Source of the DNA: a virus
Virus record (IMG/VR): IMGVR_UViG_3300031933_000202
Coordinates: 1 to 64,000 of that record
DNA: 64,000 bases
Direction: 5' to 3' (one strand)
The position numbers were made by a program, and so were the translations under genes. The notes under the pieces were generated by a model, which was not told where the DNA came from, did not search any database, and saw only the letters and a list, made by a program, of their open reading frames with translations. Within the stretch, counting starts at the first letter, position 1. Each line of letters begins with the position of its first letter. Below, piece by piece: positions 1 to 64,000 of this stretch.

Positions 1-1
1 A

Positions 2-361
2 TTGCAGTCAGCCCACCTCGCCGCCCTGTCTGCCGTGACCGCCGAGCGGGATAGGCTGCTGTCGGAAGTTGAGCGGATGGCCAAGGTCGTTGGAACGCAG
101 GCAGTGCGCAATTTCGTTGGGCAGGATGCTCAGCGAGAAATTGACGAACTGGTCGCGCTGGGAATCGAGCAGGACAAGCGCGAGATTGAGAAGCTCCGCG
201 CCGAGGTCGAGGGGCTGCGCAAGGATGCGGCGCGACTTGACTGGCTGGACGGATACATTGTCATTGCCGAACACGAAGATACCGGCAAGTTCGCGTTCAA
301 CTCTATCAAGGAGGCGCTGCGCGAATGCGTCGACGCCACCATGGCTGCGAAGGAGGGGTGA
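2..361 (+). CDS. Coiled-coil accessory protein, 5' end cut by window
   Basis: The open frame runs off the left edge, so the TTG at position 2 is probably not the true start. The visible 119 residues are rich in Glu, Arg and Lys and read as a long coiled coil (residues about 10-75), followed by a short globular tail containing DWLDGYIVIAEHEDTGKFAF. This layout is common in phage accessory (ead/ea22-like) proteins, but I do not recognise a specific family. The stop codon lies one base before the start of the next gene, so the two are probably co-transcribed. Confidence 0.6.
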   Translation: MQSAHLAALSAVTAERDRLLSEVERMAKVVGTQAVRNFVGQDAQREIDELVALGIEQDKREIEKLRAEVEGLRKDAARLDWLDGYIVIAEHEDTGKFAFNSIKEALRECVDATMAAKEG

Positions 362-362
362 T

Positions 363-635
363 ATGACCCTGCTACGCGATGAAATCCGCACAGCGCGCAA
401 GGCATACCCTTGCGGCGCCTACTATTGGTTCGACCAGAGCAATTACGGCGAGCGCGATATCGAGCCGGAGGACTGGAAAACGATTGAGGCGGCCCGAGCA
501 GATGGGTGTCAAATCTTGCCGGGCATGAAGCACATCTATCAGACCAGCGTCGATGGCGATGGCTTTGGCGAGTTCCGGGCTAGGCAAGACATGAGCGCGA
601 TCTGCCGGAAGTACGACCTATATCCAGGCGACTGA
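363..635 (+). CDS. Small hypothetical protein
   Basis: A 90-residue protein starting at the ATG directly after the previous stop, with AAGGAGGGG just upstream as ribosome binding site. The N-terminus (RTARKAYPCGAYYWFDQS) resembles small phage proteins that begin with a Lys/Arg-Cys-aromatic stretch, but the paired cysteines of a zinc finger are missing, so I give no function. It sits in an accessory block upstream of the excisionase-like gene. Confidence 0.6.
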   Translation: MTLLRDEIRTARKAYPCGAYYWFDQSNYGERDIEPEDWKTIEAARADGCQILPGMKHIYQTSVDGDGFGEFRARQDMSAICRKYDLYPGD

Positions 636-653
636 CCACCTGATGCTGAGCCA

Positions 654-700
654 GGGTGTCACGCCCCACCCAGTGCGGGGTGGTCCCACCCGCAACACCC
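654..700 (+). promoter_or_regulatory. Nested inverted repeat in leader
   Basis: GGGTGT at 654-659 can pair with ACACCC at 695-700, enclosing a second hairpin CCACCC (666-671) / GGGTGG (678-683). No T-run follows, so it is not a standard terminator. It fills most of the gap before the next gene and could be an RNA structure in its leader. No function is inferred. Confidence 0.35.
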
Positions 701-722
701 TAGAACATAAGGAAAAAGAACA

Positions 723-950
723 ATGAAAATCACAGTAGAGCAGACCCCCGCTGGCCTCGCCTACCGCTGTGACGGCCACCTCATCACATGGCGGGAAGTC
801 AGGGACGCCACTGGCCTGGACAGAGGCTTGTCCAGGCTTCTCCTAAAGAAGGCGGCGCAGTCAGGAGAAGACGTCGCCGATCTTCTGGAGTGGAGAGACC
901 GAAACGTAGTGATCTGGAAGCTGGAAAAAGCACTCTGCCACTCTGCGTAG
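723..950 (+). CDS. Small hypothetical protein, possible DNA-binding fold
   Basis: 75 residues beginning MKITVEQTPAGLAYRCDGHL. The ATG is preceded by AAGGAAAAAGAACA, a good ribosome binding site. The central part (TWREVRDATGLDRGLSRLLLKKAAQSG) could form a helix-turn-helix, but this is weak. No close family is recognised. It is followed at once by a copy of the genome-wide palindrome, which marks the end of this small transcription unit. Confidence 0.6.
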   Translation: MKITVEQTPAGLAYRCDGHLITWREVRDATGLDRGLSRLLLKKAAQSGEDVADLLEWRDRNVVIWKLEKALCHSA

Positions 951-954
951 CAAA

Positions 955-989
955 CCTGTATTTACAGATTCCTGTATTGCGGTAATAAT
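955..989 (+). promoter_or_regulatory. CTGTATTTACAG palindrome with embedded promoter (copy 1)
   Basis: CCTGTATTTACAG at 955-967 is an exact copy of the repeated palindrome. The TTTACA inside it (961-966) is a fair -35 box, 16-17 bases upstream of TAATAAT (983-989), so a repressor bound to the palindrome would cover the promoter of the downstream excisionase-like operon. A second half-site, CCTGTATTG, follows at 971. Confidence 0.6.
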
Positions 990-1016
990 AGGACTAGTTA
1001 CGTCAAGGTGAGACAG

Positions 1017-1217
1017 ATGAAGACAGACTACGAACCAGTGAGAGTGGTGATGGATGCCTTGGACCGCATCCCTCTCACAGATGAGGACCGGCACATCCAA
1101 GCCAGTCTGGAGTTCGAACTCCCACACGCCCTCGGCTGCGGATCACCGCAGCTGCTGGCCATGAAAATTGCCCACGATCTCCGCAGACTCGAGATCATGC
1201 TCAGAGGTACTAAGTAA
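1017..1217 (+). CDS. Small hypothetical protein
   Basis: 66 residues. I chose the ATG at 1017 over a GTG nine bases earlier because AAGGTGAG lies seven bases before it. The sequence is helical and amphipathic (MKTDYEPVRVVMDALDRIPL). Its stop overlaps the next start (TAATG), so it is translationally coupled to the HTH gene that follows. It is the first gene after promoter copy 1. No family recognised. Confidence 0.6.
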   Translation: MKTDYEPVRVVMDALDRIPLTDEDRHIQASLEFELPHALGCGSPQLLAMKIAHDLRRLEIMLRGTK

Positions 1218-1420
1218 TGCAGCATCGAGAATTTGCCCAGAAGTTCGTGACCACATCGGAGTTGTGCGATCGCTACCGAGTCAGCTCCCGCACCCTGGTC
1301 CGCTGGAGGTCTGTGAAGGGATTTCCAGAGCCGGCCATGCACAACGTAGGCGCCGAAAACCTCTACTTGATGGAGGAAGTGGAGACCTGGGAAGAAGGCA
1401 AAATCAGGAAGAAGGCGTGA
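1217..1420 (+). CDS. AlpA/excisionase-like HTH protein
   Basis: A 67-residue protein whose core (TTSELCDRYRVSSRTLVRWRSVKGFPEPAM) matches the MerR/AlpA-type winged helix-turn-helix: helix, turn, recognition helix with TLVRWR, then a wing with FPEP. In phages such proteins act as recombination directionality factors or small regulators. The integrase gene lies within 2 kb on the opposite strand, which favours an excisionase role, but a transcriptional role cannot be excluded. Fold call confident, function inferred. Confidence 0.7.
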   Translation: MQHREFAQKFVTTSELCDRYRVSSRTLVRWRSVKGFPEPAMHNVGAENLYLMEEVETWEEGKIRKKA

Positions 1421-1458
1421 TATCTTCACGAGCAATAATGACTGAAGGAGCTACCGAT

Positions 1459-1818
1459 ATGGGCAAACATACACTCTACGAACTGGCTACTGATTTCGAA
1501 CTGTTCCAAGAGTTTGCAGATCCCAACAACACATGGGCTGAAGAACTATTCGACTCTACCCCTGTTTCCGAGAAGCTGCGCCATCTGATCTTCACCTTCG
1601 GAGTGGATGAAGAGGGTCGTAACGAACTGGCTGCCAACGTCCGGGATGGCACCTACGTCTGCGAAAACCCGACCTTGCAAGAATGCCGTCAAGATGGGAT
1701 CGAAGTGCTGACCGATATGGCGTTCTACGACGCCTTGGCAACCGCAACCGAAACTATCTACGGCAATGTTTCCGACAGCGTTGCCGCGCTTATCCGAGAA
1801 GACTACGGGATTTACTGA
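1459..1818 (+). CDS. Hypothetical acidic protein
   Basis: 119 residues, strongly acidic (DFELFQEFADPNNTWAEELF). The ATG at 1459 is chosen because GAAGGAG stands eight bases upstream; an in-frame ATG at 1438 lacks a site. No family recognised. The 3' end overlaps the 3' end of the convergent integrase gene by seven bases, so transcription from the two sides collides here. Confidence 0.6.
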   Translation: MGKHTLYELATDFELFQEFADPNNTWAEELFDSTPVSEKLRHLIFTFGVDEEGRNELAANVRDGTYVCENPTLQECRQDGIEVLTDMAFYDALATATETIYGNVSDSVAALIREDYGIY

Positions 1819-3041
1819 CGCTTCGGCGGCTCAGCCACGATCTCCATCAAGCGATCCCACCACTTCTTATAGGCGGTCGCTTGCTCATCCAGGTAGAGGT
1901 GACGGTCGTACACTCCTTGCATACCCTTTAGGGAGTGACCGAGCATCATTTCAGCGACAACCACGTCGGTTAGCGAAGAGAAATTGGTCCGCGCTGTCTT
2001 CCGCAGATCGTGCATAGACCAGTGCTTCATCTTCACGCCATAACTGCGCTCCGCTTCGTGCATCACCATCCCAGGAAGGCTGATGACAGTGCCATTAGCC
2101 ATTCTGACCGGCTTCAGGGCGCCGGTCATCAGAAGGCTCTTGGAGCGGGAGATACCCATCAATTCCTGCAGCATAGGGACCACTTCAGGGATTAAAGGCC
2201 TGACGTGATCCCTCTTCACCTTCTTCCTTACCTTGTTTTTCGCGACAGGTATGGTCCAGGTCATGGCCTCGAAGTCTAGATCCTCCAAAGGGTTCACATC
2301 TCTCAGCTCGCCGTTTCGGCAGCCGAAGAACAGACAGAGCCTTATAAAGAGTGTGTTACGCCTCAACGTCGGCGCCGTACCGGCGCAGTGCCAGACCAAC
2401 CTAATCTCTTCCTCGGCCAGCGCTCGGCCAGCGTCACCACTGTCCTCTATCTGCAGGTCGTCTCGAGTGTTCAGCAGCGCGAGAGGCTGGGAGTTGATAA
2501 GCCCCCGCTTGTACGCCCACAAGTGAACTTGCTTTGAGGTGTTCAGGATTCTCTCTGCTATAGAGGGGGCCTTCGCTTTGACCCCTCCCAGAACAGCCAT
2601 CCACTGCCCTCCTGTGGTCTCGTCTACGGGGAGGTCACCAAGCGTCGGGAAGACGTGGATCTCGAAGGAGCGGAGGTAGGCCTCTGCGTCCTGGTAATTG
2701 CCGAGGGAGTAGCCCTCGTGCCACATCATGTACAGGCTCCGGTTTGTTGGAACACCCGAAGCGTTCGATTTTTCAACCTTGCGTCGAACCCTCGGGTCAA
2801 CACCCTGCTCAAGCAGCGCCTTCAGCCGAAGGTGCTCGGTGCGGGCCTCCTTTAGAGACATTAAAGGGTAAGTACCTAGGTCGAGCCTGGCAGGCTTTCC
2901 AAGGAACCGGTACCTGTACTGAAAGACAATCCTTCCGCCGGCGGAAACTCGGATACCCAAACCCCCTGCGTCAGCTTTCTCGAGAGTGCTGTCGCGTGGC
3001 TTTTTATGGTTGGCTTTTAACCAAGAATCTGACAGTGCCAT
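1812..3041 (-). CDS. int: Tyrosine recombinase integrase
   Basis: 409 residues with the layout of P4/phi-type integrases: an N-terminal DUF4102 arm-binding domain (KADAGGLGIRVSAGGRIVFQ; LGTYPLMSLKEAR), a SAM-like core-binding domain, then the catalytic domain. Catalytic residues are visible as R in GCRNGELR, H-x-x-R in HDLRKTAR, and LGHSLKGMQGVYDRH, with the nucleophile tyrosine in VYDRH. It integrates the phage DNA into, and with a directionality factor excises it from, the host chromosome. I use the ATG at 3041 (GGGAAG upstream) rather than one 45 bases earlier. The attP core was not identified. Confidence 0.93.
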   Translation of the reverse strand: MALSDSWLKANHKKPRDSTLEKADAGGLGIRVSAGGRIVFQYRYRFLGKPARLDLGTYPLMSLKEARTEHLRLKALLEQGVDPRVRRKVEKSNASGVPTNRSLYMMWHEGYSLGNYQDAEAYLRSFEIHVFPTLGDLPVDETTGGQWMAVLGGVKAKAPSIAERILNTSKQVHLWAYKRGLINSQPLALLNTRDDLQIEDSGDAGRALAEEEIRLVWHCAGTAPTLRRNTLFIRLCLFFGCRNGELRDVNPLEDLDFEAMTWTIPVAKNKVRKKVKRDHVRPLIPEVVPMLQELMGISRSKSLLMTGALKPVRMANGTVISLPGMVMHEAERSYGVKMKHWSMHDLRKTARTNFSSLTDVVVAEMMLGHSLKGMQGVYDRHLYLDEQATAYKKWWDRLMEIVAEPPKRQ

Positions 3042-3095
3042 GCCTACTTCCCTTGTGTACATATCCGGAGGGCGATAGTGACACACAAAAAACTA

Positions 3096-3120
3096 TGTAC
3101 GCTAGTCTGTACGCACTTGG
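3096..3120 (+). repeat. 25-bp direct repeat, copy A, upstream of integrase
   Basis: TGTACGCTAGTCTGTACGC followed by ACTTGG. It matches the copy at 3330-3354 at about 19 of 25 positions. Each copy holds two TGTAC elements spaced 12 bases apart. A further TGTAC lies at 3056. Position directly upstream of int suggests recombinase or excisionase arm sites, or an int operator; this is inference. Confidence 0.5.
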
Positions 3121-3196
3121 AATGGCTGGGGTTGTCTGGAAGTGTCCTGGGTAGTCCGAGGCAATATGTCTGTAAGCCTTTATTCATCTAGGGTTG

Positions 3197-3217
3197 AGCA
3201 GGGTTATTGACCCTGCT
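3197..3217 (+). terminator. Hairpin in int-regulator gap
   Basis: AGCAGGGT and ACCCTGCT form a perfect 8-bp stem around TATTG. No clear T-run follows on either strand, so it could equally be a protein-binding inverted repeat within an attachment or control region. The rest of the 3042-3516 gap holds the two 25-bp repeats and one palindrome copy; I see no gene in it. Confidence 0.35.
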
Positions 3218-3329
3218 TGTCCCGACTTGAAACTGCCTCAGTTGTTGTACAGGTGAATTGCCAATCTCAAGAAGGAACCCAGCGTTTTCGCACTCTTCAG
3301 AGGGATAAGCGAAACGGTAGCCTGGATTA

Positions 3330-3354
3330 TGTACGCTGATATGTACACGTTTGG
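3330..3354 (+). repeat. 25-bp direct repeat, copy B
   Basis: TGTACGCTGATATGTACAC followed by GTTTGG, the partner of the copy at 3096. The two lie 234 bases apart in the same orientation and bracket the hairpin at 3197-3217, an arrangement seen for arm-type sites of tyrosine recombinases. Confidence 0.5.
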
Positions 3355-3438
3355 AAATGTACCCCAACCCACTTCTTAGGAGACCTTGAACATGGTAGCA
3401 GGGCAGAGCCCGCTGAAAATAGCTTATACAACCGTATA

Positions 3439-3450
3439 CCTGTATTTACA
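3439..3450 (+). promoter_or_regulatory. CTGTATTTACA palindrome (copy 2)
   Basis: CCTGTATTTACA, followed by a degenerate second site (CATGTATTACTGTAAT from 3461). Preceded by GTATAC, as is the related site at 4609. It lies some 70 bases upstream of the ArsR-type regulator, in the place expected for an autoregulatory operator. Confidence 0.5.
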
Positions 3451-3516
3451 TAAACACGGGCATGTATTACTGTAATCACAGCCAACAAATCCACAGAAAA
3501 ATAGAAGGTATTAAAA

Positions 3517-3783
3517 TTGTCGCCGTCTGCCGCACTTCTGAGTAGTCTGTCAAGCACTTTTCGCTTGGAACTCGTTTCTCTGATCACCCAGGAGGGGGGG
3601 TTGTGTGTAAACGAAATAGCAGAAAAAAGTGGGACCTCCCAAGCCACTGCATCTCGTCAGCTGATCATCCTGCGAAACGCAGGTGCAATTAAGGTCGAGA
3701 AGCAAAACAACAAGAGGATTTACAGCGTAGACGAACAGGTCGTTAAGCTGGTGGAGGCAGCGAGGAGGATTGCAGAGGGCTAG
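3517..3783 (+). CDS. ArsR-type winged-helix regulator
   Basis: 88 residues with a winged helix-turn-helix: FRLELVSLITQEGGLCVNEIAEKSGTSQATASRQLIILRNAGAI, where NEIAEKSGTSQATASRQLIIL is helix 2-turn-recognition helix, followed by a beta wing (IKVEKQNNKRIYSVD). There are no metal-binding ELxxC motifs, so it is a non-metal ArsR-like protein. The start is a TTG with AGAAGGT nine bases upstream; no in-frame ATG is available. A copy of the genome-wide palindrome lies in its promoter region, making it a candidate for the phage repressor that reads that palindrome; this link is inference. Confidence 0.75.
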   Translation: MSPSAALLSSLSSTFRLELVSLITQEGGLCVNEIAEKSGTSQATASRQLIILRNAGAIKVEKQNNKRIYSVDEQVVKLVEAARRIAEG

Positions 3784-3836
3784 TTCCCAGATTTGACAGC
3801 AGATGAGGTTGCTTGCAGGCTATCCGGAAAGAAAAA

Positions 3837-3885
3837 CGCCGACCCTAGGGCCGGCGTAAATAAGAAAACCACGTCTTATTTTATC
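3837..3885 (+). terminator. Two adjoining hairpins, probable terminator
   Basis: CGCCG-A-CCC / GGG-C-CGGCG (3837-3856) is followed at once by AAATAAG / CTTATTT (3858-3881) and a short T-rich run. This pair closes the regulator gene. The second hairpin is AT-rich and could act in either direction. Confidence 0.5.
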
Positions 3886-3915
3886 TCCGACCGGCACCAG
3901 TAAGCAAGGAACCTC

Positions 3916-4557
3916 ATGGAACTCTATATGGCAGCGGTCTCCCTTCCTAAACGGGGTCGCTATCTTCCTTTGCACAAACACCACCTCCAAACGCAGATGA
4001 CCTGGACAGCTCGTGACAGGGAAGACTACTTCGCGCTGCTCGAGACTGTAGAGACACTGTATAAAAAAGGCCCTGCCGGCCTGGGCATCCCGAGACCTCT
4101 GTTAGAAGCGCTGTGGGTTGAAGACCTGACGGTCACAGAGGCCACCAACAGGATTCTCCCCTACTTCTTGCAGTGCGACAGCCACAGGCATAACAAGGTG
4201 GCACCTCTGCATGCCAAAAGGGATCGCGTAGAAGTCCTCGGAATGGCAGGGCTGCCTCCGGACCAAAACGGACTGAGATTCGCTGTCATAGGCAAAGGTG
4301 TTGAGCGCCTTGCGCTCTTACCATGGGTTCTAGAAGCCGTGACTAAGGATACGCAGGAGGAGTTCACAGCGGACGACCTAGACACACTGGAAGGACGTTC
4401 AAACCCCTCTCTTGTCCGAATTATCTCACTGGCAGAAAAACCTGTGACGAGCCAAGGCTTTGCCAAGATAGTGGCTGTGCCCGCCGAGGCTATCGTCAAC
4501 CTGTCCCGTACACACAAAGGCGAGTTCATTCGAGAAGTACCCAGGGTATGGGCGTGA
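3916..4557 (+). CDS. Hypothetical protein of the control region
   Basis: 213 residues, no recognised domain. The start follows AAGGAACCTC. Residues 1-90 are basic and rich in His (LPLHKHHLQTQMTWTARDRE), and the C-terminal half is mixed alpha/beta. It stands alone between a terminator and a promoter, so it is its own transcription unit, lying where lysogeny-control genes are expected. Function unknown. Confidence 0.6.
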   Translation: MELYMAAVSLPKRGRYLPLHKHHLQTQMTWTARDREDYFALLETVETLYKKGPAGLGIPRPLLEALWVEDLTVTEATNRILPYFLQCDSHRHNKVAPLHAKRDRVEVLGMAGLPPDQNGLRFAVIGKGVERLALLPWVLEAVTKDTQEEFTADDLDTLEGRSNPSLVRIISLAEKPVTSQGFAKIVAVPAEAIVNLSRTHKGEFIREVPRVWA

Positions 4558-4608
4558 AAATCCGGGAACTTACGACGCAGTCAACACTCTGTTCAGTGAG
4601 TACGTATA

Positions 4609-4643
4609 CCTGCATTGACAGGAATACAGTAAACCCCTAGGAT
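4609..4643 (+). promoter_or_regulatory. Sigma70 promoter overlapping degenerate palindrome (copy 3)
   Basis: TTGACA at 4615-4620, a 17-base spacer and TAGGAT at 4638-4643 make a good sigma70-type promoter. The -35 box is the middle of CCTGCATTGACAGG, a diverged copy of the genome-wide palindrome, and GTATAC precedes it as at copy 2. The promoter would drive the three-gene ribbon-helix-helix operon. Confidence 0.6.
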
Positions 4644-4682
4644 TTAATTACACGTTAATTGACATATATAGGTACACAAAAA

Positions 4683-4898
4683 ATGGCACACGCTGAGGCG
4701 CAAAATCTGACCGTACGGGCAGCGGACCTTCTAAGCCGGCAGGAGAAGAAATTCACTTTGGACATGCCGGAGAGCCTGCACGCCAAGATCAAGGGCATCG
4801 CTGCTGCGCACCGCATGTCTGCAAAAGACGTAGTCCTCGAGGCACTTATGAACTACACCATCCCCAAGTACACAGGAAAAGAGGTATCTGATGAGTAG
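4683..4898 (+). CDS. Ribbon-helix-helix DNA-binding protein
   Basis: 71 residues. The C-terminal part (KKFTLDMPESLHAKIKGIAAAHRMSAKDVVLEALMNYTI) has the ribbon-helix-helix pattern: a short beta strand with alternating residues, then two helices separated by a turn, as in Arc, ParG and CopG proteins. It probably binds DNA as a dimer and may be the phage's second regulator. I use the ATG at 4683; a TTG at 4659 overlaps promoter elements. It overlaps the next gene by eight bases. Confidence 0.7.
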   Translation: MAHAEAQNLTVRAADLLSRQEKKFTLDMPESLHAKIKGIAAAHRMSAKDVVLEALMNYTIPKYTGKEVSDE

Positions 4899-5205
4899 AA
4901 ACCTAGTTAGGCTGAGAAAAAAGGCAGCAACGAGGCAGGATATCAGTACACCCGAGTCACGCGACACACTGATAGCGGCATTCCTTGATGAGCTTCAAGC
5001 AGTCGTCTGTAACGACGTCATCGATAACGTCAGTGACGAAGCACTGCACTGCCTGCACATAGACTGGATCAAAGCAATCCTGGCGGGAGAGACGGACGAG
5101 GAAAGGCGCAGCAGGCTGATCAGCGCGGTTATGATCTTCCCCGTGACGAATGAAACCAAACCACCTTCACCTCTAGCAGAGAACGTAGTATCAATCCATG
5201 GCTGA
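4891..5205 (+). CDS. Hypothetical protein, RHH operon gene 2
   Basis: 104 residues with a basic N-terminus (MSRNLVRLRKKAATRQ) and a helical remainder (DTLIAAFLDELQAVVCNDVIDNVSDEALHCL). No family recognised. Its start overlaps the end of the ribbon-helix-helix gene and its end overlaps the following gene, so the three are made together. Confidence 0.6.
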   Translation: MSRNLVRLRKKAATRQDISTPESRDTLIAAFLDELQAVVCNDVIDNVSDEALHCLHIDWIKAILAGETDEERRSRLISAVMIFPVTNETKPPSPLAENVVSIHG

Positions 5206-5536
5206 TATAGATGAAAAAGTGGTGCAGTACACGTTAGATTTCAGCCGCAAATGTCAGCTGAATATCGACGAGCACGTCCTGCGCGACAGCATCTATAGCC
5301 ACATGCAAGTGGCTAGGTCAGTGGTAACCGACTCCACCTTGGAGCGGATAGGCCACGTACACCTTTCGGTTATGATAAACACAGCAGCCCGGTACAACTT
5401 GTCACTGGCTGAGGTGATGATGGAAGCTGTGCGCAAGGGTGTTCAACCCGTAGCACCACTGTGTGCTTCCGTAGAAAGTCGGAAGGAAAGCGCAAAGCGG
5501 ATCAGCCGCAAGCCTCTTCTGCGCGTGGTAAAGTAA
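5198..5536 (+). CDS. Hypothetical protein, RHH operon gene 3
   Basis: 112 residues, helical, with a basic C-terminus (KRISRKPLLRVVK). The ATG overlaps the preceding stop. No family recognised. It is the last gene of the operon; the following 137 bases hold only a palindrome copy. Confidence 0.6.
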   Translation: MADIDEKVVQYTLDFSRKCQLNIDEHVLRDSIYSHMQVARSVVTDSTLERIGHVHLSVMINTAARYNLSLAEVMMEAVRKGVQPVAPLCASVESRKESAKRISRKPLLRVVK

Positions 5537-5622
5537 CATTCTTGCCTGATTGACTCCCTCCCCTGCCGCCCGGTAGGATCGCCCTCTTGCGGTAATCTAA
5601 TAACGAGAAAACGTATATCTCC

Positions 5623-5642
5623 AAACCTGTATTTACAGGTTT
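5623..5642 (+). promoter_or_regulatory. Perfect 20-bp palindrome (copy 4)
   Basis: AAACCTGTATTTACAGGTTT has perfect 9-base arms around TT, the longest symmetric copy with a TT centre. It ends 31 bases before the helicase start. TATACA (5656) is a possible -10, but that would leave almost no leader, so the site looks more like an operator or roadblock on transcription entering the replication genes. Confidence 0.6.
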
Positions 5643-5673
5643 ACATTATTCCGGGTATACAAAGGAAACCACG

Positions 5674-6981
5674 ATGAAACTAAACTCCGATCAGAAAGCG
5701 GCCGTAGACAGGGCTGTAAAAGGGTTTCTTGAGCAGAACCTCAAGGGACTTACCATCATTGGCGAAGGTGGCACCGGTAAGACTACCTGTGTGATGGCTG
5801 CTGCCGAGCAATGGCTGGCTGCAGGCCTCAAAGTGCTGTTCACGGCGCCCACCAATAAGGCGGTGAAGCAGCTGGAGAAGTCTGCTCGCAACTACGGCCT
5901 ATCGCGGGACAACGTAGCGTTCCAGACGCTTCACAGCGCTCTCGGGCTTGTCCTCCTGCCCTCGGAAGACAGCAAATTCGCGACACGAATGGGTAAGGGT
6001 GTGTTCCCTATCTTCGACATCGTGGTCGTCGACGAGGTATCGATGCTGGGCAAGCGTGCCCTCTTCGATTACCTGCTGCCGGAAGCCAGTTCTCAAGGCG
6101 TCCAGCTGCTGTTCATGGGTGACGACATGCAGCTTCCCCCGGTGAAGGAGGCAACCTCCAGGGCATTCGAGGTGTTCGAGACCGTCCGCCTGACCAAGGT
6201 TGAGCGCCAGGCCGCTGACAGCGAAATCCTCACCGTCAGCGGTCTACTGCGCACTGCGATGAGCGCCGGCCGCCCGTTTACGGCCCCCGCCATTGCTGGC
6301 AACGGGGTAGAAGTGATCAAGAGCGCCGACTTCATGAAGGAGGTACTGGCAGCCTTCGACGAAGACACCGACCTCGATGAGCAGCGCGTACTGGCCTGGA
6401 CCAACGCAAAGGTGGATGAGGTAAACGCAGCAATCCGCCAGAAGATATACGGAAAAAATGCCCCCCGCTTCATGGAAGGGGAGCGAGTCGTCACCGGAGC
6501 GCCAATTGGTGATGGCGAGAGCATCCTGCTCAGTACCGATGAGGAATGCCTCGTCCACTCCATCCGCGAGTCGAGCATCGACGATGAAGACAGCGGAGAG
6601 ACCTTCCGGACCACCTGCCTCGTTCTCAACCCGATCCACGCTGACATCAAGCAGGTGTTCGCCCATGTCCTCCACGAAAGCGAGGAGAGTCGCTACTGGG
6701 AGCGCCTGAACGACCTGGCCACCAAGGCCAAGAAGAGCCCGAGCGAGTCCCGCCAGTATTGGGCTAGGTACCACAAGTTCAAGGAGCTGTTCTCCACCAT
6801 CAAGTATTGCTACTGCATCACCGTCCACCGGTCGCAGGGCAGCACTTATAAAAAAGTGTTCGTCGACGTGGCGAACATCCTCCGCAACAACACCCGCGCC
6901 GAACGTCAGCGACTCCTGTACGTCGCGTTCAGCCGCCCGAGTCGCGAGCTGCTGGTCAACAAAAGCAAATACGTCGCATAG
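5674..6981 (+). CDS. Dda/RecD-like SF1 helicase
   Basis: 435 residues. Walker A is GEGGTGKTT (about residue 30), Walker B is VVVDEVSML (about 118), then MGDDMQLPPV (motif III), and near the C-terminus VHRSQGSTY (motif V, about 385) and LLYVAFSRPSRELL (motif VI). This is the pattern of phage T4 Dda and RecD2, 5'-to-3' DNA helicases that help start replication or clear proteins from forks. RBS AAAGGAAACCACG precedes the ATG. It opens the long replication block. Confidence 0.88.
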   Translation: MKLNSDQKAAVDRAVKGFLEQNLKGLTIIGEGGTGKTTCVMAAAEQWLAAGLKVLFTAPTNKAVKQLEKSARNYGLSRDNVAFQTLHSALGLVLLPSEDSKFATRMGKGVFPIFDIVVVDEVSMLGKRALFDYLLPEASSQGVQLLFMGDDMQLPPVKEATSRAFEVFETVRLTKVERQAADSEILTVSGLLRTAMSAGRPFTAPAIAGNGVEVIKSADFMKEVLAAFDEDTDLDEQRVLAWTNAKVDEVNAAIRQKIYGKNAPRFMEGERVVTGAPIGDGESILLSTDEECLVHSIRESSIDDEDSGETFRTTCLVLNPIHADIKQVFAHVLHESEESRYWERLNDLATKAKKSPSESRQYWARYHKFKELFSTIKYCYCITVHRSQGSTYKKVFVDVANILRNNTRAERQRLLYVAFSRPSRELLVNKSKYVA

Positions 6982-7019
6982 CCATCGCGCCTAAGAATTT
7001 GAATTAACCGGAGAGGCCC

Positions 7020-7259
7020 ATGGAAATTCAACGAGTTACAGAGACCCCCGCACCTGTCCAGAGAGTCGATTACGAGGAGCTGGCCAGTCACTACAACGAC
7101 CTCGACGTAGACGAGACCCTGAAGATGCCCAGCGTCTACAACACCACGCTGTTCAAGAAAACCTTGGAGCGTAAAGGCCTGGGCGCTGACGACGTCGAGG
7201 TCTACCAACGCAGGGGCAACTGCTACATCACCCGTAAATCCACTGCCACGATGGTGTGA
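7020..7259 (+). CDS. Small hypothetical protein
   Basis: 79 residues, start preceded by GGAGAGGCCC. It is acidic in the middle (EELASHYNDLDVDETLKMPS) and ends in a basic strand (RRGNCYITRKSTATMV). It sits between the helicase and primase genes with gaps of 38 and 6 bases, so it belongs to the replication operon; no family is recognised. Confidence 0.65.
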   Translation: MEIQRVTETPAPVQRVDYEELASHYNDLDVDETLKMPSVYNTTLFKKTLERKGLGADDVEVYQRRGNCYITRKSTATMV

Positions 7260-7265
7260 CCGCCC

Positions 7266-10133
7266 ATGTATCACTTCCTGCAGTTCAAGCCGAACAAGAA
7301 GGAAGCCTGGCGCATGTACGACGAAAGGCAGCTGTCCGATCTCGAGCAGCCGCCGGCGTTCATCACCGTCCTAAAGGTGGACCAGGACCCCGAAAACTTC
7401 GCTGAAAACGGAGAGGACCCGCTCGACCATGTGAAGTACCTGGGGCCGATGTATCTCGACTTCGACGGCCCAGAGCTGGACGTCGTCCTGGACGACGTCC
7501 GCGAGGTCCTTACCCGGCTGACCAAAAAGCTGGACATCGAAAAGTCGTACATCCATTGCTGGTTGTCAGGCCAGAAAGGTGTGCACCTGACTATCCCGGC
7601 CAGGATTTTCGGGCTGAAGAACCCGATCAAGGCGCTGCCCCTCATCTACCGTGAGATCGCAGCCCACTTGAAGGTTGAACACCTTGATATGTCGGTCTAT
7701 TCGGCAGGCCGGGGACGGATGTGGCGCTGTGAGAACATCGCCAGGCCAGGTACTGGCACGTTCAAGGTTGGCGTCACGTTCGACGAGCTGATGAATATGG
7801 ACTCGGAGATGTACGCAACCATGGTTGCGCAGCCGAGGCCGCCCATGTCGCTGAGCGAGCCTTCTGACTCAGTGATCTTCCCCAAGGCAGAGTCACTGCT
7901 GAAGACTGCCAGAGCGGCAGCGCAGAAGCGTGTCAGGGCCATGAAGGGGTCATCAGTCGTACCGAAGGACAAGCTTCGCGAGCTGAAGGAAATCCCAGGC
8001 TGCGTACAGAAGCTGCTAACCGAAGGCGACTGTCCAAGCTCCAACTGGAACCAGGCAGCCATGCAGGTTGCAGCGTACATCGCTGCACGGTACGAGCGAG
8101 CCGAGTCCGATGAGTACACCCCTAATGTAGTAGAGCCCTTCGTAAAGAATGTGGAGAGCAGTTCCCGGCCAACCGTTAAGGAACGCCGTAAGCATGTGGA
8201 AGACATGCTCAACCGGGCTTTCTCAGGCCGCATCAAGTTCCTACCGGGACCACTTATCTCGGTTATCGAGAAGCCTTGCGGAGACTGCATCGTCTGTCGC
8301 GGCGACTTCGAAGCCATGGATAAGCCGGAAGGAGAAGACGTCGACTACCACGACAAACGTACCGGAATTGCAGCGGTGAAGGACGGTTACGCACTGCTTA
8401 CCGATAGCGGTAGCAGGAAGTTGACCACCTTCACGTTCTGGCCTCACACAGAAGTTTTCGACCTGGAGGACATCTCTGGAGAGCAGGTGGCCTTCAAGGT
8501 GTCCCCACGCCAGTCGTACATCGGCCTGCTGATAGACGACAAAGGTGATAGGTGGGAGGAGTTCGAAATCCCTGAGTCCTCCTGGGGAGCCAAGCGCTCG
8601 CTGATCTCGACAACCAGCGGCATTGGCTCAGCAACAGTCGTGGCATCAGACGCCGACATCCAACCCATTCTCCGCGCAATCCAAGAGCTTGGTGAGCGCA
8701 GAGCCAAATCAGAAGGCAGAGAGATCGAGAAAATGGTTCGCACCCAGCTTTGTGGGGTGCTGTTCGACCGCCGTAAGGACACCGTCGTGGCTCACTACGT
8801 GGAGGATGCAGGCAGCTGCACTTCCAGTGGCAAGGTCAGTCGGTACTTCTACAGCGGCGATCCCAAGCAGTCACCCAAGCTACTCACTGAGGATTACCCG
8901 TACGAGGACGGCGACACCGACCTTGAACATGCTATCTACCACCTCTGCAACGTCAACGAGCCTCACAACGTAGCAGCGATCATGGGCTGGTTTGTGGCCT
9001 GCCACTTCCGGGAGCACATACAGTTCAACGAGGTGCAATTCCCGCTCCTGAACATCAGCGGTAACGCCAGCGCAGGCAAGACTTCTCTGGCCATCCTCAT
9101 GAGCTACCTCAACGGAATGGACTACACCAAGGCGGACTTCATGAACGTCGAGGTTTCCACGATCTATCCGCTGATTCGCTTCGTTTCCAGCAGCAGTACG
9201 GTGCCCCGCCTGGTGGAAGAGGTGAACCCATCTAACATGGCTGCCGGTCAGTACGGAAAGATCCTCGGCATCCTGAAGGCCGCATGGAACCGTGCCCCTG
9301 TACCCCGCGGTCGCATCGTCGACAAAGGCGTCTCAGTCACCACCGACCGGGTCAGCTCACCTATCGTCTACACCAGCGAGCAGACGGCCACAGTGCCCTC
9401 GCTGCGAAGCCGGACTGTAGAGGTAAAGCTCACCTCCAAAGCGCTGACCAACCCGGCGTACCGGAACCACTACGCTGAAGCTTCTCGTCTTCGGTTTTCG
9501 CTGATGAGAATGGCAAAAGCATTGATAACTGTGGCGGTAAACCTGAAGCCTTCCGAGGTCTTAGAGGTTTTCGACACAGCAGGAATGTACGTCCCTGACA
9601 GCATCGGACCACGCCCGAAATGGGGTTACCAGACAGCACTTGCTGGCCTGCACCTCATGGGTATGACCATGGACAAGTACAAGCTAAATGGCCGGGGCCA
9701 CGTCGACAAACTCTATGACGCCCTGGCCGACTACCTGCAAGACAACGCCGGGGAGATGGAGAAGGAGAAGTCTGTTTCCGAGGTAGACCGGGTCCTGTCT
9801 TCCATGAACCAACTGGCCGACGACCAAGAGGATAAGGCCACGGCACTGCGTGCTGGTCACCACTACTGGCGCAAAGGGGACCTGCTGTATCTGATTATCT
9901 CAGCCTGTCTGCCCCGCTACTGCCGCTACGCCAAGATCCTTGGCGACACACCTGTGATCAAAGAGGCGCGGCAGATGACGAGCCTACTCGAAGGCGAGGT
10001 CTACTTCGACCGCAAGGAAGCCCACCCCTACAAGGAAGGCGTGGACGTCCATGTGCTCAGTATCGAAGGCCTTCGTAAGAAGGGAACCACTCTCACCAAC
10101 TTCCAAGACGGAACCGAGCCAGAAGAAAACTGA
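7266..10133 (+). CDS. Archaeo-eukaryotic primase fused to helicase
   Basis: 955 residues. The N-terminal part is an AEP-type primase: YLDFDG (about residue 62) supplies the catalytic DxD, SGQKGVHL (about 101) is the sGxKGxH motif, and SVYSAGRGRMWR is the third motif. A zinc-binding cluster CGDCIVC lies near residue 340. The C-terminal half carries GNASAGKTSLA (Walker A, about 598) and further ATPase features, as in phage and plasmid primase-helicases. It would unwind DNA and lay primers for the polymerase encoded downstream. The helicase superfamily is less certain than the primase call. Confidence 0.85.
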   Translation: MYHFLQFKPNKKEAWRMYDERQLSDLEQPPAFITVLKVDQDPENFAENGEDPLDHVKYLGPMYLDFDGPELDVVLDDVREVLTRLTKKLDIEKSYIHCWLSGQKGVHLTIPARIFGLKNPIKALPLIYREIAAHLKVEHLDMSVYSAGRGRMWRCENIARPGTGTFKVGVTFDELMNMDSEMYATMVAQPRPPMSLSEPSDSVIFPKAESLLKTARAAAQKRVRAMKGSSVVPKDKLRELKEIPGCVQKLLTEGDCPSSNWNQAAMQVAAYIAARYERAESDEYTPNVVEPFVKNVESSSRPTVKERRKHVEDMLNRAFSGRIKFLPGPLISVIEKPCGDCIVCRGDFEAMDKPEGEDVDYHDKRTGIAAVKDGYALLTDSGSRKLTTFTFWPHTEVFDLEDISGEQVAFKVSPRQSYIGLLIDDKGDRWEEFEIPESSWGAKRSLISTTSGIGSATVVASDADIQPILRAIQELGERRAKSEGREIEKMVRTQLCGVLFDRRKDTVVAHYVEDAGSCTSSGKVSRYFYSGDPKQSPKLLTEDYPYEDGDTDLEHAIYHLCNVNEPHNVAAIMGWFVACHFREHIQFNEVQFPLLNISGNASAGKTSLAILMSYLNGMDYTKADFMNVEVSTIYPLIRFVSSSSTVPRLVEEVNPSNMAAGQYGKILGILKAAWNRAPVPRGRIVDKGVSVTTDRVSSPIVYTSEQTATVPSLRSRTVEVKLTSKALTNPAYRNHYAEASRLRFSLMRMAKALITVAVNLKPSEVLEVFDTAGMYVPDSIGPRPKWGYQTALAGLHLMGMTMDKYKLNGRGHVDKLYDALADYLQDNAGEMEKEKSVSEVDRVLSSMNQLADDQEDKATALRAGHHYWRKGDLLYLIISACLPRYCRYAKILGDTPVIKEARQMTSLLEGEVYFDRKEAHPYKEGVDVHVLSIEGLRKKGTTLTNFQDGTEPEEN

Positions 10134-10145
10134 GTCGGGCAAGAA

Positions 10146-10168
10146 GAAGGGGCGTGCGAGCCCCTTTA
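10146..10168 (+). terminator. Short GC-rich hairpin
   Basis: AAGGGGC and GCCCCTT pair around GTGCGA, followed by TAGGAG, which is the ribosome binding site of the next gene. The lack of a T-run suggests it is weak or regulates translation rather than ending transcription. Confidence 0.35.
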
Positions 10169-10178
10169 GGAGAACAAG

Positions 10179-10442
10179 ATGCGTTACACCGACCAAGCGG
10201 CCTCTGAAGCTGCAGAGCGCCATGCAGATCCGATAGACAAGGCATCCGCAATCGCTGAAGAGTCCCTTCGTTTGGCGATCGAAGAAGCCAAGGCCAATGC
10301 ACCAAGACCGCTTCTGGCCAACGGCTCCTGCCACTACTGCAGCGAGCCACTTGAGCAGGGGCACCGCTTCTGCGATGAGTTCTGTAGAGAGGACTACGAC
10401 TACATGATGACCAGGAGAAAGGCTAATGGCATCAAGCCTTAG
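10179..10442 (+). CDS. Small zinc-ribbon protein
   Basis: 87 residues. A helical N-terminal half (AAERHADPIDKASAIAEESLRLAIEEAKANA) precedes a four-cysteine ribbon CHYCSEPLEQGHRFCDEFC, spacing C-x2-C-x10-C-x3-C, close to DUF2116-type ribbons. It probably binds zinc and nucleic acid or protein; role unknown. RBS TTAGGAGAACAAG is strong. Its last 17 bases overlap the SNF2-type helicase gene. Confidence 0.7.
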   Translation: MRYTDQAASEAAERHADPIDKASAIAEESLRLAIEEAKANAPRPLLANGSCHYCSEPLEQGHRFCDEFCREDYDYMMTRRKANGIKP

Positions 10443-12060
10443 TGACCTGATGCTGGCGAGTGGAGTAGTCAATTACCCTACATGGTTCGGAAAGGTGGGA
10501 ATCCCTTTCTGGCCAATGCCACACCAGGCGGACATGGTCAAAACATACGCCAGGAAGATGCGGTTCCTAGACGCGGGCGAGCCAGGCATAGGAAAGTCCT
10601 TCCCGGCTCAGATCCACGCAGTGCTGATGGCATCTCTCGGGAACAAGGTCGTATTCACCATGCCGCCGAAGCTGCTGGTCCAGTTCTACGAGGAGATGAA
10701 GGACTTCTTCGTCGGCATCGAGAAGCACCTGTACATCGAGCACCTAGATCGTACAGCCGTTCAGAAGAAGAAGCTGCTTGATCAGTGGGATGCTACGGGA
10801 TGGCCTGACATCCTGATGCTCTCCTACGACAGCTACCGGGCGCTAAACGACAAGTCCCCCATGAAGAACATCGGCGTCAACCTTTGGTTCCGGCAGGACG
10901 GGTCGCCCTACTTCAGGGAAAAGGACGTCCCCTACGACAAGACTGCCCAGCCGTTCACTAAGGATGGTCGGCCGATCAACCGGCGCGGCAAGGCCGCCAA
11001 CCCGCACCAATTCAGACTGAAGAAAGCCGGCTACAACGTGCTGTTCTTCGACGAGGCGCACGCCCTTTGTGGTGTTGATTCGATCCTGTCGAACTCCGTG
11101 TCGGAGATGAGTGAGCAGCTGGGTGATGAGGTGGCCATCTACCTGATGACTGGCACTCCAGTTCCCACTCACTTGCATGACGTCTACGGACTCATCAGGC
11201 TGGTCAATCCTGCAGCCTACGGCAACAAAGCGTCCTTCATGCGGCAACACTGCGAAATCCGCAAGTTCACAATGAACACCGGCAAGAAGGACATCCAGAT
11301 CAGCTCAGTCGTCGGATACATGAACACCGAGAAGGTCTACCAGAAACTCTACGAGAACTGCAGCCGGGTGCAGAAGCGCAACGTCATCAGCATGCCGGAA
11401 CCGATGATCACTCAAATCAGGGTTCACCTGACGGGAGCCCATAAACGGCTCTACAAGAAGATCATCAACGACCGGTTCGCCCTCCTCGGTGACAAGGTAC
11501 TGATGCCAGACAACCAGTCAGCGCTACGGCACCTCGCCCTACAGCTGATCAGCTGTCCGAGCGAATTCGATGAATCGGTCAGCATGGACAACGAACTGGC
11601 CAACGCTTGCGACACCCTCCTCGACTCGATCAACCCGGCCAACCACAAGGTGATCATCTTCGCTTACTACAAGCGGGCCATCGATTTCCTGGCCAAGCGG
11701 TACGCTAAGTGGAATCCGGCCGTGGTTTATGGCGGCTCGGCAGGCGGCGAAGTGGACAGATTCAAGCATGACGACACATGCAGGGTAGCCATCATCAACT
11801 GGGTGGCCGGCGGCGCCGGGCTCAACCTACAAGTGGCCTCACACAGCATCTTCTACGAATGTCCGACCAGCCCGAAAGACGCCAAGCAGGCTATCGCCCG
11901 CACTGACCGCAAGGGTCAGGAGAACATCGTAAACGTGTATTTCTTGCGGGTGATGGGAACCTTGCTCGATAAGAATTTCAAAAACCTCCTCAAAAATGAG
12001 GAAGAGAACAACAAGGTCGTTCGTGACAAGAAGGACCTGTTGCACGAGCTGCTGCGCTAG
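10426..12060 (+). CDS. SNF2-type DEAH helicase
   Basis: 544 residues with a two-lobed SF2 helicase core: GEPGIGKSFPAQ (variant Walker A, about residue 52), FFDEAHALC (DEAH, about 208), LMTGTPVP (motif III), VAIINWVAGGAGLNLQ (motif V) and QAIARTDRKGQ (motif VI, about 492). Phage proteins of this class travel with primase and polymerase genes and are thought to remodel protein-DNA complexes or forks. AGGAGAAAGG precedes the ATG. It ends the first part of the replication operon; a new promoter follows. Confidence 0.87.
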   Translation: MASSLSDLMLASGVVNYPTWFGKVGIPFWPMPHQADMVKTYARKMRFLDAGEPGIGKSFPAQIHAVLMASLGNKVVFTMPPKLLVQFYEEMKDFFVGIEKHLYIEHLDRTAVQKKKLLDQWDATGWPDILMLSYDSYRALNDKSPMKNIGVNLWFRQDGSPYFREKDVPYDKTAQPFTKDGRPINRRGKAANPHQFRLKKAGYNVLFFDEAHALCGVDSILSNSVSEMSEQLGDEVAIYLMTGTPVPTHLHDVYGLIRLVNPAAYGNKASFMRQHCEIRKFTMNTGKKDIQISSVVGYMNTEKVYQKLYENCSRVQKRNVISMPEPMITQIRVHLTGAHKRLYKKIINDRFALLGDKVLMPDNQSALRHLALQLISCPSEFDESVSMDNELANACDTLLDSINPANHKVIIFAYYKRAIDFLAKRYAKWNPAVVYGGSAGGEVDRFKHDDTCRVAIINWVAGGAGLNLQVASHSIFYECPTSPKDAKQAIARTDRKGQENIVNVYFLRVMGTLLDKNFKNLLKNEEENNKVVRDKKDLLHELLR

Positions 12061-12108
12061 CAGGGCAGCTCTTCAACCACCCCTCCCGCGGAAAGTAGGT
12101 CGACCTGG

Positions 12109-12137
12109 TTGACTACCGGCTATTCACCCGGTATAAC
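12109..12137 (+). promoter_or_regulatory. Strong sigma70 promoter with palindrome-like sites at the start
   Basis: TTGACT (12109-12114), a 17-base spacer and TATAAC (12132-12137) make one of the best promoters in the window. The expected start (about 12144) falls in AAACCTGTGTTCCTGTATTG and the following CTGTATTTCCAG, two decayed copies of the genome-wide palindrome. The site is thus placed just downstream of the promoter, where a bound protein would block elongation. Confidence 0.65.
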
Positions 12138-12233
12138 TGCAAACCTGTGTTCCTGTATTGCTGTATTTCCAGCAAGCAGAGACACCAATGAAGCTGATAA
12201 CCGTAACCATCAAACCCTAAAAGGAACGCCCAA

Positions 12234-13079
12234 ATGGCACTCGTCAAACCTCAAGTTACCCAAGAATCCGTTGTTGAAGTAGCAGTTGAAAAAGAAGTTC
12301 TGACCCAAGCAGGTGTGGAATCCACCGCCAAGGTTGAAGTGCAGGCTGCGGTAGCCCAAGCCGCTGAAGTCGTCTCCGGTGAGACACTGACCGAAGACGG
12401 CATCGAAGCTACTGACAATGCTGTTGAACAGCCAGCCGAAACCCAGGCTGTAGCCATCACTGAACCCGCCGGCGCCGTATCGGTTGCCGCTCAGCGCACT
12501 AATGCGATGGCACAGTTCACCCAGGATCAAGCCGATGCAGGCTTCGAAGGCCTGGAGCTGACCGGCATGTCCTTCGACCGCATCAAGATGCACGAAGGCA
12601 AGTTCCTGCTGGGCAGCGACGAGACCGAACTGGGCACTGAGTTCCAGTGCGTAATCCACAACACCCGTCGCCTGTTTGTGGTCCGCCAGAGCACCGACAA
12701 CGATGCTGAGGCGTTCTACTCCTACGACAGCGAAGGTAAGACCTTCACTGACGGCTCCTCGGCTTCCGAGAAGCTGGAAGAGTGGGCTGACGAGGGCTAC
12801 GGCGGCGAAGAGAACCCGCTGGACATCAAAGAGTATCTGGAGGCTATGGTCACCCTGGTGAACCGCGATGACGAGTACGACGGCCAGATGGCGATGCTGA
12901 GCATTCCTCCTGCCTCCAAGGCCCGCCTGGCAGGCGTAGCAGCTCAGGCTTACACCAAGCTGCGCGGCGCCAAGCTGAACGACGTGGTCACTCAGTGCCA
13001 GGTAGGCAAGAAGGTCGGTGAAGGCACCAAGGCATTCCGTCCTTGGGTGTTCAAGGCGCTGACCCGCTACGAAGGCTGA
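12234..13079 (+). CDS. Putative abundant DNA-replication accessory protein
   Basis: 281 residues, acidic. Residues 1-85 are low-complexity and rich in Glu, Val, Ala and Thr; the rest is folded (QDQADAGFEGLELTGMSFDR; FQCVIHNTRRLFVVRQ). RBS AAAGGAACGCCCAA. It has its own strong promoter and a strong terminator, so it is made separately and probably in large amounts. A single-stranded DNA-binding or recombination-mediator role fits the context, and no other SSB is evident, but no OB-fold motif is readable, so this is inference. Confidence 0.6.
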   Translation: MALVKPQVTQESVVEVAVEKEVLTQAGVESTAKVEVQAAVAQAAEVVSGETLTEDGIEATDNAVEQPAETQAVAITEPAGAVSVAAQRTNAMAQFTQDQADAGFEGLELTGMSFDRIKMHEGKFLLGSDETELGTEFQCVIHNTRRLFVVRQSTDNDAEAFYSYDSEGKTFTDGSSASEKLEEWADEGYGGEENPLDIKEYLEAMVTLVNRDDEYDGQMAMLSIPPASKARLAGVAAQAYTKLRGAKLNDVVTQCQVGKKVGEGTKAFRPWVFKALTRYEG

Positions 13080-13096
13080 TCTCAGCGGCAACAGAA

Positions 13097-13125
13097 AAGC
13101 CGCCGGTGACCCCGGCGGCTTTTTT
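13097..13125 (+). terminator. Intrinsic terminator
   Basis: AAGCCGCCGG and CCGGCGGCTT form a 10-bp stem with a TGAC(C) loop, followed by a run of T. It is the clearest terminator in the early block and ends the transcript of the preceding 281-residue gene. Confidence 0.9.
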
Positions 13126-13134
13126 ACCCCCTAG

Positions 13135-13150
13135 AACCTGTATTTACAGG
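13135..13150 (+). promoter_or_regulatory. CCTGTATTTACAGG palindrome (copy 5)
   Basis: AACCTGTATTTACAGG begins ten bases after the terminator T-run and ends 14 bases before the Acb2 start. There is no room for an ordinary promoter between the terminator and the site, so transcription of the downstream genes must read through the terminator or start within the site. Confidence 0.6.
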
Positions 13151-13164
13151 AATAAGGAAAGAGC

Positions 13165-13467
13165 ATGGACAATCAGCATAAGAAGATTAGCGGCTATCGC
13201 GACCTCACCCAGCCAGAAATCGACCTGATGAACCGCATCAAGGACAAGGGCCGGGAGCTGCTGGAGTTGCAGGCGAAGCTGGTCACGGCGTTGAAGGTGC
13301 AGCAATCAGATAAGGCTGCCGCAGTAGCCTGCAACACTGATGAGAACGCCGAGTTCGAGCGATTCATAGACGCCGAGCCGCTGCGTTGGGCTGCCATCGG
13401 CAAGACCGACATCCAGACTGGGGTTATGGCTCTGGTGCGTGCCGTTGCTCAGCCGGCCGGAGTGTGA
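13165..13467 (+). CDS. acb2: Acb2-like anti-CBASS cyclic nucleotide sponge
   Basis: 100 residues. The sequence pattern (SGYRDLTQPEIDLMNRIKDK near the start, WAAIGKTDIQTGVMALVRAV near the end) matches the DUF7681/Acb2 family, phage proteins that bind cyclic di- and trinucleotide signals and so block CBASS immunity. As I recall from work on the Pseudomonas phage PaMx33 protein, Tyr11 and Lys26 bind ligand; here Y is residue 11 and K is residue 26. RBS AAGGAAAGAGC. It sits in the early block, so the sponge would be made before the host response matures. Confidence 0.85.
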   Translation: MDNQHKKISGYRDLTQPEIDLMNRIKDKGRELLELQAKLVTALKVQQSDKAAAVACNTDENAEFERFIDAEPLRWAAIGKTDIQTGVMALVRAVAQPAGV

Positions 13468-13474
13468 GGTTGGG

Positions 13475-14206
13475 ATGAAAGCAGTCTACGAAAATCATTA
13501 CCTCAGTGACCGTGACGTGGCCAACTTCGCCCGCCACAGCTTCGCTGACCTCGCTGACAACTTCAGCGAAGCCCAAAACGACAACCTGATCCGCTTCCTG
13601 GCTCGCGGTATGAAGTCGGGTGATTGGAACGATCTGATCCTCGAGATGTTGGAATGCCGAGACGAGATCGAAGCCAACAACCTCGCCAACTACCTGCGCA
13701 AGATCCCTGAGCATTGGGTTCCTTTCGGCCATCCGCACATCTCCCTGCGTATGCAGGCCCCGGTGCCCATCGCCCGCCAGGCGTTCAAACACAAGATCGG
13801 CCTGGTCGAGTCGGAAGAGTCCCGCCGCTACATCAGCAGCCGCCCTACCCTCTTCGTACCTGACCACTTCCGCGCTGCAGCGGAGAACGTGAAGCAAGGG
13901 TCAGCCGGCGTCCACCCAGAAAGCGCTGTCATCCTAGAGGGCTACATCAGCACATCCACGTCGATGATCGACCTGTACGAATCAATGATCGCAATGGGCG
14001 TGTGCCCTGAGCAGGCCCGCCTCGTCCTGCCGCAAGGCTGTGAGGTGAACTGGGTCTGGACTGGCTCGCTGTACGCCTTCGCCAACTTCTACAACCAGCG
14101 CAGCGACTCGCACGCCCAGAAGGAGATCCAGGATCTCGCCGAGCAGGTAAGCCAGATCATTGCCCCACTGTATCCGGTTTCGTGGCCGGCGTTGACCGGC
14201 AAATGA
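13475..14206 (+). CDS. thyX: Flavin-dependent thymidylate synthase ThyX
   Basis: 243 residues. The signature lies in FKHKIGLVESEESRRY, a phage variant of the ThyX RHRxxSxxxxSxRY motif, and SLYAFANFYNQRSDSHAQKEI matches the substrate-binding C-terminal helix. ThyX methylates dUMP to dTMP using methylene-tetrahydrofolate and FADH2. With dUTPase and ribonucleotide reductase it gives the phage its own dTTP supply. It starts seven bases after the acb2 stop. Confidence 0.9.
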   Translation: MKAVYENHYLSDRDVANFARHSFADLADNFSEAQNDNLIRFLARGMKSGDWNDLILEMLECRDEIEANNLANYLRKIPEHWVPFGHPHISLRMQAPVPIARQAFKHKIGLVESEESRRYISSRPTLFVPDHFRAAAENVKQGSAGVHPESAVILEGYISTSTSMIDLYESMIAMGVCPEQARLVLPQGCEVNWVWTGSLYAFANFYNQRSDSHAQKEIQDLAEQVSQIIAPLYPVSWPALTGK

Positions 14207-14211
14207 ACCCC

Positions 14212-14236
14212 CCTTCCGGCACGAGGGGTGCCGGGA
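14212..14236 (+). promoter_or_regulatory. Hairpin between thyX and nrdB
   Basis: CCGGCAC and GTGCCGG pair around GAGGG just before the nrdB start. There is no T-run, so it probably tunes mRNA stability rather than ending transcription. Confidence 0.4.
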
Positions 14237-14254
14237 CTAAAGAAGCGAAGAAAA

Positions 14255-15271
14255 ATGTCACTTAGCCAGATCGAAACACCCACTGACTCCTATGTTGCCC
14301 GCTACCCGTGGGCAACAGAGATGGCCATCGAACAACAGTCGATCTTCTGGCCCGCTGAGGAACTCGGCGTAGAGCGAGATGAAAACGACTTCAGGACCCT
14401 GCTCAACGAAGCCGAACTGCACGGCGTACTCACTGCTCAGTCGATTCTGACCCAGTACGAACTCATGATCGGTGGTGACGAGCTGTGGGGTGGCAAAATT
14501 GCCAAGATGTTCCCTCGCCCAGAGATCCAGCGCATGTGCGCCTGCTTCGCCAACGTCGAGCTGGGCAGTCATGCTCCCTTCTATGACCTGGCCAACAAGG
14601 TGCTGGGCAAGGCCACTGACGAGTTCTACAGCCAGTGGAAGCTGGACCCCGTTTTGGCTGAGCGTATCGCTTTCGTGAACGAGTGCACCGCCAGCGAAGA
14701 CGCCCTTGAGGTCACAGCCGCTTTGGCGTTCCTTGAGGGCTCGGTACTCTTCAGCGCCTTCGGCTACTTCAAGGGCTTCAACGCTCGCGGCCACAACATG
14801 ATTTCTCACTTCGTCAGCGGCATTGACGGATCTGCGAAGGATGAGAATTTCCACTCGATGGCATCTGCCTACCTGTTCCGGCAGTGCAAGGCCGAGCGCA
14901 CCGCCGCCGGCAACCACAGCCCTGCGCAGGATGCTGCACTGCGCGAGAAGATCCTCTGGATGGCCAAGGTCGTCTGGGAGCATGAACAGCTGATCACTCG
15001 AAAGCTGTTCGAGATCCCGGGCAACCGCGTCGTTACCGAGGAAGAGCTACTCGCCTTCACGCAGGACCGCATCGACGTCGTCCTTAACAGGCTGGAAATG
15101 CCGCCGATGTTTGGCCACGAGAAAGGCGTGATCTCCGGCTGGTTCTATCAGCAGCTGTCCACCGTGAAGGTGCCGGACTTCTTCGCCAATACCCAGCTGC
15201 AGTACCGCAGGTCTTGGGCTAAGCACCGGCTAATTTTTCGCAAGGAGCTGGCTCATGCACCCGCTTCTTGA
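14255..15271 (+). CDS. nrdB: Class I ribonucleotide reductase small subunit
   Basis: 338 residues with an R2 ferritin-like fold: candidate iron ligands in NVELGSHAPFYDL (first Glu/His pair), LAFLEGSVLFSAFGYF (Glu) and DENFHSMA (Glu-x2-His). It would generate the radical used by NrdA. I use the ATG at 14255. The C-terminus (WAKHRLIFRKELAHAPAS) lacks the usual acidic/hydrophobic tail that docks onto NrdA, and its last 17 bases overlap a homing endonuclease gene, so the tail may have been replaced. Confidence 0.88.
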   Translation: MSLSQIETPTDSYVARYPWATEMAIEQQSIFWPAEELGVERDENDFRTLLNEAELHGVLTAQSILTQYELMIGGDELWGGKIAKMFPRPEIQRMCACFANVELGSHAPFYDLANKVLGKATDEFYSQWKLDPVLAERIAFVNECTASEDALEVTAALAFLEGSVLFSAFGYFKGFNARGHNMISHFVSGIDGSAKDENFHSMASAYLFRQCKAERTAAGNHSPAQDAALREKILWMAKVVWEHEQLITRKLFEIPGNRVVTEEELLAFTQDRIDVVLNRLEMPPMFGHEKGVISGWFYQQLSTVKVPDFFANTQLQYRRSWAKHRLIFRKELAHAPAS

Positions 15272-15767
15272 GGTAATTCGTGAGCGTTTTGAGTACGCCG
15301 ATGGTCAGGTACGGGTTCTAAAAGCAGGCCAGTGGAAAGGTAAAAAAGGCGCTCTGGCTGGCAATGTCCGACCTAAGGATGGGCGAATAATCATTCAGAT
15401 TAAAGGTGCCCGGCTTTTCGCACATCAAGTGGTCTGGCTCCTCTTTCATGATGACCTTCCCGAAACCACCTTAGATCATCGAGACCGAGACCCTACCAAC
15501 AATAGGATAGAGAACCTACGACCGGCCAGCCTCAGTGAGCAGCAGGGGAACAAAACACGGCAGGCAAACAACACCAGCGGTTTTCGTGGTGTAAGTCGTG
15601 CCCACAACCATATGACGAAGCCTTGGCTAGCCACCATCAATCAAGGAGGCAAAGCCAAACACCTAGGGTACTTCGTTTCAGCTGAAGAAGCTGCCAGAGC
15701 CTATGACGCAGCTGCGATAGCTCAATTTGGGGCGTATGCCTCTACTAATTTCGGAGGGGTTATCTGA
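15255..15767 (+). CDS. HNH/AP2 homing endonuclease
   Basis: 170 residues: an HNH_3 nuclease core (LDHRDRDPTNNRIENLRPAS, with the second H and N of the motif visible) followed by an AP2-type DNA-binding domain (SGFRGVSRAHNHMTKPWLAT, then HLGYFVSAEEAARAYDAAA). Such free-standing homing endonucleases spread by cutting phages that lack them. It lies exactly between nrdB and nrdA, overlapping nrdB by 17 bases and nrdA by one base, and so keeps the operon translatable. Confidence 0.92.
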   Translation: MHPLLEVIRERFEYADGQVRVLKAGQWKGKKGALAGNVRPKDGRIIIQIKGARLFAHQVVWLLFHDDLPETTLDHRDRDPTNNRIENLRPASLSEQQGNKTRQANNTSGFRGVSRAHNHMTKPWLATINQGGKAKHLGYFVSAEEAARAYDAAAIAQFGAYASTNFGGVI

Positions 15768-17494
15768 TGTCTTTCGATCCTACTGGCCTTGACGCCAACA
15801 CCCTGCAGAAATTCGAGCAGCTGAGCGTAGACCGCAAGCGGCTACAGGAGATGGGGCACCTGCCGAGCTGGTATACGACAGCTGGTTACCAGATGTTCAA
15901 GGACAAGTACCAGGTCCCTGGTGAAGACGCCGTACAAGGCCGTCACCGCCGTATCGCACAGACACTGGCCCGCCACATGAAGGGCCGTGAGGCTGAGTGG
16001 GAGGAAAACTTCTTCAACGAAATGTGGGACGGCGTCCTGTCACCGTCATCACCGGCACTGGCCAACACTGGCACTGACCGCGGCATGATGGTCGCCTGCT
16101 CAGGGCAGGTCGTCGGCGACAGCGTGAACGATTTCTACACAGCCCTGCGTGAGACAGCCCTGCTGTCCAAATGGGGTTTCGGTACCAGTGCTGACTTCAG
16201 TGGCATTCGCCCGCGTGGTACGCCGATCAGCAAAGGTGGCAAGGCCAGCGGCGCCGTCGAGGTCATCAACGACTTCTTCACAGCGGCCGGCAAGATCAGC
16301 CAGGGAGGCGCACGCCGTGGCTCCATCGGCGCCTACCTCGACATTGAGCACGCCGACTGGGACGAGGCATGTGACTCACTGGCCGCTGAACCCAATGGCA
16401 AGAACTACGGCTGGATCATCCGCGACTCGTTCGTTGAACGACTCATGGCGGGTGATGAAGACGCCAACCGCCGCTGGACAAAGGCGATCTACACCAAGCT
16501 GATCACAGGCAAGGGTTACGTCTTCTGCGTGGACAAGGCCAACCGTCACCGTCCGCAGATGTACAAGGACTGGGGCCTGGATATCAAGGCCACCAACCTG
16601 TGCTCGGAGATCATGCTGCACAGCTCCGATGACCTGACCTACAGCTGCATCCTGGCTTCCCTGAACCTGATCCACTGGGACCGCATCAAGAGCAGCAACT
16701 CGGTCTTCATCGCCACGGTGTTCCTGGACTGCTTGTGCCAGGAGTTCATCGAGAAATCTGAAGGTGTAACGGGTCTTGAGAAGGTGCGTGAGTTCACCAT
16801 CCGTGGGCGAGCCATTGGCCTGGGCATCATGGGCTTTCACACGATGCTGCAGCAGAAAGGCATCCCGTACATCGGCCTCGAGGCGCAGTTCCTGTCCACC
16901 GAGATCGCCAAGCATCTGCATGACGAATCCCTGCGGGCAAGCCAGTGGCTGGCACAGGAGTATGGCGAGCCTATGTGGTGTGAGGGGTACGGAGTTCGCA
17001 ACACACATCGTATCGCCTACGCCCCAACCAAGACGACAGCACTACTCATGGGTGGAGTTTCCGAGTCCTGGTTCCCTGACCCGGGCATGGTATTCGATGC
17101 CAGCTCAAGCGTAGGTGAACTTCGCCGCATTACACCTGTGATCTACGAGGTGATGAAGGCCAAGGGCGTCTACAGCAATGAGACGATCGAAGACCTGATT
17201 AACAAGCTGGGCAGCGTCCAGCACGTTGACTGGCTGACCGATGAAGAGAAGTTGGTGTTCCTCAACGCCTTCGAAATGGATCAGCGAATCCTGCTGCGCC
17301 ATGCCAGCCAACGTCAGCCGCACACCTGCCAGGGGCAGAGTCTGAACTTCTATGTGCCGGAAGACGGTTCAGAGGATCTGATCGCTGAACTGCTGACGCT
17401 CGTCCTGCTCGACCCTAACATCCTGTCCCAATACTACATCTACTCGAGAAGCGGGATTGTCGTGAAGGACGAGTGCATCGCCTGCTCAGCATAA
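15767..17494 (+). CDS. nrdA: Class I ribonucleotide reductase large subunit
   Basis: 575 residues, short for NrdA because the N-terminal ATP-cone is absent, so it should lack dATP feedback inhibition at that site. Catalytic features are present: ACSGQVVGDS (first redox Cys), NLCSEI (radical Cys with Asn and Glu), YSCILASLNL (second redox Cys) and the C-terminal CIAC shuttle pair. It reduces ribonucleotides to deoxyribonucleotides. The start overlaps the HNH gene stop by one base. Confidence 0.93.
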   Translation: MSFDPTGLDANTLQKFEQLSVDRKRLQEMGHLPSWYTTAGYQMFKDKYQVPGEDAVQGRHRRIAQTLARHMKGREAEWEENFFNEMWDGVLSPSSPALANTGTDRGMMVACSGQVVGDSVNDFYTALRETALLSKWGFGTSADFSGIRPRGTPISKGGKASGAVEVINDFFTAAGKISQGGARRGSIGAYLDIEHADWDEACDSLAAEPNGKNYGWIIRDSFVERLMAGDEDANRRWTKAIYTKLITGKGYVFCVDKANRHRPQMYKDWGLDIKATNLCSEIMLHSSDDLTYSCILASLNLIHWDRIKSSNSVFIATVFLDCLCQEFIEKSEGVTGLEKVREFTIRGRAIGLGIMGFHTMLQQKGIPYIGLEAQFLSTEIAKHLHDESLRASQWLAQEYGEPMWCEGYGVRNTHRIAYAPTKTTALLMGGVSESWFPDPGMVFDASSSVGELRRITPVIYEVMKAKGVYSNETIEDLINKLGSVQHVDWLTDEEKLVFLNAFEMDQRILLRHASQRQPHTCQGQSLNFYVPEDGSEDLIAELLTLVLLDPNILSQYYIYSRSGIVVKDECIACSA

Positions 17495-17513
17495 ATAACA
17501 ACTAAAGTATAGC

Positions 17514-17547
17514 TGTAAATACAGGGCCGTAAGGCCCTGTATTTACA
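17514..17547 (+). promoter_or_regulatory. Two palindromes fused into a 15-bp-stem hairpin (copies 6a/6b)
   Basis: TGTAAATACAGGGCC (17514-17528) is followed by GTAA and then its perfect reverse complement GGCCCTGTATTTACA (17533-17547). Two copies of the genome-wide palindrome in opposite orientation have become one long hairpin, 16 bases before the polymerase gene. Without a T-run it is not a classic terminator. Confidence 0.75.
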
Positions 17548-17563
17548 TCAGAGGAGAACCACC

Positions 17564-20500
17564 GTGGAAGACAATACCTCCTATGCAATTCTGGACTTTC
17601 GGGCAGTAGTCAAACACGCCTACTACGGCGCGGACGACCCTGAAAGCATCTTCTGTGAAACTTCTGGCCGCCGCTTCGCTACTTGGCAATGCGCCGCACA
17701 AGGTTTCATCAGCCGCTACATCGAACCACTCATCGCACAGGACGGCAGCGTCCGCACATTGCTGGTTGCTCACGATATGGGTCGTGACTACCGGACCAGT
17801 ATTTTCCCTGATTACAAGGGCCAGAAATCCAAGACCAAGACCGAGAAGAGTCCCGTCGAGGTCGAGCAGTGCGACAAGTTGATAGCCTGGGCCAAGCGTT
17901 TTTTGACTGCTATCGGCTCCACCCAGATTGGCGTCAAAGGCGTGGAGGCGGATGACGTCATCGCATGGTTGTGCCAGCGCATCACCTACCCGAAGGCCGT
18001 GTACACGGTGGACGCGGACCTTCTGCAGCTGGTCAACGACACCACCATCGTCTACCTGAAGAACGAGCCGCATTTCGGTGAAGGAGAGTACAAAGACATC
18101 CCGTACAGCCTGACATCGATTTCCAAATCGATACTCGGCGACACCTCTGATAACTACGGAGGCGTGAAAGGACTCGGCCCGGCCAAATTTGCCGGACTGA
18201 TGGAAAATTTCGGCGCTGACGGCATCGAGCAGCTGCGAGACATCGTCGACTCCGGTGACCCTGCCCTGCTTGACGAAGCCATCGAGCAGACCCAAGACAA
18301 GACCCTGATCAAGTTACGTGAAAACTTCGGCGACTGGAGGACCATGTGGCGCCTGGCAAAGCTGCACCCTGAGCTGTGTTGGAAGCCTCGGACTCGCAAG
18401 CTGGTAACACCTTTCTTCCACAAGCGGGTGCCGAATGCCCAGTTCGCGTTCAATCTGCTTGCAGAGATCGGCGCCCAGGACCTGTGGGATGAAACCTTCA
18501 GCGGTCTGATGCCGAACCAGCTGGCCATCACAGCCGACAACTGGACTGAGATGAAGGATGCGATCTTCGCTGAGATCGAAGCTGGCGACATCACCGCGTT
18601 CGACTACGAGTCCTCCAACAAAGACCCGATCCCCGAGTTCTCCCAGGCTTCAGCCCAGGGGGACAAGTTTGTCGACGTACTCAGTCAGGAACTCGCAGGG
18701 GCTTCCTTCCAGTTCGGTCGGCACCTTGAGAACGTGGTGTACCTGCCGGTGGACCACAAGGACAGTCCAAACCTGCCCAAGTCGGTCATCGCGGAGATCC
18801 TCGAGCACGCTGCCAAGCACACCCGCCTGGTTGCGCACAACGAGTTCTTCGAAGGCGTGGTCAGCCAGACCAACCTGAACCTGGAACTGAAGAACGTCCA
18901 CGACACTCGTCTCATGCAGCGCTATGTCAACGAGAACATGGGCGCTGGCCTGAAAGAGTGTTCGCTGACCTACCTCGGTTACGAACAGGCCTCCTACGAG
19001 GAAACTATCGCCAAAGGCAACGGCGGCGAAGGCGCGGCGAACATGAGCGAGCTGACCTTGGATGAGGTCTTCAGCTACGGCGCCGACGATGCCATGGTCA
19101 CCGGATGCCTGTACGACCTGCTGAAGCTGATGCTGCAGCTCGACGAGCAGTGGGAGTTCTACCAGCGTTGGGCGGTCAACCCGACCGTGGTTCTGCAGCA
19201 CTCCTACATCAAGGGCGTGGACATCAACTGGCCACTGCAGAAGGAGCTTCACCAGCGAGATCTCAAACAGGTTGCCGACGGGATGGTTGAGTTACGCCAG
19301 ATCCTCGAGGAGAACATCACCGGCAACATCACCGAAGGTTGCAAGAGCTTCATCGAAGCTGAGAAGGACTACATCTACCGGGCTGCCAAGAAGAAATTCG
19401 AGTCAGCGGAGGTGGCCTCAGAAAAGCTGCACGAGTGGCGCACCAAGCAAGAGCGCGCCTGCCAGTACGTCCCCTACTCCGAAGAGCAGGTGATGCCGTC
19501 CTTCGCACTGACTACAAAGCAGCTCTCAGCAGCTGCTACGGCTGTGGGCCTGCCAGAGGTGACCAAGGTCAGCGCCTCGGGCCTCAGTGAGTACCTGGAG
19601 ACCTGCGGGATCGTCGGCGCTGGTGACACGCTGGAAGATCCGAAGCAGCAAGAGTTCGTTGAAGCCATCAGCTATGCGCTGGAGCGAGGCGCCTTGAAAG
19701 TGAAGGCGCTGGAAACCAAGGCTGAGGACGGCGACGAGAAAGCCGAGCGGTCAGCTGCTCAGGCTCGCAAGGCGTTCGACAAGCTGGGAGAAGTGGTCCA
19801 GCGGTTGGCCGGCATCGAAGCCAAAGTCATCAGCATCGGCGACGAGCTCAACTCTGGCAGCCCGCAGCAGATGCAACAGCTGCTGTACTGCAAGATCGGG
19901 GTTCCGGTTCGCCTCCGAGGGAAGCAGGCCGGCAAAGGTCGCCTGATGGTTGGCATCACCGAGGCAGGGCCGTCCACGGACGAGACAGCCATCCTCACAG
20001 CCATCGCCAACGACATCGAGAGAGGCAGCTGGCAGCATCAGGCGCTGGAAGCCCTGCTGAAGGTCAAGTCGGCGTCCACTCGCATTTCTCTCTACCACGA
20101 CAAGCTACCGCTCTGGAAACACCGTGACGGCAAGGTCCACCCCTCCTTCACTGACGCTGGTACCGACACTCGCCGGCCCACTGGCTCTTCGCCGAACGTC
20201 CTGCAGGTGAGCAAGAAGGACAAGTCGATGCGGTCGATGTACATGCCGCCATCGAAGGACCACGTCGTCGTCGCCATCGACTACAACGGCCAAGAGATCC
20301 GCATCATGGCCTGCGAGTCAGGCGATCCGATGATGATCAGCGTGTATGACCCGGCCAACGAGAAGGACTTGCACAGCATGACCGGGTCCGGCATCGCGAA
20401 GATGTCCTACGAGGACTTCGTGGAGGCCAAGGACGACGAGGAACACGAGCTGAACGGCATCACCAACGCCATCCGTAAGAAGGCCAAAGGCGTCAACTTC

Positions 20501-21121
20501 GGCCTTGCGTATGGGGCTGGGGCGGCAACCCTGTCCCGCAACCTGATCGTACCGTTGGAAGAAGCAGACGCGCTTCTCTCTGGTACCATGAACCTGTATT
20601 CCCAGATTCCTGTATGGCAGCAGAACACGGCGAAGTTCATGGAGCGCAACGGGTTCACCCTGACCGCGTTCGGCACCAAGCGTCACGCCACCGACGACGT
20701 GTTCAGCAAGGACAAGGGCAAATCGTCCCGCCAGCACCGCCAGGGCACGAACGCAACCATCCAGGGTACCGCTGCAGAAATGCTGCGGATCGTCCTCACA
20801 GGCATCGTGGAGCGCGACCTGTTGAATCGCCTGGATATGGTCTTCTTCGCCCCGATCTACGACGAGACGGTTGCCTTCGTCCATAAGGACGACGTTGTTG
20901 AGTATTGCCGCGAGATGAACGAAATCATGCGCAGTGCGACACCGCCGGGGCACGTTGTTCCACAGGTGCCTGAGTTCTCGATAGGCCCCGATTGGGGCAG
21001 GGTCCACGAACTGGGCCGCTGGCCGGGAGAGGAAGCTATCGAGAAGGCCGTGGAGCGCAGCCTTGAAGAAGCCGAGGGTATCTGGGCTGAGATGGAACAA
21101 GCGATGGAGGTGGCAGCGTGA
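17564..21121 (+). CDS. polA: Family A DNA polymerase with two exonuclease domains
   Basis: 1185 residues, larger than E. coli Pol I (928). The N-terminal FEN-like 5'-nuclease shows FPDYKGQKS and GVEADDVI (about residue 126). A 3'-5' exonuclease domain shows FDYES (about 345), AHNEFFEG and YGADDAMVT. The polymerase domain shows motif A DYNGQEIR (about 905), motif B KKAKGVNFGLAYG (about 970) and motif C YDETVAF (about 1099, Tyr in place of the usual His). An extra region of about 200 residues (roughly 610-830) precedes the fingers. Start is a GTG after GAGGAGAACCACC. This is the phage replicase. Confidence 0.93.
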   Translation: MEDNTSYAILDFRAVVKHAYYGADDPESIFCETSGRRFATWQCAAQGFISRYIEPLIAQDGSVRTLLVAHDMGRDYRTSIFPDYKGQKSKTKTEKSPVEVEQCDKLIAWAKRFLTAIGSTQIGVKGVEADDVIAWLCQRITYPKAVYTVDADLLQLVNDTTIVYLKNEPHFGEGEYKDIPYSLTSISKSILGDTSDNYGGVKGLGPAKFAGLMENFGADGIEQLRDIVDSGDPALLDEAIEQTQDKTLIKLRENFGDWRTMWRLAKLHPELCWKPRTRKLVTPFFHKRVPNAQFAFNLLAEIGAQDLWDETFSGLMPNQLAITADNWTEMKDAIFAEIEAGDITAFDYESSNKDPIPEFSQASAQGDKFVDVLSQELAGASFQFGRHLENVVYLPVDHKDSPNLPKSVIAEILEHAAKHTRLVAHNEFFEGVVSQTNLNLELKNVHDTRLMQRYVNENMGAGLKECSLTYLGYEQASYEETIAKGNGGEGAANMSELTLDEVFSYGADDAMVTGCLYDLLKLMLQLDEQWEFYQRWAVNPTVVLQHSYIKGVDINWPLQKELHQRDLKQVADGMVELRQILEENITGNITEGCKSFIEAEKDYIYRAAKKKFESAEVASEKLHEWRTKQERACQYVPYSEEQVMPSFALTTKQLSAAATAVGLPEVTKVSASGLSEYLETCGIVGAGDTLEDPKQQEFVEAISYALERGALKVKALETKAEDGDEKAERSAAQARKAFDKLGEVVQRLAGIEAKVISIGDELNSGSPQQMQQLLYCKIGVPVRLRGKQAGKGRLMVGITEAGPSTDETAILTAIANDIERGSWQHQALEALLKVKSASTRISLYHDKLPLWKHRDGKVHPSFTDAGTDTRRPTGSSPNVLQVSKKDKSMRSMYMPPSKDHVVVAIDYNGQEIRIMACESGDPMMISVYDPANEKDLHSMTGSGIAKMSYEDFVEAKDDEEHELNGITNAIRKKAKGVNFGLAYGAGAATLSRNLIVPLEEADALLSGTMNLYSQIPVWQQNTAKFMERNGFTLTAFGTKRHATDDVFSKDKGKSSRQHRQGTNATIQGTAAEMLRIVLTGIVERDLLNRLDMVFFAPIYDETVAFVHKDDVVEYCREMNEIMRSATPPGHVVPQVPEFSIGPDWGRVHELGRWPGEEAIEKAVERSLEEAEGIWAEMEQAMEVAA

Positions 21122-21149
21122 AGCGGCCTAACAATGAGGTAGTAACCCA

Positions 21150-21851
21150 ATGCTGATACTAGCCCACGACTACGAGACAACCGGCGTAAACGCAGCCAAG
21201 TGTGGGGTCGTGCAAGCGGCCCTGTGCTTCGCCACGCTCAACCAGGATGGCTCGTACAGCATCCTCGAAAAGGACGTACAACTACTCAACCCCGGCGAGG
21301 CCATCCCCGCTGGAGCGTCTGGTGTTCATGGCATTTATGACCACCACGTCGTAGACGCACCACTATGGGAGGACTACCTGGCAGAGCAGTTCGAGGTGGT
21401 CAGCGGCACCGCCATCAAGGGTGTCCTTGGCTACAACTCGAAGAGGTTCGACGACACCATAGCCCGCCGCTGCGGGATGCTGGACTACCCGTCGATTGAC
21501 CTGATGGTGGCCACGAAGCGCTTCAAGGAACAAGGGCTCGACTCAGCCAAACTGGGTAACGCCTACGAGTGGCTGACCGGGCGGACCGCAGAGAATGCTC
21601 ACGATGCCTTCGCCGACATCGTGATGACTCTGGACCTGATTCAACCCGCGATGGACAAAGCCGAGTGCAGCACACTCGACCAGTTCATTACGTGGATGAA
21701 CACGCCATGGGCCTCTCGCCAGATGAAGATGCCCTTCGGAAAGCACAAGGGCGTCAAGCTCTGCAACCTGCCGAAGAGTTACATCTCGTGGGCGATGGAG
21801 AACATGGACCTGAGTGATGATTTGCGGGCTGGATTGGAGTTGGTGCGATGA
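21150..21851 (+). CDS. DnaQ-like 3'-5' exonuclease with C-terminal DUF3820
   Basis: 233 residues. HDYETTG near the start is the DEDD exonuclease DxE motif, GYNSKRFDD supplies the second Asp and HDAFADIVMT the His and last Asp of a DEDDh enzyme. The C-terminus (KMPFGKHKGVKLCNLPKSYISWAME) is a DUF3820-type domain found on many phage exonucleases. It probably trims DNA or aids proofreading. It starts 28 bases after polA, and its stop overlaps the next start (ATGA). Confidence 0.85.
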   Translation: MLILAHDYETTGVNAAKCGVVQAALCFATLNQDGSYSILEKDVQLLNPGEAIPAGASGVHGIYDHHVVDAPLWEDYLAEQFEVVSGTAIKGVLGYNSKRFDDTIARRCGMLDYPSIDLMVATKRFKEQGLDSAKLGNAYEWLTGRTAENAHDAFADIVMTLDLIQPAMDKAECSTLDQFITWMNTPWASRQMKMPFGKHKGVKLCNLPKSYISWAMENMDLSDDLRAGLELVR

Positions 21852-22177
21852 CTGCTGATAATCCAAATCTGAAAATCCCGCCAAGGCCGGAAGCAGATGC
21901 CGAGTACACCGGGGGTAGCGTCAGTTACTACTCGGTGCCGGTGGCTGTTCCAACGACTGCGGGCAGGGCGTCTTACATCGCTGAGTGTAACGACATCATC
22001 GAGGCGCTTGGGATGAACTACGCGGAAGGCAACGCCTTCAAGGCTTTGTGGAGGAGAGCAGCTGCCCGCCACGGTAAAGCTAAACGGCACTACACCGACG
22101 GCCTTTACGACGCTGAGAAGGTGGTGTTCTTTGGTGAGCGGTTGGTAGCCCAAGAGAAATCTCAAATTGGCAACTGA
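21848..22177 (+). CDS. Hypothetical protein, possibly DUF3310-like
   Basis: 109 residues. The central GGSVSYYSVPVAVP and CNDIIEALGMNYAEGNAFKALW recall DUF3310 phage proteins, in which a tyrosine-rich stretch precedes a GN-x-KY helix, but the match is loose. ATGA overlap with the exonuclease gene and an 11-base overlap with the resolvase-like gene place it firmly in the operon. Confidence 0.6.
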   Translation: MTADNPNLKIPPRPEADAEYTGGSVSYYSVPVAVPTTAGRASYIAECNDIIEALGMNYAEGNAFKALWRRAAARHGKAKRHYTDGLYDAEKVVFFGERLVAQEKSQIGN

Positions 22178-22697
22178 CATCGGGAAGATCTTCGAGAAGG
22201 AGCTGGAGAAGGTCTTCCGCTCCCTCAAGGAGACTCATCTCCTAGGCTGGCACCGGTTGGCAGACACCGGATCAGCCGGTGGAGCCATCATCAGTGCCCA
22301 GCCGAGTGACTACCTGCTGGCCCTACCTCCTGGGTCAGTGTCACCCCGTGATAATCAGCGCCTGTTCTTCGTGGAGGTGAAAGCCAGCGAGAAGAACAGA
22401 CTGTTGAGCAAGGCCGCAATGCAGCCGGCGCAGCGTGGAGCCATCAGCTTCTACCGAGAGATGCTCCAGCTTCCCTACCTGGTCCTGTTCTACGACGTGG
22501 AAAACGGCGAGGTGCAGGTGTGGGATGGCGCCGCAGTTGTACAGGAGGCGAGGATCGACCCAATTTTCATATTGGCCCGTTTCAAATCAGTGGGTTACGC
22601 ACACAAGTTAAACCAGGATGCGATGAGAGCAGCGCTTATCGGCTACTTCGACCTGCCGCAGGCCGCTGAAACTATCCGCCGCTTTTCTTGTGCGTAG
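22167..22697 (+). CDS. Holliday junction resolvase-like nuclease
   Basis: 176 residues, TTG start. The pattern GKIFEKELEKVF, then PSDYLLALPPG and FFVEVKASE is the PD-(D/E)xK nuclease core as in RecU and Hjc resolvases (Glu in helix 1, Asp in PSDY, E-x-K in VEVKAS). It probably resolves recombination or replication junctions before packaging. It overlaps the preceding gene, which supports the TTG start. Confidence 0.7.
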   Translation: MATDIGKIFEKELEKVFRSLKETHLLGWHRLADTGSAGGAIISAQPSDYLLALPPGSVSPRDNQRLFFVEVKASEKNRLLSKAAMQPAQRGAISFYREMLQLPYLVLFYDVENGEVQVWDGAAVVQEARIDPIFILARFKSVGYAHKLNQDAMRAALIGYFDLPQAAETIRRFSCA

Positions 22698-22704
22698 ACC
22701 CTTA

Positions 22705-22722
22705 TTGCTGTAAATACAGCAA
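22705..22722 (+). promoter_or_regulatory. Perfect palindrome with AA centre (copy 7)
   Basis: TTGCTGTAAATACAGCAA has perfect 8-base arms. Compared with copy 4 the pair flanking CTGTA/TACAG is G-C instead of C-G and the outer bases also differ, but pairing is kept. It begins eight bases after the resolvase stop and lies 32 bases upstream of the ligase. Confidence 0.6.
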
Positions 22723-22754
22723 GTTGTTAACCCATTAACACGAAGAGAAGAAGC

Positions 22755-23888
22755 ATGAAGGTTCTGAAGGAAATCACTTTGTTCAAAAACCACGGCGGAA
22801 AGATCGGGGATTGGAAAATTCAGGCAGTGGTGGAAGAAGAGTACCTCCAAGGGTCGCCCGCTCACCTCGTGATCAGCCACACCAAGGTCGTCGGCGGAGC
22901 AGTCGTCACTAAGGAGATCGAGGTCAAGAGTAAGAACATCGGCCGCGCCAACCAGACCACCCCTGCTCAGCAGGCCATTCTCGAACTGGACAGCCGGGTC
23001 AACAAGCAACTCGACAAGGGCTACGTCCGCACACTCGAGGAAGCGAGCGCGCCGGCAACCAACGCCCTGGGACTGGAAAAGCCGATGCTGGCCCACCCGA
23101 TCGACAAGGTGAAACCGGAATCGATCGACTGGGACAACGCATGGGCACAACCCAAGCTGGACGGCCACCGCTGCCTAGCAAACGGCATTCTTTACAGCAG
23201 AAACGGCAAGGAAATCCTCCTGCCACACATCCGGGATTTCCTCGGAGATTACGGACTGCTGGACAAGGGGTTGGACGGTGAGCTGTACGTCCACGGGATG
23301 CTGCTGCAGGACATCGGCAGCCTGGTGGGGAAGCCCCGCGAAGAGTCACTGCAACTCCAGTACCACGTCTACGACATCATTCGCCAGGCACCTTACAGTG
23401 AGCGTAAGGCAGAGTTGGATGACCTGCTGTCCAGCGTTGAGCCTTATTCACCTATCGTTCCGGTGACCTCACTTAAAGTCGCTGACCGCAGCGCTCTGAA
23501 CGACCTGCACTCCTACTGGCTAGAGCATGGCTTCGAAGGCTCCATCCTCCGCCACGGTATGGCCCCCTACGAGACCGACAAGCGATCCAGCAGCCTGCTC
23601 AAACTCAAGGATTTTACCGATGAGGAATTCGAGGTAATCGGTGTCGAGCGCGGCACGCCTAATGGTTCGTATGAGGTGCCGATATGGGTCTGCCGCAATC
23701 CACACGGACTGACCGAGAAGACCAAGACCTTCACCGCGACCGCCCAGGGCTCCATGCAGCAGAAACACGCCCAATGGGAGATGAAACACACCCACATCGG
23801 GCGTCAGCTCACAGTGCAGCACTTCGGCCTAAGCAAGGACGGTGGAATTCTGCTGCCTGTAGCGCTTCGTTGGAGGGAGGACGTGTGA
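22755..23888 (+). CDS. ATP-dependent DNA ligase
   Basis: 377 residues. QPKLDGHR (about residue 133) is motif I with the AMP-accepting Lys; SRNGKEI is motif Ia, LDGELYVHG is motif III, FEGSILR is motif IV and SSSLLKLKDF is motif V, followed by an OB-fold domain. The N-terminal 100 residues (HGGKIGDWKIQAVVEEE; KNIGRANQTTPAQQA) look like a WGR-type accessory domain. It seals nicks left by Pol I-type replication. RBS AAGAGAAGAAGC. Confidence 0.93.
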   Translation: MKVLKEITLFKNHGGKIGDWKIQAVVEEEYLQGSPAHLVISHTKVVGGAVVTKEIEVKSKNIGRANQTTPAQQAILELDSRVNKQLDKGYVRTLEEASAPATNALGLEKPMLAHPIDKVKPESIDWDNAWAQPKLDGHRCLANGILYSRNGKEILLPHIRDFLGDYGLLDKGLDGELYVHGMLLQDIGSLVGKPREESLQLQYHVYDIIRQAPYSERKAELDDLLSSVEPYSPIVPVTSLKVADRSALNDLHSYWLEHGFEGSILRHGMAPYETDKRSSSLLKLKDFTDEEFEVIGVERGTPNGSYEVPIWVCRNPHGLTEKTKTFTATAQGSMQQKHAQWEMKHTHIGRQLTVQHFGLSKDGGILLPVALRWREDV

Positions 23889-23983
23889 ACCGTCACCTCG
23901 CCCGTCAATTCGCAATCGCCCTCCTCGCTGCTTCGGCAGCGGGAGTGGTCCTGTCGCTGCTGATCACAGGGGTTTTGCTGTGA
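23885..23983 (+). CDS. 32-residue membrane peptide
   Basis: A GTG start overlaps the ligase stop (GTGA) and its stop overlaps the next start in the same way. The product is almost only a single hydrophobic helix (FAIALLAASAAGVVLSLLITGVLL) after a short basic head. The double overlap supports translation. Function unknown; a small membrane-active peptide. Confidence 0.6.
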   Translation: MNRHLARQFAIALLAASAAGVVLSLLITGVLL

Positions 23984-24840
23984 GCGAGAAGGTATGCACC
24001 AAGTGCAAGACCACTAAGCCCTTCGGCAGCTTCAGTAAGTCGGTGAGGATGTCGGACGGCCTCGCTTCGTGGTGTAAGCCCTGCCATTCCGCCTATGAAC
24101 GGGATTACAGAGAGCGAAAAAAGAAAGAGGCCCTTCTGTCTCCAGCAGAGGTCGAGCAGCTCCTCCTAGCCAAGCAAGCTAAAGCGAAAGCTAGTAAGGA
24201 GAGGAAGACCGCATACAAAAAGATGTGGGCAACGGAAAACTCGGAAAGAGTTTCTGCGCTTCAACGCGCGTCCTACCTCGCAAATAGAGAGAAAAGGCGG
24301 GCGAAAGCTAAGGCTAGGTATGAGTCCCAAAAAGACCAAATCCTCCTCCAGATGCGTCAGTACGCGAAAAGGCACAAAGATCAGATCAACGAAAGGTTTA
24401 AGGCCAGGTACCGGGCAAGGCCTGAGATCAGACTATCGGCTGCCATGAGAGGCATGCTTAGCCGGGTACTCAACCCAACGAAAGTAGCCAAGTCGGGCAG
24501 AACCTCTGAGTTACTCGGCTACTGCCGAGACAAGCTCATTCAGCGGCTACAGGCCCAGTTCCTACCCGGCATGTCGTGGGACAACTACGGCAAGTGGCAC
24601 ATCGATCACAAGATCCCTGTTTCGCACTTCTTATCGAAGGGCGAGACACGGCCCTACCTCATAAACGCCCTGTGCAATCTTCAGCCTCTGTGGGCTGAGG
24701 ACAACTGGCGTAAGCACTCAAAACATCCGAGGGAGCTTCGAAATGCTGACAACCTTATTCACAGATCCACACCTCGGCACCCGCCGGGCAGCCCACACCA
24801 CCCGAGAATCGTCCAAGAAGCTGACGGCAGCGTTGTATGA
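23980..24840 (+). CDS. HNH endonuclease with N-terminal zinc ribbon
   Basis: 286 residues, GTG start. CTKCKTTKPFGSF and CKPCHSAYERDYRER form an N-terminal four-Cys ribbon; the middle is a very basic helical linker; WHIDHKIPVSHF and NALCNLQPLWAEDNWRK are the HNH core, as in phage HNH enzymes of the GIY/HNH mobile group. The conserved core ends about residue 250, yet the frame runs on to overlap the SbcD gene by 98 bases in another frame, so the last 30-odd residues are probably read-through from the insertion point. Confidence 0.85.
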   Translation: MSEKVCTKCKTTKPFGSFSKSVRMSDGLASWCKPCHSAYERDYRERKKKEALLSPAEVEQLLLAKQAKAKASKERKTAYKKMWATENSERVSALQRASYLANREKRRAKAKARYESQKDQILLQMRQYAKRHKDQINERFKARYRARPEIRLSAAMRGMLSRVLNPTKVAKSGRTSELLGYCRDKLIQRLQAQFLPGMSWDNYGKWHIDHKIPVSHFLSKGETRPYLINALCNLQPLWAEDNWRKHSKHPRELRNADNLIHRSTPRHPPGSPHHPRIVQEADGSVV

Positions 24841-25777
24841 ACAGGCTATGAGCATCGTCACCAACGCAACAAACCCCGTATGCCTGGGTGATTTGTTCGA
24901 CCGCTCATCCAACCCTGAAGACATCATTGTTCAGGGCTTCAACGTCGCCAGTCGTTGCCGGTGGACACTGGCAGGGAACCACGACTGCTCGAACCGCGCC
25001 GACACGGTCACTTCTCTGGACGCGATCAAGGAGATGGGCTGCTCGATCATTTCGTCTCCCAACCTTCACGCCCCCTACTTCGATGCTCACGGCCCACTGT
25101 ACTTCGTGCCCCACCACGCCAGCCAGCAACTCTTCGAGCAGGCGATGCTCGATGCGGCAGCGCATGCCGCCAAGGAGCGGGCAGGTAAGGCCAGTGTGCT
25201 GATGCTCCACTGCAACTACGACCAGCCGTTCGCCAAGGAAGATGACACGCTCAACCTTTCGCCGGCGGTGGCTGAGCAGCTGCTGGTGGCGTTCGACTAC
25301 ATCTTCCTTGGGCACGAGCACAAGCCATCGAAACACCTCGACGGCCGTGTCGTGATCCTGGGCAACACGCACCCCACTTCCTATAGCGATATCAGTGACA
25401 AAATCGTCTACCACATGGACATTACCGACGACAGCATCGAGCTGAGAGAAGAACTGATTTGGTCTCGCCAGTATCGGTTCGCTGAGGTGCGGTACGGCGC
25501 CGCGCTGCCCGATCTCGAAGGCGTTCAATTCATTGACGTCATCGGCAAGGCCGAAGCCGATGCTGCGGTCGACGTCGCTGACTTCATCCAGAAAGTGTGG
25601 GCAGCGGCTCCCGATGCCCTGGCCGTCCGTAACAGCGTGGACGTGGGCAAGCTGGCCCTTGAGGACGACGCCGATCGCCCTGCCTTGGTCGACATCCGGC
25701 AGCGGATTGCGGCGGACCTGGAAGGTAGTGACTTGCTGGATATATACAACGAATTGGCGAAGGAAGTCTCCGTATGA
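24743..25777 (+). CDS. sbcD: SbcD/Mre11-like nuclease subunit
   Basis: 344 residues with metallophosphoesterase motifs: DPHLG (residue 8), GDLFDR, LAGNHD, LHCNYD and LGHEHKPS. It pairs with the SbcC-like ATPase two genes on, like T4 gp47/gp46, to open and trim DNA ends for recombination-dependent replication. The ATG lies inside the HNH gene; GAGGGAGCTTCGAA upstream is a usable binding site. Its stop overlaps the next start. Confidence 0.9.
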   Translation: MLTTLFTDPHLGTRRAAHTTRESSKKLTAALYEQAMSIVTNATNPVCLGDLFDRSSNPEDIIVQGFNVASRCRWTLAGNHDCSNRADTVTSLDAIKEMGCSIISSPNLHAPYFDAHGPLYFVPHHASQQLFEQAMLDAAAHAAKERAGKASVLMLHCNYDQPFAKEDDTLNLSPAVAEQLLVAFDYIFLGHEHKPSKHLDGRVVILGNTHPTSYSDISDKIVYHMDITDDSIELREELIWSRQYRFAEVRYGAALPDLEGVQFIDVIGKAEADAAVDVADFIQKVWAAAPDALAVRNSVDVGKLALEDDADRPALVDIRQRIAADLEGSDLLDIYNELAKEVSV

Positions 25778-26043
25778 AGCTCGAAATCATCCGCGGTGCA
25801 GCAGGCCCCGGTAAGACCACCAAGTTGCAAGAGATCCTGCGGAATGCGGAAGACAAAGGGTCCCAGGCGGTATCTATCTTGGGGTACACCACACTGGTTG
25901 TAGAAAGGAAATTGAGGCAGTTGGTTGCCGATGGGTTTACCACCATCGTCATCGCCGACTGCAGTGACATCGAGATGCTGAAGAAAATCTGCCGGGCCAA
26001 CCATGCGGAAGGCGTGACGGTCTACGCGGTGGAGGCAGCATGA
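25774..26043 (+). CDS. Small P-loop protein
   Basis: 89 residues. IRGAAGPGKTTKLQEIL is a Walker A motif; TTIVIADCSDIEM could serve as Walker B. It is too short for a full helicase or kinase and may be a truncated ATPase or a dedicated partner of the SbcCD pair it is embedded in. ATGA overlaps on both sides. Confidence 0.65.
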   Translation: MKLEIIRGAAGPGKTTKLQEILRNAEDKGSQAVSILGYTTLVVERKLRQLVADGFTTIVIADCSDIEMLKKICRANHAEGVTVYAVEAA

Positions 26044-26375
26044 CCCACCCACAATTCCAGCTTGGTACCAAGGTCCTCGTCACCACCGATGCCTTCTTCT
26101 TCGCCCCCGACGGCAAGCAGTACCGGTCAGCCTACGGCACCGTGCACGGCATTCACACTGACGAGAAGACATTGGGCATCCGGACCAACGCCCGCTCCGC
26201 CAACTGGTACGTGCAGGTAGGTGACCTGCTGATTGCCGGCTGCCAGATCCATTATGCCGTCCGGACCGACAATTGCCATGTCGGCTCAGCCAAGGACTGG
26301 AAGGAGGTGAACGGCGAGGTCATTGAGTTCCGCCGCCCCTCTTTTATCTACGACGCGGACGGAGGCCAGCCATGA
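26040..26375 (+). CDS. Hypothetical protein
   Basis: 111 residues, mostly beta strand by pattern (TKVLVTTDAFFFAPDGKQYRS; GTVHGIHTDEKTLGIRT), possibly a small SH3- or KOW-like barrel. No family recognised. Coupled by ATGA overlaps to both neighbours between sbcD and sbcC. Confidence 0.6.
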   Translation: MTHPQFQLGTKVLVTTDAFFFAPDGKQYRSAYGTVHGIHTDEKTLGIRTNARSANWYVQVGDLLIAGCQIHYAVRTDNCHVGSAKDWKEVNGEVIEFRRPSFIYDADGGQP

Positions 26376-26515
26376 GACCGATCTTCAAATCCCGCAGAGT
26401 CGGCCTACTCAGTGAGTTGATCAGGACAGAGTCCGACCACGTCCCCCGCCTTTGCCATAAAAAGCTGCGCCTCCAGCTATCGATATGGCGCGCCATAAAG
26501 GAAACCACACGATGA
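26372..26515 (+). CDS. 47-residue basic peptide
   Basis: A very basic short protein (MRPIFKSRRVGLLSELIRTE at the start). Its ATG overlaps the previous stop and its stop overlaps the sbcC start, both as ATGA, continuing an unbroken chain of overlaps; this is the main evidence for translation. It may serve only to couple translation into sbcC. Confidence 0.5.
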   Translation: MRPIFKSRRVGLLSELIRTESDHVPRLCHKKLRLQLSIWRAIKETTR

Positions 26516-28722
26516 AACTCATACGCCTCACATGCAAAAACTTCAAAAAGCTCAGCGACTTCACCGCCAACTTCGAAGACGGCCTGAACGTCATCGTCGG
26601 CGAGAACGCCCAAGGCAAGTCCACACTGCTGCAGGCAATCGAAGCAGCACTGTTCGGCGTTACCGTTGTGCCGGGCAAGAAAGAGAACATTCCGACGTGG
26701 GGGCAGACGACTTTCGGGCTGGAGCTGACTTTTCAGACCTCGACTGATCACTACTACGTCCTAACTCGCAGCAAGACCACTGCCAAGCTGTTGCGCTACA
26801 GCGATGAGCTTCCGGTTGGTGAGCTCGTCGCCAACGGCAACACCCCAGTCACTGCCTACATCGAGGAGCTGCTGGGCCTCAACGCCAAGGACTTCAACCT
26901 GTTCGTCCAGAGCAAGCAGGGCGAGACTTCCGGCGTGCTGACCTTCGGCGCCACGGCGCTGAACAACAAGGTCGAGGAGTTCGCCGGCATCAGTCTGATC
27001 GACGAAGTGAAGAGCCGTGCACAGTCGCTGGCCCTCTCTGAGAAGGCTGCTGCAGATGCTAAGGCGGTCAGCGATGAGGATATGGTAGAAGCTGTGCAGC
27101 AATTTCTTACTTCACAGGAGGAGCGTGACGGAGCGGCTGAGTCGTACGAAGCCGCCAGGCTTGTCTTGGACAACTACCCTGCCCTGACCGCCCAGAAGCC
27201 CCCTGTGAGCAGCGAAACGCTTCGGGCGGTCCAACGAGACGCTCAGAGGGCTGAAAGCGCGCTACGGGAAGCTGAGCAGGCTCTCAGCCACAAGCGCGAA
27301 GCCCTTGCCATTGCCAAGCAGGCGCTGGCTGAGTGTGAGGAACCTGTTGAGGTTGACGGGATACAGGTCGAGGTCACCGAGAAGGGCTTGGTTCTTCGCC
27401 AGAAGCGTGCCCGACTGGCTGATGTGCAGGAAGAGTTGGCTGCAGGTGTTCGGGCGGAGGCTGAGCACGAACAGGCGCTGACAGCGCGGAACGCCATCGA
27501 GCCGGTAACCTTGGGGCTACTGGAGCAGCACGAGAAAACCCTAGCACACTACGCCGGCGAAGCGGCGCGTCACCGCGAACTGATCGCCGTGACCAAGTCC
27601 AAGCTGGCCTCGCTGCGAAAGCTGGAGAAGGATGCCACCTGTCCAACTTGCGGCACGGCATTGGCAGAGCACGATCCGGACGCGCTGGCCGAAGAGATCG
27701 CGATGCTCGAGAAGGAAATCAGCGACCTCGGCGTTGCCCTTTCACTCGACACCGCTGGTGAGCAAGAAGGTGCGAAGACCCTCGCCGCGTTGCGCAAGCG
27801 GATCGACCAACGTGAGACCAAGCAGGTTGAGGTCGAGAAGTGGGCCACCAAACTGGTTGATTCCTCAGTCCTGAATGACCTTCGCGGCGAGCTCGTCTCG
27901 TTGCAGGGTGTGATCGAGCAGCTGCAGGGCGAGATTGCCGGACTGAAGGCGAAGATTGAATCCGCTGAGCAAACCAACGAGCGTCACGCCTCGGCTCTTC
28001 GTCGACTGGCCAAGGCCGAAACCGAGGAAGGGGCTGCAGACATCACCGTAGGCAAGCTGCGGATGGCCCTGACGGTTACCGTACCGTCAGACGAGGACAT
28101 CGCCCTGGCTGTCGAGGCTGAAACCGCCTACGTCGCAGCCGAACAGGCGTGGAAGGAAGGTAAGAGGTCCGCTGAGTACGCTTTGGAGCTGGCTGGGCAG
28201 CGGCTCAAAACAGCTGAGAAAGAGTTCGCCCGCGCAGGTGACCTCCGAAAGCTGCTGGCAGGGAATTCCGACAAGGCGCGTGAGCACGCCATGAAGGCAG
28301 ACAAGGCCAGCCGGCTGGCCCGCTTCCTCGCTGAGAAGCGTCAATCCTATCTGCGTGACGTGTGGGACACCGTGTTAGCTGCAGCGTCCCGCCAGGTGCA
28401 GGTGGCCACCCGCGGCACGATTACCCGCATCACCAACGACGGCGAGTTCGGCTTCGAAGAAGACGGCGTGGTCGCGCCGGTAGCTTCGGCGTCCGGCGCC
28501 CAGAAGGCATTCATCGGATCTGCCGTTCGCATCGGCCTGGCACGGGCGCTCTACGGATCTGACAGCCTGCTGATATTCGATGAGCCTACCGAGTCCATGA
28601 GCGAGAAGAACGCCAGCGGCCTAGCAGCGTCCCTCACCAGTGCCGCTCGCCAACTGTTGCTAATCACCCACCGCGAGCAGGATCAGAACCTGGCCGCGAA
28701 CATCATTCAAGTAGGAGTTTGA
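26512..28722 (+). CDS. sbcC: SbcC/Rad50-like ATPase subunit
   Basis: 736 residues. GENAQGKSTLL (about residue 31) is Walker A, CPTCGTAL (about 377) is the zinc hook at the apex of a long coiled coil, SGAQKAFIGSAVRIGLARAL is the ABC signature region and LLIFDEPTESM (about 685) is Walker B. It is shorter than bacterial SbcC (over 1000 residues) and nearer to T4 gp46. It acts with the SbcD-like nuclease on DNA ends. I use the ATG at 26512, with AAAGGAAACCACACG upstream. Confidence 0.92.
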   Translation: MKLIRLTCKNFKKLSDFTANFEDGLNVIVGENAQGKSTLLQAIEAALFGVTVVPGKKENIPTWGQTTFGLELTFQTSTDHYYVLTRSKTTAKLLRYSDELPVGELVANGNTPVTAYIEELLGLNAKDFNLFVQSKQGETSGVLTFGATALNNKVEEFAGISLIDEVKSRAQSLALSEKAAADAKAVSDEDMVEAVQQFLTSQEERDGAAESYEAARLVLDNYPALTAQKPPVSSETLRAVQRDAQRAESALREAEQALSHKREALAIAKQALAECEEPVEVDGIQVEVTEKGLVLRQKRARLADVQEELAAGVRAEAEHEQALTARNAIEPVTLGLLEQHEKTLAHYAGEAARHRELIAVTKSKLASLRKLEKDATCPTCGTALAEHDPDALAEEIAMLEKEISDLGVALSLDTAGEQEGAKTLAALRKRIDQRETKQVEVEKWATKLVDSSVLNDLRGELVSLQGVIEQLQGEIAGLKAKIESAEQTNERHASALRRLAKAETEEGAADITVGKLRMALTVTVPSDEDIALAVEAETAYVAAEQAWKEGKRSAEYALELAGQRLKTAEKEFARAGDLRKLLAGNSDKAREHAMKADKASRLARFLAEKRQSYLRDVWDTVLAAASRQVQVATRGTITRITNDGEFGFEEDGVVAPVASASGAQKAFIGSAVRIGLARALYGSDSLLIFDEPTESMSEKNASGLAASLTSAARQLLLITHREQDQNLAANIIQVGV

Positions 28723-28724
28723 AC

Positions 28725-28757
28725 ATGAACCAGGCAGTGGATATGAACCAGGCAGTG
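28725..28757 (+). repeat. Tandem duplication at the dut start
   Basis: ATGAACCAGGCAGTG occurs at 28725-28739 and again at 28743-28757, followed by a third in-frame ATG at 28761. The duplication adds six residues in front of the conserved enzyme and creates alternative starts. Confidence 0.8.
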
Positions 28758-29195
28758 AACATGGGTACGAACCTAAAAGTGAAGCGCCTTGATGAGCGCG
28801 CCCAACTACCAACATACGGCACGGGTGGCGCAGCCTGCTTTGACTTGTATGCCATTCAGAGTGGGGTTGCTTACTCAGGCGGAAGCGTCCTCATCCGGAC
28901 AGGACTATCCTTCGACATCCCGGAAGGGTGGGCGATGCTGGTCTACTCTCGCAGCGGTCATGGCTTTAAAAACGCCATTCGCCTGGCCAACTGTACGGGC
29001 GTGATCGACTCCGACTACACCGGCGAAGTAATGGTCAAGCTGGCCAACGATTCGGATTTCTCGTTCACGGTCACTGCCGGTGACCGTGTTGCGCAGGCGA
29101 TGCTGGTACCGGTGAAGCGGTTCTCGTTTGTGGAAGTGGGTGAGCTGAAGGAGACGGAACGAGGAGAAGGCGGATTCGGGAGCACTGGAAAGTGA
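28725..29195 (+). CDS. dut: dUTPase
   Basis: 156 residues with all five trimeric dUTPase motifs: AACFDLYA, YSRSGHGFKN, GVIDSDYTGEVMVKL, AGDRVAQAML and GEGGFGSTGK. It turns dUTP into dUMP, feeding ThyX and keeping uracil out of DNA. AGGAG sits nine bases before the ATG. The first 33 bases hold a 15-base tandem duplication (see repeat entry). Confidence 0.93.
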   Translation: MNQAVDMNQAVNMGTNLKVKRLDERAQLPTYGTGGAACFDLYAIQSGVAYSGGSVLIRTGLSFDIPEGWAMLVYSRSGHGFKNAIRLANCTGVIDSDYTGEVMVKLANDSDFSFTVTAGDRVAQAMLVPVKRFSFVEVGELKETERGEGGFGSTGK

Positions 29196-29392
29196 GCTGC
29201 CAATGCCAAGCGGTACACTTGAACCCGGCTGATCATTTGCCGCCTGTGGCGTGCCCGATCGTGATAGAGGTCGACGGCAAGCTACTGCGTGCGGAACGCA
29301 CCGGATTCATCGAGCAGCGTGACCGCAGCATGGAATACGAGCTGGGTGACGGATCAAAGATTCTCGGCCGACATCCCTGGACCTTTCCTTAA
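29192..29392 (+). CDS. Hypothetical protein, last early gene
   Basis: 66 residues, GTG start overlapping the dut stop (GTGA). Contains CQCQAVHLNP and a strand-rich middle (IVIEVDGKLLRAERTGF). No family recognised. Its stop overlaps by four bases the end of the convergent late operon, so the two large transcription blocks meet with no terminator between them. Confidence 0.6.
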   Translation: MSCQCQAVHLNPADHLPPVACPIVIEVDGKLLRAERTGFIEQRDRSMEYELGDGSKILGRHPWTFP

Positions 29393-29718
29393 TCGTCAGG
29401 CTTCTGATTAGCCCGCAACAACGCCGGGATGGTGTTCTTCGCAACGGAGATCACCATCTCGAACCCCTTCAAACCGGTGGCACCTATCAGCAGGACTACC
29501 GCGTCTCTATTCGCCCATTCTGGCGAGACAATCCCCCCGAACAACATACCCAGGTAAAACCCAACGATGACTGTGCACGCCAGGACCAGCGACGACAGCG
29601 GCTGCCCGTCGTTACGTGCGATCTGCCAGAGGTAGCCGACAAGCGCCGCGAAAGAGCCGAGCGTGCCGAAATAGAGGTAGGTCTGGGCCTTCTCGAACCA
29701 CTCAGGAGGAATCTTCAA
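29389..29718 (-). CDS. Putative holin
   Basis: 109 residues with three probable membrane helices (FGTLGSFAALVGYLW, LVLACTVIVGFYLGMLFGGI, AVVLLIGATGLKGFEMVI), resembling LydA/holin superfamily III proteins. It would form the inner-membrane lesions that release the endolysin. It is the last gene of the late operon, next to another membrane protein that may be its antiholin or partner. Confidence 0.7.
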   Translation of the reverse strand: MKIPPEWFEKAQTYLYFGTLGSFAALVGYLWQIARNDGQPLSSLVLACTVIVGFYLGMLFGGIVSPEWANRDAVVLLIGATGLKGFEMVISVAKNTIPALLRANQKPDD

Positions 29719-29728
29719 GAGTGGTTCC

Positions 29729-30052
29729 TTACTGCTCAGTCTGGCAGGCGTCTTTCGTAATCAGGTCAAGAACCAGCCAGTAAGCTGCGCAATTGCTGAG
29801 AACAAACATCTGGAAAACCCTCATTGACATAAGGGTCTTTCCGTATACCTGCAGCACGTAGAGGTTGGCTGCCATAAAGGTGAGGGTGCATACCGTAATC
29901 AGCAGCAGGATGGCTGCCAGTCGCGCCTCCTTGACTCTGTCCTCCATCCCATAGACCTTACGCCATGCGAAGAACAGCTTAGCCAGTAGGGCTGTGTAGA
30001 GGAGGAATGGTACGGCGGCGACGAGGAGGTCTGTTGCGCTTTCAGCGTTCAT
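29729..30052 (-). CDS. Membrane protein of the lysis cassette (second holin or antiholin)
   Basis: 107 residues with about three membrane helices (AAVPFLLYTALLAKLFFAW, LAAILLLITVCTLTFMAANLYVL, FVLSNCAAYWLVLDLI). Position between endolysin and the other holin-like gene suggests a holin/antiholin pair. The start overlaps the endolysin stop (ATGA). Confidence 0.65.
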   Translation of the reverse strand: MNAESATDLLVAAVPFLLYTALLAKLFFAWRKVYGMEDRVKEARLAAILLLITVCTLTFMAANLYVLQVYGKTLMSMRVFQMFVLSNCAAYWLVLDLITKDACQTEQ

Positions 30053-30510
30053 GCCGGGTACTCCTTTCGGTCAAGCTCGAAGTGTGGACCGTCTATGAAG
30101 GCGCTACGCCCTATTGCCCGGCGTGACTTGACGTAGTCGGCTACAGCTTGTTTAGTGTCGGATAAGGTGTTCAGCCTCTTGTCCCACACACCCCCCCATA
30201 CTATCGGGACGCCCAACTCCGACGCTGCGCCGCTCACAGCTTCGGCGATGCTGTAGTAGTGCTCCCACTCCCACGATGTCTTACCGTCCACCCAAGCCCC
30301 CAGGTCGACTGCGTGGCCGGTGATATGTCTGCCGTCCAAGGTCTTTGAGGCTCCTGATGCAACCAACTGCTTCTGCCTGGTAGCAGATCGCAACCCTTCG
30401 AGAACACTGAAGTCCACGGACGTTTTACGAATGGCAAGGCGAACGACTCGTTGAAGGTCAGGGTGAAGACCTGCCAGACGATCTTCACTTCGCCGACTGA
30501 GGTTGAACAT
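30049..30510 (-). CDS. M15-family endolysin
   Basis: 153 residues of the VanY/M15 peptidase type: GHAVDLGAW supplies zinc-binding His and Asp, and GPHFELD the second His. Such phage enzymes cut the L-Ala-D-Glu or D-Ala-linked peptides of peptidoglycan. There is no signal peptide, so export depends on the holin. I use the ATG at 30510 (AAGGGACTCC upstream); its start overlaps the o-spanin stop by 26 bases. Confidence 0.87.
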   Translation of the reverse strand: MFNLSRRSEDRLAGLHPDLQRVVRLAIRKTSVDFSVLEGLRSATRQKQLVASGASKTLDGRHITGHAVDLGAWVDGKTSWEWEHYYSIAEAVSGAASELGVPIVWGGVWDKRLNTLSDTKQAVADYVKSRRAIGRSAFIDGPHFELDRKEYPA

Positions 30511-30805
30511 CAGAAGGAGTCCCTTGAGGGGCGGCCCACGCGCGCCAGGCTTCATCCCTGGTCTTGAGCGTACGCAGGAGCGCCTTGAGGTAGTTAAGGT
30601 CACGCTCAGCAAGAGCAGCGTGTGCGGATGGATCTGACGGGGCTATAAAAACTGGTAGGTATTCTGGCGTGTACCTATTGGATAGCCACTGCGGCGCCTG
30701 CCGCTGAATAGGTACTGGCACACTTACTTCGAAGGGGCGGTCGACGTACTTAGTGGAGGAACATCCCGTAACGACTAAGGCAAGGAAAACAGCGACTCTA
30801 GCCAC
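30485..30805 (-). CDS. o-spanin (Rz1-like lipoprotein)
   Basis: 106 residues, GTG start with GGGAG upstream. A short hydrophobic segment ends in the lipobox LVVTGCSS, so the mature protein is anchored by lipid to the outer membrane; the mature part is Pro-rich (RPFEVSVPVPIQRQAPQWL) as is usual for o-spanins. It reaches the inner-membrane i-spanin to fuse the two membranes at lysis. Its start lies inside the end of the i-spanin gene. Confidence 0.82.
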   Translation of the reverse strand: MARVAVFLALVVTGCSSTKYVDRPFEVSVPVPIQRQAPQWLSNRYTPEYLPVFIAPSDPSAHAALAERDLNYLKALLRTLKTRDEAWRAWAAPQGTPSDVQPQSAK

Positions 30806-31116
30806 TGGTTCATCTCCCTTGGGGCGGTACCGGCTGCTCTGTCCTGCTTGATTAGTGAAGGAAGGGCAGCATGGATATTTTCGGCGCGAGCACCGGCTGC
30901 AACTTCTTCTGCAACCGCAGCAGCAGCGAGGCCCGCGACGGCGGCGTTCTGCCGACCCACCGCGTCCCTCATAGCCTTGGCTGACTCCTCCAGTTGCTGG
31001 ATCTTGCCATTAGCTGTCCCTATCTCTTCTCGCAGAGTCCCCAGCTCCGTCAGCAGGTACCACACCAAAAGCACGGTAGCTGCTGGGATTAAGTAGGATT
31101 TCCAGTCGAACGTCAT
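30775..31116 (-). CDS. i-spanin (Rz-like)
   Basis: 113 residues: an N-terminal membrane anchor (YLIPAATVLLVWYLL) followed by an Ala/Glu-rich coiled coil (TLREEIGTANGKIQQLEESA onward). The out-of-frame overlap of 31 bases with the lipoprotein gene is the usual arrangement for spanin pairs. I prefer the ATG at 31116 to a TTG 39 bases earlier. Confidence 0.8.
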   Translation of the reverse strand: MTFDWKSYLIPAATVLLVWYLLTELGTLREEIGTANGKIQQLEESAKAMRDAVGRQNAAVAGLAAAAVAEEVAAGARAENIHAALPSLIKQDRAAGTAPREMNQWLESLFSLP

Positions 31117-31156
31117 AAGAAATGGCCGGTCAGGGGTATAGCAATAATACAGCAAC

Positions 31157-31186
31157 CCATATTTACAGGCGAACCATATTTACAGG
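31157..31186 (-). promoter_or_regulatory. Tandem half-palindromes (copies 8a/8b)
   Basis: CCATATTTACAGG occurs twice on the plus strand (31157-31169 and 31174-31186). Only one arm (TACAGG) matches the standard palindrome; the other reads CATA. They fill the gap between the tail fibre stop and the spanin genes, where a change in expression between tail and lysis genes is plausible. Confidence 0.55.
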
Positions 31187-31190
31187 ACCG

Positions 31191-33836
31191 CTAGTCGTAA
31201 AAATCCCGGTAGACGTCCAATGGGTACGATTCCCCAATTTTTCGCGCCCAGCTGTTCTCGTCCGGAAAGGGGGTGATGGTCACACTTTTCACATCCATCC
31301 ACTCTTCTGTGAAGTTCGCCGACTTTCCTGCCCAGTGGTTGTTAGTGGCGGACGGGAACCACAGACCGACCCAGAACCTGCCTGGAATGTCTGGAATGGT
31401 CGTTGAAACGATGTGTTTCAGGTGTCCGTCGATATAGAACTCCACACGCGGGTTGTCCCCCAAGTGCCAGTCAAATCGGAACTCATGAAACTGTCCGTCA
31501 TTGGTCTGCACACCGTGGTCTATAAAGTCGTCCGTGTACTCGGTCCAGTAGGACGGATCATTTTCACTGACATCCCAATTCCGGTTCTCTCCGAACCAAG
31601 TGTTGAATCGGCCGTTACGGTAGCTGACCACCTCCATGTCTGGTGCTCCCTTCAACGCTGTCGGGATCTCGATGTCTATTTCATGGTTGCGGACGGTGTA
31701 ATAACCGTCCTCCAGATTACCCCCGCGCCGGATTCCTTCTGCAATGTGCTCGTTGTAGACGGGGTGACCTGGGTACCCTTCTTCGTAGTGAAACGTCCAG
31801 AACGCAGTGACCACTCCGTCGTGAATAGGGAGCTTCGCAACTACGCGGTAACTGCCAGGTCCGTAGTAATGATGAGTAGCGAAACACCCACCAATTCGCG
31901 TTGCCATTGTGGTTCGCTTGCCAACGCGGTCTACTCCGCGCAGCGGACCTGTGTACAGATCTCCGCACGCCCTGATTCGGAGTAGGCCCGCCTCCTGGTC
32001 GTGGATGATGTTTTCATGGATTACCCCTCCGTTTTTTCCGCCCCACTGCTTGTGGGCGCGAATTAACTTGCGCCGAATTTCCTCTTTAGGTGTCGTGGCG
32101 AAATCAATGGCCAGCGGCTCTGTTGTCCACTCAAACGGCGAGATCGTGAATCGTTTCTTCGCGGTGTCTTTCCCGGAGCGACGAAGGTATACGTCATACT
32201 CCCCGGGTGGCAGGTTTGGTACTGTTTGCGTGATCTGCGTATCAGTTGATTTGAGGATGCAGTAGTTGACCTTCGTCTCAACTCCGGTTGATAAATTCTT
32301 CCAGAGCAGCGACACCTCGAAATTAGGGTCGATAAGAGAGTCCTGGACATCCGACCGGTAGAAGTCGTACCCCCTGATGAAGAAACTGCGCACAAAGCCA
32401 TTGAAGTAGTCGTAGCCATCTTCAGTTGGCAGAAGTGAACGAGGAACTTCAGCAGCGTCCGGGTTCTGGTACACCCAGGTCGTACGACTGACGGATACTT
32501 TGACGCTAAACGGTTTGCCCAATGTGGCGTTTGCGCGGCCCGAGATCCCGAACGTAACTGGGACCTGTATAGTGCCTACCGCGAACGGCCGGCCGCGGGA
32601 CACCCCATTGACGAAGAGTTCAATCTGCCCGTTGTCGCTATCGTAGAGCAGTCCGATGATCGAGTTGTCTGGGATGGCAGTCTTCCAAGCGGTCCCGCCA
32701 CCCGTCTGATGGTTAAACATTCGGCCGTTAATGGTGTTGCACGCCCACCCAATAACCCCTAGTGGCTCTGTAAGGGGTACGTCAGTGTCAGCTACCCCGA
32801 TCTGCACGTCGTAGGAGTTACGGTTGGCCACCTCGATGTAGTAGAGACCAGTCCCTGGTTCCATAACCTCGCTGCCTAGCGCGGTGTAGTAGTTGGCAGT
32901 ATTGTGATACAGCTCTTCCGGGCCGACGATAGTCATGCCAGTCCGGACATTCTCCGGCTTGAAGAATTGAGGATCCGTGGTGTAGGAGTAGCTTGATACC
33001 CCTCTTGCCAGGTAAAGGGCGGATGCGGCTTCAGGTACATTCGGGGTGAAGTACGGAACTCCGCTTGCAGTTGAAATAGTCGCCCCATCATCCGCCTTCA
33101 TAGTCAGTGTGTAAGGCGGGCCCGGGTAATGGCGTACCCAGCACCCCGACCACTGCCCGACCTTGACTTGGCCAGGTAGCACGAGCCGCTTTACACTGGC
33201 CCCCTTCCAGGTGAACACCAGATCGCCGTTCGACTCAACATGAAGTGACACGTAGCGATCGTAAGCTGCTCCATAGAACAGTGTTTGCTTTTGCCCTGCT
33301 GGGGGCAGTGACATCGGGCAGAACTGGAGCCCGAAAAGCCACATGGCTGCGCCAGTCGACAGGCCTAGCATTCCGCGCAGGTCGATGCCACCCTCTGCGT
33401 CTGTCGGCACGCGCACATACTGCCGAAGCGCTGGATCGAATCGTATTGCATTGCCGCCGGCGTAAGAACCTGCCACCGGCGCAGCGTCTGCAGGCATTGG
33501 CTTGAGGCTGGCTCCGTTCTCGATGTTCTCCACGAATCCGCGGACCATCGGGTAGAAGTAGTAGTTCGATGGGATTGGCTTCGCAACCTGCCCAAGGTTC
33601 TCTCCGGTAAGGATCAGCTCCCCCTGCCACGGAGTTCCGCCTCGGTATGAAAGCTCGCTGAGCACGGCAGTCGACGCAGAGTCTGACGTCTCGTTGTCGA
33701 ACACCTCCGTCCAGCGGCCTTCATATCCCACCAGCTTCGCGTGTGCGCGCTTCCACACTCCGCCGTGCTCGGCGTACATATCCCTGGCCTTGATCCACCA
33801 GCCGTCGTGCTCGTAGAAGATGTTGTTCTTAGACAA
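31191..33836 (-). CDS. Tail fibre with SPRY-like and GH16 glucanase domains
   Basis: 881 residues. A TTG start is chosen because AGGAG precedes it by seven bases. Order of parts: N-terminal attachment region; a concanavalin/LamG-like jelly roll (about 130-290); an SPRY-like domain (about 305-450; GLYYIEVANRNSYDVQIGVA and GVIGWACNTINGRMFN); a beta-sandwich linker; and a C-terminal glycoside hydrolase family 16 domain (about 600-870) with the catalytic motif EIDIE at about residue 719. GH16 enzymes cut beta-1,3 or beta-1,4 glucans or galactans. The protein probably binds and digests a surface polysaccharide during adsorption. Confidence 0.82.
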   Translation of the reverse strand: MSKNNIFYEHDGWWIKARDMYAEHGGVWKRAHAKLVGYEGRWTEVFDNETSDSASTAVLSELSYRGGTPWQGELILTGENLGQVAKPIPSNYYFYPMVRGFVENIENGASLKPMPADAAPVAGSYAGGNAIRFDPALRQYVRVPTDAEGGIDLRGMLGLSTGAAMWLFGLQFCPMSLPPAGQKQTLFYGAAYDRYVSLHVESNGDLVFTWKGASVKRLVLPGQVKVGQWSGCWVRHYPGPPYTLTMKADDGATISTASGVPYFTPNVPEAASALYLARGVSSYSYTTDPQFFKPENVRTGMTIVGPEELYHNTANYYTALGSEVMEPGTGLYYIEVANRNSYDVQIGVADTDVPLTEPLGVIGWACNTINGRMFNHQTGGGTAWKTAIPDNSIIGLLYDSDNGQIELFVNGVSRGRPFAVGTIQVPVTFGISGRANATLGKPFSVKVSVSRTTWVYQNPDAAEVPRSLLPTEDGYDYFNGFVRSFFIRGYDFYRSDVQDSLIDPNFEVSLLWKNLSTGVETKVNYCILKSTDTQITQTVPNLPPGEYDVYLRRSGKDTAKKRFTISPFEWTTEPLAIDFATTPKEEIRRKLIRAHKQWGGKNGGVIHENIIHDQEAGLLRIRACGDLYTGPLRGVDRVGKRTTMATRIGGCFATHHYYGPGSYRVVAKLPIHDGVVTAFWTFHYEEGYPGHPVYNEHIAEGIRRGGNLEDGYYTVRNHEIDIEIPTALKGAPDMEVVSYRNGRFNTWFGENRNWDVSENDPSYWTEYTDDFIDHGVQTNDGQFHEFRFDWHLGDNPRVEFYIDGHLKHIVSTTIPDIPGRFWVGLWFPSATNNHWAGKSANFTEEWMDVKSVTITPFPDENSWARKIGESYPLDVYRDFYD

Positions 33837-34518
33837 TGATCCACTCCTCACCTTCCCGCGGGATGCCGGACGGCGCAGATGTTGAGATGGTTCTGATCAG
33901 CTTGGATCTTGCTGCAGAGAACTCAGCCTCGAACGCGTTAATTTTCTGAACGGCCAGCGCGGAGTTTGTTTTGGCCTCGGTCATATCTCCACGAGCTGCC
34001 AACACTTCAGCCGCCGCGGCGTCCACGCCCTGTTTCGCCGTTGCTACGTCAAGCAGGATCTGGTTCGCCTGGGCTACAGAGAATCCAACGTCTCCGGCTA
34101 GATTTGTGACTTCGGCCCTATCGGCTGCTGCCGCAGACGCGCTGGCAGCAGCCCCCGTGGCCGCAGTTTGCGCTGCCTGCCGGTCAGCTGCAGATTGCTC
34201 GGCTGCTGCCAGCACAGAGGCCAACGCAGCGGACACCTGCGAGGCCGCTGTCTGAACTGCCGCCAGGTCTGCAGCCGTCATCGTCGCGCTGTTCGACGCT
34301 GCTGCCGCATCAGAAGCCGCGGTGGAATCATGCAGCAGGATGGCATCCAAGGCCGCCTGCGCCTGCGCGGCGTACTGGCGAGCATCTTCCACCGCGCCCG
34401 CAACAGAATAGGTTTCTCCAACTGCGTTGAGTGCTGACACTTTAAGGATCAGCGCCTCCACCTCTGCAATGAGCTGGTTCGCAGCAGCCTCGAAATTGCC
34501 GTAGCTCTCAGCGGTCAT
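33829..34518 (-). CDS. Ala-rich coiled-coil tail fibre protein
   Basis: 229 residues, the middle about 150 dominated by Ala with Ser, Asp and Gln in heptads (AAASNSATMTAADLAAVQTA), a rod-like trimeric coiled coil as in phage fibre shafts. The N- and C-terminal ends are less repetitive and may connect the tail tip to the large fibre encoded next. I use the ATG at 34518, which overlaps the preceding stop (ATGA); it overlaps the next gene by eight bases. Confidence 0.72.
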   Translation of the reverse strand: MTAESYGNFEAAANQLIAEVEALILKVSALNAVGETYSVAGAVEDARQYAAQAQAALDAILLHDSTAASDAAAASNSATMTAADLAAVQTAASQVSAALASVLAAAEQSAADRQAAQTAATGAAASASAAAADRAEVTNLAGDVGFSVAQANQILLDVATAKQGVDAAAAEVLAARGDMTEAKTNSALAVQKINAFEAEFSAARSKLIRTISTSAPSGIPREGEEWIIV

Positions 34519-35366
34519 GCTGCCCCCTTTGTTTGAGAAAAGTCTGCGATGAGCATCCGCCATCGATTGAGGTCGCTAACATCGCCGGCGGGATGCTGAG
34601 CCAGTCCGAAGAAGGCAACAGACCACAGGTTGGTACGGCTGGCGTCGGGGAATCCGACGGTAACGGCTGCAGCAACTTTTTTGTCGTAGTTGCCGACATC
34701 AAGGCTGGTTCCGATACGGCCGATAGAGGCGATGAGAATTCCCTGGGTCCCGTCCGTGACCCCCCATGCGTGGTACCCTTTCGCCAGCACCTGATCTTCG
34801 TCACCAGAAACGTCACGATAGCCCCAGTAGTGGCCCATCGCATACCCACGAGTGAAATCGCTGAGCGTCCAGGTTTGTAGGAGACCTCGGAACTGCACCA
34901 CAGGCCACGCGCTGTCATAGATGACCTTGCCGGTAGGGCCGAACAGCCTCATTCCGTATTCGGCGTATCCTGCATCTCCTGCCAGGCCAAATCCGCAGAC
35001 GCTGTACTCCCACCCGCTGTCGAACCCCATCTGCATTGCACTGTAGTTGTTGGCGAACAGCGCCCCGGTAATCATCACGCAGAATCCTATCCAACCTCCC
35101 GGCCTGCCACGGTGAGTGAACACGCCAATGCCCTTGTTCGCGCAACGTGGTGTGGGTATCCCGAAAACAAGCGGAGGCTCGCGAGTTTCAACCGGGTACG
35201 GGTAGGTAACCTCACAGTAGCCGTATCCCCTGCCCATAAGAGTCCCGCTGGGGTTCCTGGGTAACGTGTTTACCGTCAACTTTCCGCGGTACATTTGCGT
35301 CAGGATAGGGGAAGAGCCGTTAATAATCAGACGATTATCAGTTCCAAGCGCCGAAAATCCATACAT
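34515..35366 (-). CDS. Tail tip/fibre-associated protein
   Basis: 283 residues, beta-rich with many Gly and aromatic residues (MYGFSALGTDNRLIINGSSP; GRGYGYCEVTYPYPV). It resembles the DUF6453-type proteins found after the J-like gene in Pseudomonas siphophages, but I am not certain of the family. It probably decorates the tail tip or serves receptor binding. Confidence 0.65.
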   Translation of the reverse strand: MYGFSALGTDNRLIINGSSPILTQMYRGKLTVNTLPRNPSGTLMGRGYGYCEVTYPYPVETREPPLVFGIPTPRCANKGIGVFTHRGRPGGWIGFCVMITGALFANNYSAMQMGFDSGWEYSVCGFGLAGDAGYAEYGMRLFGPTGKVIYDSAWPVVQFRGLLQTWTLSDFTRGYAMGHYWGYRDVSGDEDQVLAKGYHAWGVTDGTQGILIASIGRIGTSLDVGNYDKKVAAAVTVGFPDASRTNLWSVAFFGLAQHPAGDVSDLNRWRMLIADFSQTKGAA

Positions 35367-35381
35367 GAGTGTTCTGCCCTC

Positions 35382-35744
35382 TTACAGGTAGCTGAGGACA
35401 TAAACCGCGATGTCCAGCTTGCCTAAGTTGTAGGAGGTACCGCGGATAGCCACGTATCCGTCATGAACGGTGGCGTACGGAACACATGGGTAGATGTCAG
35501 GGTTACCACCTTGCGCGGGCCATGCCCCCCAACTGGCTTGATCCATGGCCACAGGGTATTCTGACAGCGGGACGACAACCGCGAACATTGCCGACGTTGC
35601 CTCCGGCATGTTGATGGTGTGGACACTGCCGGTGGCCATGTAGTCACCGTATACCACTGCGGCCCCGATCATCTTCACCGTGAAAGAGTCGGGGTCCAGC
35701 CAGCGATCGCCCTCCCCGTTGTTAACCAATATTCCCTCTGTCAT
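35382..35744 (-). CDS. Small tail-tip protein
   Basis: 120 residues, beta-rich, no recognised domain. Its ATG overlaps the stop of the J-like gene, so it is coupled to it. Similar small proteins follow J in lambda-like tail clusters. Confidence 0.6.
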   Translation of the reverse strand: MTEGILVNNGEGDRWLDPDSFTVKMIGAAVVYGDYMATGSVHTINMPEATSAMFAVVVPLSEYPVAMDQASWGAWPAQGGNPDIYPCVPYATVHDGYVAIRGTSYNLGKLDIAVYVLSYL

Positions 35745-38700
35745 ATCGCACTCAGCTTCCCTAGTTGTACGCGCAGGACGTTATTGGCGTCATACACGCT
35801 GATAGCTGTGTTGGTCTGAACCAACCTACCCTGCCCGGGGGCAGATCCATTCATCTCGAACTGTCCTGACTTGGTAAGAGCCCAGCCGGTCTGCCCCATC
35901 ACATAGTTGTCCGACTGCAGGGCTCCGCTGATCTTTGCCATCGTGATTGACGCCTCACGGATCAAAGCGTCCCGTATGACGGTCTGCCCATTTACTACCG
36001 CGAACGCCAGCGTGTACGTGCCGCCGACCGGGTTGTAGACGTAAAATCTGTCAGCTATCGCCCCGATCTCGGCAACTTCGTTGTCGACAGAAATGCCGAA
36101 CACAGCTTTCTTCCCGTTCACCGTCGCGGTAGTGACGGCGCGGGCAACTGCTCCGTCCGCGTATGCTTGCGTCGAGTAGGTTTGACTTACGCTGGCGAAC
36201 TGCCCATTCATGGAGGCTTCGAGGCCCGTGACCGTAGAGGCCAGAGCCTCATCAGCTGTTGCCCTCGCCGTCTCTTCAGCCGTGATCCTGGCGTTCACGG
36301 ACCCCGTCTCGCCCTGAACCTCAGATTCGATCGTGGTCAGCCTCGAGGCCAATGCCTGATCTGCGCTAGAGAGAGCGACAAGGTCAGCGGTTATGGCGGC
36401 CTTGTTGGCGTCGTAGTCGGCCTTAATGGTGTCAATGCGTCCGGATATCGCTTGGTCCGAGGTTACCCTTGCCAGCTCCTCTCCTGACACTCGTGCAGTT
36501 GCCAGCTCCGAGGACGCCTGGACGGCTGAGTGTTTTATCGCCAGCAGGTCGTCTGCGTACTGTAGATCAGTAATGCCATCCTCGACCAAGACAATGCGTG
36601 GAATCATTCCCCCTACTGCATCTCGCGCTGCCACTGCCTCGGCTACCGCCTCGTCAGCCTTGGTCTTAGCCTCCTCGATACCGGGGGTGACCGAATTGAC
36701 CATCTCGTCGAACAGCCCGCCAGGCCTGCGGATGTCCTCGTCAAGTGCGGTGAAGATATCATCGAAATTGTTCAGTGTGGTGGCCTGTACAGGGAACCAC
36801 GCTGACACACCGTAAACATTCGAGCCCCGTACGTAGTAGTAATACTGCGTGTCAGGCTTCAGGCCTACGTCTACAAGGTCAGTAGATACGCTGAGGAGTA
36901 ACGCATTTGCCTCAATGTGGACGTCGTCAAGTGGTGCTTCACTCCTCCAGAACTCGTATACCGCGCCTGGGTAAGCACCTCTAGGTATCAGCGATACGCT
37001 GAACGTAGCAACTGATACGTCTACGCGGTCCGGCATAACCGGCAGTAGTAGCGTGGCCAGGTTTATCGTCCTTGCCACCCACAGAGATGCTCCTCCCATG
37101 GTTGACACAGCGCGCAGCCGGAACATCCACTGCCCGCCGTCTACGTCCAACTCATCGTGTGACGTGGCGGAGCCAGAGTAAGCTGTGCGGAAGGCGACGT
37201 CATTAGGCCCTCGTACCTCCAAAACATACTGACTCACCCGGACGTCTGGGGACGCTTTCCAGCTGACTGTGAGCCCCTGGTGCTCTGTGCCGCCAGCCAG
37301 GTATTTGTAGACCACCGCGTTGAGATCACTAGGTGGAGAGATCGGCCCGGTAGGCAGGAAACTGGTAGGAGTCTCAGGAAGTAGCAGATCGAGCTCAACC
37401 CTGTCGTACTTGGTTGGGTCATGCTCGGTGGCGGTGATAGTGTATTCGAGGCGTTCCGGGTCCTCGTCATTCGACACTACGCGGTAGATTGGCAGGTTGA
37501 CCGAAAGACTAGATAGAACCCATACGGCACCCCTCAGAGGCAAGGTGCTGAATGGAGTCAGAAGGTTTACTGAGTTGCCATCGAAGGACAGCACTTGCCG
37601 CCTGGCAATGGCCCCTGTGGGCATGGTCACACTGAGGAACCAAGTGTCAGTGGACGTCTGCTCAGGTACGTCGTCTAGAGTAACCCTGTTCAGGTCCGCT
37701 TCAATGACTCGTCCGCCCATACGGGCGCCGGCAGCGTCCGGATCTGAGACTGTGATGTGATCACCGGGTCTCAGATCGGCGTGGTCTACCGATGCCTTGT
37801 AGGTGAGGGTCTGTGTCTCCTTGCGCTCGGAGTACAGTATCCACTTGCCGAGGCGACGGGCTTGCCCCCGAGAAGCGCTGCCGAGCGCAGTAACCTGGGT
37901 CTCCCGCCATCCGAAAAGGTCAATACTTTCTGCGTCTTCTACAAATTCAGGCTTGGCCTTGTAGTTGTCCTCTGGGTCATTCCACATGACGATGGCGACA
38001 GAGTGCCGCTCGCGCAGGGAGGTTCCACTGTATTCAAACTCACCGCCGATCACGTTAGCTGGAGTGACGAGCTTCACTGGGTCGGCGGGCATGTCGGCTA
38101 CAGGCATGAGGGTGTCTGACCCCCAGTAACACATACCACGGAACACGGAGGCCAGGTTGGCCAGCACCGTGATTGCCTCCTCACGCTCGCCAAACAAGGT
38201 GTTGATGGTGAAGCGAGGCTCCATGCCTCCGTAGCCATCTGGTACGAGCTCGTCGCAATATTGGGATATCTGGTACAGCGCCCACTTATCTACGTTCTCT
38301 ACGTCGGCGCCGATTGTAGGGTGCGTGGCCAGGTCGTAAAAAGCCCAGGCAGGGTTGTCCGTCCACGACTGCTTGAATGTGCCGTCCCACAGCCCGGTGT
38401 ATTCGCGGGTTCGGGGGTTGTAGTTGCTCGGCACACTGATGATGCTGAGCTCCACGTCGTAGGAACGCGAAGGCATCTGGGCGCCGAACAGAGCAGAGTC
38501 GACCTCGATACCGACCAGGGCGCTATCCGGATAACTCAGCTTGGCGTCGATGACCTCAGTAGTCGTCGTCCAAACCAGGGCGTCGGAGACCTCTGTGGTT
38601 TCGCTCTCCTTTCCGAGTCTGCGGACCCTTAGATCAAAGGGTCCGTCACCGGAAAGATTTACTCGGTATGTCCGCTGGTAAGGGGACATCGTCTTTCCGC

Positions 38701-39205
38701 TAATAGTGTCGCTTACCGCGGTGCTCCACTGACCCGTGCCGGACTTGGCGTCAATGGCGAACCCGACAGAGTGCGGTTTGATGTCGCCAGTCTTCTTGTC
38801 AGATCTGCTAAGCGCCTGCACCTGAATCGTGACAAGCGCAGCGTCTGCCTCGTTGTTGGTGATCGAGCGTACAACGGGATCATCGAACTTGATGGCACTG
38901 CCAACCTCTACCGTGTTCTCGACGGAGGGAAATCCTTCAATGTAGTCCTGGTCCGGGTAGCCGTTACGGGTGTGAATAACCACACCTTCGAAGTTGAAGG
39001 TGCCATCAGAGTTCTGCAGAGGAGTGTCATCGAGGTAGATGGACTTCATCCCGTCTACCAAACCACTGATCGGACCATGGGCGATGAGGTCTAGGATTCT
39101 GCCCTTGGCCGCGCTTCGCAGTGTGTTTGGAGACTCTACAGGCGTACGCTGCTTCTTTGACCCGCCGCCGCCACCGGCACCTTCGATTACTGGGGAGGTG
39201 GTCAT
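35741..39205 (-). CDS. gpJ-like central tail tip/host-specificity protein
   Basis: 1154 residues. The N-terminal half (SAAKGRILDLIAHGPISGLVDG; LGKWILYSERKETQTLTYKA) matches the phage tail tip attachment (gpJ/TipJ) fold; fibronectin type III repeats follow (about 640-830; PSDLNAVVYKYLAGGTEHQG), then a coiled coil (about 860-1000) and a DUF1983-type C-terminus that usually contacts the receptor. It seals the tail tube and recognises the host. ATGA overlap with the gpI-like gene. Confidence 0.88.
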   Translation of the reverse strand: MTTSPVIEGAGGGGGSKKQRTPVESPNTLRSAAKGRILDLIAHGPISGLVDGMKSIYLDDTPLQNSDGTFNFEGVVIHTRNGYPDQDYIEGFPSVENTVEVGSAIKFDDPVVRSITNNEADAALVTIQVQALSRSDKKTGDIKPHSVGFAIDAKSGTGQWSTAVSDTISGKTMSPYQRTYRVNLSGDGPFDLRVRRLGKESETTEVSDALVWTTTTEVIDAKLSYPDSALVGIEVDSALFGAQMPSRSYDVELSIISVPSNYNPRTREYTGLWDGTFKQSWTDNPAWAFYDLATHPTIGADVENVDKWALYQISQYCDELVPDGYGGMEPRFTINTLFGEREEAITVLANLASVFRGMCYWGSDTLMPVADMPADPVKLVTPANVIGGEFEYSGTSLRERHSVAIVMWNDPEDNYKAKPEFVEDAESIDLFGWRETQVTALGSASRGQARRLGKWILYSERKETQTLTYKASVDHADLRPGDHITVSDPDAAGARMGGRVIEADLNRVTLDDVPEQTSTDTWFLSVTMPTGAIARRQVLSFDGNSVNLLTPFSTLPLRGAVWVLSSLSVNLPIYRVVSNDEDPERLEYTITATEHDPTKYDRVELDLLLPETPTSFLPTGPISPPSDLNAVVYKYLAGGTEHQGLTVSWKASPDVRVSQYVLEVRGPNDVAFRTAYSGSATSHDELDVDGGQWMFRLRAVSTMGGASLWVARTINLATLLLPVMPDRVDVSVATFSVSLIPRGAYPGAVYEFWRSEAPLDDVHIEANALLLSVSTDLVDVGLKPDTQYYYYVRGSNVYGVSAWFPVQATTLNNFDDIFTALDEDIRRPGGLFDEMVNSVTPGIEEAKTKADEAVAEAVAARDAVGGMIPRIVLVEDGITDLQYADDLLAIKHSAVQASSELATARVSGEELARVTSDQAISGRIDTIKADYDANKAAITADLVALSSADQALASRLTTIESEVQGETGSVNARITAEETARATADEALASTVTGLEASMNGQFASVSQTYSTQAYADGAVARAVTTATVNGKKAVFGISVDNEVAEIGAIADRFYVYNPVGGTYTLAFAVVNGQTVIRDALIREASITMAKISGALQSDNYVMGQTGWALTKSGQFEMNGSAPGQGRLVQTNTAISVYDANNVLRVQLGKLSAI

Positions 39206-39780
39206 CCGGTGTACTCCTCCGCGAACAGCCCGCCGCTCACTACAATGCTGCCTACGAGCACCCTACCGTAGCCGCGGGGGACCGCCACGCCTTGTTTGGA
39301 TTGGTTGGTGGGGCCGTTGAACAGATAAGAGGCTCGCTCATCGGCTCCGCCCTTGGTCGAGTCGTCAACGCCTGGGATCTTCGTCGTCACCTGGACGATA
39401 CCTCCGACTGCCATGCCTGCCCCGCCTGCGATCATGGCCATGCCCATGGTCGAGGTGGAGCCGAACGTGAAGTAGCCAACGACGATCAAAATGATCCCGA
39501 CGATTATGTTGGTCCAGCCGTTGTTAGCCCCCTCAATTGCCGGGATGATGTGAACCTCTTGGTAGTTGCCAAGCGTCACAGTCAGTCCGTCCTCGTCGGA
39601 CTCGTCGCGCCCTTCCAGAGGGCCTCTGACTACGTGCCAGTTACCCTGTTTGATGGCCTCTGAGAACCCAGCCACCTGGACGCCTATAGCCTTTACAGCT
39701 TCCGCCGGCGTGTCGACGTCAAGGGTGTAGGTCTTACCGAACCGATCGCCCAGGTACCCATGCAGGTGGATAGTCTTCAA
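39202..39780 (-). CDS. gpI-like tail assembly protein
   Basis: 192 residues. A ubiquitin-like N-terminal domain (KTIHLHGYLGDRFGKTYTLD) is followed by a Gly-rich double hydrophobic segment (IIVGIILIVVGYFTFG; MIAGGAGMAVGGIVQV) as in lambda gpI. I choose a TTG start that forms a TTGA overlap with the gpK-like stop and has GAGG nine bases upstream; a longer frame would need 174 bases inside the gpK gene. Confidence 0.82.
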   Translation of the reverse strand: MKTIHLHGYLGDRFGKTYTLDVDTPAEAVKAIGVQVAGFSEAIKQGNWHVVRGPLEGRDESDEDGLTVTLGNYQEVHIIPAIEGANNGWTNIIVGIILIVVGYFTFGSTSTMGMAMIAGGAGMAVGGIVQVTTKIPGVDDSTKGGADERASYLFNGPTNQSKQGVAVPRGYGRVLVGSIVVSGGLFAEEYTG

Positions 39781-40490
39781 CCGGTGTACCTCAGCCAATG
39801 AGTGATGTACCGCTGGTAGCGGAAGATCGGCTCGCGCACCGACAGCCTTGAGTCGTCGACTGGGTTGCGAGAACAAACCTGGTGTAGGGCCAGAGAATCT
39901 TCTAGGAGGATTCCGCAGTGACAGGCGACGTCGCTGGCGATCTGTGCGAGCCACACGTCACCTGGCTCGGCTTCGCTGGCATCGATCCGAGTAAATCCGG
40001 CCAACGGGAATCCCTCTACCAGCAGGTTCTGGTCTTTCCACCACTCCCAGTCGCGTGGAAACTCCAGGAGGTCCACGCCTTTTTCCTCTTCGTAGTAGTC
40101 TCGAATCAGCGAGTAACAGTCGGAGATGCCGTGGCGGAATTGGCGGCCTACCAGGGGCTGCTTGGGGGTGCCATTTCCCCACCAGGCAATCCTGGTGGCA
40201 TCTACTCCGTCCGTGCCGACAATTCCCCATGGCACCGCCGTGTTGATCTGGGACTGCATGTCTGAGGCGGAAGGCGCGGCGATGTTGCTGGGGTGGCTGT
40301 GCACTACTGCCAGTAGTCCGCGGGCCATAGCGTACCGGCTGTCAGCCTCGCTGATAGAGAAGAAGTTCTCCGGGTCCTCATGGATGTTTTCGACATGCCT
40401 GCAGCCATCCTCAGTTATCAGCCAGACCGCTTCCAAGGGGTACGCTTCAATAGCCTGCTGGCGGATATGTGACTCATATTGCTCGAACAT
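39777..40490 (-). CDS. gpK-like tail protein (JAMM + NlpC/P60)
   Basis: 237 residues with two hydrolase modules as in lambda gpK: an N-terminal JAB/MPN domain with the metal motif HSHPSN...D (about residue 91) and a C-terminal NlpC/P60 domain with catalytic Cys in GISDCYSL and His in VACHCGILL. It may cut peptidoglycan locally during infection or act in tail-tip assembly. Confidence 0.88.
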   Translation of the reverse strand: MFEQYESHIRQQAIEAYPLEAVWLITEDGCRHVENIHEDPENFFSISEADSRYAMARGLLAVVHSHPSNIAAPSASDMQSQINTAVPWGIVGTDGVDATRIAWWGNGTPKQPLVGRQFRHGISDCYSLIRDYYEEEKGVDLLEFPRDWEWWKDQNLLVEGFPLAGFTRIDASEAEPGDVWLAQIASDVACHCGILLEDSLALHQVCSRNPVDDSRLSVREPIFRYQRYITHWLRYTG

Positions 40491-40492
40491 GC

Positions 40493-41197
40493 TTACATCC
40501 TCCCCACGCCTGGGTAACCGTAGAAAGGGAGCACCGCGTTACTACCGAAGTGTTTTTTGCAGTCTGAAACACGCTTACCACAGCGTGCTTCGAGAGGGTT
40601 GCTGGTGAGCTCCCCGTTTGCTTTGAACATCTGAGCAGCGCTGTAGGGGCATGTGACGCCGGCGTAATTCCACCTGCCATTTGCCCAGTATCGAAACCTG
40701 TGAGTGCAGGAGTCCCGAAGGACTTGTCGGTTTGGAATCATCCGGCCTTGCTGGTCCATTTTTGCGGAAAGCTCGAACTGGATTTGGGTGCGCTTCTGAG
40801 ATGTCTTCTTCTCAACCACATAATGGTCGGGCGGGAACATCGCCTCCGGGTTCGGGCTGCTGCCGTCATCGAGGTACTTTCTGTAGGTCCTGATGCGCTT
40901 CACAGGGCAGCCGACTAGGTCGTCAGCGCTGACCACTAGACTGATGAATACCAAGTCCTTGGACGCCATGGTCAGAGTGGGCCTGGGAATAGTTCCTGAG
41001 CTATTCCAGGCGAATCCATCAGCTTTGATGGGTAGCGGGGTGTATTCGACACCCCCGAAAATCGGCCCATGCCCATCAACCACAGAGTTTGAAAAGCGGA
41101 GAATCCCACTACCAAATCGCTGGGCGTCCAGCTCGAACAGCGTTACGATCGCGTCTTGTTCGAGAAGCTGAATGTCGGAGGCGATTAGGTCACTCAT
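40493..41197 (-). CDS. gpL-like minor tail protein
   Basis: 234 residues. The N-terminal beta domain (DAIVTLFELDAQRFGSGIL) and the C-terminal half with spaced cysteines (DSCTHRFRYW, VTCPYSAA, EARCGKRVSDC) match lambda gpL, in which four cysteines bind an iron-sulfur cluster at the tail tip. Three bases separate it from the gpK-like gene. Confidence 0.85.
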   Translation of the reverse strand: MSDLIASDIQLLEQDAIVTLFELDAQRFGSGILRFSNSVVDGHGPIFGGVEYTPLPIKADGFAWNSSGTIPRPTLTMASKDLVFISLVVSADDLVGCPVKRIRTYRKYLDDGSSPNPEAMFPPDHYVVEKKTSQKRTQIQFELSAKMDQQGRMIPNRQVLRDSCTHRFRYWANGRWNYAGVTCPYSAAQMFKANGELTSNPLEARCGKRVSDCKKHFGSNAVLPFYGYPGVGRM

Positions 41198-41238
41198 GGC
41201 ATCACTGCTGACAGGTTACTGAGCCGTCAAGGTACTCT

Positions 41239-41266
41239 AAACCCGTATTTATGTAAATACAGGTTT
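41239..41266 (-). promoter_or_regulatory. Double palindrome (copies 9a/9b)
   Basis: Two copies head to head: AAACCCGTATTTA, TG, then TAAATACAGGTTT, pairing over 13 bases with one mismatch. It fills the only gap of note (73 bases) in the tail-tip gene block, between the gpM-like and gpL-like genes. On the transcribed strand it would form a stable hairpin. Confidence 0.6.
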
Positions 41267-41270
41267 CTGG

Positions 41271-41624
41271 TTAAAGCGGGTTGAAGTCCTTTTCGAAGGA
41301 GGCTTTGAGTAGATAGTCGTTGACGTCGTTATAGACCAGACCTACTGACTTGCAGACGACCTGGTGGACATCTCCGCTAATAGGATGGGTCCAGAGGAAC
41401 GCCCTGAGAGACTTCCTGGCGCGAAGCCATTGGTAGGTGGACTCTGCTGTCACCTTATCCAGTGACGACCACGACAAGCTCCACTTGTCGCGGATGTGGT
41501 TTACTCCTGCCGGCTGACGAAGGGTATACCCGTCCCCGAACCGGACCTCTGTGACGCTGACGTCTGGCTCGTCCTCGGAGAAACCCCAGTCAGGGGTGTC
41601 TAGGTCAGGGAACTTTTCCATCAT
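41271..41624 (-). CDS. gpM-like minor tail protein
   Basis: 117 residues. FPDLDTPDWGFSEDEPDVSV and RFGDGYTLRQPAG match the lambda gpM family (phage minor tail), which joins the tape measure and tail-tip complex. Its ATG overlaps the tape measure stop (ATGA). Confidence 0.83.
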   Translation of the reverse strand: MMEKFPDLDTPDWGFSEDEPDVSVTEVRFGDGYTLRQPAGVNHIRDKWSLSWSSLDKVTAESTYQWLRARKSLRAFLWTHPISGDVHQVVCKSVGLVYNDVNDYLLKASFEKDFNPL

Positions 41625-44600
41625 GCTCTCCTTTGTGATTTGATCCAGGTGTCAAGAGTGCCCCCAGGGCGAGTCTGTTCTTTCATCGTGGCGACGACGA
41701 TGTTCTGGAGGGTTTTGCCTAGCTCCCGGGCCTTGCTTGCTTCATCGGCACCATTCCCCTCACCTCCTTCGCCCTGCTGGACGGTTATTTGAGGGGCCAG
41801 GGTGATGTTGTACTCCGCACTGCCTGACAGCTTCTTCGCCGACTTCTCCCGGCTGGTGACGTTGGCCGGACCATGAACGATCTCAGGGCCGTATTCGCCG
41901 ACGATGCCGTAGGAGTTGTAAGGGATGAAGCCGCCGTCGTCGTAGGCGCCGGATGAAGAACCGCCAGGCTTGGCTCCTGACATCTCGGCGATAGCCAACC
42001 CGCCAACCAGTGCGGCGGAAGCGTAACCCTGTGCGGTGATAAAGGTAGCCAAGCTCATGCCCAGCACCTTGGTGGTGTCCCCTGGGATCGCCATAGCCTG
42101 TGCAGCTGCCAGATGGGTGTACATGAGGATCTGCGCAATTGCTAATGCCTTCTGGGCTACAAAGGCAGCTTTCTGCGCGTTGGTGGAATCTTCCCCGACG
42201 CTGGCGAACATACCGAGGATGTTCTCAGCTGTCCCAAGCATCGAGATCATTGCCATCTTGCCCATCTGCTCGCTGTAGGCGGCCCGGTCTGCATCAAGCT
42301 TCATGCTGGCCCTGCCGAACTGATCATGAGCTGCCAGCAGCGCAGTGTTCTTTTCTTGCTCTAGTGCCTTCAGGCGTTCTGCGTGCTCCTGTTGTTGTAG
42401 AAGCTCGGCGTCTAAGGCTGCCTGCCTGACCTCAAACTCACGATTAATACGGTCAGTGTCGTTCTCGTACCCGGTGAAAAGGTCATCCTTGCGTTTACCA
42501 AACTGGCCGAGCCCCTGCGCACGCTCAATCTCGGTACCCATCCAGTCGCTGAATGGGCTCGAGGACGCATCCCCCATCTGCAGGTTCGCAGTAGGCAGGC
42601 CACTGGTAGCCTCGCTCACTGCGCGCTCGCTGATCGTGTCCTTGATCCGCTTGTACTCGGCCAACGAAACATTGTTCGCTTTCAACAGTCGGTTCAGCTC
42701 GACCATGTCGTCGAGGGTGGAAGAGAATGGAGAGTCCAGGTACGAATCGCGGAGATTCTCCAGCGACTGGTAGTTCTTGTTCTGTTCGATCGCCAGCTCG
42801 TAGTGTGCCTTGCGGAGGTGCCAGATCGCCTGAGCCTTCTCCTCTGCGGTGATCTTGCCGCGCTTGTGCAGCAGGTTCAGCTGCCCGGTCTTTTCGTTGA
42901 CGTCGTCCATCGAGGCGCTAAGCGGGTCGAACTGTTTGTACAGGGCGTCGTAGGTTGACTTAGCAGCTTTCAGGTCTTTGGACAGCTGAGACTCTGTGGA
43001 ACTACTCTTCTTGGGTTTATTTAGCCGCTCCTCTATGCCTTGGATGGCTTGAAGAAGGCGCAGCTCTTCCTTCAGCCTGTCAGCTTCCTTAACGGACGCC
43101 TCGGCTCCTAGTGACCCGCCTTCGGCGATCAGAGAGTTGTTGATCACCCTCATCAGCATGATGTCGGCGAGGTCTTCCTTCAGAACCGCCAGGTTCTCGA
43201 TGTCGGTGCGGTGGAAGTCCTCCAACGCTCTTCGGGCTTCCTCCAGCGTCTGGGCCTCTTTCTCAGCTTCCGCCTGGAGTTCCGCAATGAGCGTCACCGC
43301 CTCAGCTCGTTTGCTGTTAAGGCGGTTGTATTCGGTCTGGCCTGGGCGGTTTTCAAGGTTCCCGGACTCGATAGCTTTGGCGTCCAGAGTCTCCATGGCT
43401 CTGAGCTCGGCCTCCACCCTAACCAATTCCCCTCGAGCACTGGCCAGCTTCTGCGTTGCGCTAGCTGACTTCTCAAGTTGTTTGGCCAGCGCCTCCTGGT
43501 CCTGAGCGGCTGCGTCCCTCTTCGCAATGTCTGCCAGGGCTACCAGGTTTCTGGACACTTGGACAGCCTGGGTAGTTACAGAGACCGATGCGGCGACCGC
43601 GGCCTGCCATTCTTCCTTGGCTTTTTCCAGGTTGGCAGAGTCTGCAGAGGTGACGGAGCTCGAAGCCATTCTCGCGTCAAAGGTGCTCTTCGCCTCAAGG
43701 TATTGCTGGTAGGTCGTAGCCACTCGCTCAGCCGCTGCAACCTGGTCTTCCATAGCCTTAACGGAGTCATAGGCTGTGGCGCCCATTTCCTCCAGCTTCT
43801 TGTTGGTGGCGTCGATATGGGAGTTGAAAGTCGATATGCGCAGGTTGTTTGAGTCAAGGGTGACTTGTAGGGACTTGCGAGTTTGTTCATCCAACCCAGA
43901 GGCATCATCCGCCAGCGCACCACTGATGCGTGAATTCATACCCTGCAGTTCTGTTACGCTGGCCTGGTCGGCTTTCACGTTCTCGCGGAGGGCTTGCTTC
44001 TCCTTCTCCAGCGAGACCTGCTTCATCGCGTCCTTGAGGTTCTCGTAACTGGATTTCAGTGCATCAGTTTCGGTTCTTTGATCGATGATGTCCTGGCGCG
44101 CATCGTCGCCGAACGCGGCCTTACCTGCCTCGTAGATGCCCCATACCAGCCCCGCCCACCCAAGTGCTTTGGACAGCGCTGACATAGCTACAGAGAGTCC
44201 CGCGACGGCGTTCCTGGCACCTATGGCGGAGCCTGTAGTAAGTGCCAGTGTCGTGTTCAGCGGGTGAAGGGCAGCGTTCTTAGCTCTCGCTGCAACTGTG
44301 CTGGCAGCAAGGGTGTAGTTGTACCCTTTCAGGCCGACTACGGTCTCGGCCATTCTAGTACGCAGTACGCCAGATATCTGACCAAGCCTGGTCATGTCAG
44401 ACGCCAGCGCACCGAACAGGTTGCCGGCGACAGCCACGGCCTTCAGGGCAGCGAACCCACCTACTACATATCCGATGACCTGTGCCAGATTCTCAGCGCG
44501 CTGGAGGACTAGGTCCAGCTGGGAGATGGTCGAGCCGTCAGCTAGCGTTTCAATCGGCTGGGTCAGTTCAACGAGCCAGGTTGCCAGACGCATCGACCCT

Positions 44601-46894
44601 TCTCGCATCCGGGTTTCATAGGCGTCGAAGGCAGTGATCTGCACTTCCTGGAAGGCTGAAACTACTTGGTTCCAGTCCTTGCTGAGAGTGTCTTCGATCT
44701 TTGAGCGCATACGCTCGGCGGCGCCGGCTACGTGGTCGAGCTGGTTTCTCAGGTTGACTAGGTTGTCAGACTGATCGATAAGGGCTGCGACAGGTGAGGT
44801 GGCGTAGACGCCGACTAGGTCCTGGATGGCTCCTAGGCGCTCTCCGCCGGATACGCCGGCCAGAGCCTTGTTCAGCTGTTTGACAATGTCTACCAGTCCG
44901 CGGGTCTTGCCCTCGGCGTCCAGTACGGATATCCCGTACTGCTCCATCATGTCTGCGCCCTTCTTGGTCGGGTTCAGTAGGCTGACGAACAGGCGTCGTA
45001 GTGCCGTGCCGGAGCGGGACGACTTGATGCCCGAGTTGGCCATGGCCTCAATGGCGGCGACGGTATCCCGCATCGAGATGCCAGCTGTCTGCGCTGCAGG
45101 GCCTGCGTAGGTCAGCGAGTTGGCCAACTGCTCGATAGTGGTGTTGGAGTTCGTGACTGCCGTGGCCATCACGTCTACGACCTCTGTGAGGTCAGACGCC
45201 GACTTGCCGAACGTCATCATCACGTTGGTCGCGATATCGGCGGACTGCCCCATGCCGATGTTGCCTATCATGGCCAGATCGAGTGACGGGCGCAGAGCCA
45301 GTACAGCGTCCCCGGCAGAGAGTCCTGCCATACCCAACTCATTGAGGCCTTGAGCAACTTCAGAGGCGGTGAACGCGGTGCTCTGTCCAAGCGCCCGGAC
45401 CTGCATCTCCATTGCTGCCATGCTGCCGGTGTCAGACATCCAGGCAGGATTGGAGGAGTTCATGATCGCCCCGGTCCGTGCCATTATTGCGCTGAACTCT
45501 GTGCCGACTTTGACCGAACTACGGAGGGCCGCTGCTACTGCGTAAGTGGACGACGCAGCGAGAATGGTGGCACTGGTGTACATACCTATGCTGGTGTGCA
45601 GGCCAGCAAGACCGGCCCGCATCATAGCCGCTGATTGAGAGCCGGCCACCTGAGAAGCGTTGAACCGGCGGGTGGCGTTTGTGAGGCCTAGCAGTTCAGC
45701 AGTGCTCAGAGCCAGTAGGCGGTTGTACCGCTCCTGGTCTGCAATGCTTTTCTTCGTCTGGGCTATTTCACGGCCATAGCTGCCTGCCAGGAGATCTTTC
45801 TGGGCCTTCAGGCGGGCTAGCCTGTCGATTTCCACCTGCCGGGCCTGGCTCAGTTCCTTTTGGGCCTTGCTCATGCCATGGGCAGAGCGCGCCTCGTCCA
45901 GTAGCGCCTCGGAGGCCCGCTTGTTGGCTTCTCTGGAGGCTTCTGCCCGTGCAGTTGCTTGGGCCTCCGCCTGCGTCATCCTGTGTAGGGCGTTCGCAGC
46001 TTCCTGGGTAGCTTGGTTCTTCGCCCGGTACACTGAGGCCTGCCGACTAGCTTTGGCGATGAGCTCAGCTTCTGCTTGTGACAGTAGGAGTGCAGACTGG
46101 CGTGCACGCTCATCCGACTGAATCTGCCGTCGACGTTCTGCGATCTGGCGCTGGATCAGCGTGATCTCCTGCTCCTGTCCTCCGTGTAGGCTGGCCAGCT
46201 GGCGTTCTAGGTCGTTCAGCTTGGCGCGGCGCTTCTCGTCCTCCTGTACTGCACGTCGGGTGGCGGACAGCCGCACCTCTGCGCTGGCCGCTGCTCGCCC
46301 CTCTGCCGTGTCGAGGTGGTGGATCGCGTTCTCAAGCTCAACTGTCTTGAGTCTGCGCTCCTGGTCGTGATTCAGGATGCGGCGGTTGGTAGCCAGCTTG
46401 GACTTTAGCCGCTCATTGTACTGGCCCTCCGCCGTGAAGGCGGATTTGATCGACTGAACCAAGAAGCGGTTCTGGTTGGCCATCTCACCGCTAAGGTTCG
46501 CCGACCGGGCTGCCCATTTTACGTAACTGGACTTTGCTGATGAGTCCTTCAGCAGTCTCTCTAATTCCTTCAGTTCCCCGTTGTATGCCCTAGCCTGCGT
46601 AGTCAGCTTGAGGTTATCCATGGCTATGCCTTGGAAAAGCTGCTGTGCGGCCTGACGAGACCGTTTCATGGACTCGCCGGCAACCTCAGAGGACACCCCT
46701 ACCCGCTCAAGCGCCCGCTCTAGGTCTGAGTAGTGCTTGTGCATCTCCCTCATTAACTGTGCGGCAGCTCCTGCCGGCTTGCTGGAAGATGCCTGGACCT
46801 GGTCCAGAGCAGTTCCCAGGGCCTTAGTTTTGGCTTGGAACTCAGCCAGCTGCCGTAAGGCTTCTGAGAAATCTACGTCAAACTTAGCGGCCAT
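41621..46894 (-). CDS. Tape measure protein
   Basis: 1757 residues, the longest gene, which sets tail length. The first 450 residues are helical coiled coil, residues about 490-750 carry a TP901-type core (SELGQSTAF-like VRALGQSTAFTASEVAQGL; GMAGLSAGDAVLALRPSLDL; GISMRDTVAAIEAMANSGI), hydrophobic segments follow near 820-930, and a further coiled coil fills the C-terminal half. RBS AGGTGA. It follows the tail chaperone frame directly. Confidence 0.93.
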   Translation of the reverse strand: MAAKFDVDFSEALRQLAEFQAKTKALGTALDQVQASSSKPAGAAAQLMREMHKHYSDLERALERVGVSSEVAGESMKRSRQAAQQLFQGIAMDNLKLTTQARAYNGELKELERLLKDSSAKSSYVKWAARSANLSGEMANQNRFLVQSIKSAFTAEGQYNERLKSKLATNRRILNHDQERRLKTVELENAIHHLDTAEGRAAASAEVRLSATRRAVQEDEKRRAKLNDLERQLASLHGGQEQEITLIQRQIAERRRQIQSDERARQSALLLSQAEAELIAKASRQASVYRAKNQATQEAANALHRMTQAEAQATARAEASREANKRASEALLDEARSAHGMSKAQKELSQARQVEIDRLARLKAQKDLLAGSYGREIAQTKKSIADQERYNRLLALSTAELLGLTNATRRFNASQVAGSQSAAMMRAGLAGLHTSIGMYTSATILAASSTYAVAAALRSSVKVGTEFSAIMARTGAIMNSSNPAWMSDTGSMAAMEMQVRALGQSTAFTASEVAQGLNELGMAGLSAGDAVLALRPSLDLAMIGNIGMGQSADIATNVMMTFGKSASDLTEVVDVMATAVTNSNTTIEQLANSLTYAGPAAQTAGISMRDTVAAIEAMANSGIKSSRSGTALRRLFVSLLNPTKKGADMMEQYGISVLDAEGKTRGLVDIVKQLNKALAGVSGGERLGAIQDLVGVYATSPVAALIDQSDNLVNLRNQLDHVAGAAERMRSKIEDTLSKDWNQVVSAFQEVQITAFDAYETRMREGSMRLATWLVELTQPIETLADGSTISQLDLVLQRAENLAQVIGYVVGGFAALKAVAVAGNLFGALASDMTRLGQISGVLRTRMAETVVGLKGYNYTLAASTVAARAKNAALHPLNTTLALTTGSAIGARNAVAGLSVAMSALSKALGWAGLVWGIYEAGKAAFGDDARQDIIDQRTETDALKSSYENLKDAMKQVSLEKEKQALRENVKADQASVTELQGMNSRISGALADDASGLDEQTRKSLQVTLDSNNLRISTFNSHIDATNKKLEEMGATAYDSVKAMEDQVAAAERVATTYQQYLEAKSTFDARMASSSVTSADSANLEKAKEEWQAAVAASVSVTTQAVQVSRNLVALADIAKRDAAAQDQEALAKQLEKSASATQKLASARGELVRVEAELRAMETLDAKAIESGNLENRPGQTEYNRLNSKRAEAVTLIAELQAEAEKEAQTLEEARRALEDFHRTDIENLAVLKEDLADIMLMRVINNSLIAEGGSLGAEASVKEADRLKEELRLLQAIQGIEERLNKPKKSSSTESQLSKDLKAAKSTYDALYKQFDPLSASMDDVNEKTGQLNLLHKRGKITAEEKAQAIWHLRKAHYELAIEQNKNYQSLENLRDSYLDSPFSSTLDDMVELNRLLKANNVSLAEYKRIKDTISERAVSEATSGLPTANLQMGDASSSPFSDWMGTEIERAQGLGQFGKRKDDLFTGYENDTDRINREFEVRQAALDAELLQQQEHAERLKALEQEKNTALLAAHDQFGRASMKLDADRAAYSEQMGKMAMISMLGTAENILGMFASVGEDSTNAQKAAFVAQKALAIAQILMYTHLAAAQAMAIPGDTTKVLGMSLATFITAQGYASAALVGGLAIAEMSGAKPGGSSSGAYDDGGFIPYNSYGIVGEYGPEIVHGPANVTSREKSAKKLSGSAEYNITLAPQITVQQGEGGEGNGADEASKARELGKTLQNIVVATMKEQTRPGGTLDTWIKSQRRA

Positions 46895-46897
46895 CTG

Positions 46898-47281
46898 TCA
46901 CCTACGGGGTAAGGGCTTTTTACGTGGTCGTGAGGCATTCGCCGCTTCTGCGCGCTCCCTGGACTTCGAGTAGTGGTCAAAGAGGACTCCGTTGTCGGTC
47001 TCCTCCATGGTCTTGAAGTACAGAGACCGCAAGTCCTGATCCACTTGTAAAACGTGGTCAGCGAAGTGGGCCATCTCCTGGTACTGCAGGGGCTGGAATC
47101 CGTTCTCCGTGTGCTGCCGCCTCCTGTGCAGGCGAAAGAAAGAATCCACGAGCCACCTCATTGCGGGTGGCGGCTCCTTGAAGTCCTCGAGGGCTGGGTG
47201 TTTGCGCCCAAATTTTTCCTCGAGGTCTTTCATGGCCTTCAGCCCTTTCGCGCCATGCGTGATCAGGAAGCGGCAGAATCC
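46898..47281 (-). CDS. Tail assembly chaperone, frameshift extension (gpT-like)
   Basis: This frame has no good start of its own; an ATG at 47233 has no clear binding site. It is open from before the gpG-like stop and lies in the -1 frame relative to it, as lambda T does to G. Ribosomes slipping at GGTAAAG (47281-47287) would add 127 residues (containing MKDLEEKFGRKHPALEDF) to the first 135 of the upstream protein. The G-T fusion chaperones tape measure assembly. Confidence 0.7.
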   Translation of the reverse strand, partial: GFCRFLITHGAKGLKAMKDLEEKFGRKHPALEDFKEPPPAMRWLVDSFFRLHRRRQHTENGFQPLQYQEMAHFADHVLQVDQDLRSLYFKTMEETDNGVLFDHYSKSRERAEAANASRPRKKPLPRR

Positions 47282-47685
47282 TTTACCGATTCAGCTACTT
47301 CTTCCTCGGCGCGCTCACGGAAGTTCGCCCGGTTCATAGAGAAGTTTTCGATGAACTGGTTGAGGTCGCGGAAGCGCGGGTTGATTAGGTACTCGTAGCC
47401 GACCTCGGCGGAGTACGGCAGCGGCTCACCACCCTTGCTGACGCCTTCCCACTCAATAAGCACGGCCTCGGACAAAACCCGAGCAGCAATGTCGTTGGCG
47501 ATGGCGTCAGAGTTCTCGTCTCCTGCGGTCAGCGCGTCCCACTTATCCAGCGTCAGCTTGGAACGGAGGAAGTTCACCCGGTCGCTGTTGTACCGGGCGA
47601 TCTTGAACTTGGCGCCCATGAAGGTTGCCCACACACCCTCTTCTGCGGCGGTGGGGTCAACGGCAAGGCTTTCGATGTCGAGCAT
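47263..47685 (-). CDS. Tail assembly chaperone (gpG-like)
   Basis: 140 residues, placed between the tail tube and tape measure genes like lambda gpG. It begins MLDIESLAVDPTAAEEGVWA. I prefer the ATG at 47685; an ATG at 47724 lies inside a hairpin. It coats the tape measure protein before the tube forms. Confidence 0.72.
   Translation of the reverse strand: MLDIESLAVDPTAAEEGVWATFMGAKFKIARYNSDRVNFLRSKLTLDKWDALTAGDENSDAIANDIAARVLSEAVLIEWEGVSKGGEPLPYSAEVGYEYLINPRFRDLNQFIENFSMNRANFRERAEEEVAESVKDSAAS
47281..47287 (-). other. Candidate -1 ribosomal frameshift site
   Basis: GGTAAAG on the minus strand, in register as GTA-AAG. Slipping back one base turns AAG into AAA, which the same lysine tRNA reads. 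It differs from the lambda G-T heptamer GGGAAAG at one base. It lies six codons before the gpG-like stop and within the open region of the downstream frame. Confidence 0.6.
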
Positions 47686-47711
47686 GTTCTGGTTCTCTGA
47701 AGACTGAAGTG

Positions 47712-47746
47712 ATATGGGCGTCATCCTAGAGGAATGACGCCCATAT
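47712..47746 (-). promoter_or_regulatory. 13-bp hairpin after the tail tube gene
   Basis: ATATGGGCGTCAT (47712-47724) and ATGACGCCCATAT (47734-47746) pair perfectly around a nine-base loop. No T-run follows in the direction of transcription, so it may stabilise the abundant tail-tube mRNA by blocking 3' exonucleases, or partly stop transcription, lowering the chaperone and tape measure message. Confidence 0.6.
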
Positions 47747-47768
47747 TTACAGCTTTATGTATTTACGG
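47741..47768 (-). promoter_or_regulatory. Two imperfect palindromes (copies 10a/10b)
   Basis: CCATATTTACAG (47741-47752) and ATGTATTTACGG (47757-47768) on the plus strand. The first overlaps the 13-bp hairpin. Both carry the TT centre on the plus strand although the genes run the other way. Confidence 0.5.
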
Positions 47769-47776
47769 ATTGCGCC

Positions 47777-48817
47777 TTACGGCTTGGCCAGGTATGTAAT
47801 TGCGATTGCGCATACTACGGTCAGGGCGCCGATGGTCACTTCGCCTTTCTCAGCGGTCAGGGTGATCGACGTCTTGTAGTCCTGGTTCTCACCATCAGCG
47901 CTGTTGGAGGGCGACTGGGCGACCAGGTTCGGCAGGTAGACGGTGTAAGTTCCGTCTACCGTGTCCAGGGTCAGCTCGCCCGACAGTCGCTTGTTGGTCA
48001 TGTGAGCGTCGAGTACGGTCTGGTCGAAGTAGTAGATCTCCCCTGACAGGGATACACCGACCTTGCCTACCCCAACGCCGGCAGCGAACTCGTGCCCAAG
48101 GCCCGGCTGTTCGCGGACGTTGTTCTGCACCTGCAAAGAGGCGTCCGAGAACGTCATCTCAAGAGGTGTGCCCTGAGAGTCCTTGATGATCAGATTCTTG
48201 AGGTTGTTGGAGCTATCCGCGACCTCGTAGTCTGCAGGCACCGCCTTCGTTGTGGCGATGCTGCCTCCGAGACCGTTCGCGCCCGCAACCGCGCTGGCAT
48301 AGTCAGCGAAGGTCGAGATGGTGTTCAGAGCCAGGGTAATCAGCTCGCCGTCACCAAACTCCATGGTGAAGTCGTTGATCATGGTGCCGTAGTAACGCTC
48401 GTGGTAGAGATTGTCAGTAGCCTCCGGCCCGCCCTTGGTAGTCTTCTCGAAAACCATGAAGCGTTTCAGGTCGCTGTCGGTGATGAAGCTGCCGGCTGAA
48501 GCGTCCACTTCGTCCACAAGTGCCCATTCAGACATCAAGCCGAGGGCCAGCATGTCTTGGATGAACGGGGTGGCGCCGAACTCCAGGGTGGTGGCGCCGG
48601 AAGCGCTACCCTTGGTGTTCTTCGAGTTGTTGGGGCGGCGATCGTTGGTAATGGCGGTGGACGCCTTTGCCTCCTTAGCCATGTTGAAACCTTCCGTGGT
48701 GAACGGCAAGTAGCTGAACTGCGGGGCGGCGGCAGTCACTTCGGCGGGTGTGGTGGCGTCGGCAATGGCGTATGCCAGAGAGACGGCGGATGTATCAGCA
48801 AAGCTGCGGACTGGCAT
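47777..48817 (-). CDS. Major tail tube protein
   Basis: 346 residues. Order in the cluster and features such as TTTEGFNMAKEAKAST-like start, GSASGATTLEFGATPFIQD and a C-terminal Ig-like extension (KTSITLTAEKGEVTIGALTV) agree with siphophage tube proteins, many of which carry such decoration domains. It polymerises around the tape measure to build the tail. Confidence 0.82.
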   Translation of the reverse strand: MPVRSFADTSAVSLAYAIADATTPAEVTAAAPQFSYLPFTTEGFNMAKEAKASTAITNDRRPNNSKNTKGSASGATTLEFGATPFIQDMLALGLMSEWALVDEVDASAGSFITDSDLKRFMVFEKTTKGGPEATDNLYHERYYGTMINDFTMEFGDGELITLALNTISTFADYASAVAGANGLGGSIATTKAVPADYEVADSSNNLKNLIIKDSQGTPLEMTFSDASLQVQNNVREQPGLGHEFAAGVGVGKVGVSLSGEIYYFDQTVLDAHMTNKRLSGELTLDTVDGTYTVYLPNLVAQSPSNSADGENQDYKTSITLTAEKGEVTIGALTVVCAIAITYLAKP

Positions 48818-48822
48818 AGGTC

Positions 48823-49257
48823 TTACCCTCGTGAGATATCAAAATCAAAGTTGATCACGCCGCTGTAGGTCGTGAATCCCATCACCCTCGTTGTCCCCAG
48901 CGGGATGAAGGTACGAAACCGGATGTCCCGGACCGTCTTTTCAGCGAACCAGTTAGAGACCGTCTCCAACAGGTTCTTATGGAACAGCTCGCGAGAGCCA
49001 TTCTTGGTGTGCAGACTGATGTGTAGCTCCCCCCAGCACCGGGTCGGTGACACGAAACTGGGTCCTACTCGCCTTGTCTCAACCAGCTCGGACTCGAACA
49101 GGTAAAAATCGTCGTCTTGTTTAAACAGAGGTCCAGCGCCCCGGGGGCTAATGTCCTCGTCTTCGGAGAAGCTGAAGGCGAAGCTGGTTGAATCTCCGAT
49201 GTTCTCCAGGACGATGTCCCGAATCAGTCCTAGCGCTTCTGTCTGGGTGTTCAGCAT
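48823..49257 (-). CDS. Tail terminator protein (gpU-like)
   Basis: 144 residues, directly upstream of the tail tube gene where lambda-like phages encode gpU. The alpha/beta pattern (LNTQTEALGLIRDIVLENIG; RCWGELHISLHTKNGSREL) fits the small terminator fold that caps the tail and joins it to the head. Its start overlaps the preceding stop (TGATG). Confidence 0.65.
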   Translation of the reverse strand: MLNTQTEALGLIRDIVLENIGDSTSFAFSFSEDEDISPRGAGPLFKQDDDFYLFESELVETRRVGPSFVSPTRCWGELHISLHTKNGSRELFHKNLLETVSNWFAEKTVRDIRFRTFIPLGTTRVMGFTTYSGVINFDFDISRG

Positions 49258-49784
49258 CAGAGGGTCGCCTTCCGTTTGTTGCCAGCGGCGATGCGGCGCT
49301 CTGCAGACGCCACAATCGCAGCGGCGCCGGCTTCCCCGGCGGCCTGGATATTGGCGTTGTCGTTGTAGTTCGACGTGCCGCCTACTGCGTTGTAGAGGTA
49401 GAACCTGAACTCGGGGCTGCGACCTGAGATCATCTTGTCCAGTACATCTTTCAGCTCCCGATCCCGCACGAACTTGAGGGTGCTGCCTTCGTTTGCACCC
49501 TCGTCACCTTGGTAGCCAACCGGGTAAATCGGAGGCCTGCGCGGTCCTCGGATGCCTAGCGTCCCGCGCATGTCCTGCACCTTGCCCAGCCGGCGATTGC
49601 CTGGTTTGGTGCCGCGAGCGCCAATCAGCCAGTGTGCTGCAGCGTTGGAAGAGTCGTGTTTAGTGGTCTTCACCGCTACCTCTAGTCCTTCTAGGATTGC
49701 GGCGCGCATGGCCCGGCTGAACAGCTGGCTCGTGTAATCCGAGATTCTGTTTGCCTGCCCCTCGAACTTTTTCGCTCCGGCCAT
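49257..49784 (-). CDS. HK97 gp10-like tail-completion protein
   Basis: 175 residues. AMRAAILEGLEVAVKTTKHDSSNAAAHW and the Arg-rich middle resemble the HK97 gp10 family of head-tail joining proteins. I use the ATG at 49784, coupled to the previous gene by TGATG. Family assignment rests partly on position. Confidence 0.6.
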   Translation of the reverse strand: MAGAKKFEGQANRISDYTSQLFSRAMRAAILEGLEVAVKTTKHDSSNAAAHWLIGARGTKPGNRRLGKVQDMRGTLGIRGPRRPPIYPVGYQGDEGANEGSTLKFVRDRELKDVLDKMISGRSPEFRFYLYNAVGGTSNYNDNANIQAAGEAGAAAIVASAERRIAAGNKRKATL

Positions 49785-50686
49785 CACTCGCACCTCAGAC
49801 GGTACTGCCGCTCACCGGGCTGGGAGCTGACATGCTTTACCCTTCGCTTCCGCCCTTGGAGCTCTACAGACGTGATGCCGGCGACCGGACGGAAGCCGAT
49901 GTGATCGGCCTCCATAGAGATGTCGATGTACGACGCTGAGTCGGTAGTCCAGTTGGCGTAGTCGTGGTACTTCACCATCACTCCGGTGACGTTGTGTGGC
50001 ACCGCGGCGACCACGTACTCATGGGTAGTCCGGTCGTACACCTTACCCTCTACGTGGAGTACGAAATCGATCCTGGGGTCAGGTTCTTCGTCCACGCGCA
50101 GCCCACTTAGTCCACTGTCCGGGAAAGTGTCGACTACCCGTAGGCGCCTACCGTGTAGCTCGAGGTAGTCCCATTCCTCACACTGGATGTGGCGTGGTAG
50201 GAAGGCGAAGTAGTTCTCCACCTTCACCTCGAACGTGTCAGCCTCATTGGCGCTGGTCCGGAACTCCAGGTCCACGTAAGCCTTGGCGACCTCTTGCTCT
50301 ACCAACCAGCCTGGACTTTCTTCCGGCCCGATTGGAGCCTTCCGGTAGATTGTTGCGAGCCCAGAGCTGCCTCCAGGTTCATCAGTGGCCAAGTGAAGGA
50401 CAGTCATCTCGATGTAGGGGTTACCACCAAGTGCGTCCGCCCGGGTCTGGCCAAGCAGGTAGACTTGCTTGGTACCTGGGTGACGAATTGTCCGACTGGC
50501 GGGGAACTCGGTGCCGAACGCCGTGAACAGTGCCCGCCGGCGGAGCGGCTTGTTGAAGTTGCTCAGGAACCGGTCAGTCAGGTCTATGCGGCCGAGAAAG
50601 CTGTCTGGCAGGAAGGTCTGCGTGGCTTCATCCCACGCTTCCAGTGGCTCAGTGGCTTTGTGAGTCGCTATTTTAGCCAAGTGCAT
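49784..50686 (-). CDS. Head-closure/tail-joining protein
   Basis: 300 residues, beta-rich, no clear domain signature (LGRIDLTDRFLSNFNKPLRR; YFAFLPRHIQCEEWDYLELH). The ATG at 50686 has GGAGG nine bases upstream. It stands between the connector-like gene and the gp10-like gene, the slot of head-closure (stopper) proteins, although it is longer than the usual stopper. Confidence 0.5.
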   Translation of the reverse strand: MHLAKIATHKATEPLEAWDEATQTFLPDSFLGRIDLTDRFLSNFNKPLRRRALFTAFGTEFPASRTIRHPGTKQVYLLGQTRADALGGNPYIEMTVLHLATDEPGGSSGLATIYRKAPIGPEESPGWLVEQEVAKAYVDLEFRTSANEADTFEVKVENYFAFLPRHIQCEEWDYLELHGRRLRVVDTFPDSGLSGLRVDEEPDPRIDFVLHVEGKVYDRTTHEYVVAAVPHNVTGVMVKYHDYANWTTDSASYIDISMEADHIGFRPVAGITSVELQGRKRRVKHVSSQPGERQYRLRCE

Positions 50687-51173
50687 CTTCACGAGCCTCC
50701 GTAACCGGATCACGTGTAGGCGTAACTCGAGAAGTGAACGTCATCACGCCGGCTGCTGGCTCTTCCCCGCCTAGGACTTCTATAAGGGCGGTCTTGTACT
50801 GGCTAGCTTTGTTGGATAGGAGATTGCTCAGCCAGAGGAATCCGTCCTTGTCACTACGTTGCCCCTCGTTAGAGCCGTCAGTGTTTTTGGTCAGTACGAA
50901 TACCGGCGCCGTCGCAGCTACCTGCGCAGCGCAGAAATACTTGGCGTAGAGGCGAAGCAGCTTGCTCTGCTTCACGCTTGCCGCCGACGGGGGCGGCTCG
51001 ATGGCCCCGCCCGCCTCGACGATGCCCTGCCACTCACCCGCCCATTCATCGAGATCGACGGACAGGTCGTCTTCCAGGCCGTAGGCAGCCAGGGTTTCAT
51101 CAGGCAAGTCTGCCTCCGAAACCGTGAGCACGCCGCGGATCTGGTTGAACGAGGTGAGCGATAGCAGGGTCAT
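50673..51173 (-). CDS. Head-tail connector (gp6-like adaptor)
   Basis: 166 residues, helical (SKLLRLYAKYFCAAQVAATA), placed after the capsid genes where siphophages encode the adaptor ring that sits beneath the portal. No exact family is claimed. It overlaps the following gene by 14 bases. Confidence 0.6.
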   Translation of the reverse strand: MTLLSLTSFNQIRGVLTVSEADLPDETLAAYGLEDDLSVDLDEWAGEWQGIVEAGGAIEPPPSAASVKQSKLLRLYAKYFCAAQVAATAPVFVLTKNTDGSNEGQRSDKDGFLWLSNLLSNKASQYKTALIEVLGGEEPAAGVMTFTSRVTPTRDPVTEAREDALG

Positions 51174-51174
51174 G

Positions 51175-51564
51175 TCAGACTCGCTTCAGTAGCTTTGCGG
51201 CGATCTGGTTTTTCAGCCAGCCGTCGTTACGCAGGGATTTGGTCGACTTGCCTGCGATAGTCAGCCCAGTGCTGTGCTGATACAGGGTCGAATGGCTCAG
51301 GTTTTCGACCTTCACCAGGGTTTCTTCGGCTTCCGGTTTCGGGTTTGTCCCAGCTTCTTCGGTGACCTCGGTAGCTTCTGCTTCCGTAGCTTCGGTGACT
51401 TCGACTTCTTCCGCAGCTTCGGTGACTTCGACTTCTTCCGCAGCTTCGGTGACTTCGACTTCTTCGGTGGCCTCGGTAGCTTCTACTTCAGTGGCTTCCA
51501 GCTCCTCATCCAGCTTTGCTTCGAGTGCAGCCATCGCTTTCGCATCGTTCTTTTTCAGTGCCAT
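51175..51564 (-). CDS. Acidic-repeat head-associated protein
   Basis: 129 residues. Residues about 15-70 are a low-complexity stretch of Glu, Val, Thr and Ala repeats (EEVEVTEAAEEVEVTEA); a folded C-terminal domain follows (KVENLSHSTLYQHSTGLTIA). It lies just after the major capsid gene, so it may be a head fibre or decoration protein with an extended acidic arm. The repeat is encoded by 27-bp tandem units. Confidence 0.6.
   Translation of the reverse strand: MALKKNDAKAMAALEAKLDEELEATEVEATEATEEVEVTEAAEEVEVTEAAEEVEVTEATEAEATEVTEEAGTNPKPEAEETLVKVENLSHSTLYQHSTGLTIAGKSTKSLRNDGWLKNQIAAKLLKRV
51389..51469 (-). repeat. 27-bp tandem repeat, about three units
   Basis: The unit GCTTCGGTGACTTCGACTTC plus TTCCGCA (plus strand) occurs at 51389-51415 and 51416-51442, with a third, diverged unit to 51469. 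Being a multiple of three it keeps the frame and adds nine residues per unit, so the protein length can vary by slippage. Confidence 0.85.
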
Positions 51565-51616
51565 GTCACTACTCCCTTATGGGTGGAAGGGGCCGACCGG
51601 AGCCGGCCCCTTTCAA

Positions 51617-52801
51617 TCACGCCTTCTCGAGGCTGACGACCGACCATGCCTCGTCGTGCAGACGGGTCGACATCTCGCCGTAGTCCACGCGGAAGCCGGT
51701 GGCTTTGCGCATCACGTACTCTTCAATCGCGTCGTAGGAAGCCGACACGTTGACGAAGCGTTGGATGGCGTAGCGAGGGTCCAGGCCAACCATTACGCCG
51801 GCACCGAACACGTCGGCAGCGAACGGGGTGATCTTCGGCTGGGTGATACCCAGGTTCAGGCCGCCCCAAGGGGTGGAGATTTTCGAGGAGTCGACGCCGG
51901 TGGTGGATGGCAGCAGTGCTTCGTCGACAGTCAGCGCGGTGTCGATGTCGGTCAGTACCTGGCTGAGGTTGCAGATGTTCTGCTTGCTGTGCAGCCACTT
52001 GATAAACGCACGCTTGGTGATCTTGCCGTCCACAGTGATCGCGCCGTCAAAGGTGCCGATCTTGGTCACCGGCAGAGCAGTGATGCCCAGGTCGACATCA
52101 CCTTGCACCATCGAGCGGATCTGCTCGTTGACGCGGCGGATGCGGTCACCACGGGACTGTGCTTCCATCACGACACGAACCAGGTCGATGGTGGTGGACG
52201 CCATGGCTTCGTCGGAGATCATCAGACCAACGCTGTTGGTCGGGATACGGTACGACTTGTCGCCGGTGGTGATGGAGATCATCGTCTCCGGCTCAGCCAA
52301 CTGAGCGATACGACCGCTACGGCTACCTTCCGGCGCAGTGGTGTCGATGATCGGCTGGTCGGCCTTGGTGCCGTTGACGCTGCGGCTGACAGCGACCAGG
52401 GATTCCCAGATGCTCAGAATGTCGCTGCCGTCGTCACGCAGGGCGTTGGCCTGCATGGTTTCCAGAATCAGCTGCGGGTACAGCAGGCGAGCGCCAAGGC
52501 TGTTGTCGCTGCCGTCCGGGCGGCGGAAGCCGTCAGCCAGCTTGGAACCTGCGATGTCCTGCAGGGTCATCGAAGGCATGCCGAACTTCTGGCCGTCCAT
52601 CAGGCCGGAGTTGGCGTACATCTGGTCAAGCGGCTCGCCCATGCTGCGGTCCCAGTCGGGCGCCAGGTGCTTGGCGTACTGGCGCAGGGTCATGCCCTTC
52701 TGCGCAGCGTGCTTGTAGGCCTCAACGGTGACGTCAACGGACTTCAGGACTTTACTGCCCTTCTCGTCCTTGGCCCAGTATTCCAGCTTGAATGGTTTCA
52801 T
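51617..52801 (-). CDS. Major capsid protein
   Basis: 394 residues, the size of HK97-fold capsid proteins, in the right place after protease/scaffold and a small capsid-associated protein. A long N-terminal helical arm is followed by a mixed fold with PQLILETMQANALRDDGSDI and YRIPTNSVGLMISDEAM. I use the second ATG at 52801 (AGGAA six bases upstream); the first lies six bases earlier. No separate E-loop lysine is identified. Confidence 0.85.
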   Translation of the reverse strand: MKPFKLEYWAKDEKGSKVLKSVDVTVEAYKHAAQKGMTLRQYAKHLAPDWDRSMGEPLDQMYANSGLMDGQKFGMPSMTLQDIAGSKLADGFRRPDGSDNSLGARLLYPQLILETMQANALRDDGSDILSIWESLVAVSRSVNGTKADQPIIDTTAPEGSRSGRIAQLAEPETMISITTGDKSYRIPTNSVGLMISDEAMASTTIDLVRVVMEAQSRGDRIRRVNEQIRSMVQGDVDLGITALPVTKIGTFDGAITVDGKITKRAFIKWLHSKQNICNLSQVLTDIDTALTVDEALLPSTTGVDSSKISTPWGGLNLGITQPKITPFAADVFGAGVMVGLDPRYAIQRFVNVSASYDAIEEYVMRKATGFRVDYGEMSTRLHDEAWSVVSLEKA

Positions 52802-52830
52802 GTTCATTTCCTGTATTTCTGGTAGGTGCC

Positions 52831-52850
52831 GGACCTGTAATTACAGGTCC
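52831..52850 (-). promoter_or_regulatory. Fully symmetric palindrome (copy 11)
   Basis: GGACCTGTAATTACAGGTCC is a perfect 20-base palindrome with no central asymmetry, and TTCCTGTATTTCTGG nearby (52808) is a decayed second copy. It stands between the capsid decoration gene and the major capsid gene, 29 bases before the chosen start. Confidence 0.65.
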
Positions 52851-52863
52851 GTTTCCAAAGGTT

Positions 52864-53319
52864 TTAGAGAAGTTCGAGAACAACCACGTCGCCGGCAACG
52901 CCGGTACCGCGAACTGTCATCACTCGGTACTTGTGGAGTTCCGGGGCGCCGGTCTTGACCTGGGCCAAGCCTTTGGTGCCAACAGCCAGCTGGGCGTCGG
53001 CAACCACCAGATCACCAACCGCCATAGCCGTCGCACCTTGGCCAGCACCTACCTGGGCCTCGACACGAAAGCCGCGGTTGCCGCGAGCCACACCGCCGAA
53101 GCTGAAGCCACCAGCAGTGGCAGCGTCGACGGAGTCGATGAAGCCTTCCAGCTCATCGTCAGCCGCACACAGGACGTGGTTGGCCAAGGCACCCATCTTC
53201 ACCGCTTTGCGCTTGTCGGCATCGCTGTACTTGGTGGCCGCGTCCGGACCCAGCTTGGTGGAAATGACGTTCAGTCGCTCGGGACTGTGAGTCAGCACGT
53301 TGAAAGCAAAATCAGCCAT
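52864..53319 (-). CDS. Capsid decoration/stabilisation protein
   Basis: 151 residues, beta-rich with many Ala, Gly and Val (GFRVEAQVGAGQGATAMAVG), between the scaffold and major capsid genes, the slot of lambda gpD-type decoration proteins. The sequence itself does not clearly match gpD, so the call rests mainly on position and size. Confidence 0.6.
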   Translation of the reverse strand: MADFAFNVLTHSPERLNVISTKLGPDAATKYSDADKRKAVKMGALANHVLCAADDELEGFIDSVDAATAGGFSFGGVARGNRGFRVEAQVGAGQGATAMAVGDLVVADAQLAVGTKGLAQVKTGAPELHKYRVMTVRGTGVAGDVVVLELL

Positions 53320-53330
53320 GACTGGCCTCC

Positions 53331-53858
53331 TCAGTTATGTCGAAACGACGTGGTGACCTGGGCACTCGTGGTGTCTTCGGTCGGGGTTTGGGTCTGCTGG
53401 CCAACCTTGAAGCGCTTGGCCATGTCTCCCTGTAGCTCGTTGTACTGGGCAACGACTTCGGCGGCGGAGCTCTTGGCTTCCTTCGGACGGCCCAGGGCAG
53501 TCTGCAGGTTGCCTACGGCGGCCTGGGCAACGGTCAGAAGCGAGGACATTTGAACATCACGACCTTCTAGCGACTGTTTCAGCGCGGCGTTGTCGGCAGC
53601 AGCAGCTTCCAACTTCGCCTCGAGCTTGCCGTTCTCCTTCAGGAGATTGGCGTAGTCGGCAGCGAATGCTTCTGGCTTTTCAACGTTGGCTTCTGGCTTG
53701 TCTCCCTCGTTACCTTCCGGCTCTGTGGCTTCCGGCTCTTCTGCAGCCGGTTCGGCTTTCAGCTCTGCGGTGTACAGGGTGAACTCTTCCGCGGTCAGGA
53801 CCGTTTTCGGGTCGGCGCCGGCCGCAATCTGAGCCAGTTTTTCTGGAGAGATTTTCAT
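53331..53858 (-). CDS. Nested scaffold protein (Nu3-like), internal start
   Basis: An in-frame ATG within the protease gene, preceded by CGGAG eight bases upstream, would give a free 175-residue scaffold (MKISPEKLAQIAAGADPKTV onward) made of a Glu-rich linker and coiled coil. Lambda makes Nu3 from the end of C in the same way, because more scaffold than protease is needed. Confidence 0.65.
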   Translation of the reverse strand: MKISPEKLAQIAAGADPKTVLTAEEFTLYTAELKAEPAAEEPEATEPEGNEGDKPEANVEKPEAFAADYANLLKENGKLEAKLEAAAADNAALKQSLEGRDVQMSSLLTVAQAAVGNLQTALGRPKEAKSSAAEVVAQYNELQGDMAKRFKVGQQTQTPTEDTTSAQVTTSFRHN

Positions 53859-54734
53859 CTCGAATCTCCGTGGGTCACTGGTGGTTGTTGAGGAAGCGCC
53901 GCTTCCGATGAGATCAGCCAGGGTGGTTACCCGGTCGATCAGCCCAACGGACAAGCCTTCCTCTGCGAAGAAGGTCTTGCCCTCGCCCCACTGATTACGA
54001 TCGCTCATCATCAGGTTGCGTTTGCGGGATACGTGCTCGAGGAAGAATTTGTTGGTCTTCTCGAGGTTGTCCTGGATGTACGCTTTGGCCTTGTCGCTCA
54101 ACTCTTCGTACGGAAGGCCGAGGGCCTTGTACTCGCCGGCGCGGAAGACGTGATACTCAATGCCTTCCTTCTCAGCCGCCTTGGCATAGCTGGTGAGCAC
54201 CATCAGCGTACCGATGGAGCCGACCTCGGCCATCCGGGAAGCTGTGGTAGAGCGAGCTGCAGCGCCTACCCAGTAGGCTGCCGAGAACATGTGGCTGTCG
54301 GTGTGGGCGTATACCGGCTTGATCCTGTCGATGCGGTGCACGGCGTCGGACATGATGTCCAGGCCGCGAACCACTCCGCCTCCGGAGGCGATGTCCATGA
54401 AGATCTCGGTGATGCCATCTTCGTCAGCGGCGATCTTCAGCGCGTCAGCGATTGCTTCGTAGCTGGTGACGTAACCAACCATGTGCTGATGCCACCACTG
54501 GTGGGTGTTGGTCAGTGAGCCATGCACCTTGACCACTGCCTTGTTACCGAAGCGTTCAAGCAGGTAGAGGCCCTTGCGGTCGCTGTCAGCGTTGAAATGC
54601 TTGTCCCGAACCGGGTAGTCATCGTCATCGCGTAGCGCCTTTACGTCAGGCAGTTGGCCTGCGTACTTAGCCTCGTAGAAATCAAGTTGCTGCAGGGCGT
54701 CTTCTGTGCCCAGCCAGATGCGAAAACCCTTCAT
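53331..54734 (-). CDS. S49-type head maturation protease with scaffold domain
   Basis: 467 residues. The first 300 are an SppA/S49 peptidase as in lambda gpC (AVVKVHGSL; MDIASGGGVVRGLD; DSHMFSAAYWVGAAA with the nucleophile Ser; RMAEVGSIG; then a Lys-rich stretch). The last 175 are a Glu/Ala-rich helical scaffold. It assembles the procapsid and then removes scaffold. I use the ATG at 54734 (AAGGA upstream); an ATG at 54815 overlaps the portal stop and is an alternative. Confidence 0.85.
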   Translation of the reverse strand: MKGFRIWLGTEDALQQLDFYEAKYAGQLPDVKALRDDDDYPVRDKHFNADSDRKGLYLLERFGNKAVVKVHGSLTNTHQWWHQHMVGYVTSYEAIADALKIAADEDGITEIFMDIASGGGVVRGLDIMSDAVHRIDRIKPVYAHTDSHMFSAAYWVGAAARSTTASRMAEVGSIGTLMVLTSYAKAAEKEGIEYHVFRAGEYKALGLPYEELSDKAKAYIQDNLEKTNKFFLEHVSRKRNLMMSDRNQWGEGKTFFAEEGLSVGLIDRVTTLADLIGSGASSTTTSDPRRFEMKISPEKLAQIAAGADPKTVLTAEEFTLYTAELKAEPAAEEPEATEPEGNEGDKPEANVEKPEAFAADYANLLKENGKLEAKLEAAAADNAALKQSLEGRDVQMSSLLTVAQAAVGNLQTALGRPKEAKSSAAEVVAQYNELQGDMAKRFKVGQQTQTPTEDTTSAQVTTSFRHN

Positions 54735-54804
54735 TGGCAGTCCTTCGTGGCAGGGGCGAACCCTTGGTAAGTGTCGGCGAGGCTCCCGCCGAATCCGGTA
54801 ATGT

Positions 54805-56268
54805 TCACTGGTCATCTCCGCCTGATTTGCTCGGAGTGCCTGGGTTCAGCGCACGCCCGGTCGAGCTTTCGCGCTCGCCTTCTTCACCACCCGAGGCAGT
54901 CTTCTTGGTGTAGAAACCGGTACCTGCGAAGATATCTGTCAGGCCTTGCGGGCGTATCCCAAGCTCGTAGCAAGCCTGTGCGTCGTTGATAAGGCCGTAG
55001 CTAAGTAGCTCCAGGACCCTCTTTTGTTTGGTGCCTTTGTAGGCTTCCAGCTCCTCTTCCGGGCGGAGGTTGACTGGCATGAATTCGAAGTAAACGTGGC
55101 CTTCTACGCCCATGAGCCGAACGGCCAGAGTCAGGGCGCGGCTCATTACCTCTTCTACCGGCGGGCGAGCTGCCTCGACGACTTTGAGGTAGATCAGAGT
55201 CTCCGCGTTGGAGAGACCTTGGCCACCACTGGCACGCAGGCCGCTTACGCTTGCCGGGGTCTTGAGCGATGCGCCCAGCAGGTTGCCCAGCGTGGTTAGC
55301 ATCGGCGAGTAGTCGGATTTGCTGCCACCTGTGTCCTTCACGTCGTAATTGACAGAGTCATAGGCGACCAGGGCGTCTTCCGGCTCGAGGCCTTCAAGGG
55401 CTTGCTCAACCTGCTCTCGGACAGTGTTGAAGTAGGTGTTCCGCTTGGCTGGATCGGACTTGATATCTTCCGGCGCGGTAGACAGAACCTTATCGCTGTC
55501 CAGTTTGGCCAGTAACCGGCTGTGTCCAGTGCGGTTGACGGCCCGGTGCGTGTCTTCCAAAAACTCATTGAAGTTCACGGTGTGGGACAGGCCCGGGCGA
55601 AGCAGGCTCACCGCGTAGGCTTCGTCAGCATTACGGTTGTGCTCAGCGACGAACGCTGTGGGGATGTTCAGGTCGATATCGCCGTTATCCTGCGTAGGAT
55701 AACGACCGCCCTTCCCATCAGCTTCCCACTGAATAGTGGAGTAGCCGACCGGAACCAGCCGTTCTGGGCCGAAGGTTTTGTCCAGGACCAGCTCAACTCC
55801 GCAGCCTCCAGTACCGATAACGTCGGTCTGCAGGGTGGTCAGCAGGGACTGCAGGCCCGGCTTATCGTTGAAGCCCTGACTGTAGTCGTGGAGCGTACTG
55901 AGGCGGTCAATTAGCGAGTAGGCAACCGCAGTCACCCCCGTGTCCATGGCACCTTCAGCCGTGTAACCCGCAATACGGAATCCACTGTTGGCAGCCAGTG
56001 CCACCATGCTGTTCGCCGCTGAAGAGAACAGTCCATCTTCACGCATCAGCGTGCGGATGATCTCGTTGATATCCGTGCGGTTTCGGACATCCTTAATGGC
56101 GGTAGCTACGTAGCGGTTCAGCGTGTTGCTGATCGCCTGGCCACGGTCAAAATCTGATCCTGGGCGCTTAGCGCGAGCCTTACCAGCCAGGTTACGTTTT
56201 GGCAGCACGACGCTCGCACCCTGGGTATTGGTGCGGGGAGAACGTGACGCTGCTTTGCGTATTGCCAT
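54805..56268 (-). CDS. Portal protein
   Basis: 487 residues, in the portal position between terminase and protease. NTLNRYVATAIKDVRNRTDI near the start and GNLLGASLKTPASVSGLRAS / GLSNAETLIYLKVVEAARPP in the middle fit HK97/lambda-type portals, which form the dodecameric DNA channel. The ATG has no Shine-Dalgarno sequence; a palindrome copy ends three bases before it. The C-terminus is a disordered Gly/Ser tail. Confidence 0.83.
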   Translation of the reverse strand: MAIRKAASRSPRTNTQGASVVLPKRNLAGKARAKRPGSDFDRGQAISNTLNRYVATAIKDVRNRTDINEIIRTLMREDGLFSSAANSMVALAANSGFRIAGYTAEGAMDTGVTAVAYSLIDRLSTLHDYSQGFNDKPGLQSLLTTLQTDVIGTGGCGVELVLDKTFGPERLVPVGYSTIQWEADGKGGRYPTQDNGDIDLNIPTAFVAEHNRNADEAYAVSLLRPGLSHTVNFNEFLEDTHRAVNRTGHSRLLAKLDSDKVLSTAPEDIKSDPAKRNTYFNTVREQVEQALEGLEPEDALVAYDSVNYDVKDTGGSKSDYSPMLTTLGNLLGASLKTPASVSGLRASGGQGLSNAETLIYLKVVEAARPPVEEVMSRALTLAVRLMGVEGHVYFEFMPVNLRPEEELEAYKGTKQKRVLELLSYGLINDAQACYELGIRPQGLTDIFAGTGFYTKKTASGGEEGERESSTGRALNPGTPSKSGGDDQ

Positions 56269-56271
56269 GGG

Positions 56272-56283
56272 CTGTATTTACAG
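56272..56283 (-). promoter_or_regulatory. CTGTATTTACAG palindrome at the portal start (copy 12)
   Basis: An exact copy lies three bases upstream of the portal ATG, followed (56284-56293) by another TTTACAGG. On the mRNA it would take the place of the ribosome binding site, so protein or RNA structure here could directly control portal translation. Confidence 0.6.
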
Positions 56284-56411
56284 GTTTACAGGTTTGACTA
56301 CGATTATTGGACACTCCGTAGTTAGAAGCAACTGGTTATTCTTTGACCAGACTTGATAACGATAGGGCATATCGCTAGGCTGCTGTGATTACAGGAAGTA
56401 GGGAGTTTGCA

Positions 56412-56678
56412 ATGAAAAAAGTATTTTTGGTCCTTTCTATCGCACTGACCCTAGCGGGCTGCGATTCCCTGGAAAGTCGAGTAAAACCCTTTGTTCACGA
56501 AGACGCCGAAATCAATGGACTTAGGGAAGGGCGGGACGGGGCGGTATGCGGGGAAGTTAGGAGACCCGGTGCGCTATGGCACCGGGTTGTTGTTGTAGAC
56601 GAAGCCGCCCACTACTCAATTGACGTTATCACCTACGACCATCCGAGCGCCGAGGTCTACAAGAAATACTGCCTCTGA
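56412..56678 (+). CDS. Lipoprotein moron, antisense to the late operon
   Basis: 88 residues: Lys-Lys, a hydrophobic core and the lipobox LTLAGC, so a lipoprotein; the mature part (DSLESRVKPFVHEDAEINGL; VVVVDEAAHYSIDVITYD) is not recognised. RBS GGGAG. It lies on the opposite strand inside the head gene block, between portal and terminase, with several promoter-like boxes upstream (TTGACC at 56343, TTGATA at 56353). This is typical of a moron expressed in the lysogen; superinfection exclusion or surface change is a reasonable guess. Confidence 0.7.
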   Translation: MKKVFLVLSIALTLAGCDSLESRVKPFVHEDAEINGLREGRDGAVCGEVRRPGALWHRVVVVDEAAHYSIDVITYDHPSAEVYKKYCL

Positions 56679-58427
56679 CTACCAGCCGGTGCGGTGTACA
56701 GACTCCCTGCCCTTCCCTGCCGCAGACCCCACCTTTACCTTGCCCGTGATCGGCGGCGCGCCAATGACCACGCTCAGGCCCAGGTCTTCGATAACCATCG
56801 CGGCGATGCTGCAGTAGTTTAGAGAGTGCACCCAGTGGTCCGTGTCAGAGGTCTTTGTGAACCTCTCCACCATGTCTCCGTCCGCCGCACGGGCGCGGAT
56901 TTTCTTCGTGGTCTTCAGGTGTTCGAAGATCTCCGACGTGATCTCCTCACGCATCGGGTAGTGGATCTCCCCTGCGTTGTGCTTGTTCAGCAGCACCGAG
57001 AGGGTCTTGGTACGGTCAGCGTTGATCACCATGCCGTCCGCCTTCTCATCGATAGGCAGGATTCCGCTGACCTTGTTCACGTAGACTACGGCGCGGATAC
57101 CTAGCCGGGCACCGACCAGGCTGTTGACCAGGGTGATATCCGGGCCGGCGTCGATGCAGAGCATCGCCATGCGGTAGTAGTCGAAGCGTGCCAGCACCTG
57201 GCCGGTGGCCGGCTCCTCTCTGGTGTTCCGGATCTTCTCGGCCCATACCACGTGCCAGTGCTTACCTACCTTGGCCTTTACTGTCAGGTGGCAGGTCTTG
57301 CCTACGTCCATACCTCCAATGGTCTGGCAGGTAACCGCCCATTGCTGGAAAATCCACAAGTCCACGTCAGATAAGCGCTGGCGGTGCTCTTTTGTCACCG
57401 TGAAGCTGTTCTCAGCATCGCTGTAGGGCAGCCCTATGACGAAGTTGTAGAAGTCGCTGCGCAGCGGGTAGTCGCCCATCTGCTTGATGATTGCCGGCGG
57501 AGTGTTGTACGTAGGCACGTCCCAGGGGTACACCTGATAGCTGTGGTCCCATACGTCTGGCCGCTTTGGTACCCACATCCTGCGCTCTGGATTCAGTAGA
57601 GACTGCTGCAGGTCGTTGCCGCAGTCGGGGCACTTGATGTAAGCGTCCTGGATGCGGTGTCTAGTGTCAGAGACGTCTTCCCTTGTGAACTTGGTGATGC
57701 TGTCGTCGAACCCAGGCACGATGAAGTCATGGTCGAAGTCTGGCAGCACCCATTTGTGGCAGCAGCGGCACTTGACCATGTAGTAGCGCTGGTCGCCTGC
57801 ATTGAAGCCGGCATCCACCCCATAGTCCTCTACCGTTGGAGTAGAGAAACGCATCCGCATACCCCGGTTGCCCATCTCGTCAACCAAGCTTGCGTGTCGT
57901 AGACGGGAGTTCAACTTGCCGAGGATGACCTCGTTAGAGAAGTCCACCTCATCGCTGATGATGACCTCGGCGGGGACCGAGATAGCGCTGTTCGCACCGA
58001 ACGAGCCGGTGATGTAGAGGGTACAAGTGCCGATCTTCTTCTGGCTGGCAGAGTTCTGGGCCTTCTGGACCAGTCCACTGTAGAAGTCTGACTGATCAAT
58101 TGCGCTGTCGAACCGGTCCTTGGAGAACGGCATGGCCATGTCACGGGTCGGCAGCGTGAAGATGATCCTGATGTGGCTCATGGTGGCGCCCATGGCGATG
58201 GTCTTCTGGACCATCACCTCTGACAGGCCTACCTGTGAGCACTTGCGAACGTCGATCCGAGAGCGAGTGTCGCGGATGATCTCCTGCTGAAATTCGTGGT
58301 CCTTGAATGTGTAGGGCTTGCCATTGACCCTGCCGTATTTGAGGACGACCTTGTCCAGCTCCCGCATGCCTTCCTCTCGATTGAGTTGCATTCGTAACCG
58401 GCTGGCGGCGGAAGCAGATTCAGACAA
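56679..58427 (-). CDS. terL: Terminase large subunit
   Basis: 582 residues of the GpA (lambda A) type. The ATPase region begins FKDHEFQQEIIRDTRSRIDV and KCSQVGLSEVMVQKT (Walker A-like), with VIISDEVDFSN as Walker B. A zinc-like cluster CRCCHKW...CPDCGND lies near residue 230-280, and the C-terminal nuclease holds LCIDAGPDITLVNS. It cuts and pumps DNA into the prohead. The lambda-like type suggests cos-style ends, but no cos site was identified. Confidence 0.92.
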   Translation of the reverse strand: MSESASAASRLRMQLNREEGMRELDKVVLKYGRVNGKPYTFKDHEFQQEIIRDTRSRIDVRKCSQVGLSEVMVQKTIAMGATMSHIRIIFTLPTRDMAMPFSKDRFDSAIDQSDFYSGLVQKAQNSASQKKIGTCTLYITGSFGANSAISVPAEVIISDEVDFSNEVILGKLNSRLRHASLVDEMGNRGMRMRFSTPTVEDYGVDAGFNAGDQRYYMVKCRCCHKWVLPDFDHDFIVPGFDDSITKFTREDVSDTRHRIQDAYIKCPDCGNDLQQSLLNPERRMWVPKRPDVWDHSYQVYPWDVPTYNTPPAIIKQMGDYPLRSDFYNFVIGLPYSDAENSFTVTKEHRQRLSDVDLWIFQQWAVTCQTIGGMDVGKTCHLTVKAKVGKHWHVVWAEKIRNTREEPATGQVLARFDYYRMAMLCIDAGPDITLVNSLVGARLGIRAVVYVNKVSGILPIDEKADGMVINADRTKTLSVLLNKHNAGEIHYPMREEITSEIFEHLKTTKKIRARAADGDMVERFTKTSDTDHWVHSLNYCSIAAMVIEDLGLSVVIGAPPITGKVKVGSAAGKGRESVHRTGW

Positions 58428-58437
58428 GTCCCTCTCC

Positions 58438-58734
58438 TCAGATTAGCTTGCAGTTTGCGCGATTGTCACAGGTAGTCGATTGACACAGTGTTCTGGCAGC
58501 TTTGGCCAAGCTGCTTGGACCCTTGGGGTGTTTCACAGAGTCCACCCGAACAGGTATCTCCACCTTGAAAGCCCACTCCAGGGCCGTGATGAACCCCAGG
58601 ACCTGGTTAACCAGATAATTGGCGACCCAGTTCTTGAAGCCCTCTCCCGCCGGACACTTGCTTACGTCAGTGGTCCAAGTTCCCTCAGCCGAAACACGAA
58701 TCGGCACTAAGCCGAACAACAGGTATCTCTCCAT
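58438..58734 (-). CDS. Small hypothetical protein before terL
   Basis: 98 residues with four cysteines (SKCPAGEGFKNW; LCQSTTCDNRANCKLI). No family recognised. It ends ten bases before terL and is the first gene after the promoter overlapped by the LexA-type box, so it shares control with the terminase. It could be a small packaging accessory protein. Confidence 0.55.
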   Translation of the reverse strand: MERYLLFGLVPIRVSAEGTWTTDVSKCPAGEGFKNWVANYLVNQVLGFITALEWAFKVEIPVRVDSVKHPKGPSSLAKAARTLCQSTTCDNRANCKLI

Positions 58735-58771
58735 TTTCCACTTCTCGCACTCGTTATTTTCACAGGGAACA

Positions 58772-58787
58772 CTGTATTTTTATACAG
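58772..58787 (-). promoter_or_regulatory. LexA-type SOS box over a promoter
   Basis: CTGTATTTTTATACAG fits the LexA consensus CTG-N10-CAG with TATA-rich centre and is symmetric. On the minus strand TTGTCA (58803-58808), an 18-base spacer and TATAAA (58779-58784) form a promoter whose -10 lies within the box, so LexA would block it until DNA damage. The 278-base gap around it holds no gene; it also has a loose palindrome copy at 58884 and one at 58947. Confidence 0.65.
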
Positions 58788-58946
58788 CAGTCCGTCAACC
58801 CCTGACAATCGCTTTCAGCTTCCATCCACCTAGCATATATGTAGTAGTAGAGTGCCACCTGCCGCGGCGGTCGCTGATCTTGCCTGTATTTTTGACGCCT
58901 GTCATACGCCGAAAAGCAGGTAAGTCCCCACAAATCTATCGGGATT

Positions 58947-58960
58947 GCTGTAAATACGGC
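58947..58960 (-). promoter_or_regulatory. Imperfect palindrome (copy 13)
   Basis: GCTGTAAATACGGC differs from the standard form at one base and has the AA centre on the plus strand. It lies 50 bases after the stop of the putative small terminase gene and before the LexA-type promoter. Confidence 0.45.
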
Positions 58961-59012
58961 GAAGATGGGCTTTTCTCCGCTTGTCGGATTAATCCTTTTT
59001 CAGCTCGCTCGG

Positions 59013-59555
59013 TCACACTTCTCCGGTCTCAATCCTTTCCAGCTCCAATAGCACTGCCTCTTGCTGCTCCCTCGTCATGTGGGACTCCATTACTCGACGC
59101 AGCGCCTCTTCCTGCTTCTGGATGCGGTCCAGGGTGTAAATCTTGGGCAGGTCGCGAACCATCACCTGGGTCACTTTTAGCGAAAGGTTTAGTGCGTCCT
59201 TCAGGGGGATTTCGTAGTCGTCGGCGTTGATTGTCTTGGTGCCGTCAGTGTTCACGATGCGGCGAAGTACGGTGTCCACAAGCTGAATCTGCTGCTTGAA
59301 TGTCATCAGGACACTGGCCTCGAGGCCGGAGATTTTGGCCACCATGTCACGGCGGGTCGTCGGGCTCATGGCCTCAACGATCTTTTCCTGGACCGCGTAG
59401 GACAGCATGTCCTGGCGGAGCGCGCCGATGACGTCTTCCACCGCCATTCGCAGTGTCGGGTCGTCTGACAGCGCGTCTCCGCGAGGAGTCACGGTCAGTG
59501 GTGCGTAAGGTAGGCCGCTGCCCTCGTCGCTATTACCTGTGCGGTCGCCCCTCAT
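59013..59555 (-). CDS. Putative terminase small subunit
   Basis: 180 residues, mostly helical with coiled-coil character (QEEALRRVMESHMTREQQEA at the end), two genes upstream of terL. Size, helicity and position fit a small terminase or a packaging accessory protein, but there is no clear HTH, so the call is mainly positional. The ATG overlaps the previous stop (ATGA). Confidence 0.5.
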   Translation of the reverse strand: MRGDRTGNSDEGSGLPYAPLTVTPRGDALSDDPTLRMAVEDVIGALRQDMLSYAVQEKIVEAMSPTTRRDMVAKISGLEASVLMTFKQQIQLVDTVLRRIVNTDGTKTINADDYEIPLKDALNLSLKVTQVMVRDLPKIYTLDRIQKQEEALRRVMESHMTREQQEAVLLELERIETGEV

Positions 59556-59668
59556 TCGCCGTCTCCCCAGCTCACTTCCAACTCGCGGAACGCCAGAAAC
59601 ATCAGGAACCCTATGGTGGTGAGTACCGCGCCACAGAGCAGGCCCCAAAACACGATAGTCACCACCAT
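59552..59668 (-). CDS. 38-residue membrane protein
   Basis: A short protein, MVVTIVFWGLLCGAVLTTIG at its start, continuing as one or two hydrophobic turns and ending ELEVSWGDGE. GGAGCGAG upstream of the ATG and an ATGA overlap with the next gene support translation. Function unknown. Confidence 0.55.
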   Translation of the reverse strand: MVVTIVFWGLLCGAVLTTIGFLMFLAFRELEVSWGDGE

Positions 59669-59694
59669 CTCGCTCCTTATGCTTCGTCGCGACT

Positions 59695-59976
59695 TCAGGC
59701 TTCGACGCGGATCTGGTCCGGGTTGGCGCTGTAGGTCAGCACGGTGCGGGCCGGAACTTCTACTTCGGTTGCGACGACGCCGCCCTTGATGGTGCGCGCT
59801 GCGTACTGGCGAGCACGGAACTTTCCGAAGCCACGCAGGGTGAGGTGGCCGCGATCGAATGCCAGCTCACTGATGCCAGCCAGGACGGATTCCACAGCGG
59901 TCTTGGCAGCCACTTTGGAGATGTCGGCGTGGGTGGCGACGAAGTTGATCAGGTCCTGCTTGGAGGCGTTACTCAT
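59695..59976 (-). CDS. HU/IHF-family DNA-binding protein
   Basis: 93 residues with the HU fold: SKQDLINFVATHADISKVAA and LTLRGFGKFRARQYAART, the latter being the conserved GFGxF beta-arm base. It bends DNA and, being first in the late operon next to terminase, may help packaging, as IHF does at lambda cos, or late transcription. Confidence 0.92.
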   Translation of the reverse strand: MSNASKQDLINFVATHADISKVAAKTAVESVLAGISELAFDRGHLTLRGFGKFRARQYAARTIKGGVVATEVEVPARTVLTYSANPDQIRVEA

Positions 59977-60075
59977 TTTGGGTGGCCTTTTAAGTTCTTG
60001 AGGTGGTTCTTGTGGGGTTATGCGTTGGGTCTAGGAGACTTGCGAGAGTTCCCGCAGGTGGGCAAACCCATATTG

Positions 60076-60122
60076 CTGTACTTACAGGTTTACAGAGTAT
60101 ATCGGGTGGAGGTGGGTGTAAA
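60076..60122 (-). promoter_or_regulatory. Candidate late promoter with downstream palindrome (copy 14)
   Basis: On the minus strand TTTACA (60117-60122) and TATACT (60096-60101), 15 bases apart, could be the promoter for the HU-led late operon. CTGTACTTACAG (60076-60087), a palindrome copy with a CT centre, lies just downstream of the -10, in the same relation as at the 12.1 kb promoter. Confidence 0.4.
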
Positions 60123-60236
60123 GGGGTGTCGGTTTGGTGGTCGTTGAGGATGGGTGTAGAGGGTGAGGCTTTCGGTGGGGGTGATGAGGTCGTGGGCGGG
60201 CTGGGGGTGGCGGGCGGTGGGGGATGTCGGGGTGTA
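60104..60236 (+). other. Strongly G-rich tract with G-quadruplex motif
   Basis: About 130 bases with many GGG runs and only about a dozen C on the plus strand. The core at 60194-60223 has five G-runs of at least three separated by 1-4 bases, which satisfies the usual G-quadruplex pattern. It lies upstream of the late operon. A minus-strand reading frame through it (60090-60350) is low-complexity Pro/His/Thr and not accepted as a gene. Confidence 0.7.
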
Positions 60237-60358
60237 TAACGATATAAGCCAGGTTTGGTTTTTCGTAAATTTTTGGGCGCGGAGGTAGGGGTGCAGGTGG
60301 TGTCCTCTATGTATAAAAAGAGGGTCCGGGGCTGTCTGAAATTTTCGCAAATTGACGC

Positions 60359-60387
60359 TTGACTCTATGTTTCTATTCCCGCATAGT
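60359..60387 (+). promoter_or_regulatory. Candidate promoter for the structured region
   Basis: TTGACT (60359-60364), a 17-base spacer and CATAGT (60382-60387). It would start a plus-strand transcript near 60394, at the head of the hairpin-rich region. Divergent from the late operon. Confidence 0.45.
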
Positions 60388-60393
60388 TCGTCC

Positions 60394-61045
60394 CAAGCAA
60401 CGCAAACAACGGTTGCCTAGCCAAGCCCTACGGGGTGAGGCGCAAGGCTCCAGCCTTGCCCGTTCTTTAAACCCGCTAGTGTGTCGCTCAACCGAGCGGC
60501 CTGTATTGAGTCACAACGGCAGAAGCTTTGCCGTTGCGGATAACCTTGCCAGTGGTCTGACTGCTGGCCAGCGCTACCTAACCCCGTCTATATGTCTGGC
60601 AATGGCTGGCAAGGCGACGGGCAACGGAAGCAAGGCGCAAAAGGGGAAACGCCAGACGGTCTAGGCCTCGGGAGACAAAGAAATCAGCTTTTCAGCCTAT
60701 GGGTATGAAGGGCGGAGCTTTGCCTAACGATCGGAGTGATCGGCACGCACTGCATTGGGCATCCTGTATTTACAGTTTTTCTGCTTTACAGCTTGCCGGA
60801 TCATTAAAAACTTATCGCTTTGCCAGACTATCCGCGCCCTAGTTGCGCCCATTGTTTGCCGCTATCTGCTATCCGTTGCCATTGCCTTCGATAGCGCACA
60901 AGAAAGCCGGCAGACGCTACAACTAACGGCCTTATAGCGGCAAAGCATGGAAACGGAAACGAGGCAGGCGGTAGCGTCTGCCTCGACTAGCTAAACCATC
61001 CCAGCGGCTTATACAAAGGGCATTCCACTAGATTGCCCTTTGCCG
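60394..61045 (+). ncRNA. Candidate large structured non-coding RNA
   Basis: About 650 bases without a credible gene but with many perfect short hairpins in one strand sense: CAAGGCT/AGCCTTG (60443-60458), CGCTC-AACC-GAGCG (60485-60498), CAACGGCA/TGCCGTTG (60514-60536), GCCAG/CTGGC (60548-60568), CCCGTC/GACGGG (60583-60621), GGCG/CGCC (60634-60653), GAGGCAG/CTGCCTC (60961-60984), AAGGGCA/TGCCCTT (61016-61041). TTGCC/GGCAA recurs about 14 times. It ends shortly before a gene, so it may be a stand-alone RNA, a long leader, or an origin. Confidence 0.4.
60764..60775 (+). promoter_or_regulatory. CTGTATTTACAG palindrome followed by T-run (copy 15)
   Basis: An exact copy within the structured region, followed by TTTTT, so as RNA it would be a minimal hairpin-plus-U-tract and might end an RNA of about 380 bases begun at 60394. 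A half-site (CTTTACAG) follows at 60785. Confidence 0.55.
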
Positions 61046-61091
61046 TAACCCACTAAAGAAAATCAGAACCTAAACGAAAGGGAACCCCACT

Positions 61092-61811
61092 ATGAAAAGG
61101 CAAGCCACCGTTATCACCATCGCCGGTAAAATCATCACTGCCCAACAAGTCGCAGCATTCAACAAGTCGTTTGCCGGTCAATCTGAAATCATTACCACTT
61201 GGGCGAACTATTGCACCATTCATGCAGTGGCTCACAACAACATCGACCCATTGAATGCCATGCTAAACAATGCCGCATTTCGCCTCACAAGCGGCAAAGC
61301 GTCAAAACTTGGAAAAGAGGTATTCTCTTTCATTAAGGCCCACGCGCCCCAGATTCAAGAAGACACGAAAACCGGGCGCTTTATCGTCAAGAAAATGAAA
61401 GTAGAAAACCCGCAATTCAAGCACTTTGCGGACCCTTCAAACCTTGACGACGACGGCAAGCCAGCCATTGTCGAGCCGGGCGACTTTGCGCTTTCCTTCG
61501 ATGCTTGGCGCGTTCTGGAAGAGCCGAAAAAAGAGGAAAAGCCGGCCACATTGAAAGCCGCAACGGTCGCCAATCAAGTGCAAAAGGCATTGGACGCGAT
61601 CAATGGCAAGCTTTTCACTGCGTCCGCCGATGAGGCTCGCCAGTTGGCCGAACAATTAAAAAGCTTGTTTGTAACGGTCGATTTTATTGCCGGCCAGCTG
61701 GCAAAGTCAGAAATGCCACTAGACACCGATAAAGCAGCCGAACTGCTGAAAAGCGGTCAAGCGGGCAAGTCGAAGCGTGCCGGTGGCAAGGTAGCGCCGG
61801 TTGCTGTCTAA
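61092..61811 (+). CDS. Hypothetical protein with foreign-looking composition
   Basis: 239 residues. N-terminal half basic and compact (KRQATVITIAGKIITAQQVA), a central DADG-like stretch (NLDDDGKPAIVEPGDFALSF) and a helical, Lys/Ala-rich tail (VQKALDAINGKLFTASADEA). I have seen similar proteins in other tailed phages but cannot name a function. AAA, GCC and other AT-richer codon choices differ from neighbours. It is flanked by the hairpin-rich region and twin terminators, so it is a self-contained cassette. Confidence 0.7.
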   Translation: MKRQATVITIAGKIITAQQVAAFNKSFAGQSEIITTWANYCTIHAVAHNNIDPLNAMLNNAAFRLTSGKASKLGKEVFSFIKAHAPQIQEDTKTGRFIVKKMKVENPQFKHFADPSNLDDDGKPAIVEPGDFALSFDAWRVLEEPKKEEKPATLKAATVANQVQKALDAINGKLFTASADEARQLAEQLKSLFVTVDFIAGQLAKSEMPLDTDKAAELLKSGQAGKSKRAGGKVAPVAV

Positions 61812-61819
61812 CCCAACCA

Positions 61820-61841
61820 GCCGCCTTCGGGCGGCTTTTTT
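61820..61841 (+). terminator. Intrinsic terminator 1
   Basis: GCCGCC-TTCG-GGCGGC followed by six T: a textbook terminator with a stable TTCG tetraloop, eight bases after the stop of the preceding gene. Confidence 0.9.
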
Positions 61842-61862
61842 ATTTCGCGCGCGCGTGCGTAT

Positions 61863-61885
61863 GCCGGCCTAGTGCCGGCTTTTTT
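61863..61885 (+). terminator. Intrinsic terminator 2
   Basis: GCCGGC-CTAGT-GCCGGC followed by six T, a second terminator 22 bases after the first. Together they fully insulate the cassette from the genes to the right. Confidence 0.88.
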
Positions 61886-61893
61886 ATGCCCGC

Positions 61894-61986
61894 GAAAAGG
61901 TGAAACGGCGCTGAAAAGTTCCAAAAAACTCCTGAAATTTCCCAGAAAATCTCCGGAAATAGCCAGAAATCTCCAATAAGTATAAG
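61894..61986 (+). promoter_or_regulatory. Phased A-tracts (curved DNA) with promoter-like -10
   Basis: A-tracts centred near 61895.5, 61904, 61915.5, 61925.5, 61937, 61947.5, 61958 and 61968 are spaced on average 10-11 bases apart, the helical repeat, so the DNA should be strongly bent. TATAAG (61981-61986) follows directly and could be the -10 of a promoter helped by the A-rich upstream region, driving the next genes. A replication-origin role is an alternative. Confidence 0.6.
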
Positions 61987-62040
61987 AAAACGGTTCGCCA
62001 ACCACATGACGTAACCAATCCCACAAAGGAAACCCACACC

Positions 62041-62475
62041 ATGCAAACCAACCAAACCGAGCAGGATCTTAGCCTGCCCAATGTCTACTTCGTCACCGTT
62101 TCGTCTGCTATCACTGGTGAGACCCACCACCTGTATATCCCGGCGGATTTCAGCGGTTCAGCATTCCGGAAAGCACAGAACATCTGTGCCGAAAGATTCC
62201 ACTTCCGCCCCTTCCGCTCGAACAGCACGGTGAAAATGCGCCGGCTGAAGCTGTCCGACTATCTGGAGAATCCGGATGCGCTCCGGGCTGCACTTGTCAC
62301 AGCCGCCGAACTCGGCGAGCGCGACACTCTTTTGGCCCTCCGCCGCAGGCCGCAGGAAATCGCTGCAATGCTCAGTGTGGCTGAACAGCCGGTGATCGAC
62401 TTCGATGCCGTCCTGGGCCGTCTAAAGGAGCAGCTGTCCACCCTCGACAGCCTGCCTGCAAAGGAGGCTGTGTAA
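62041..62475 (+). CDS. Hypothetical protein
   Basis: 144 residues: a strand-rich N-terminal half (NVYFVTVSSAITGETHHLYI) and a helical C-terminal half (ALVTAAELGERDTLLALRRR). AAGGAAACCCACACC precedes the ATG. No family recognised. Its stop overlaps the next start (TAATG). Confidence 0.65.
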   Translation: MQTNQTEQDLSLPNVYFVTVSSAITGETHHLYIPADFSGSAFRKAQNICAERFHFRPFRSNSTVKMRRLKLSDYLENPDALRAALVTAAELGERDTLLALRRRPQEIAAMLSVAEQPVIDFDAVLGRLKEQLSTLDSLPAKEAV

Positions 62476-62729
62476 TGGGCCGTCAGGTGAGTGCGAGTCT
62501 CGATGATCTGGCGCTGGCAGGGTGCCTCGTACAGATCGCCTTTTTCGTCGAGGACGACGAAGGCACCGCGGTGGTCGTTCGCAGGGCCCCCGTGGACTTC
62601 CCTGATGGCAGCCGCCTCACCAGCGATGTGGGCGACTTCCTCGTCTTCGACTGCCGCAACCGGCAGAGCGCGAACTTCTGGGCGCTTGAGCAGCTCATCG
62701 ACCTCGGTGTGCCCTTCACTTGGTCGTGA
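62475..62729 (+). CDS. Small hypothetical protein
   Basis: 84 residues, beta-rich and acidic (VQIAFFVEDDEGTAVVVRRA). Coupled to the preceding gene by TAATG. The gene after the triple repeat (62837) has a similar opening pattern (HLVEDDSVLPIAFVAFTV), so the two may be distant duplicates. Confidence 0.6.
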   Translation: MGRQVSASLDDLALAGCLVQIAFFVEDDEGTAVVVRRAPVDFPDGSRLTSDVGDFLVFDCRNRQSANFWALEQLIDLGVPFTWS

Positions 62730-62749
62730 AGGTCATCCCGTTCGCCACG

Positions 62750-62814
62750 AGTAAAGGTGGCTACAAGTAAAGGTGGCCATGCGTTTCCATAGTGTCGCCA
62801 CGAGTAAAGGTGGC
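62750..62814 (+). repeat. AGTAAAGGTGGC repeated three times
   Basis: Exact copies at 62750-62761, 62766-62777 and 62803-62814; the first and third share the longer CGCCACGAGTAAAGGTGGC. Each contains AAAGGTGG, a Shine-Dalgarno-like core. They fill the gap before the next gene. Confidence 0.85.
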
Positions 62815-62836
62815 CATCGGCAAAGGGGATTCCATC

Positions 62837-63130
62837 GTGTTCAACTTCCAAGTTTTCAGCAGCAGCGTACCGGGGAAGACCCGCGCCCACCTCGTCGAGG
62901 ACGACAGCGTCCTCCCCATCGCCTTCGTCGCGTTCACTGTCAGCGATGAGCCGGGGCCACTCAACGTATTCACCCGCGTCAGCGCCGAGCTGTACACCGG
63001 GGAAGGCTTCTACCCGGCTCGTCACAGCGCGTCCATGACCTGGCCCTGTGATACACCCATTCTTACTGACGAAGTGCCTGTGAGGCCCGTTCTGGGCTTC
63101 ATGGGCGAGGGCGTAAAGGAGGTCGCATGA
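62837..63130 (+). CDS. Small hypothetical protein
   Basis: 97 residues. I prefer the GTG at 62837, with AAAGGGG eight bases upstream, over in-frame GTGs at 62792 and 62810 that fall in the triple repeat. The sequence is beta-rich (NFQVFSSSVPGKTRAHLVED). Its stop overlaps the next start (ATGA). No family recognised. Confidence 0.55.
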   Translation: MFNFQVFSSSVPGKTRAHLVEDDSVLPIAFVAFTVSDEPGPLNVFTRVSAELYTGEGFYPARHSASMTWPCDTPILTDEVPVRPVLGFMGEGVKEVA

Positions 63131-63309
63131 GCATCACGCAGCAACTCGCCCATTGGCTGATCGCCATGGGCCTTGAACCGGCTATGGCCGCCCTCCTCGC
63201 CCTCCTGTCGCTTCCGGTTGGATTCCTCCTGGTCGGAACAGGTGTGGCAGGTCTCCTGGAAATCCGTGATCGTCGTAAGCGTGGACCTGTATTTACAGGT
63301 TTACGTTAA
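63127..63309 (+). CDS. 60-residue membrane protein
   Basis: A central hydrophobic helix (AALLALLSLPVGFLLVGTGVAGLL) flanked by a short amphipathic head and a basic tail (EIRDRRKRG). The last codons (Gly-Pro-Val-Phe-Thr-Gly-Leu-Arg) are encoded by a palindrome copy. ATGA overlap with the previous gene. Function unknown. Confidence 0.6.
   Translation: MSITQQLAHWLIAMGLEPAMAALLALLSLPVGFLLVGTGVAGLLEIRDRRKRGPVFTGLR
63285..63300 (+). promoter_or_regulatory. ACCTGTATTTACAGGT palindrome (copy 16)
   Basis: An exact copy with 7-base arms, the only one clearly inside a coding end. Its TTTACA (63292-63297) lies 16 bases before TAGTAA (63314), a weak promoter for the Bro gene that begins 45 bases downstream. 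Confidence 0.6.
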
Positions 63310-63345
63310 ACTGTAGTAACAACGAACCGTGGTAAGAGGCCCAAG

Positions 63346-64000
63346 ATGAAAGTCACTCCCTATTTGTTCAAGCAAACAACCGTCCGCGTATATACCGACA
63401 GCGAGACCAACAAGTTCTATTTCCTAGGCCGCGACATCGCTGACCTGCTTGGATACCGCGATGCAGAGCCGATGACCCGAAAGCTGGGCGGCGAGGGATT
63501 CATCCTCCGAAACATCCACGGCATCTGCACCCGCGAGGTGGTGCTGTTGGACGAGTACGGCCTCAACCTCAGTGTCTTTGGTGCCAAGATGGAAAAAGCC
63601 CGGGCCGTCCGGCGATGGGTACAAGATGAATTGCTGCCAAAGGTGAAGGAGCAGCATACCCTCGCCAATCGCCTAGCCAGCATCGGCGGGATCAGGCCCA
63701 AGGTCGGTAGTTCATCAGCCGGCTCAACCTCCGTCGAAGAGTTCAGTGAGCACACCCGCGGACGATTCTTCACTGTCGAGCAGTTCGCCGCAGCCATTGG
63801 ACTCAGTGGTGCCCGTGTGATCGACCTCCGCAATCAGGTGGCCATCGCCTACATGGCCTTGGAGCGCTCAGGAGGCCCCTACCCGCCCTCTGCCAACGAC
63901 GACGGCAAGGTTCTATACGAGGTCGAGTTCCTGCCCGTCCTGAGAGCTGCCCTCGCCTTCAGCCCTCGAAAGCCAGCAGCTGGTTATGGAAGAGCCATCG
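63346..64000 (+). CDS. Bro-N antirepressor, 3' end outside window
   Basis: At least 218 residues, open to the right edge. The N-terminal domain (KFYFLGRDIADLLGYRDAEP; NLSVFGAKMEKARAVRRWVQ) is a Bro-N domain, found in phage antirepressors that displace or titrate the lysogenic repressor on induction. After a Ser-rich linker comes a second domain of unknown type (FFTVEQFAAAIGLSGARVID, possibly HTH). Controlled by palindrome copy 16. It strengthens the view that this phage is temperate. Confidence 0.85.
   Translation, partial: MKVTPYLFKQTTVRVYTDSETNKFYFLGRDIADLLGYRDAEPMTRKLGGEGFILRNIHGICTREVVLLDEYGLNLSVFGAKMEKARAVRRWVQDELLPKVKEQHTLANRLASIGGIRPKVGSSSAGSTSVEEFSEHTRGRFFTVEQFAAAIGLSGARVIDLRNQVAIAYMALERSGGPYPPSANDDGKVLYEVEFLPVLRAALAFSPRKPAAGYGRAI

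Follow-up and report, generated by a model that had tools for sequence, protein, structure and literature searches.

Dispersed intergenic palindromes as probable operators of an immunity system in a clade of temperate Pseudomonas siphophages

Lysogeny cassette and distribution of the palindrome

The window analysed is a stretch of viral DNA of 64,000 nt; the full record comprises 69.8 kb. The lysogeny cassette encodes an Xis-like excisionase of the HTH_17 type (1217..1420, +; NF033499, E 1e-10; phrog_1553), a tyrosine integrase (1812..3041, -; PF13356, PF00589; phrog_1), an ArsR/SmtB-type winged-helix regulator of 88 amino acids (3517..3783, +; NF033788, PF01022), a conserved protein of 213 amino acids that matches no family (3916..4557, +) and a putative Arc-like ribbon-helix-helix (RHH) protein of 71 amino acids (4683..4898, +; phrog_582). 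The ArsR-like and the RHH proteins are candidate repressors. The ArsR domain scores above the curated cut-offs (31.9 vs 22 bits for PF01022 and 60.7 vs 55 for NF033788), and the ELCVCDL-type metal site is absent from the product; the alignment reads GLCVNE or GLCVND, with no CxC. The RHH protein matches the Arc-like family phrog_582 with E 1e-6, and its Pfam matches are below the cut-off. Its structure model has two helices and its top fold matches are RHH proteins (CopG, CdbA, AmrZ and Arc among them), with E above 1. The model of the 213 amino acid protein was poor (pLDDT 45) and was set aside.

The virus, which is temperate, and its relatives carry about twenty copies of a 12-letter palindrome, located just ahead of genes throughout the genome. 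Allowing two mismatches, CTGTAWWTACAG gave 36 matches in the window where 2.2 were expected, and none of 100 shuffles reached 36. With at most one mismatch there are 18 sites in the 69.8-kb record against 0.33 expected under a third-order Markov model. A reversed control pattern gave no matches, nor did it in five relatives that each have 7-11 exact copies. The sites are not as frequent inside genes as between them: 17 of the 18 are intergenic, while intergenic DNA makes up 10.7% of the sequence, and the sites of three relatives (G003, G008 and G001) are likewise nearly all intergenic. The only exception, at 63287, overlaps the last codons of an ORF of 60 amino acids.

The initial annotation had described the palindrome as far more common than expected by chance, nearly always between genes and spread over the whole genome, and this description holds, with sites in the replication, head and tail, and lysogeny blocks. 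All eight exact copies listed there are present (956, 5627, 13138, 17513, 22708, 56272, 60764 and 63287), at positions that had been given correctly or a few bases too low. Copies with one or two changes were confirmed at 3440, 4610, 12161, 17537, 31157, 31174, 41251, 47741, 47757, 52835, 58948 and 60076; two of these exist but had been misplaced, at 12143 instead of 12161 and at 41239 instead of 41251. The copy at 52835, of the CTGTAATTACAG form, is a ninth copy, those at 3470 and 56383 had not been listed, and position 67570 of the record, past the end of the window, has one more. Convergent gaps never contain a site. Many gaps have no site at all. Two matches with two mismatches are found inside genes, in the DNA polymerase gene (20594) and in the tape-measure gene (42932), and these look like chance matches.

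Promoter geometry and two classes of sites

The core letters are TGTAnnTACA, with the outer C and G fixed at 98% and 85%, and extra half-sites occur at exactly -8 and +15 of the palindrome. The core is palindromic overall. In the sense orientation its centre reads ATTT rather than AAAT at a ratio of 30:13, partly because TTTACA serves as a -35 element. In the first class of sites, the palindrome includes TTTACA as the -35 of a sigma-70 promoter, and the -10 follows at a spacing of exactly 17 bp. This spacing was found for 9 of the 11 sites at 42-70 nt from the start codon and for 0 of the 26 sites nearer than 42 nt. Of the distinct sites, about a quarter are putative promoter operators of this kind; the second class consists of sites in short gaps within operons, without a clear promoter.

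The putative operator CTGTATTTACAG at 956..967 (+) lies over the -35 TTTACA (961-966) of the xis operon promoter, with a -10-like AATAAT downstream at 984-989; its orthologues are located 52 nt (G003) and 46 nt (G008) from the start codon. Before the ArsR-like gene, CTGTATTTACAT at 3440..3451 (+) contains TTTACA (3445-3450), the -35 of TTTACA-17-TACTGT, and CTGTAATCACAG at 3470..3481 (+) overlaps the -10 TACTGT (3468-3473). The arrangement at 3440 recurs at G003 82658 and G008 33281. Before the RHH gene, CTGCATTGACAG at 4610..4621 (+) contains the -35 TTGACA (4615-4620) of TTGACA-17-TAGGAT, with the -10 at 4638-4643, and the pair recurs at G003 81511 and G008 34406. A minor tail gene (40493-41197) has CTGTATTTACAT on the minus strand (41251..41262, -) over the -35 of its promoter, with the -10 TACCTT at 41234-41229.

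Elsewhere, CTGTATTTACAG at 5627..5638 (+) is located 35 nt ahead of a Dda-like helicase gene (5674), compared with 27-28 nt in three relatives. The site CTGTATTTCCAG at 12161..12172 (+), before gene 12234, has a half-site CTGTATTG 8 bp upstream, and CTGTATTTACAG at 13138..13149 (+) is only 15 nt ahead of gene 13165, where the downstream gap is too small for a promoter. Before the DNA polymerase gene (17564), CTGTAAATACAG at 17513..17524 (+) and CTGTATTTACAT at 17537..17548 (+) form a perfect 15-bp inverted repeat (17514-17528/17533-17547). Another CTGTAAATACAG copy (22708..22719, +) precedes the DNA ligase gene (22755) by 35 nt. Pairs of sites are found before gene 30775-31116 (-), where CCATATTTACAG with two mismatches (31157..31168, -) and a second CCATATTTACAG (31174..31185, -) are 17 bp apart and one site is kept at 56 nt in three relatives, and before the tail assembly chaperone gene (47263-47685), where two sites with two mismatches each (47741..47752, - and 47757..47768, -) are 16 bp apart.

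The major head protein gene (51617-52801, -) is preceded at 33 nt by CTGTAATTACAG (52835..52846, unstranded), at 33-36 nt in relatives. The terminase/portal gap contains both CTGTATTTACAG (56272..56283, -), 63 nt ahead of the portal gene (54805-56208, -), and CTGTGATTACAG (56383..56394, unstranded). A leaderless or in-leader position of the site before the portal gene was considered and dropped, as the gene has a more suitable start codon located 20 codons further downstream. Further on, CCGTATTTACAG on the minus strand (58948..58959, -) is found 213 nt ahead of gene 58438-58734 (-), and CTGTACTTACAG (60076..60087, -) ahead of a gene for a small DNA-binding protein (59695-59976, -). CTGTATTTACAG at 60764..60775 (+) lies within a non-coding stretch of 1.1 kb before gene 61092 (272-284 nt in three relatives), and CTGTATTTACAG at 63287..63298 (+), at the end of the short ORF, is 47 nt ahead of a Bro-N (antirepressor-like) gene (63346).

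Relatives and virulent sister phages

Relatives do not lack the site; in nine to ten of them it is found at matching gene gaps and at nearly equal distance to the start codon (33/36/33/36 nt for the head gene and 35/27/28/27 nt for the helicase). The site-bearing clade consists of temperate Pseudomonas siphophages, with integrase, excisionase, ArsR-like protein and Arc-like RHH protein present in the cassette. One member, G003, is flanked by mucD and lepA and is therefore a prophage, integrated in lepA. No site with at most one mismatch occurs in the whole genomes of the sister phages UAntarctica, Lana and PMBT3, including the gaps equivalent to the site-bearing ones, and the integrase, excisionase, ArsR-like, 213 amino acid and RHH genes are all absent from them. 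PMBT3 has been published as virulent and without lysogeny genes (PMC8421299). The joint loss or gain of sites and cassette separates one clade from its sisters and may represent one evolutionary event. Portal and head-protein scans of reference bacterial genome contigs found no relative of the clade, and a scan with ACCTGTATTTACAGG gave outside the clade, among the matches listed, mostly AT-rich contigs or tandem arrays.

The ArsR-like gene is present in G003, G008 and G011, and both regulators are kept wherever the records of the clade cover the locus. Because they are conserved in the clade and absent from the sisters, both stay candidates. Neither has a relative in GenBank phages or, outside the clade, in IMG/VR, so correlation cannot tell the RHH from the ArsR-like protein as the binder. 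The phage-encoded RHH protein is tentatively predicted to be the repressor and is slightly favoured over the ArsR-type protein, a second choice that would be somewhat doubtful.

Probable repressor operators and alternative explanations

The palindromes are probably dispersed operators of an immunity system, and the array of sites fits a dispersed repressor-operator or stoperator system. We infer that a repressor binds the sites, that it is of phage origin and that it acts as a roadblock at the promoterless ones. In the lysogen, a small phage-encoded DNA-binding protein would occupy about 20 sites. At the xis operon, both regulator genes and a tail operon it would cover the -35, and it is proposed that initiation would thereby be blocked and the synthesis of the repressor itself regulated. 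The other sites occupy short gaps ahead of genes for replication, head and tail and of moron genes; they lie just downstream of weak promoters or have no recognisable promoter and, judging from this position, probably block the transcribing polymerase in the manner of stoperators. Perhaps, in a more specific and more speculative version, the 71 amino acid RHH protein (or the ArsR-like protein without a metal site) would be the sole immunity repressor, binding the approximately 20 operators as oligomers spaced by 8 bp, shutting promoters with a built-in -35 and halting elongation elsewhere, a system reached independently of actinobacterial phages.

The core idea of the initial annotation, a single repressor that keeps the prophage silent from numerous sites between genes, is partly supported at the level of sequence comparison and survived every potentially refuting test applied: the sites are intergenic and conserved, the clade is temperate, and the virulent sisters have neither sites nor cassette. 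The likeness to L5 drawn there is an analogy only, and the stoperator reading does not extend to the roughly one in four distinct sites whose palindrome contains the -35.

A single repressor has scattered operators in phiC31, where the sites are conserved inverted repeats, and in P1 (the C1 operators), with other sequences, repressor families and hosts than in the present clade. The cluster A mycobacteriophages (L5 Rep system) are also temperate, with a repressor thought to silence the prophage, and have 20-30 short near-identical stoperators, mostly in short intergenic spaces and some in promoters; unlike the present sites, those of L5 are asymmetric 13-mers that work in one orientation and are recognised by a two-domain HTH protein acting as a monomer (PMC9283540, PMC6550527). 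The present phage instead has a 12-bp palindrome, half-sites that are often 8 bp away and RHH or ArsR candidates. Blocking of elongation in L5 requires an asymmetric, oriented site (PMC9283540), a point against the operator reading of the present palindromes. For likeness to the two-domain repressor of L5/TipsytheTRex the comparison covered family matches, in which the DNA-binding proteins of the cassette fall into the ArsR, Arc-like and Xis families and the 213 amino acid protein into none. The SPBRE element of SPbeta is also repeated between genes and was noticed in silico before it proved to bind MrpR, the master repressor of that prophage, but it is a 15-bp motif of ten promoter regions, with a binder of tyrosine-recombinase fold and a Gram-positive Bacillus host (PMC10516654). 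The T1-like phages T1, Stevie and TLS carry about 16-20 near-identical intergenic repeats and, being virulent, are a counterexample to a link between such repeats and lysogeny; their repeats differ in being 22 bp long, asymmetric and of unknown function (PMC4319613, PMC11447400). No discussion of the 12-mer was found in the literature searched.

The core letters are the same as the published Pseudomonas consensus TGTA-N2-TACA of the HutC operator, which also has extra half-sites; HutC, of the GntR family, binds as oligomers of up to four, and three half-sites make up its footprinted site at hutF (PMC12977541). With the host gene order mucD-lepA pointing to Pseudomonas, host HutC might read the sites and tie the prophage to histidine/urocanate metabolism. 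This rival is improbable, as the phage sites fix the outer bases whereas gel-shift-tested HutC sites are mostly CTTG.., and as the sisters, likewise phages of Pseudomonas, are without both the sites and the phage regulator cassette. The HutC operator further differs in its host locus and metabolic control (PMC12977541).

Activator or promoter elements turning on lytic genes would precede genes of every block, as the sites do, and one class of palindromes contains the -35 hexamer of a good promoter. Such a role is unlikely, since most sites are less than 42 nt from the start codon and lack a correctly placed -10, some fill gaps of 25-35 bp within operons, a dimer on the palindrome would itself cover the -35, and the lytic sisters transcribe the equivalent genes without a site. 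It is very unlikely that the sites are RNA hairpins in 5' leaders, acting in translation control, termination or processing. Many are indeed located 8-40 nt ahead of start codons and some form part of long hairpins (17514-17547; G003 31245), but the class over the -35 is outside the transcript, and no Rfam match was found. A search for tRNA genes gave none. Pairing and covariation of the flanks were no better than in shuffled flanks, with single examples that looked compensatory. A function in DNA maintenance (segregation, compaction or packaging) through a genome-coating RHH protein, to which the genome-wide spread and fold matches including CopG, CdbA, AmrZ and Arc could be related, is hardly credible, as the placement tracks gene starts and -35 elements with irregular spacing and an integrating phage needs no partition.

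The best-known examples of dispersed repressor sites that silence a prophage gene by gene come from actinobacterial phages, from P1 and from SPbeta. With the palindromes as operators of an immunity system, this Gram-negative Pseudomonas clade would have solved the task independently, by means of a compact palindromic operator that includes the -35 and with candidate regulators of very small size. The temperate, site-bearing phages and their virulent, site-free sisters together offer a natural experiment on the gain or loss of whole operator arrays along with lysogeny, and the clade would be a convenient system for asking whether RNA polymerase can be stopped by a small symmetric roadblock.

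Abundance, placement and conservation of the palindrome

The source IMG/VR record is 69,819 bases long, the window covering 1-64000, and carries a siphophage gene set (terminase, portal, head, tape measure, DNA polymerase, helicases, primase, ligase and ribonucleotide reductase). Its nearest named relatives are the Pseudomonas phages UAntarctica, Lana and PMBT3, here called sisters (amino-acid identity 66-68% for portal, 60-62% for DNA polymerase); the IMG/VR contigs G001-G011 are closer still (portal 79-84%). The ribonucleotide reductase genes (window 14255-17494) are 76% identical in DNA to those of other Pseudomonas phages (PaMx11, Ab18) and are absent from the sisters and G003, which suggests a mobile module.

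The palindrome CTGTA-TT-TACAG is far commoner than expected by chance and nearly always intergenic, as the initial annotation held. With up to two mismatches, CTGTATTTACAG gave 36 strand-wise matches in the window against 2.2 in dinucleotide shuffles, and with up to one mismatch CTGTAWWTACAG gave 18 sites in the record, where third-order Markov sequences predict 0.33. No other words in the genome are nearly as over-represented as this 12-mer and its parts. Sites are not equally frequent inside and between genes: 17 of the 18 are intergenic in a record that is only 10.7% intergenic, according to gene calls made here with a simple caller, on which the gene starts depend. Nearly all sites in G003, G008 and G001 are intergenic too, and no site lies in any convergent gap.

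Related phages do share the site. Five relatives, picked by a 19-mer, each have 7-11 exact copies and none of a reversed control. Across relatives the sites occupy matching gaps, and their distance to the start codon varies little (33/36/33/36 nt for the major head protein, 35/27/28/27 for helicase, 53/51/49/49 for minor tail, 55-71 for tail chaperone and 63/63 for portal). Alignment anchored on the site gave 93% identity over the 12 bases versus 50% over 30 flanking bases, a contrast overstated because the search itself selected for the site. The three sisters carry no copy within one mismatch over 81-88 kb, and their orthologous gaps hold none either; several of these gaps are shorter than in the site-bearing clade (ahead of the minor tail gene 8-38 versus 62-73 bp, ahead of the head gene 32-41 versus 61-64 bp). 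Among the relatives and three sisters compared, the site is conserved in one clade only.

Two classes of site and a possible repressor

When 53 distinct sites are oriented with the downstream gene (CTGTA at 0, TACAG at 7), 10 have another CTGTA exactly 8 bases upstream and 15 have another TACAG at exactly that distance downstream; the background is less than one per position. The outer flanks pair no better than after shuffling, so a DNA-binding pattern is predicted and an RNA hairpin was dropped. At 17514-17547 two facing sites make up a perfect inverted repeat of 15 bp around a GTAA loop; it stops 16 nt short of the DNA polymerase start codon.

Eleven TT-centred sites lie 42-70 nt ahead of a start codon, and nine of them have a -10-like hexamer at a single spacing, 17 bp beyond the palindrome's own TTTACA (or TTGACA). 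No second spacing is conspicuous, and none of the 26 sites nearer the start codon has the hexamer at 17 bp. This first class, judged by sequence, are sigma-70 promoters with the -35 overlapped by a putative operator. It includes 956 (xis operon), 41251 (tail operon) and, in relatives, sites before the ArsR-like and RHH (ribbon-helix-helix) genes; direct reading of the window shows 3440 and 4610 to be arranged likewise. Second-class sites are nearer the start codon, frequently in 12-79 bp gaps inside operons, and either lack a good promoter or have one just upstream, as at the portal, where a promoter-like AATAAT precedes the site by 25 bp in three genomes.

Most simply, the sites would serve an immunity repressor that stops initiation at the first class and elongation at the second. 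Repression is favoured over sites acting as activation elements, because a protein bound there would mask the -35 and because, at most sites, there is no promoter that could be activated.

Both regulators proposed initially are candidate binders. The RHH protein is put forward tentatively; its strand KKFT[LM]DMP is invariant across six relatives, and RHH proteins such as MetJ typically bind as side-by-side dimers on 8-bp steps. The ArsR-like protein is a possible but more doubtful binder. It scores above curated cut-offs and lacks the CxC metal site, and the densest half-site cluster lies in the promoter of its gene. The spacing is compatible with ArsR, since HutC, a winged-helix protein, uses TGTA-N2-TACA with extra half-sites (PMC12977541). 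Some other phage protein is unlikely to be the binder, and a host protein, HutC itself included, is quite improbable.

Bro-N and KilA-N domain proteins, antirepressor-like, are encoded from 63346 on and at record 66818-67555, and sites lie shortly ahead of 63346 and shortly past 67555; these proteins may be inducers of the switch. Three GCCACGAGTAAAGGTGGC-like repeats (AGTAAAGGTGGC) lie between genes at 62742-62826. A stretch of about 1.1 kb without a gene (59977-61091; 0.97-1.1 kb in relatives, 0.84-0.91 kb in sisters), with divergent flanks and two sites inside, is perhaps an origin or packaging region.

Lysogeny cassette and integration

Left of the replication block is a lysogeny cassette of an excisionase-like gene (1217-1420), a tyrosine integrase (1812-3041), the ArsR-like gene (3517-3783), a 213-aa protein of unknown family and the Arc-like RHH gene (4683-4898). 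Between the ArsR-like and 213-aa genes (3784-3915), in G003 also, a hairpin with a T-run on the minus strand resembles the end of a leftward transcript, yet no leftward gene was called.

The left end of G003 appears to hold the 3' end of mucD and then a truncated start of lepA, while its right end has lepA codons beyond the shared core GTGCGCGATGATGGAGAA; we take these to be mucD and lepA from reading the translations. The gene order mucD-lepA is that of Pseudomonas, and G003 thus appears to be a prophage integrated in a Pseudomonas-like host. On that reading the prophage would give lepA a replacement 5' end, and G008 would hold the intact phage side. Integration would lie in the 5' end of lepA, beside mucD, at the core (end of G003 78008-82940; G008 33080). 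The core was not found in the window, so the attachment site of this phage differs. The integrase gene is where G002, G004 and G005 stop, and the RHH gene is where G005 and G010 start, which looks like provirus trimming.

G003 and G008 have relatives of all five cassette genes and the three sisters of none; the publication on PMBT3 describes it as virulent and lacking both integrase and repressor (PMC8421299). The site-bearing clade is temperate. Similar repeats are carried by T1-like virulent phages (PMC4319613, PMC11447400). If the repressor reading holds, the sites are missing from the sisters because these never had, or lost, the repressor, and the contrast between clade and sisters may reflect a single evolutionary event.
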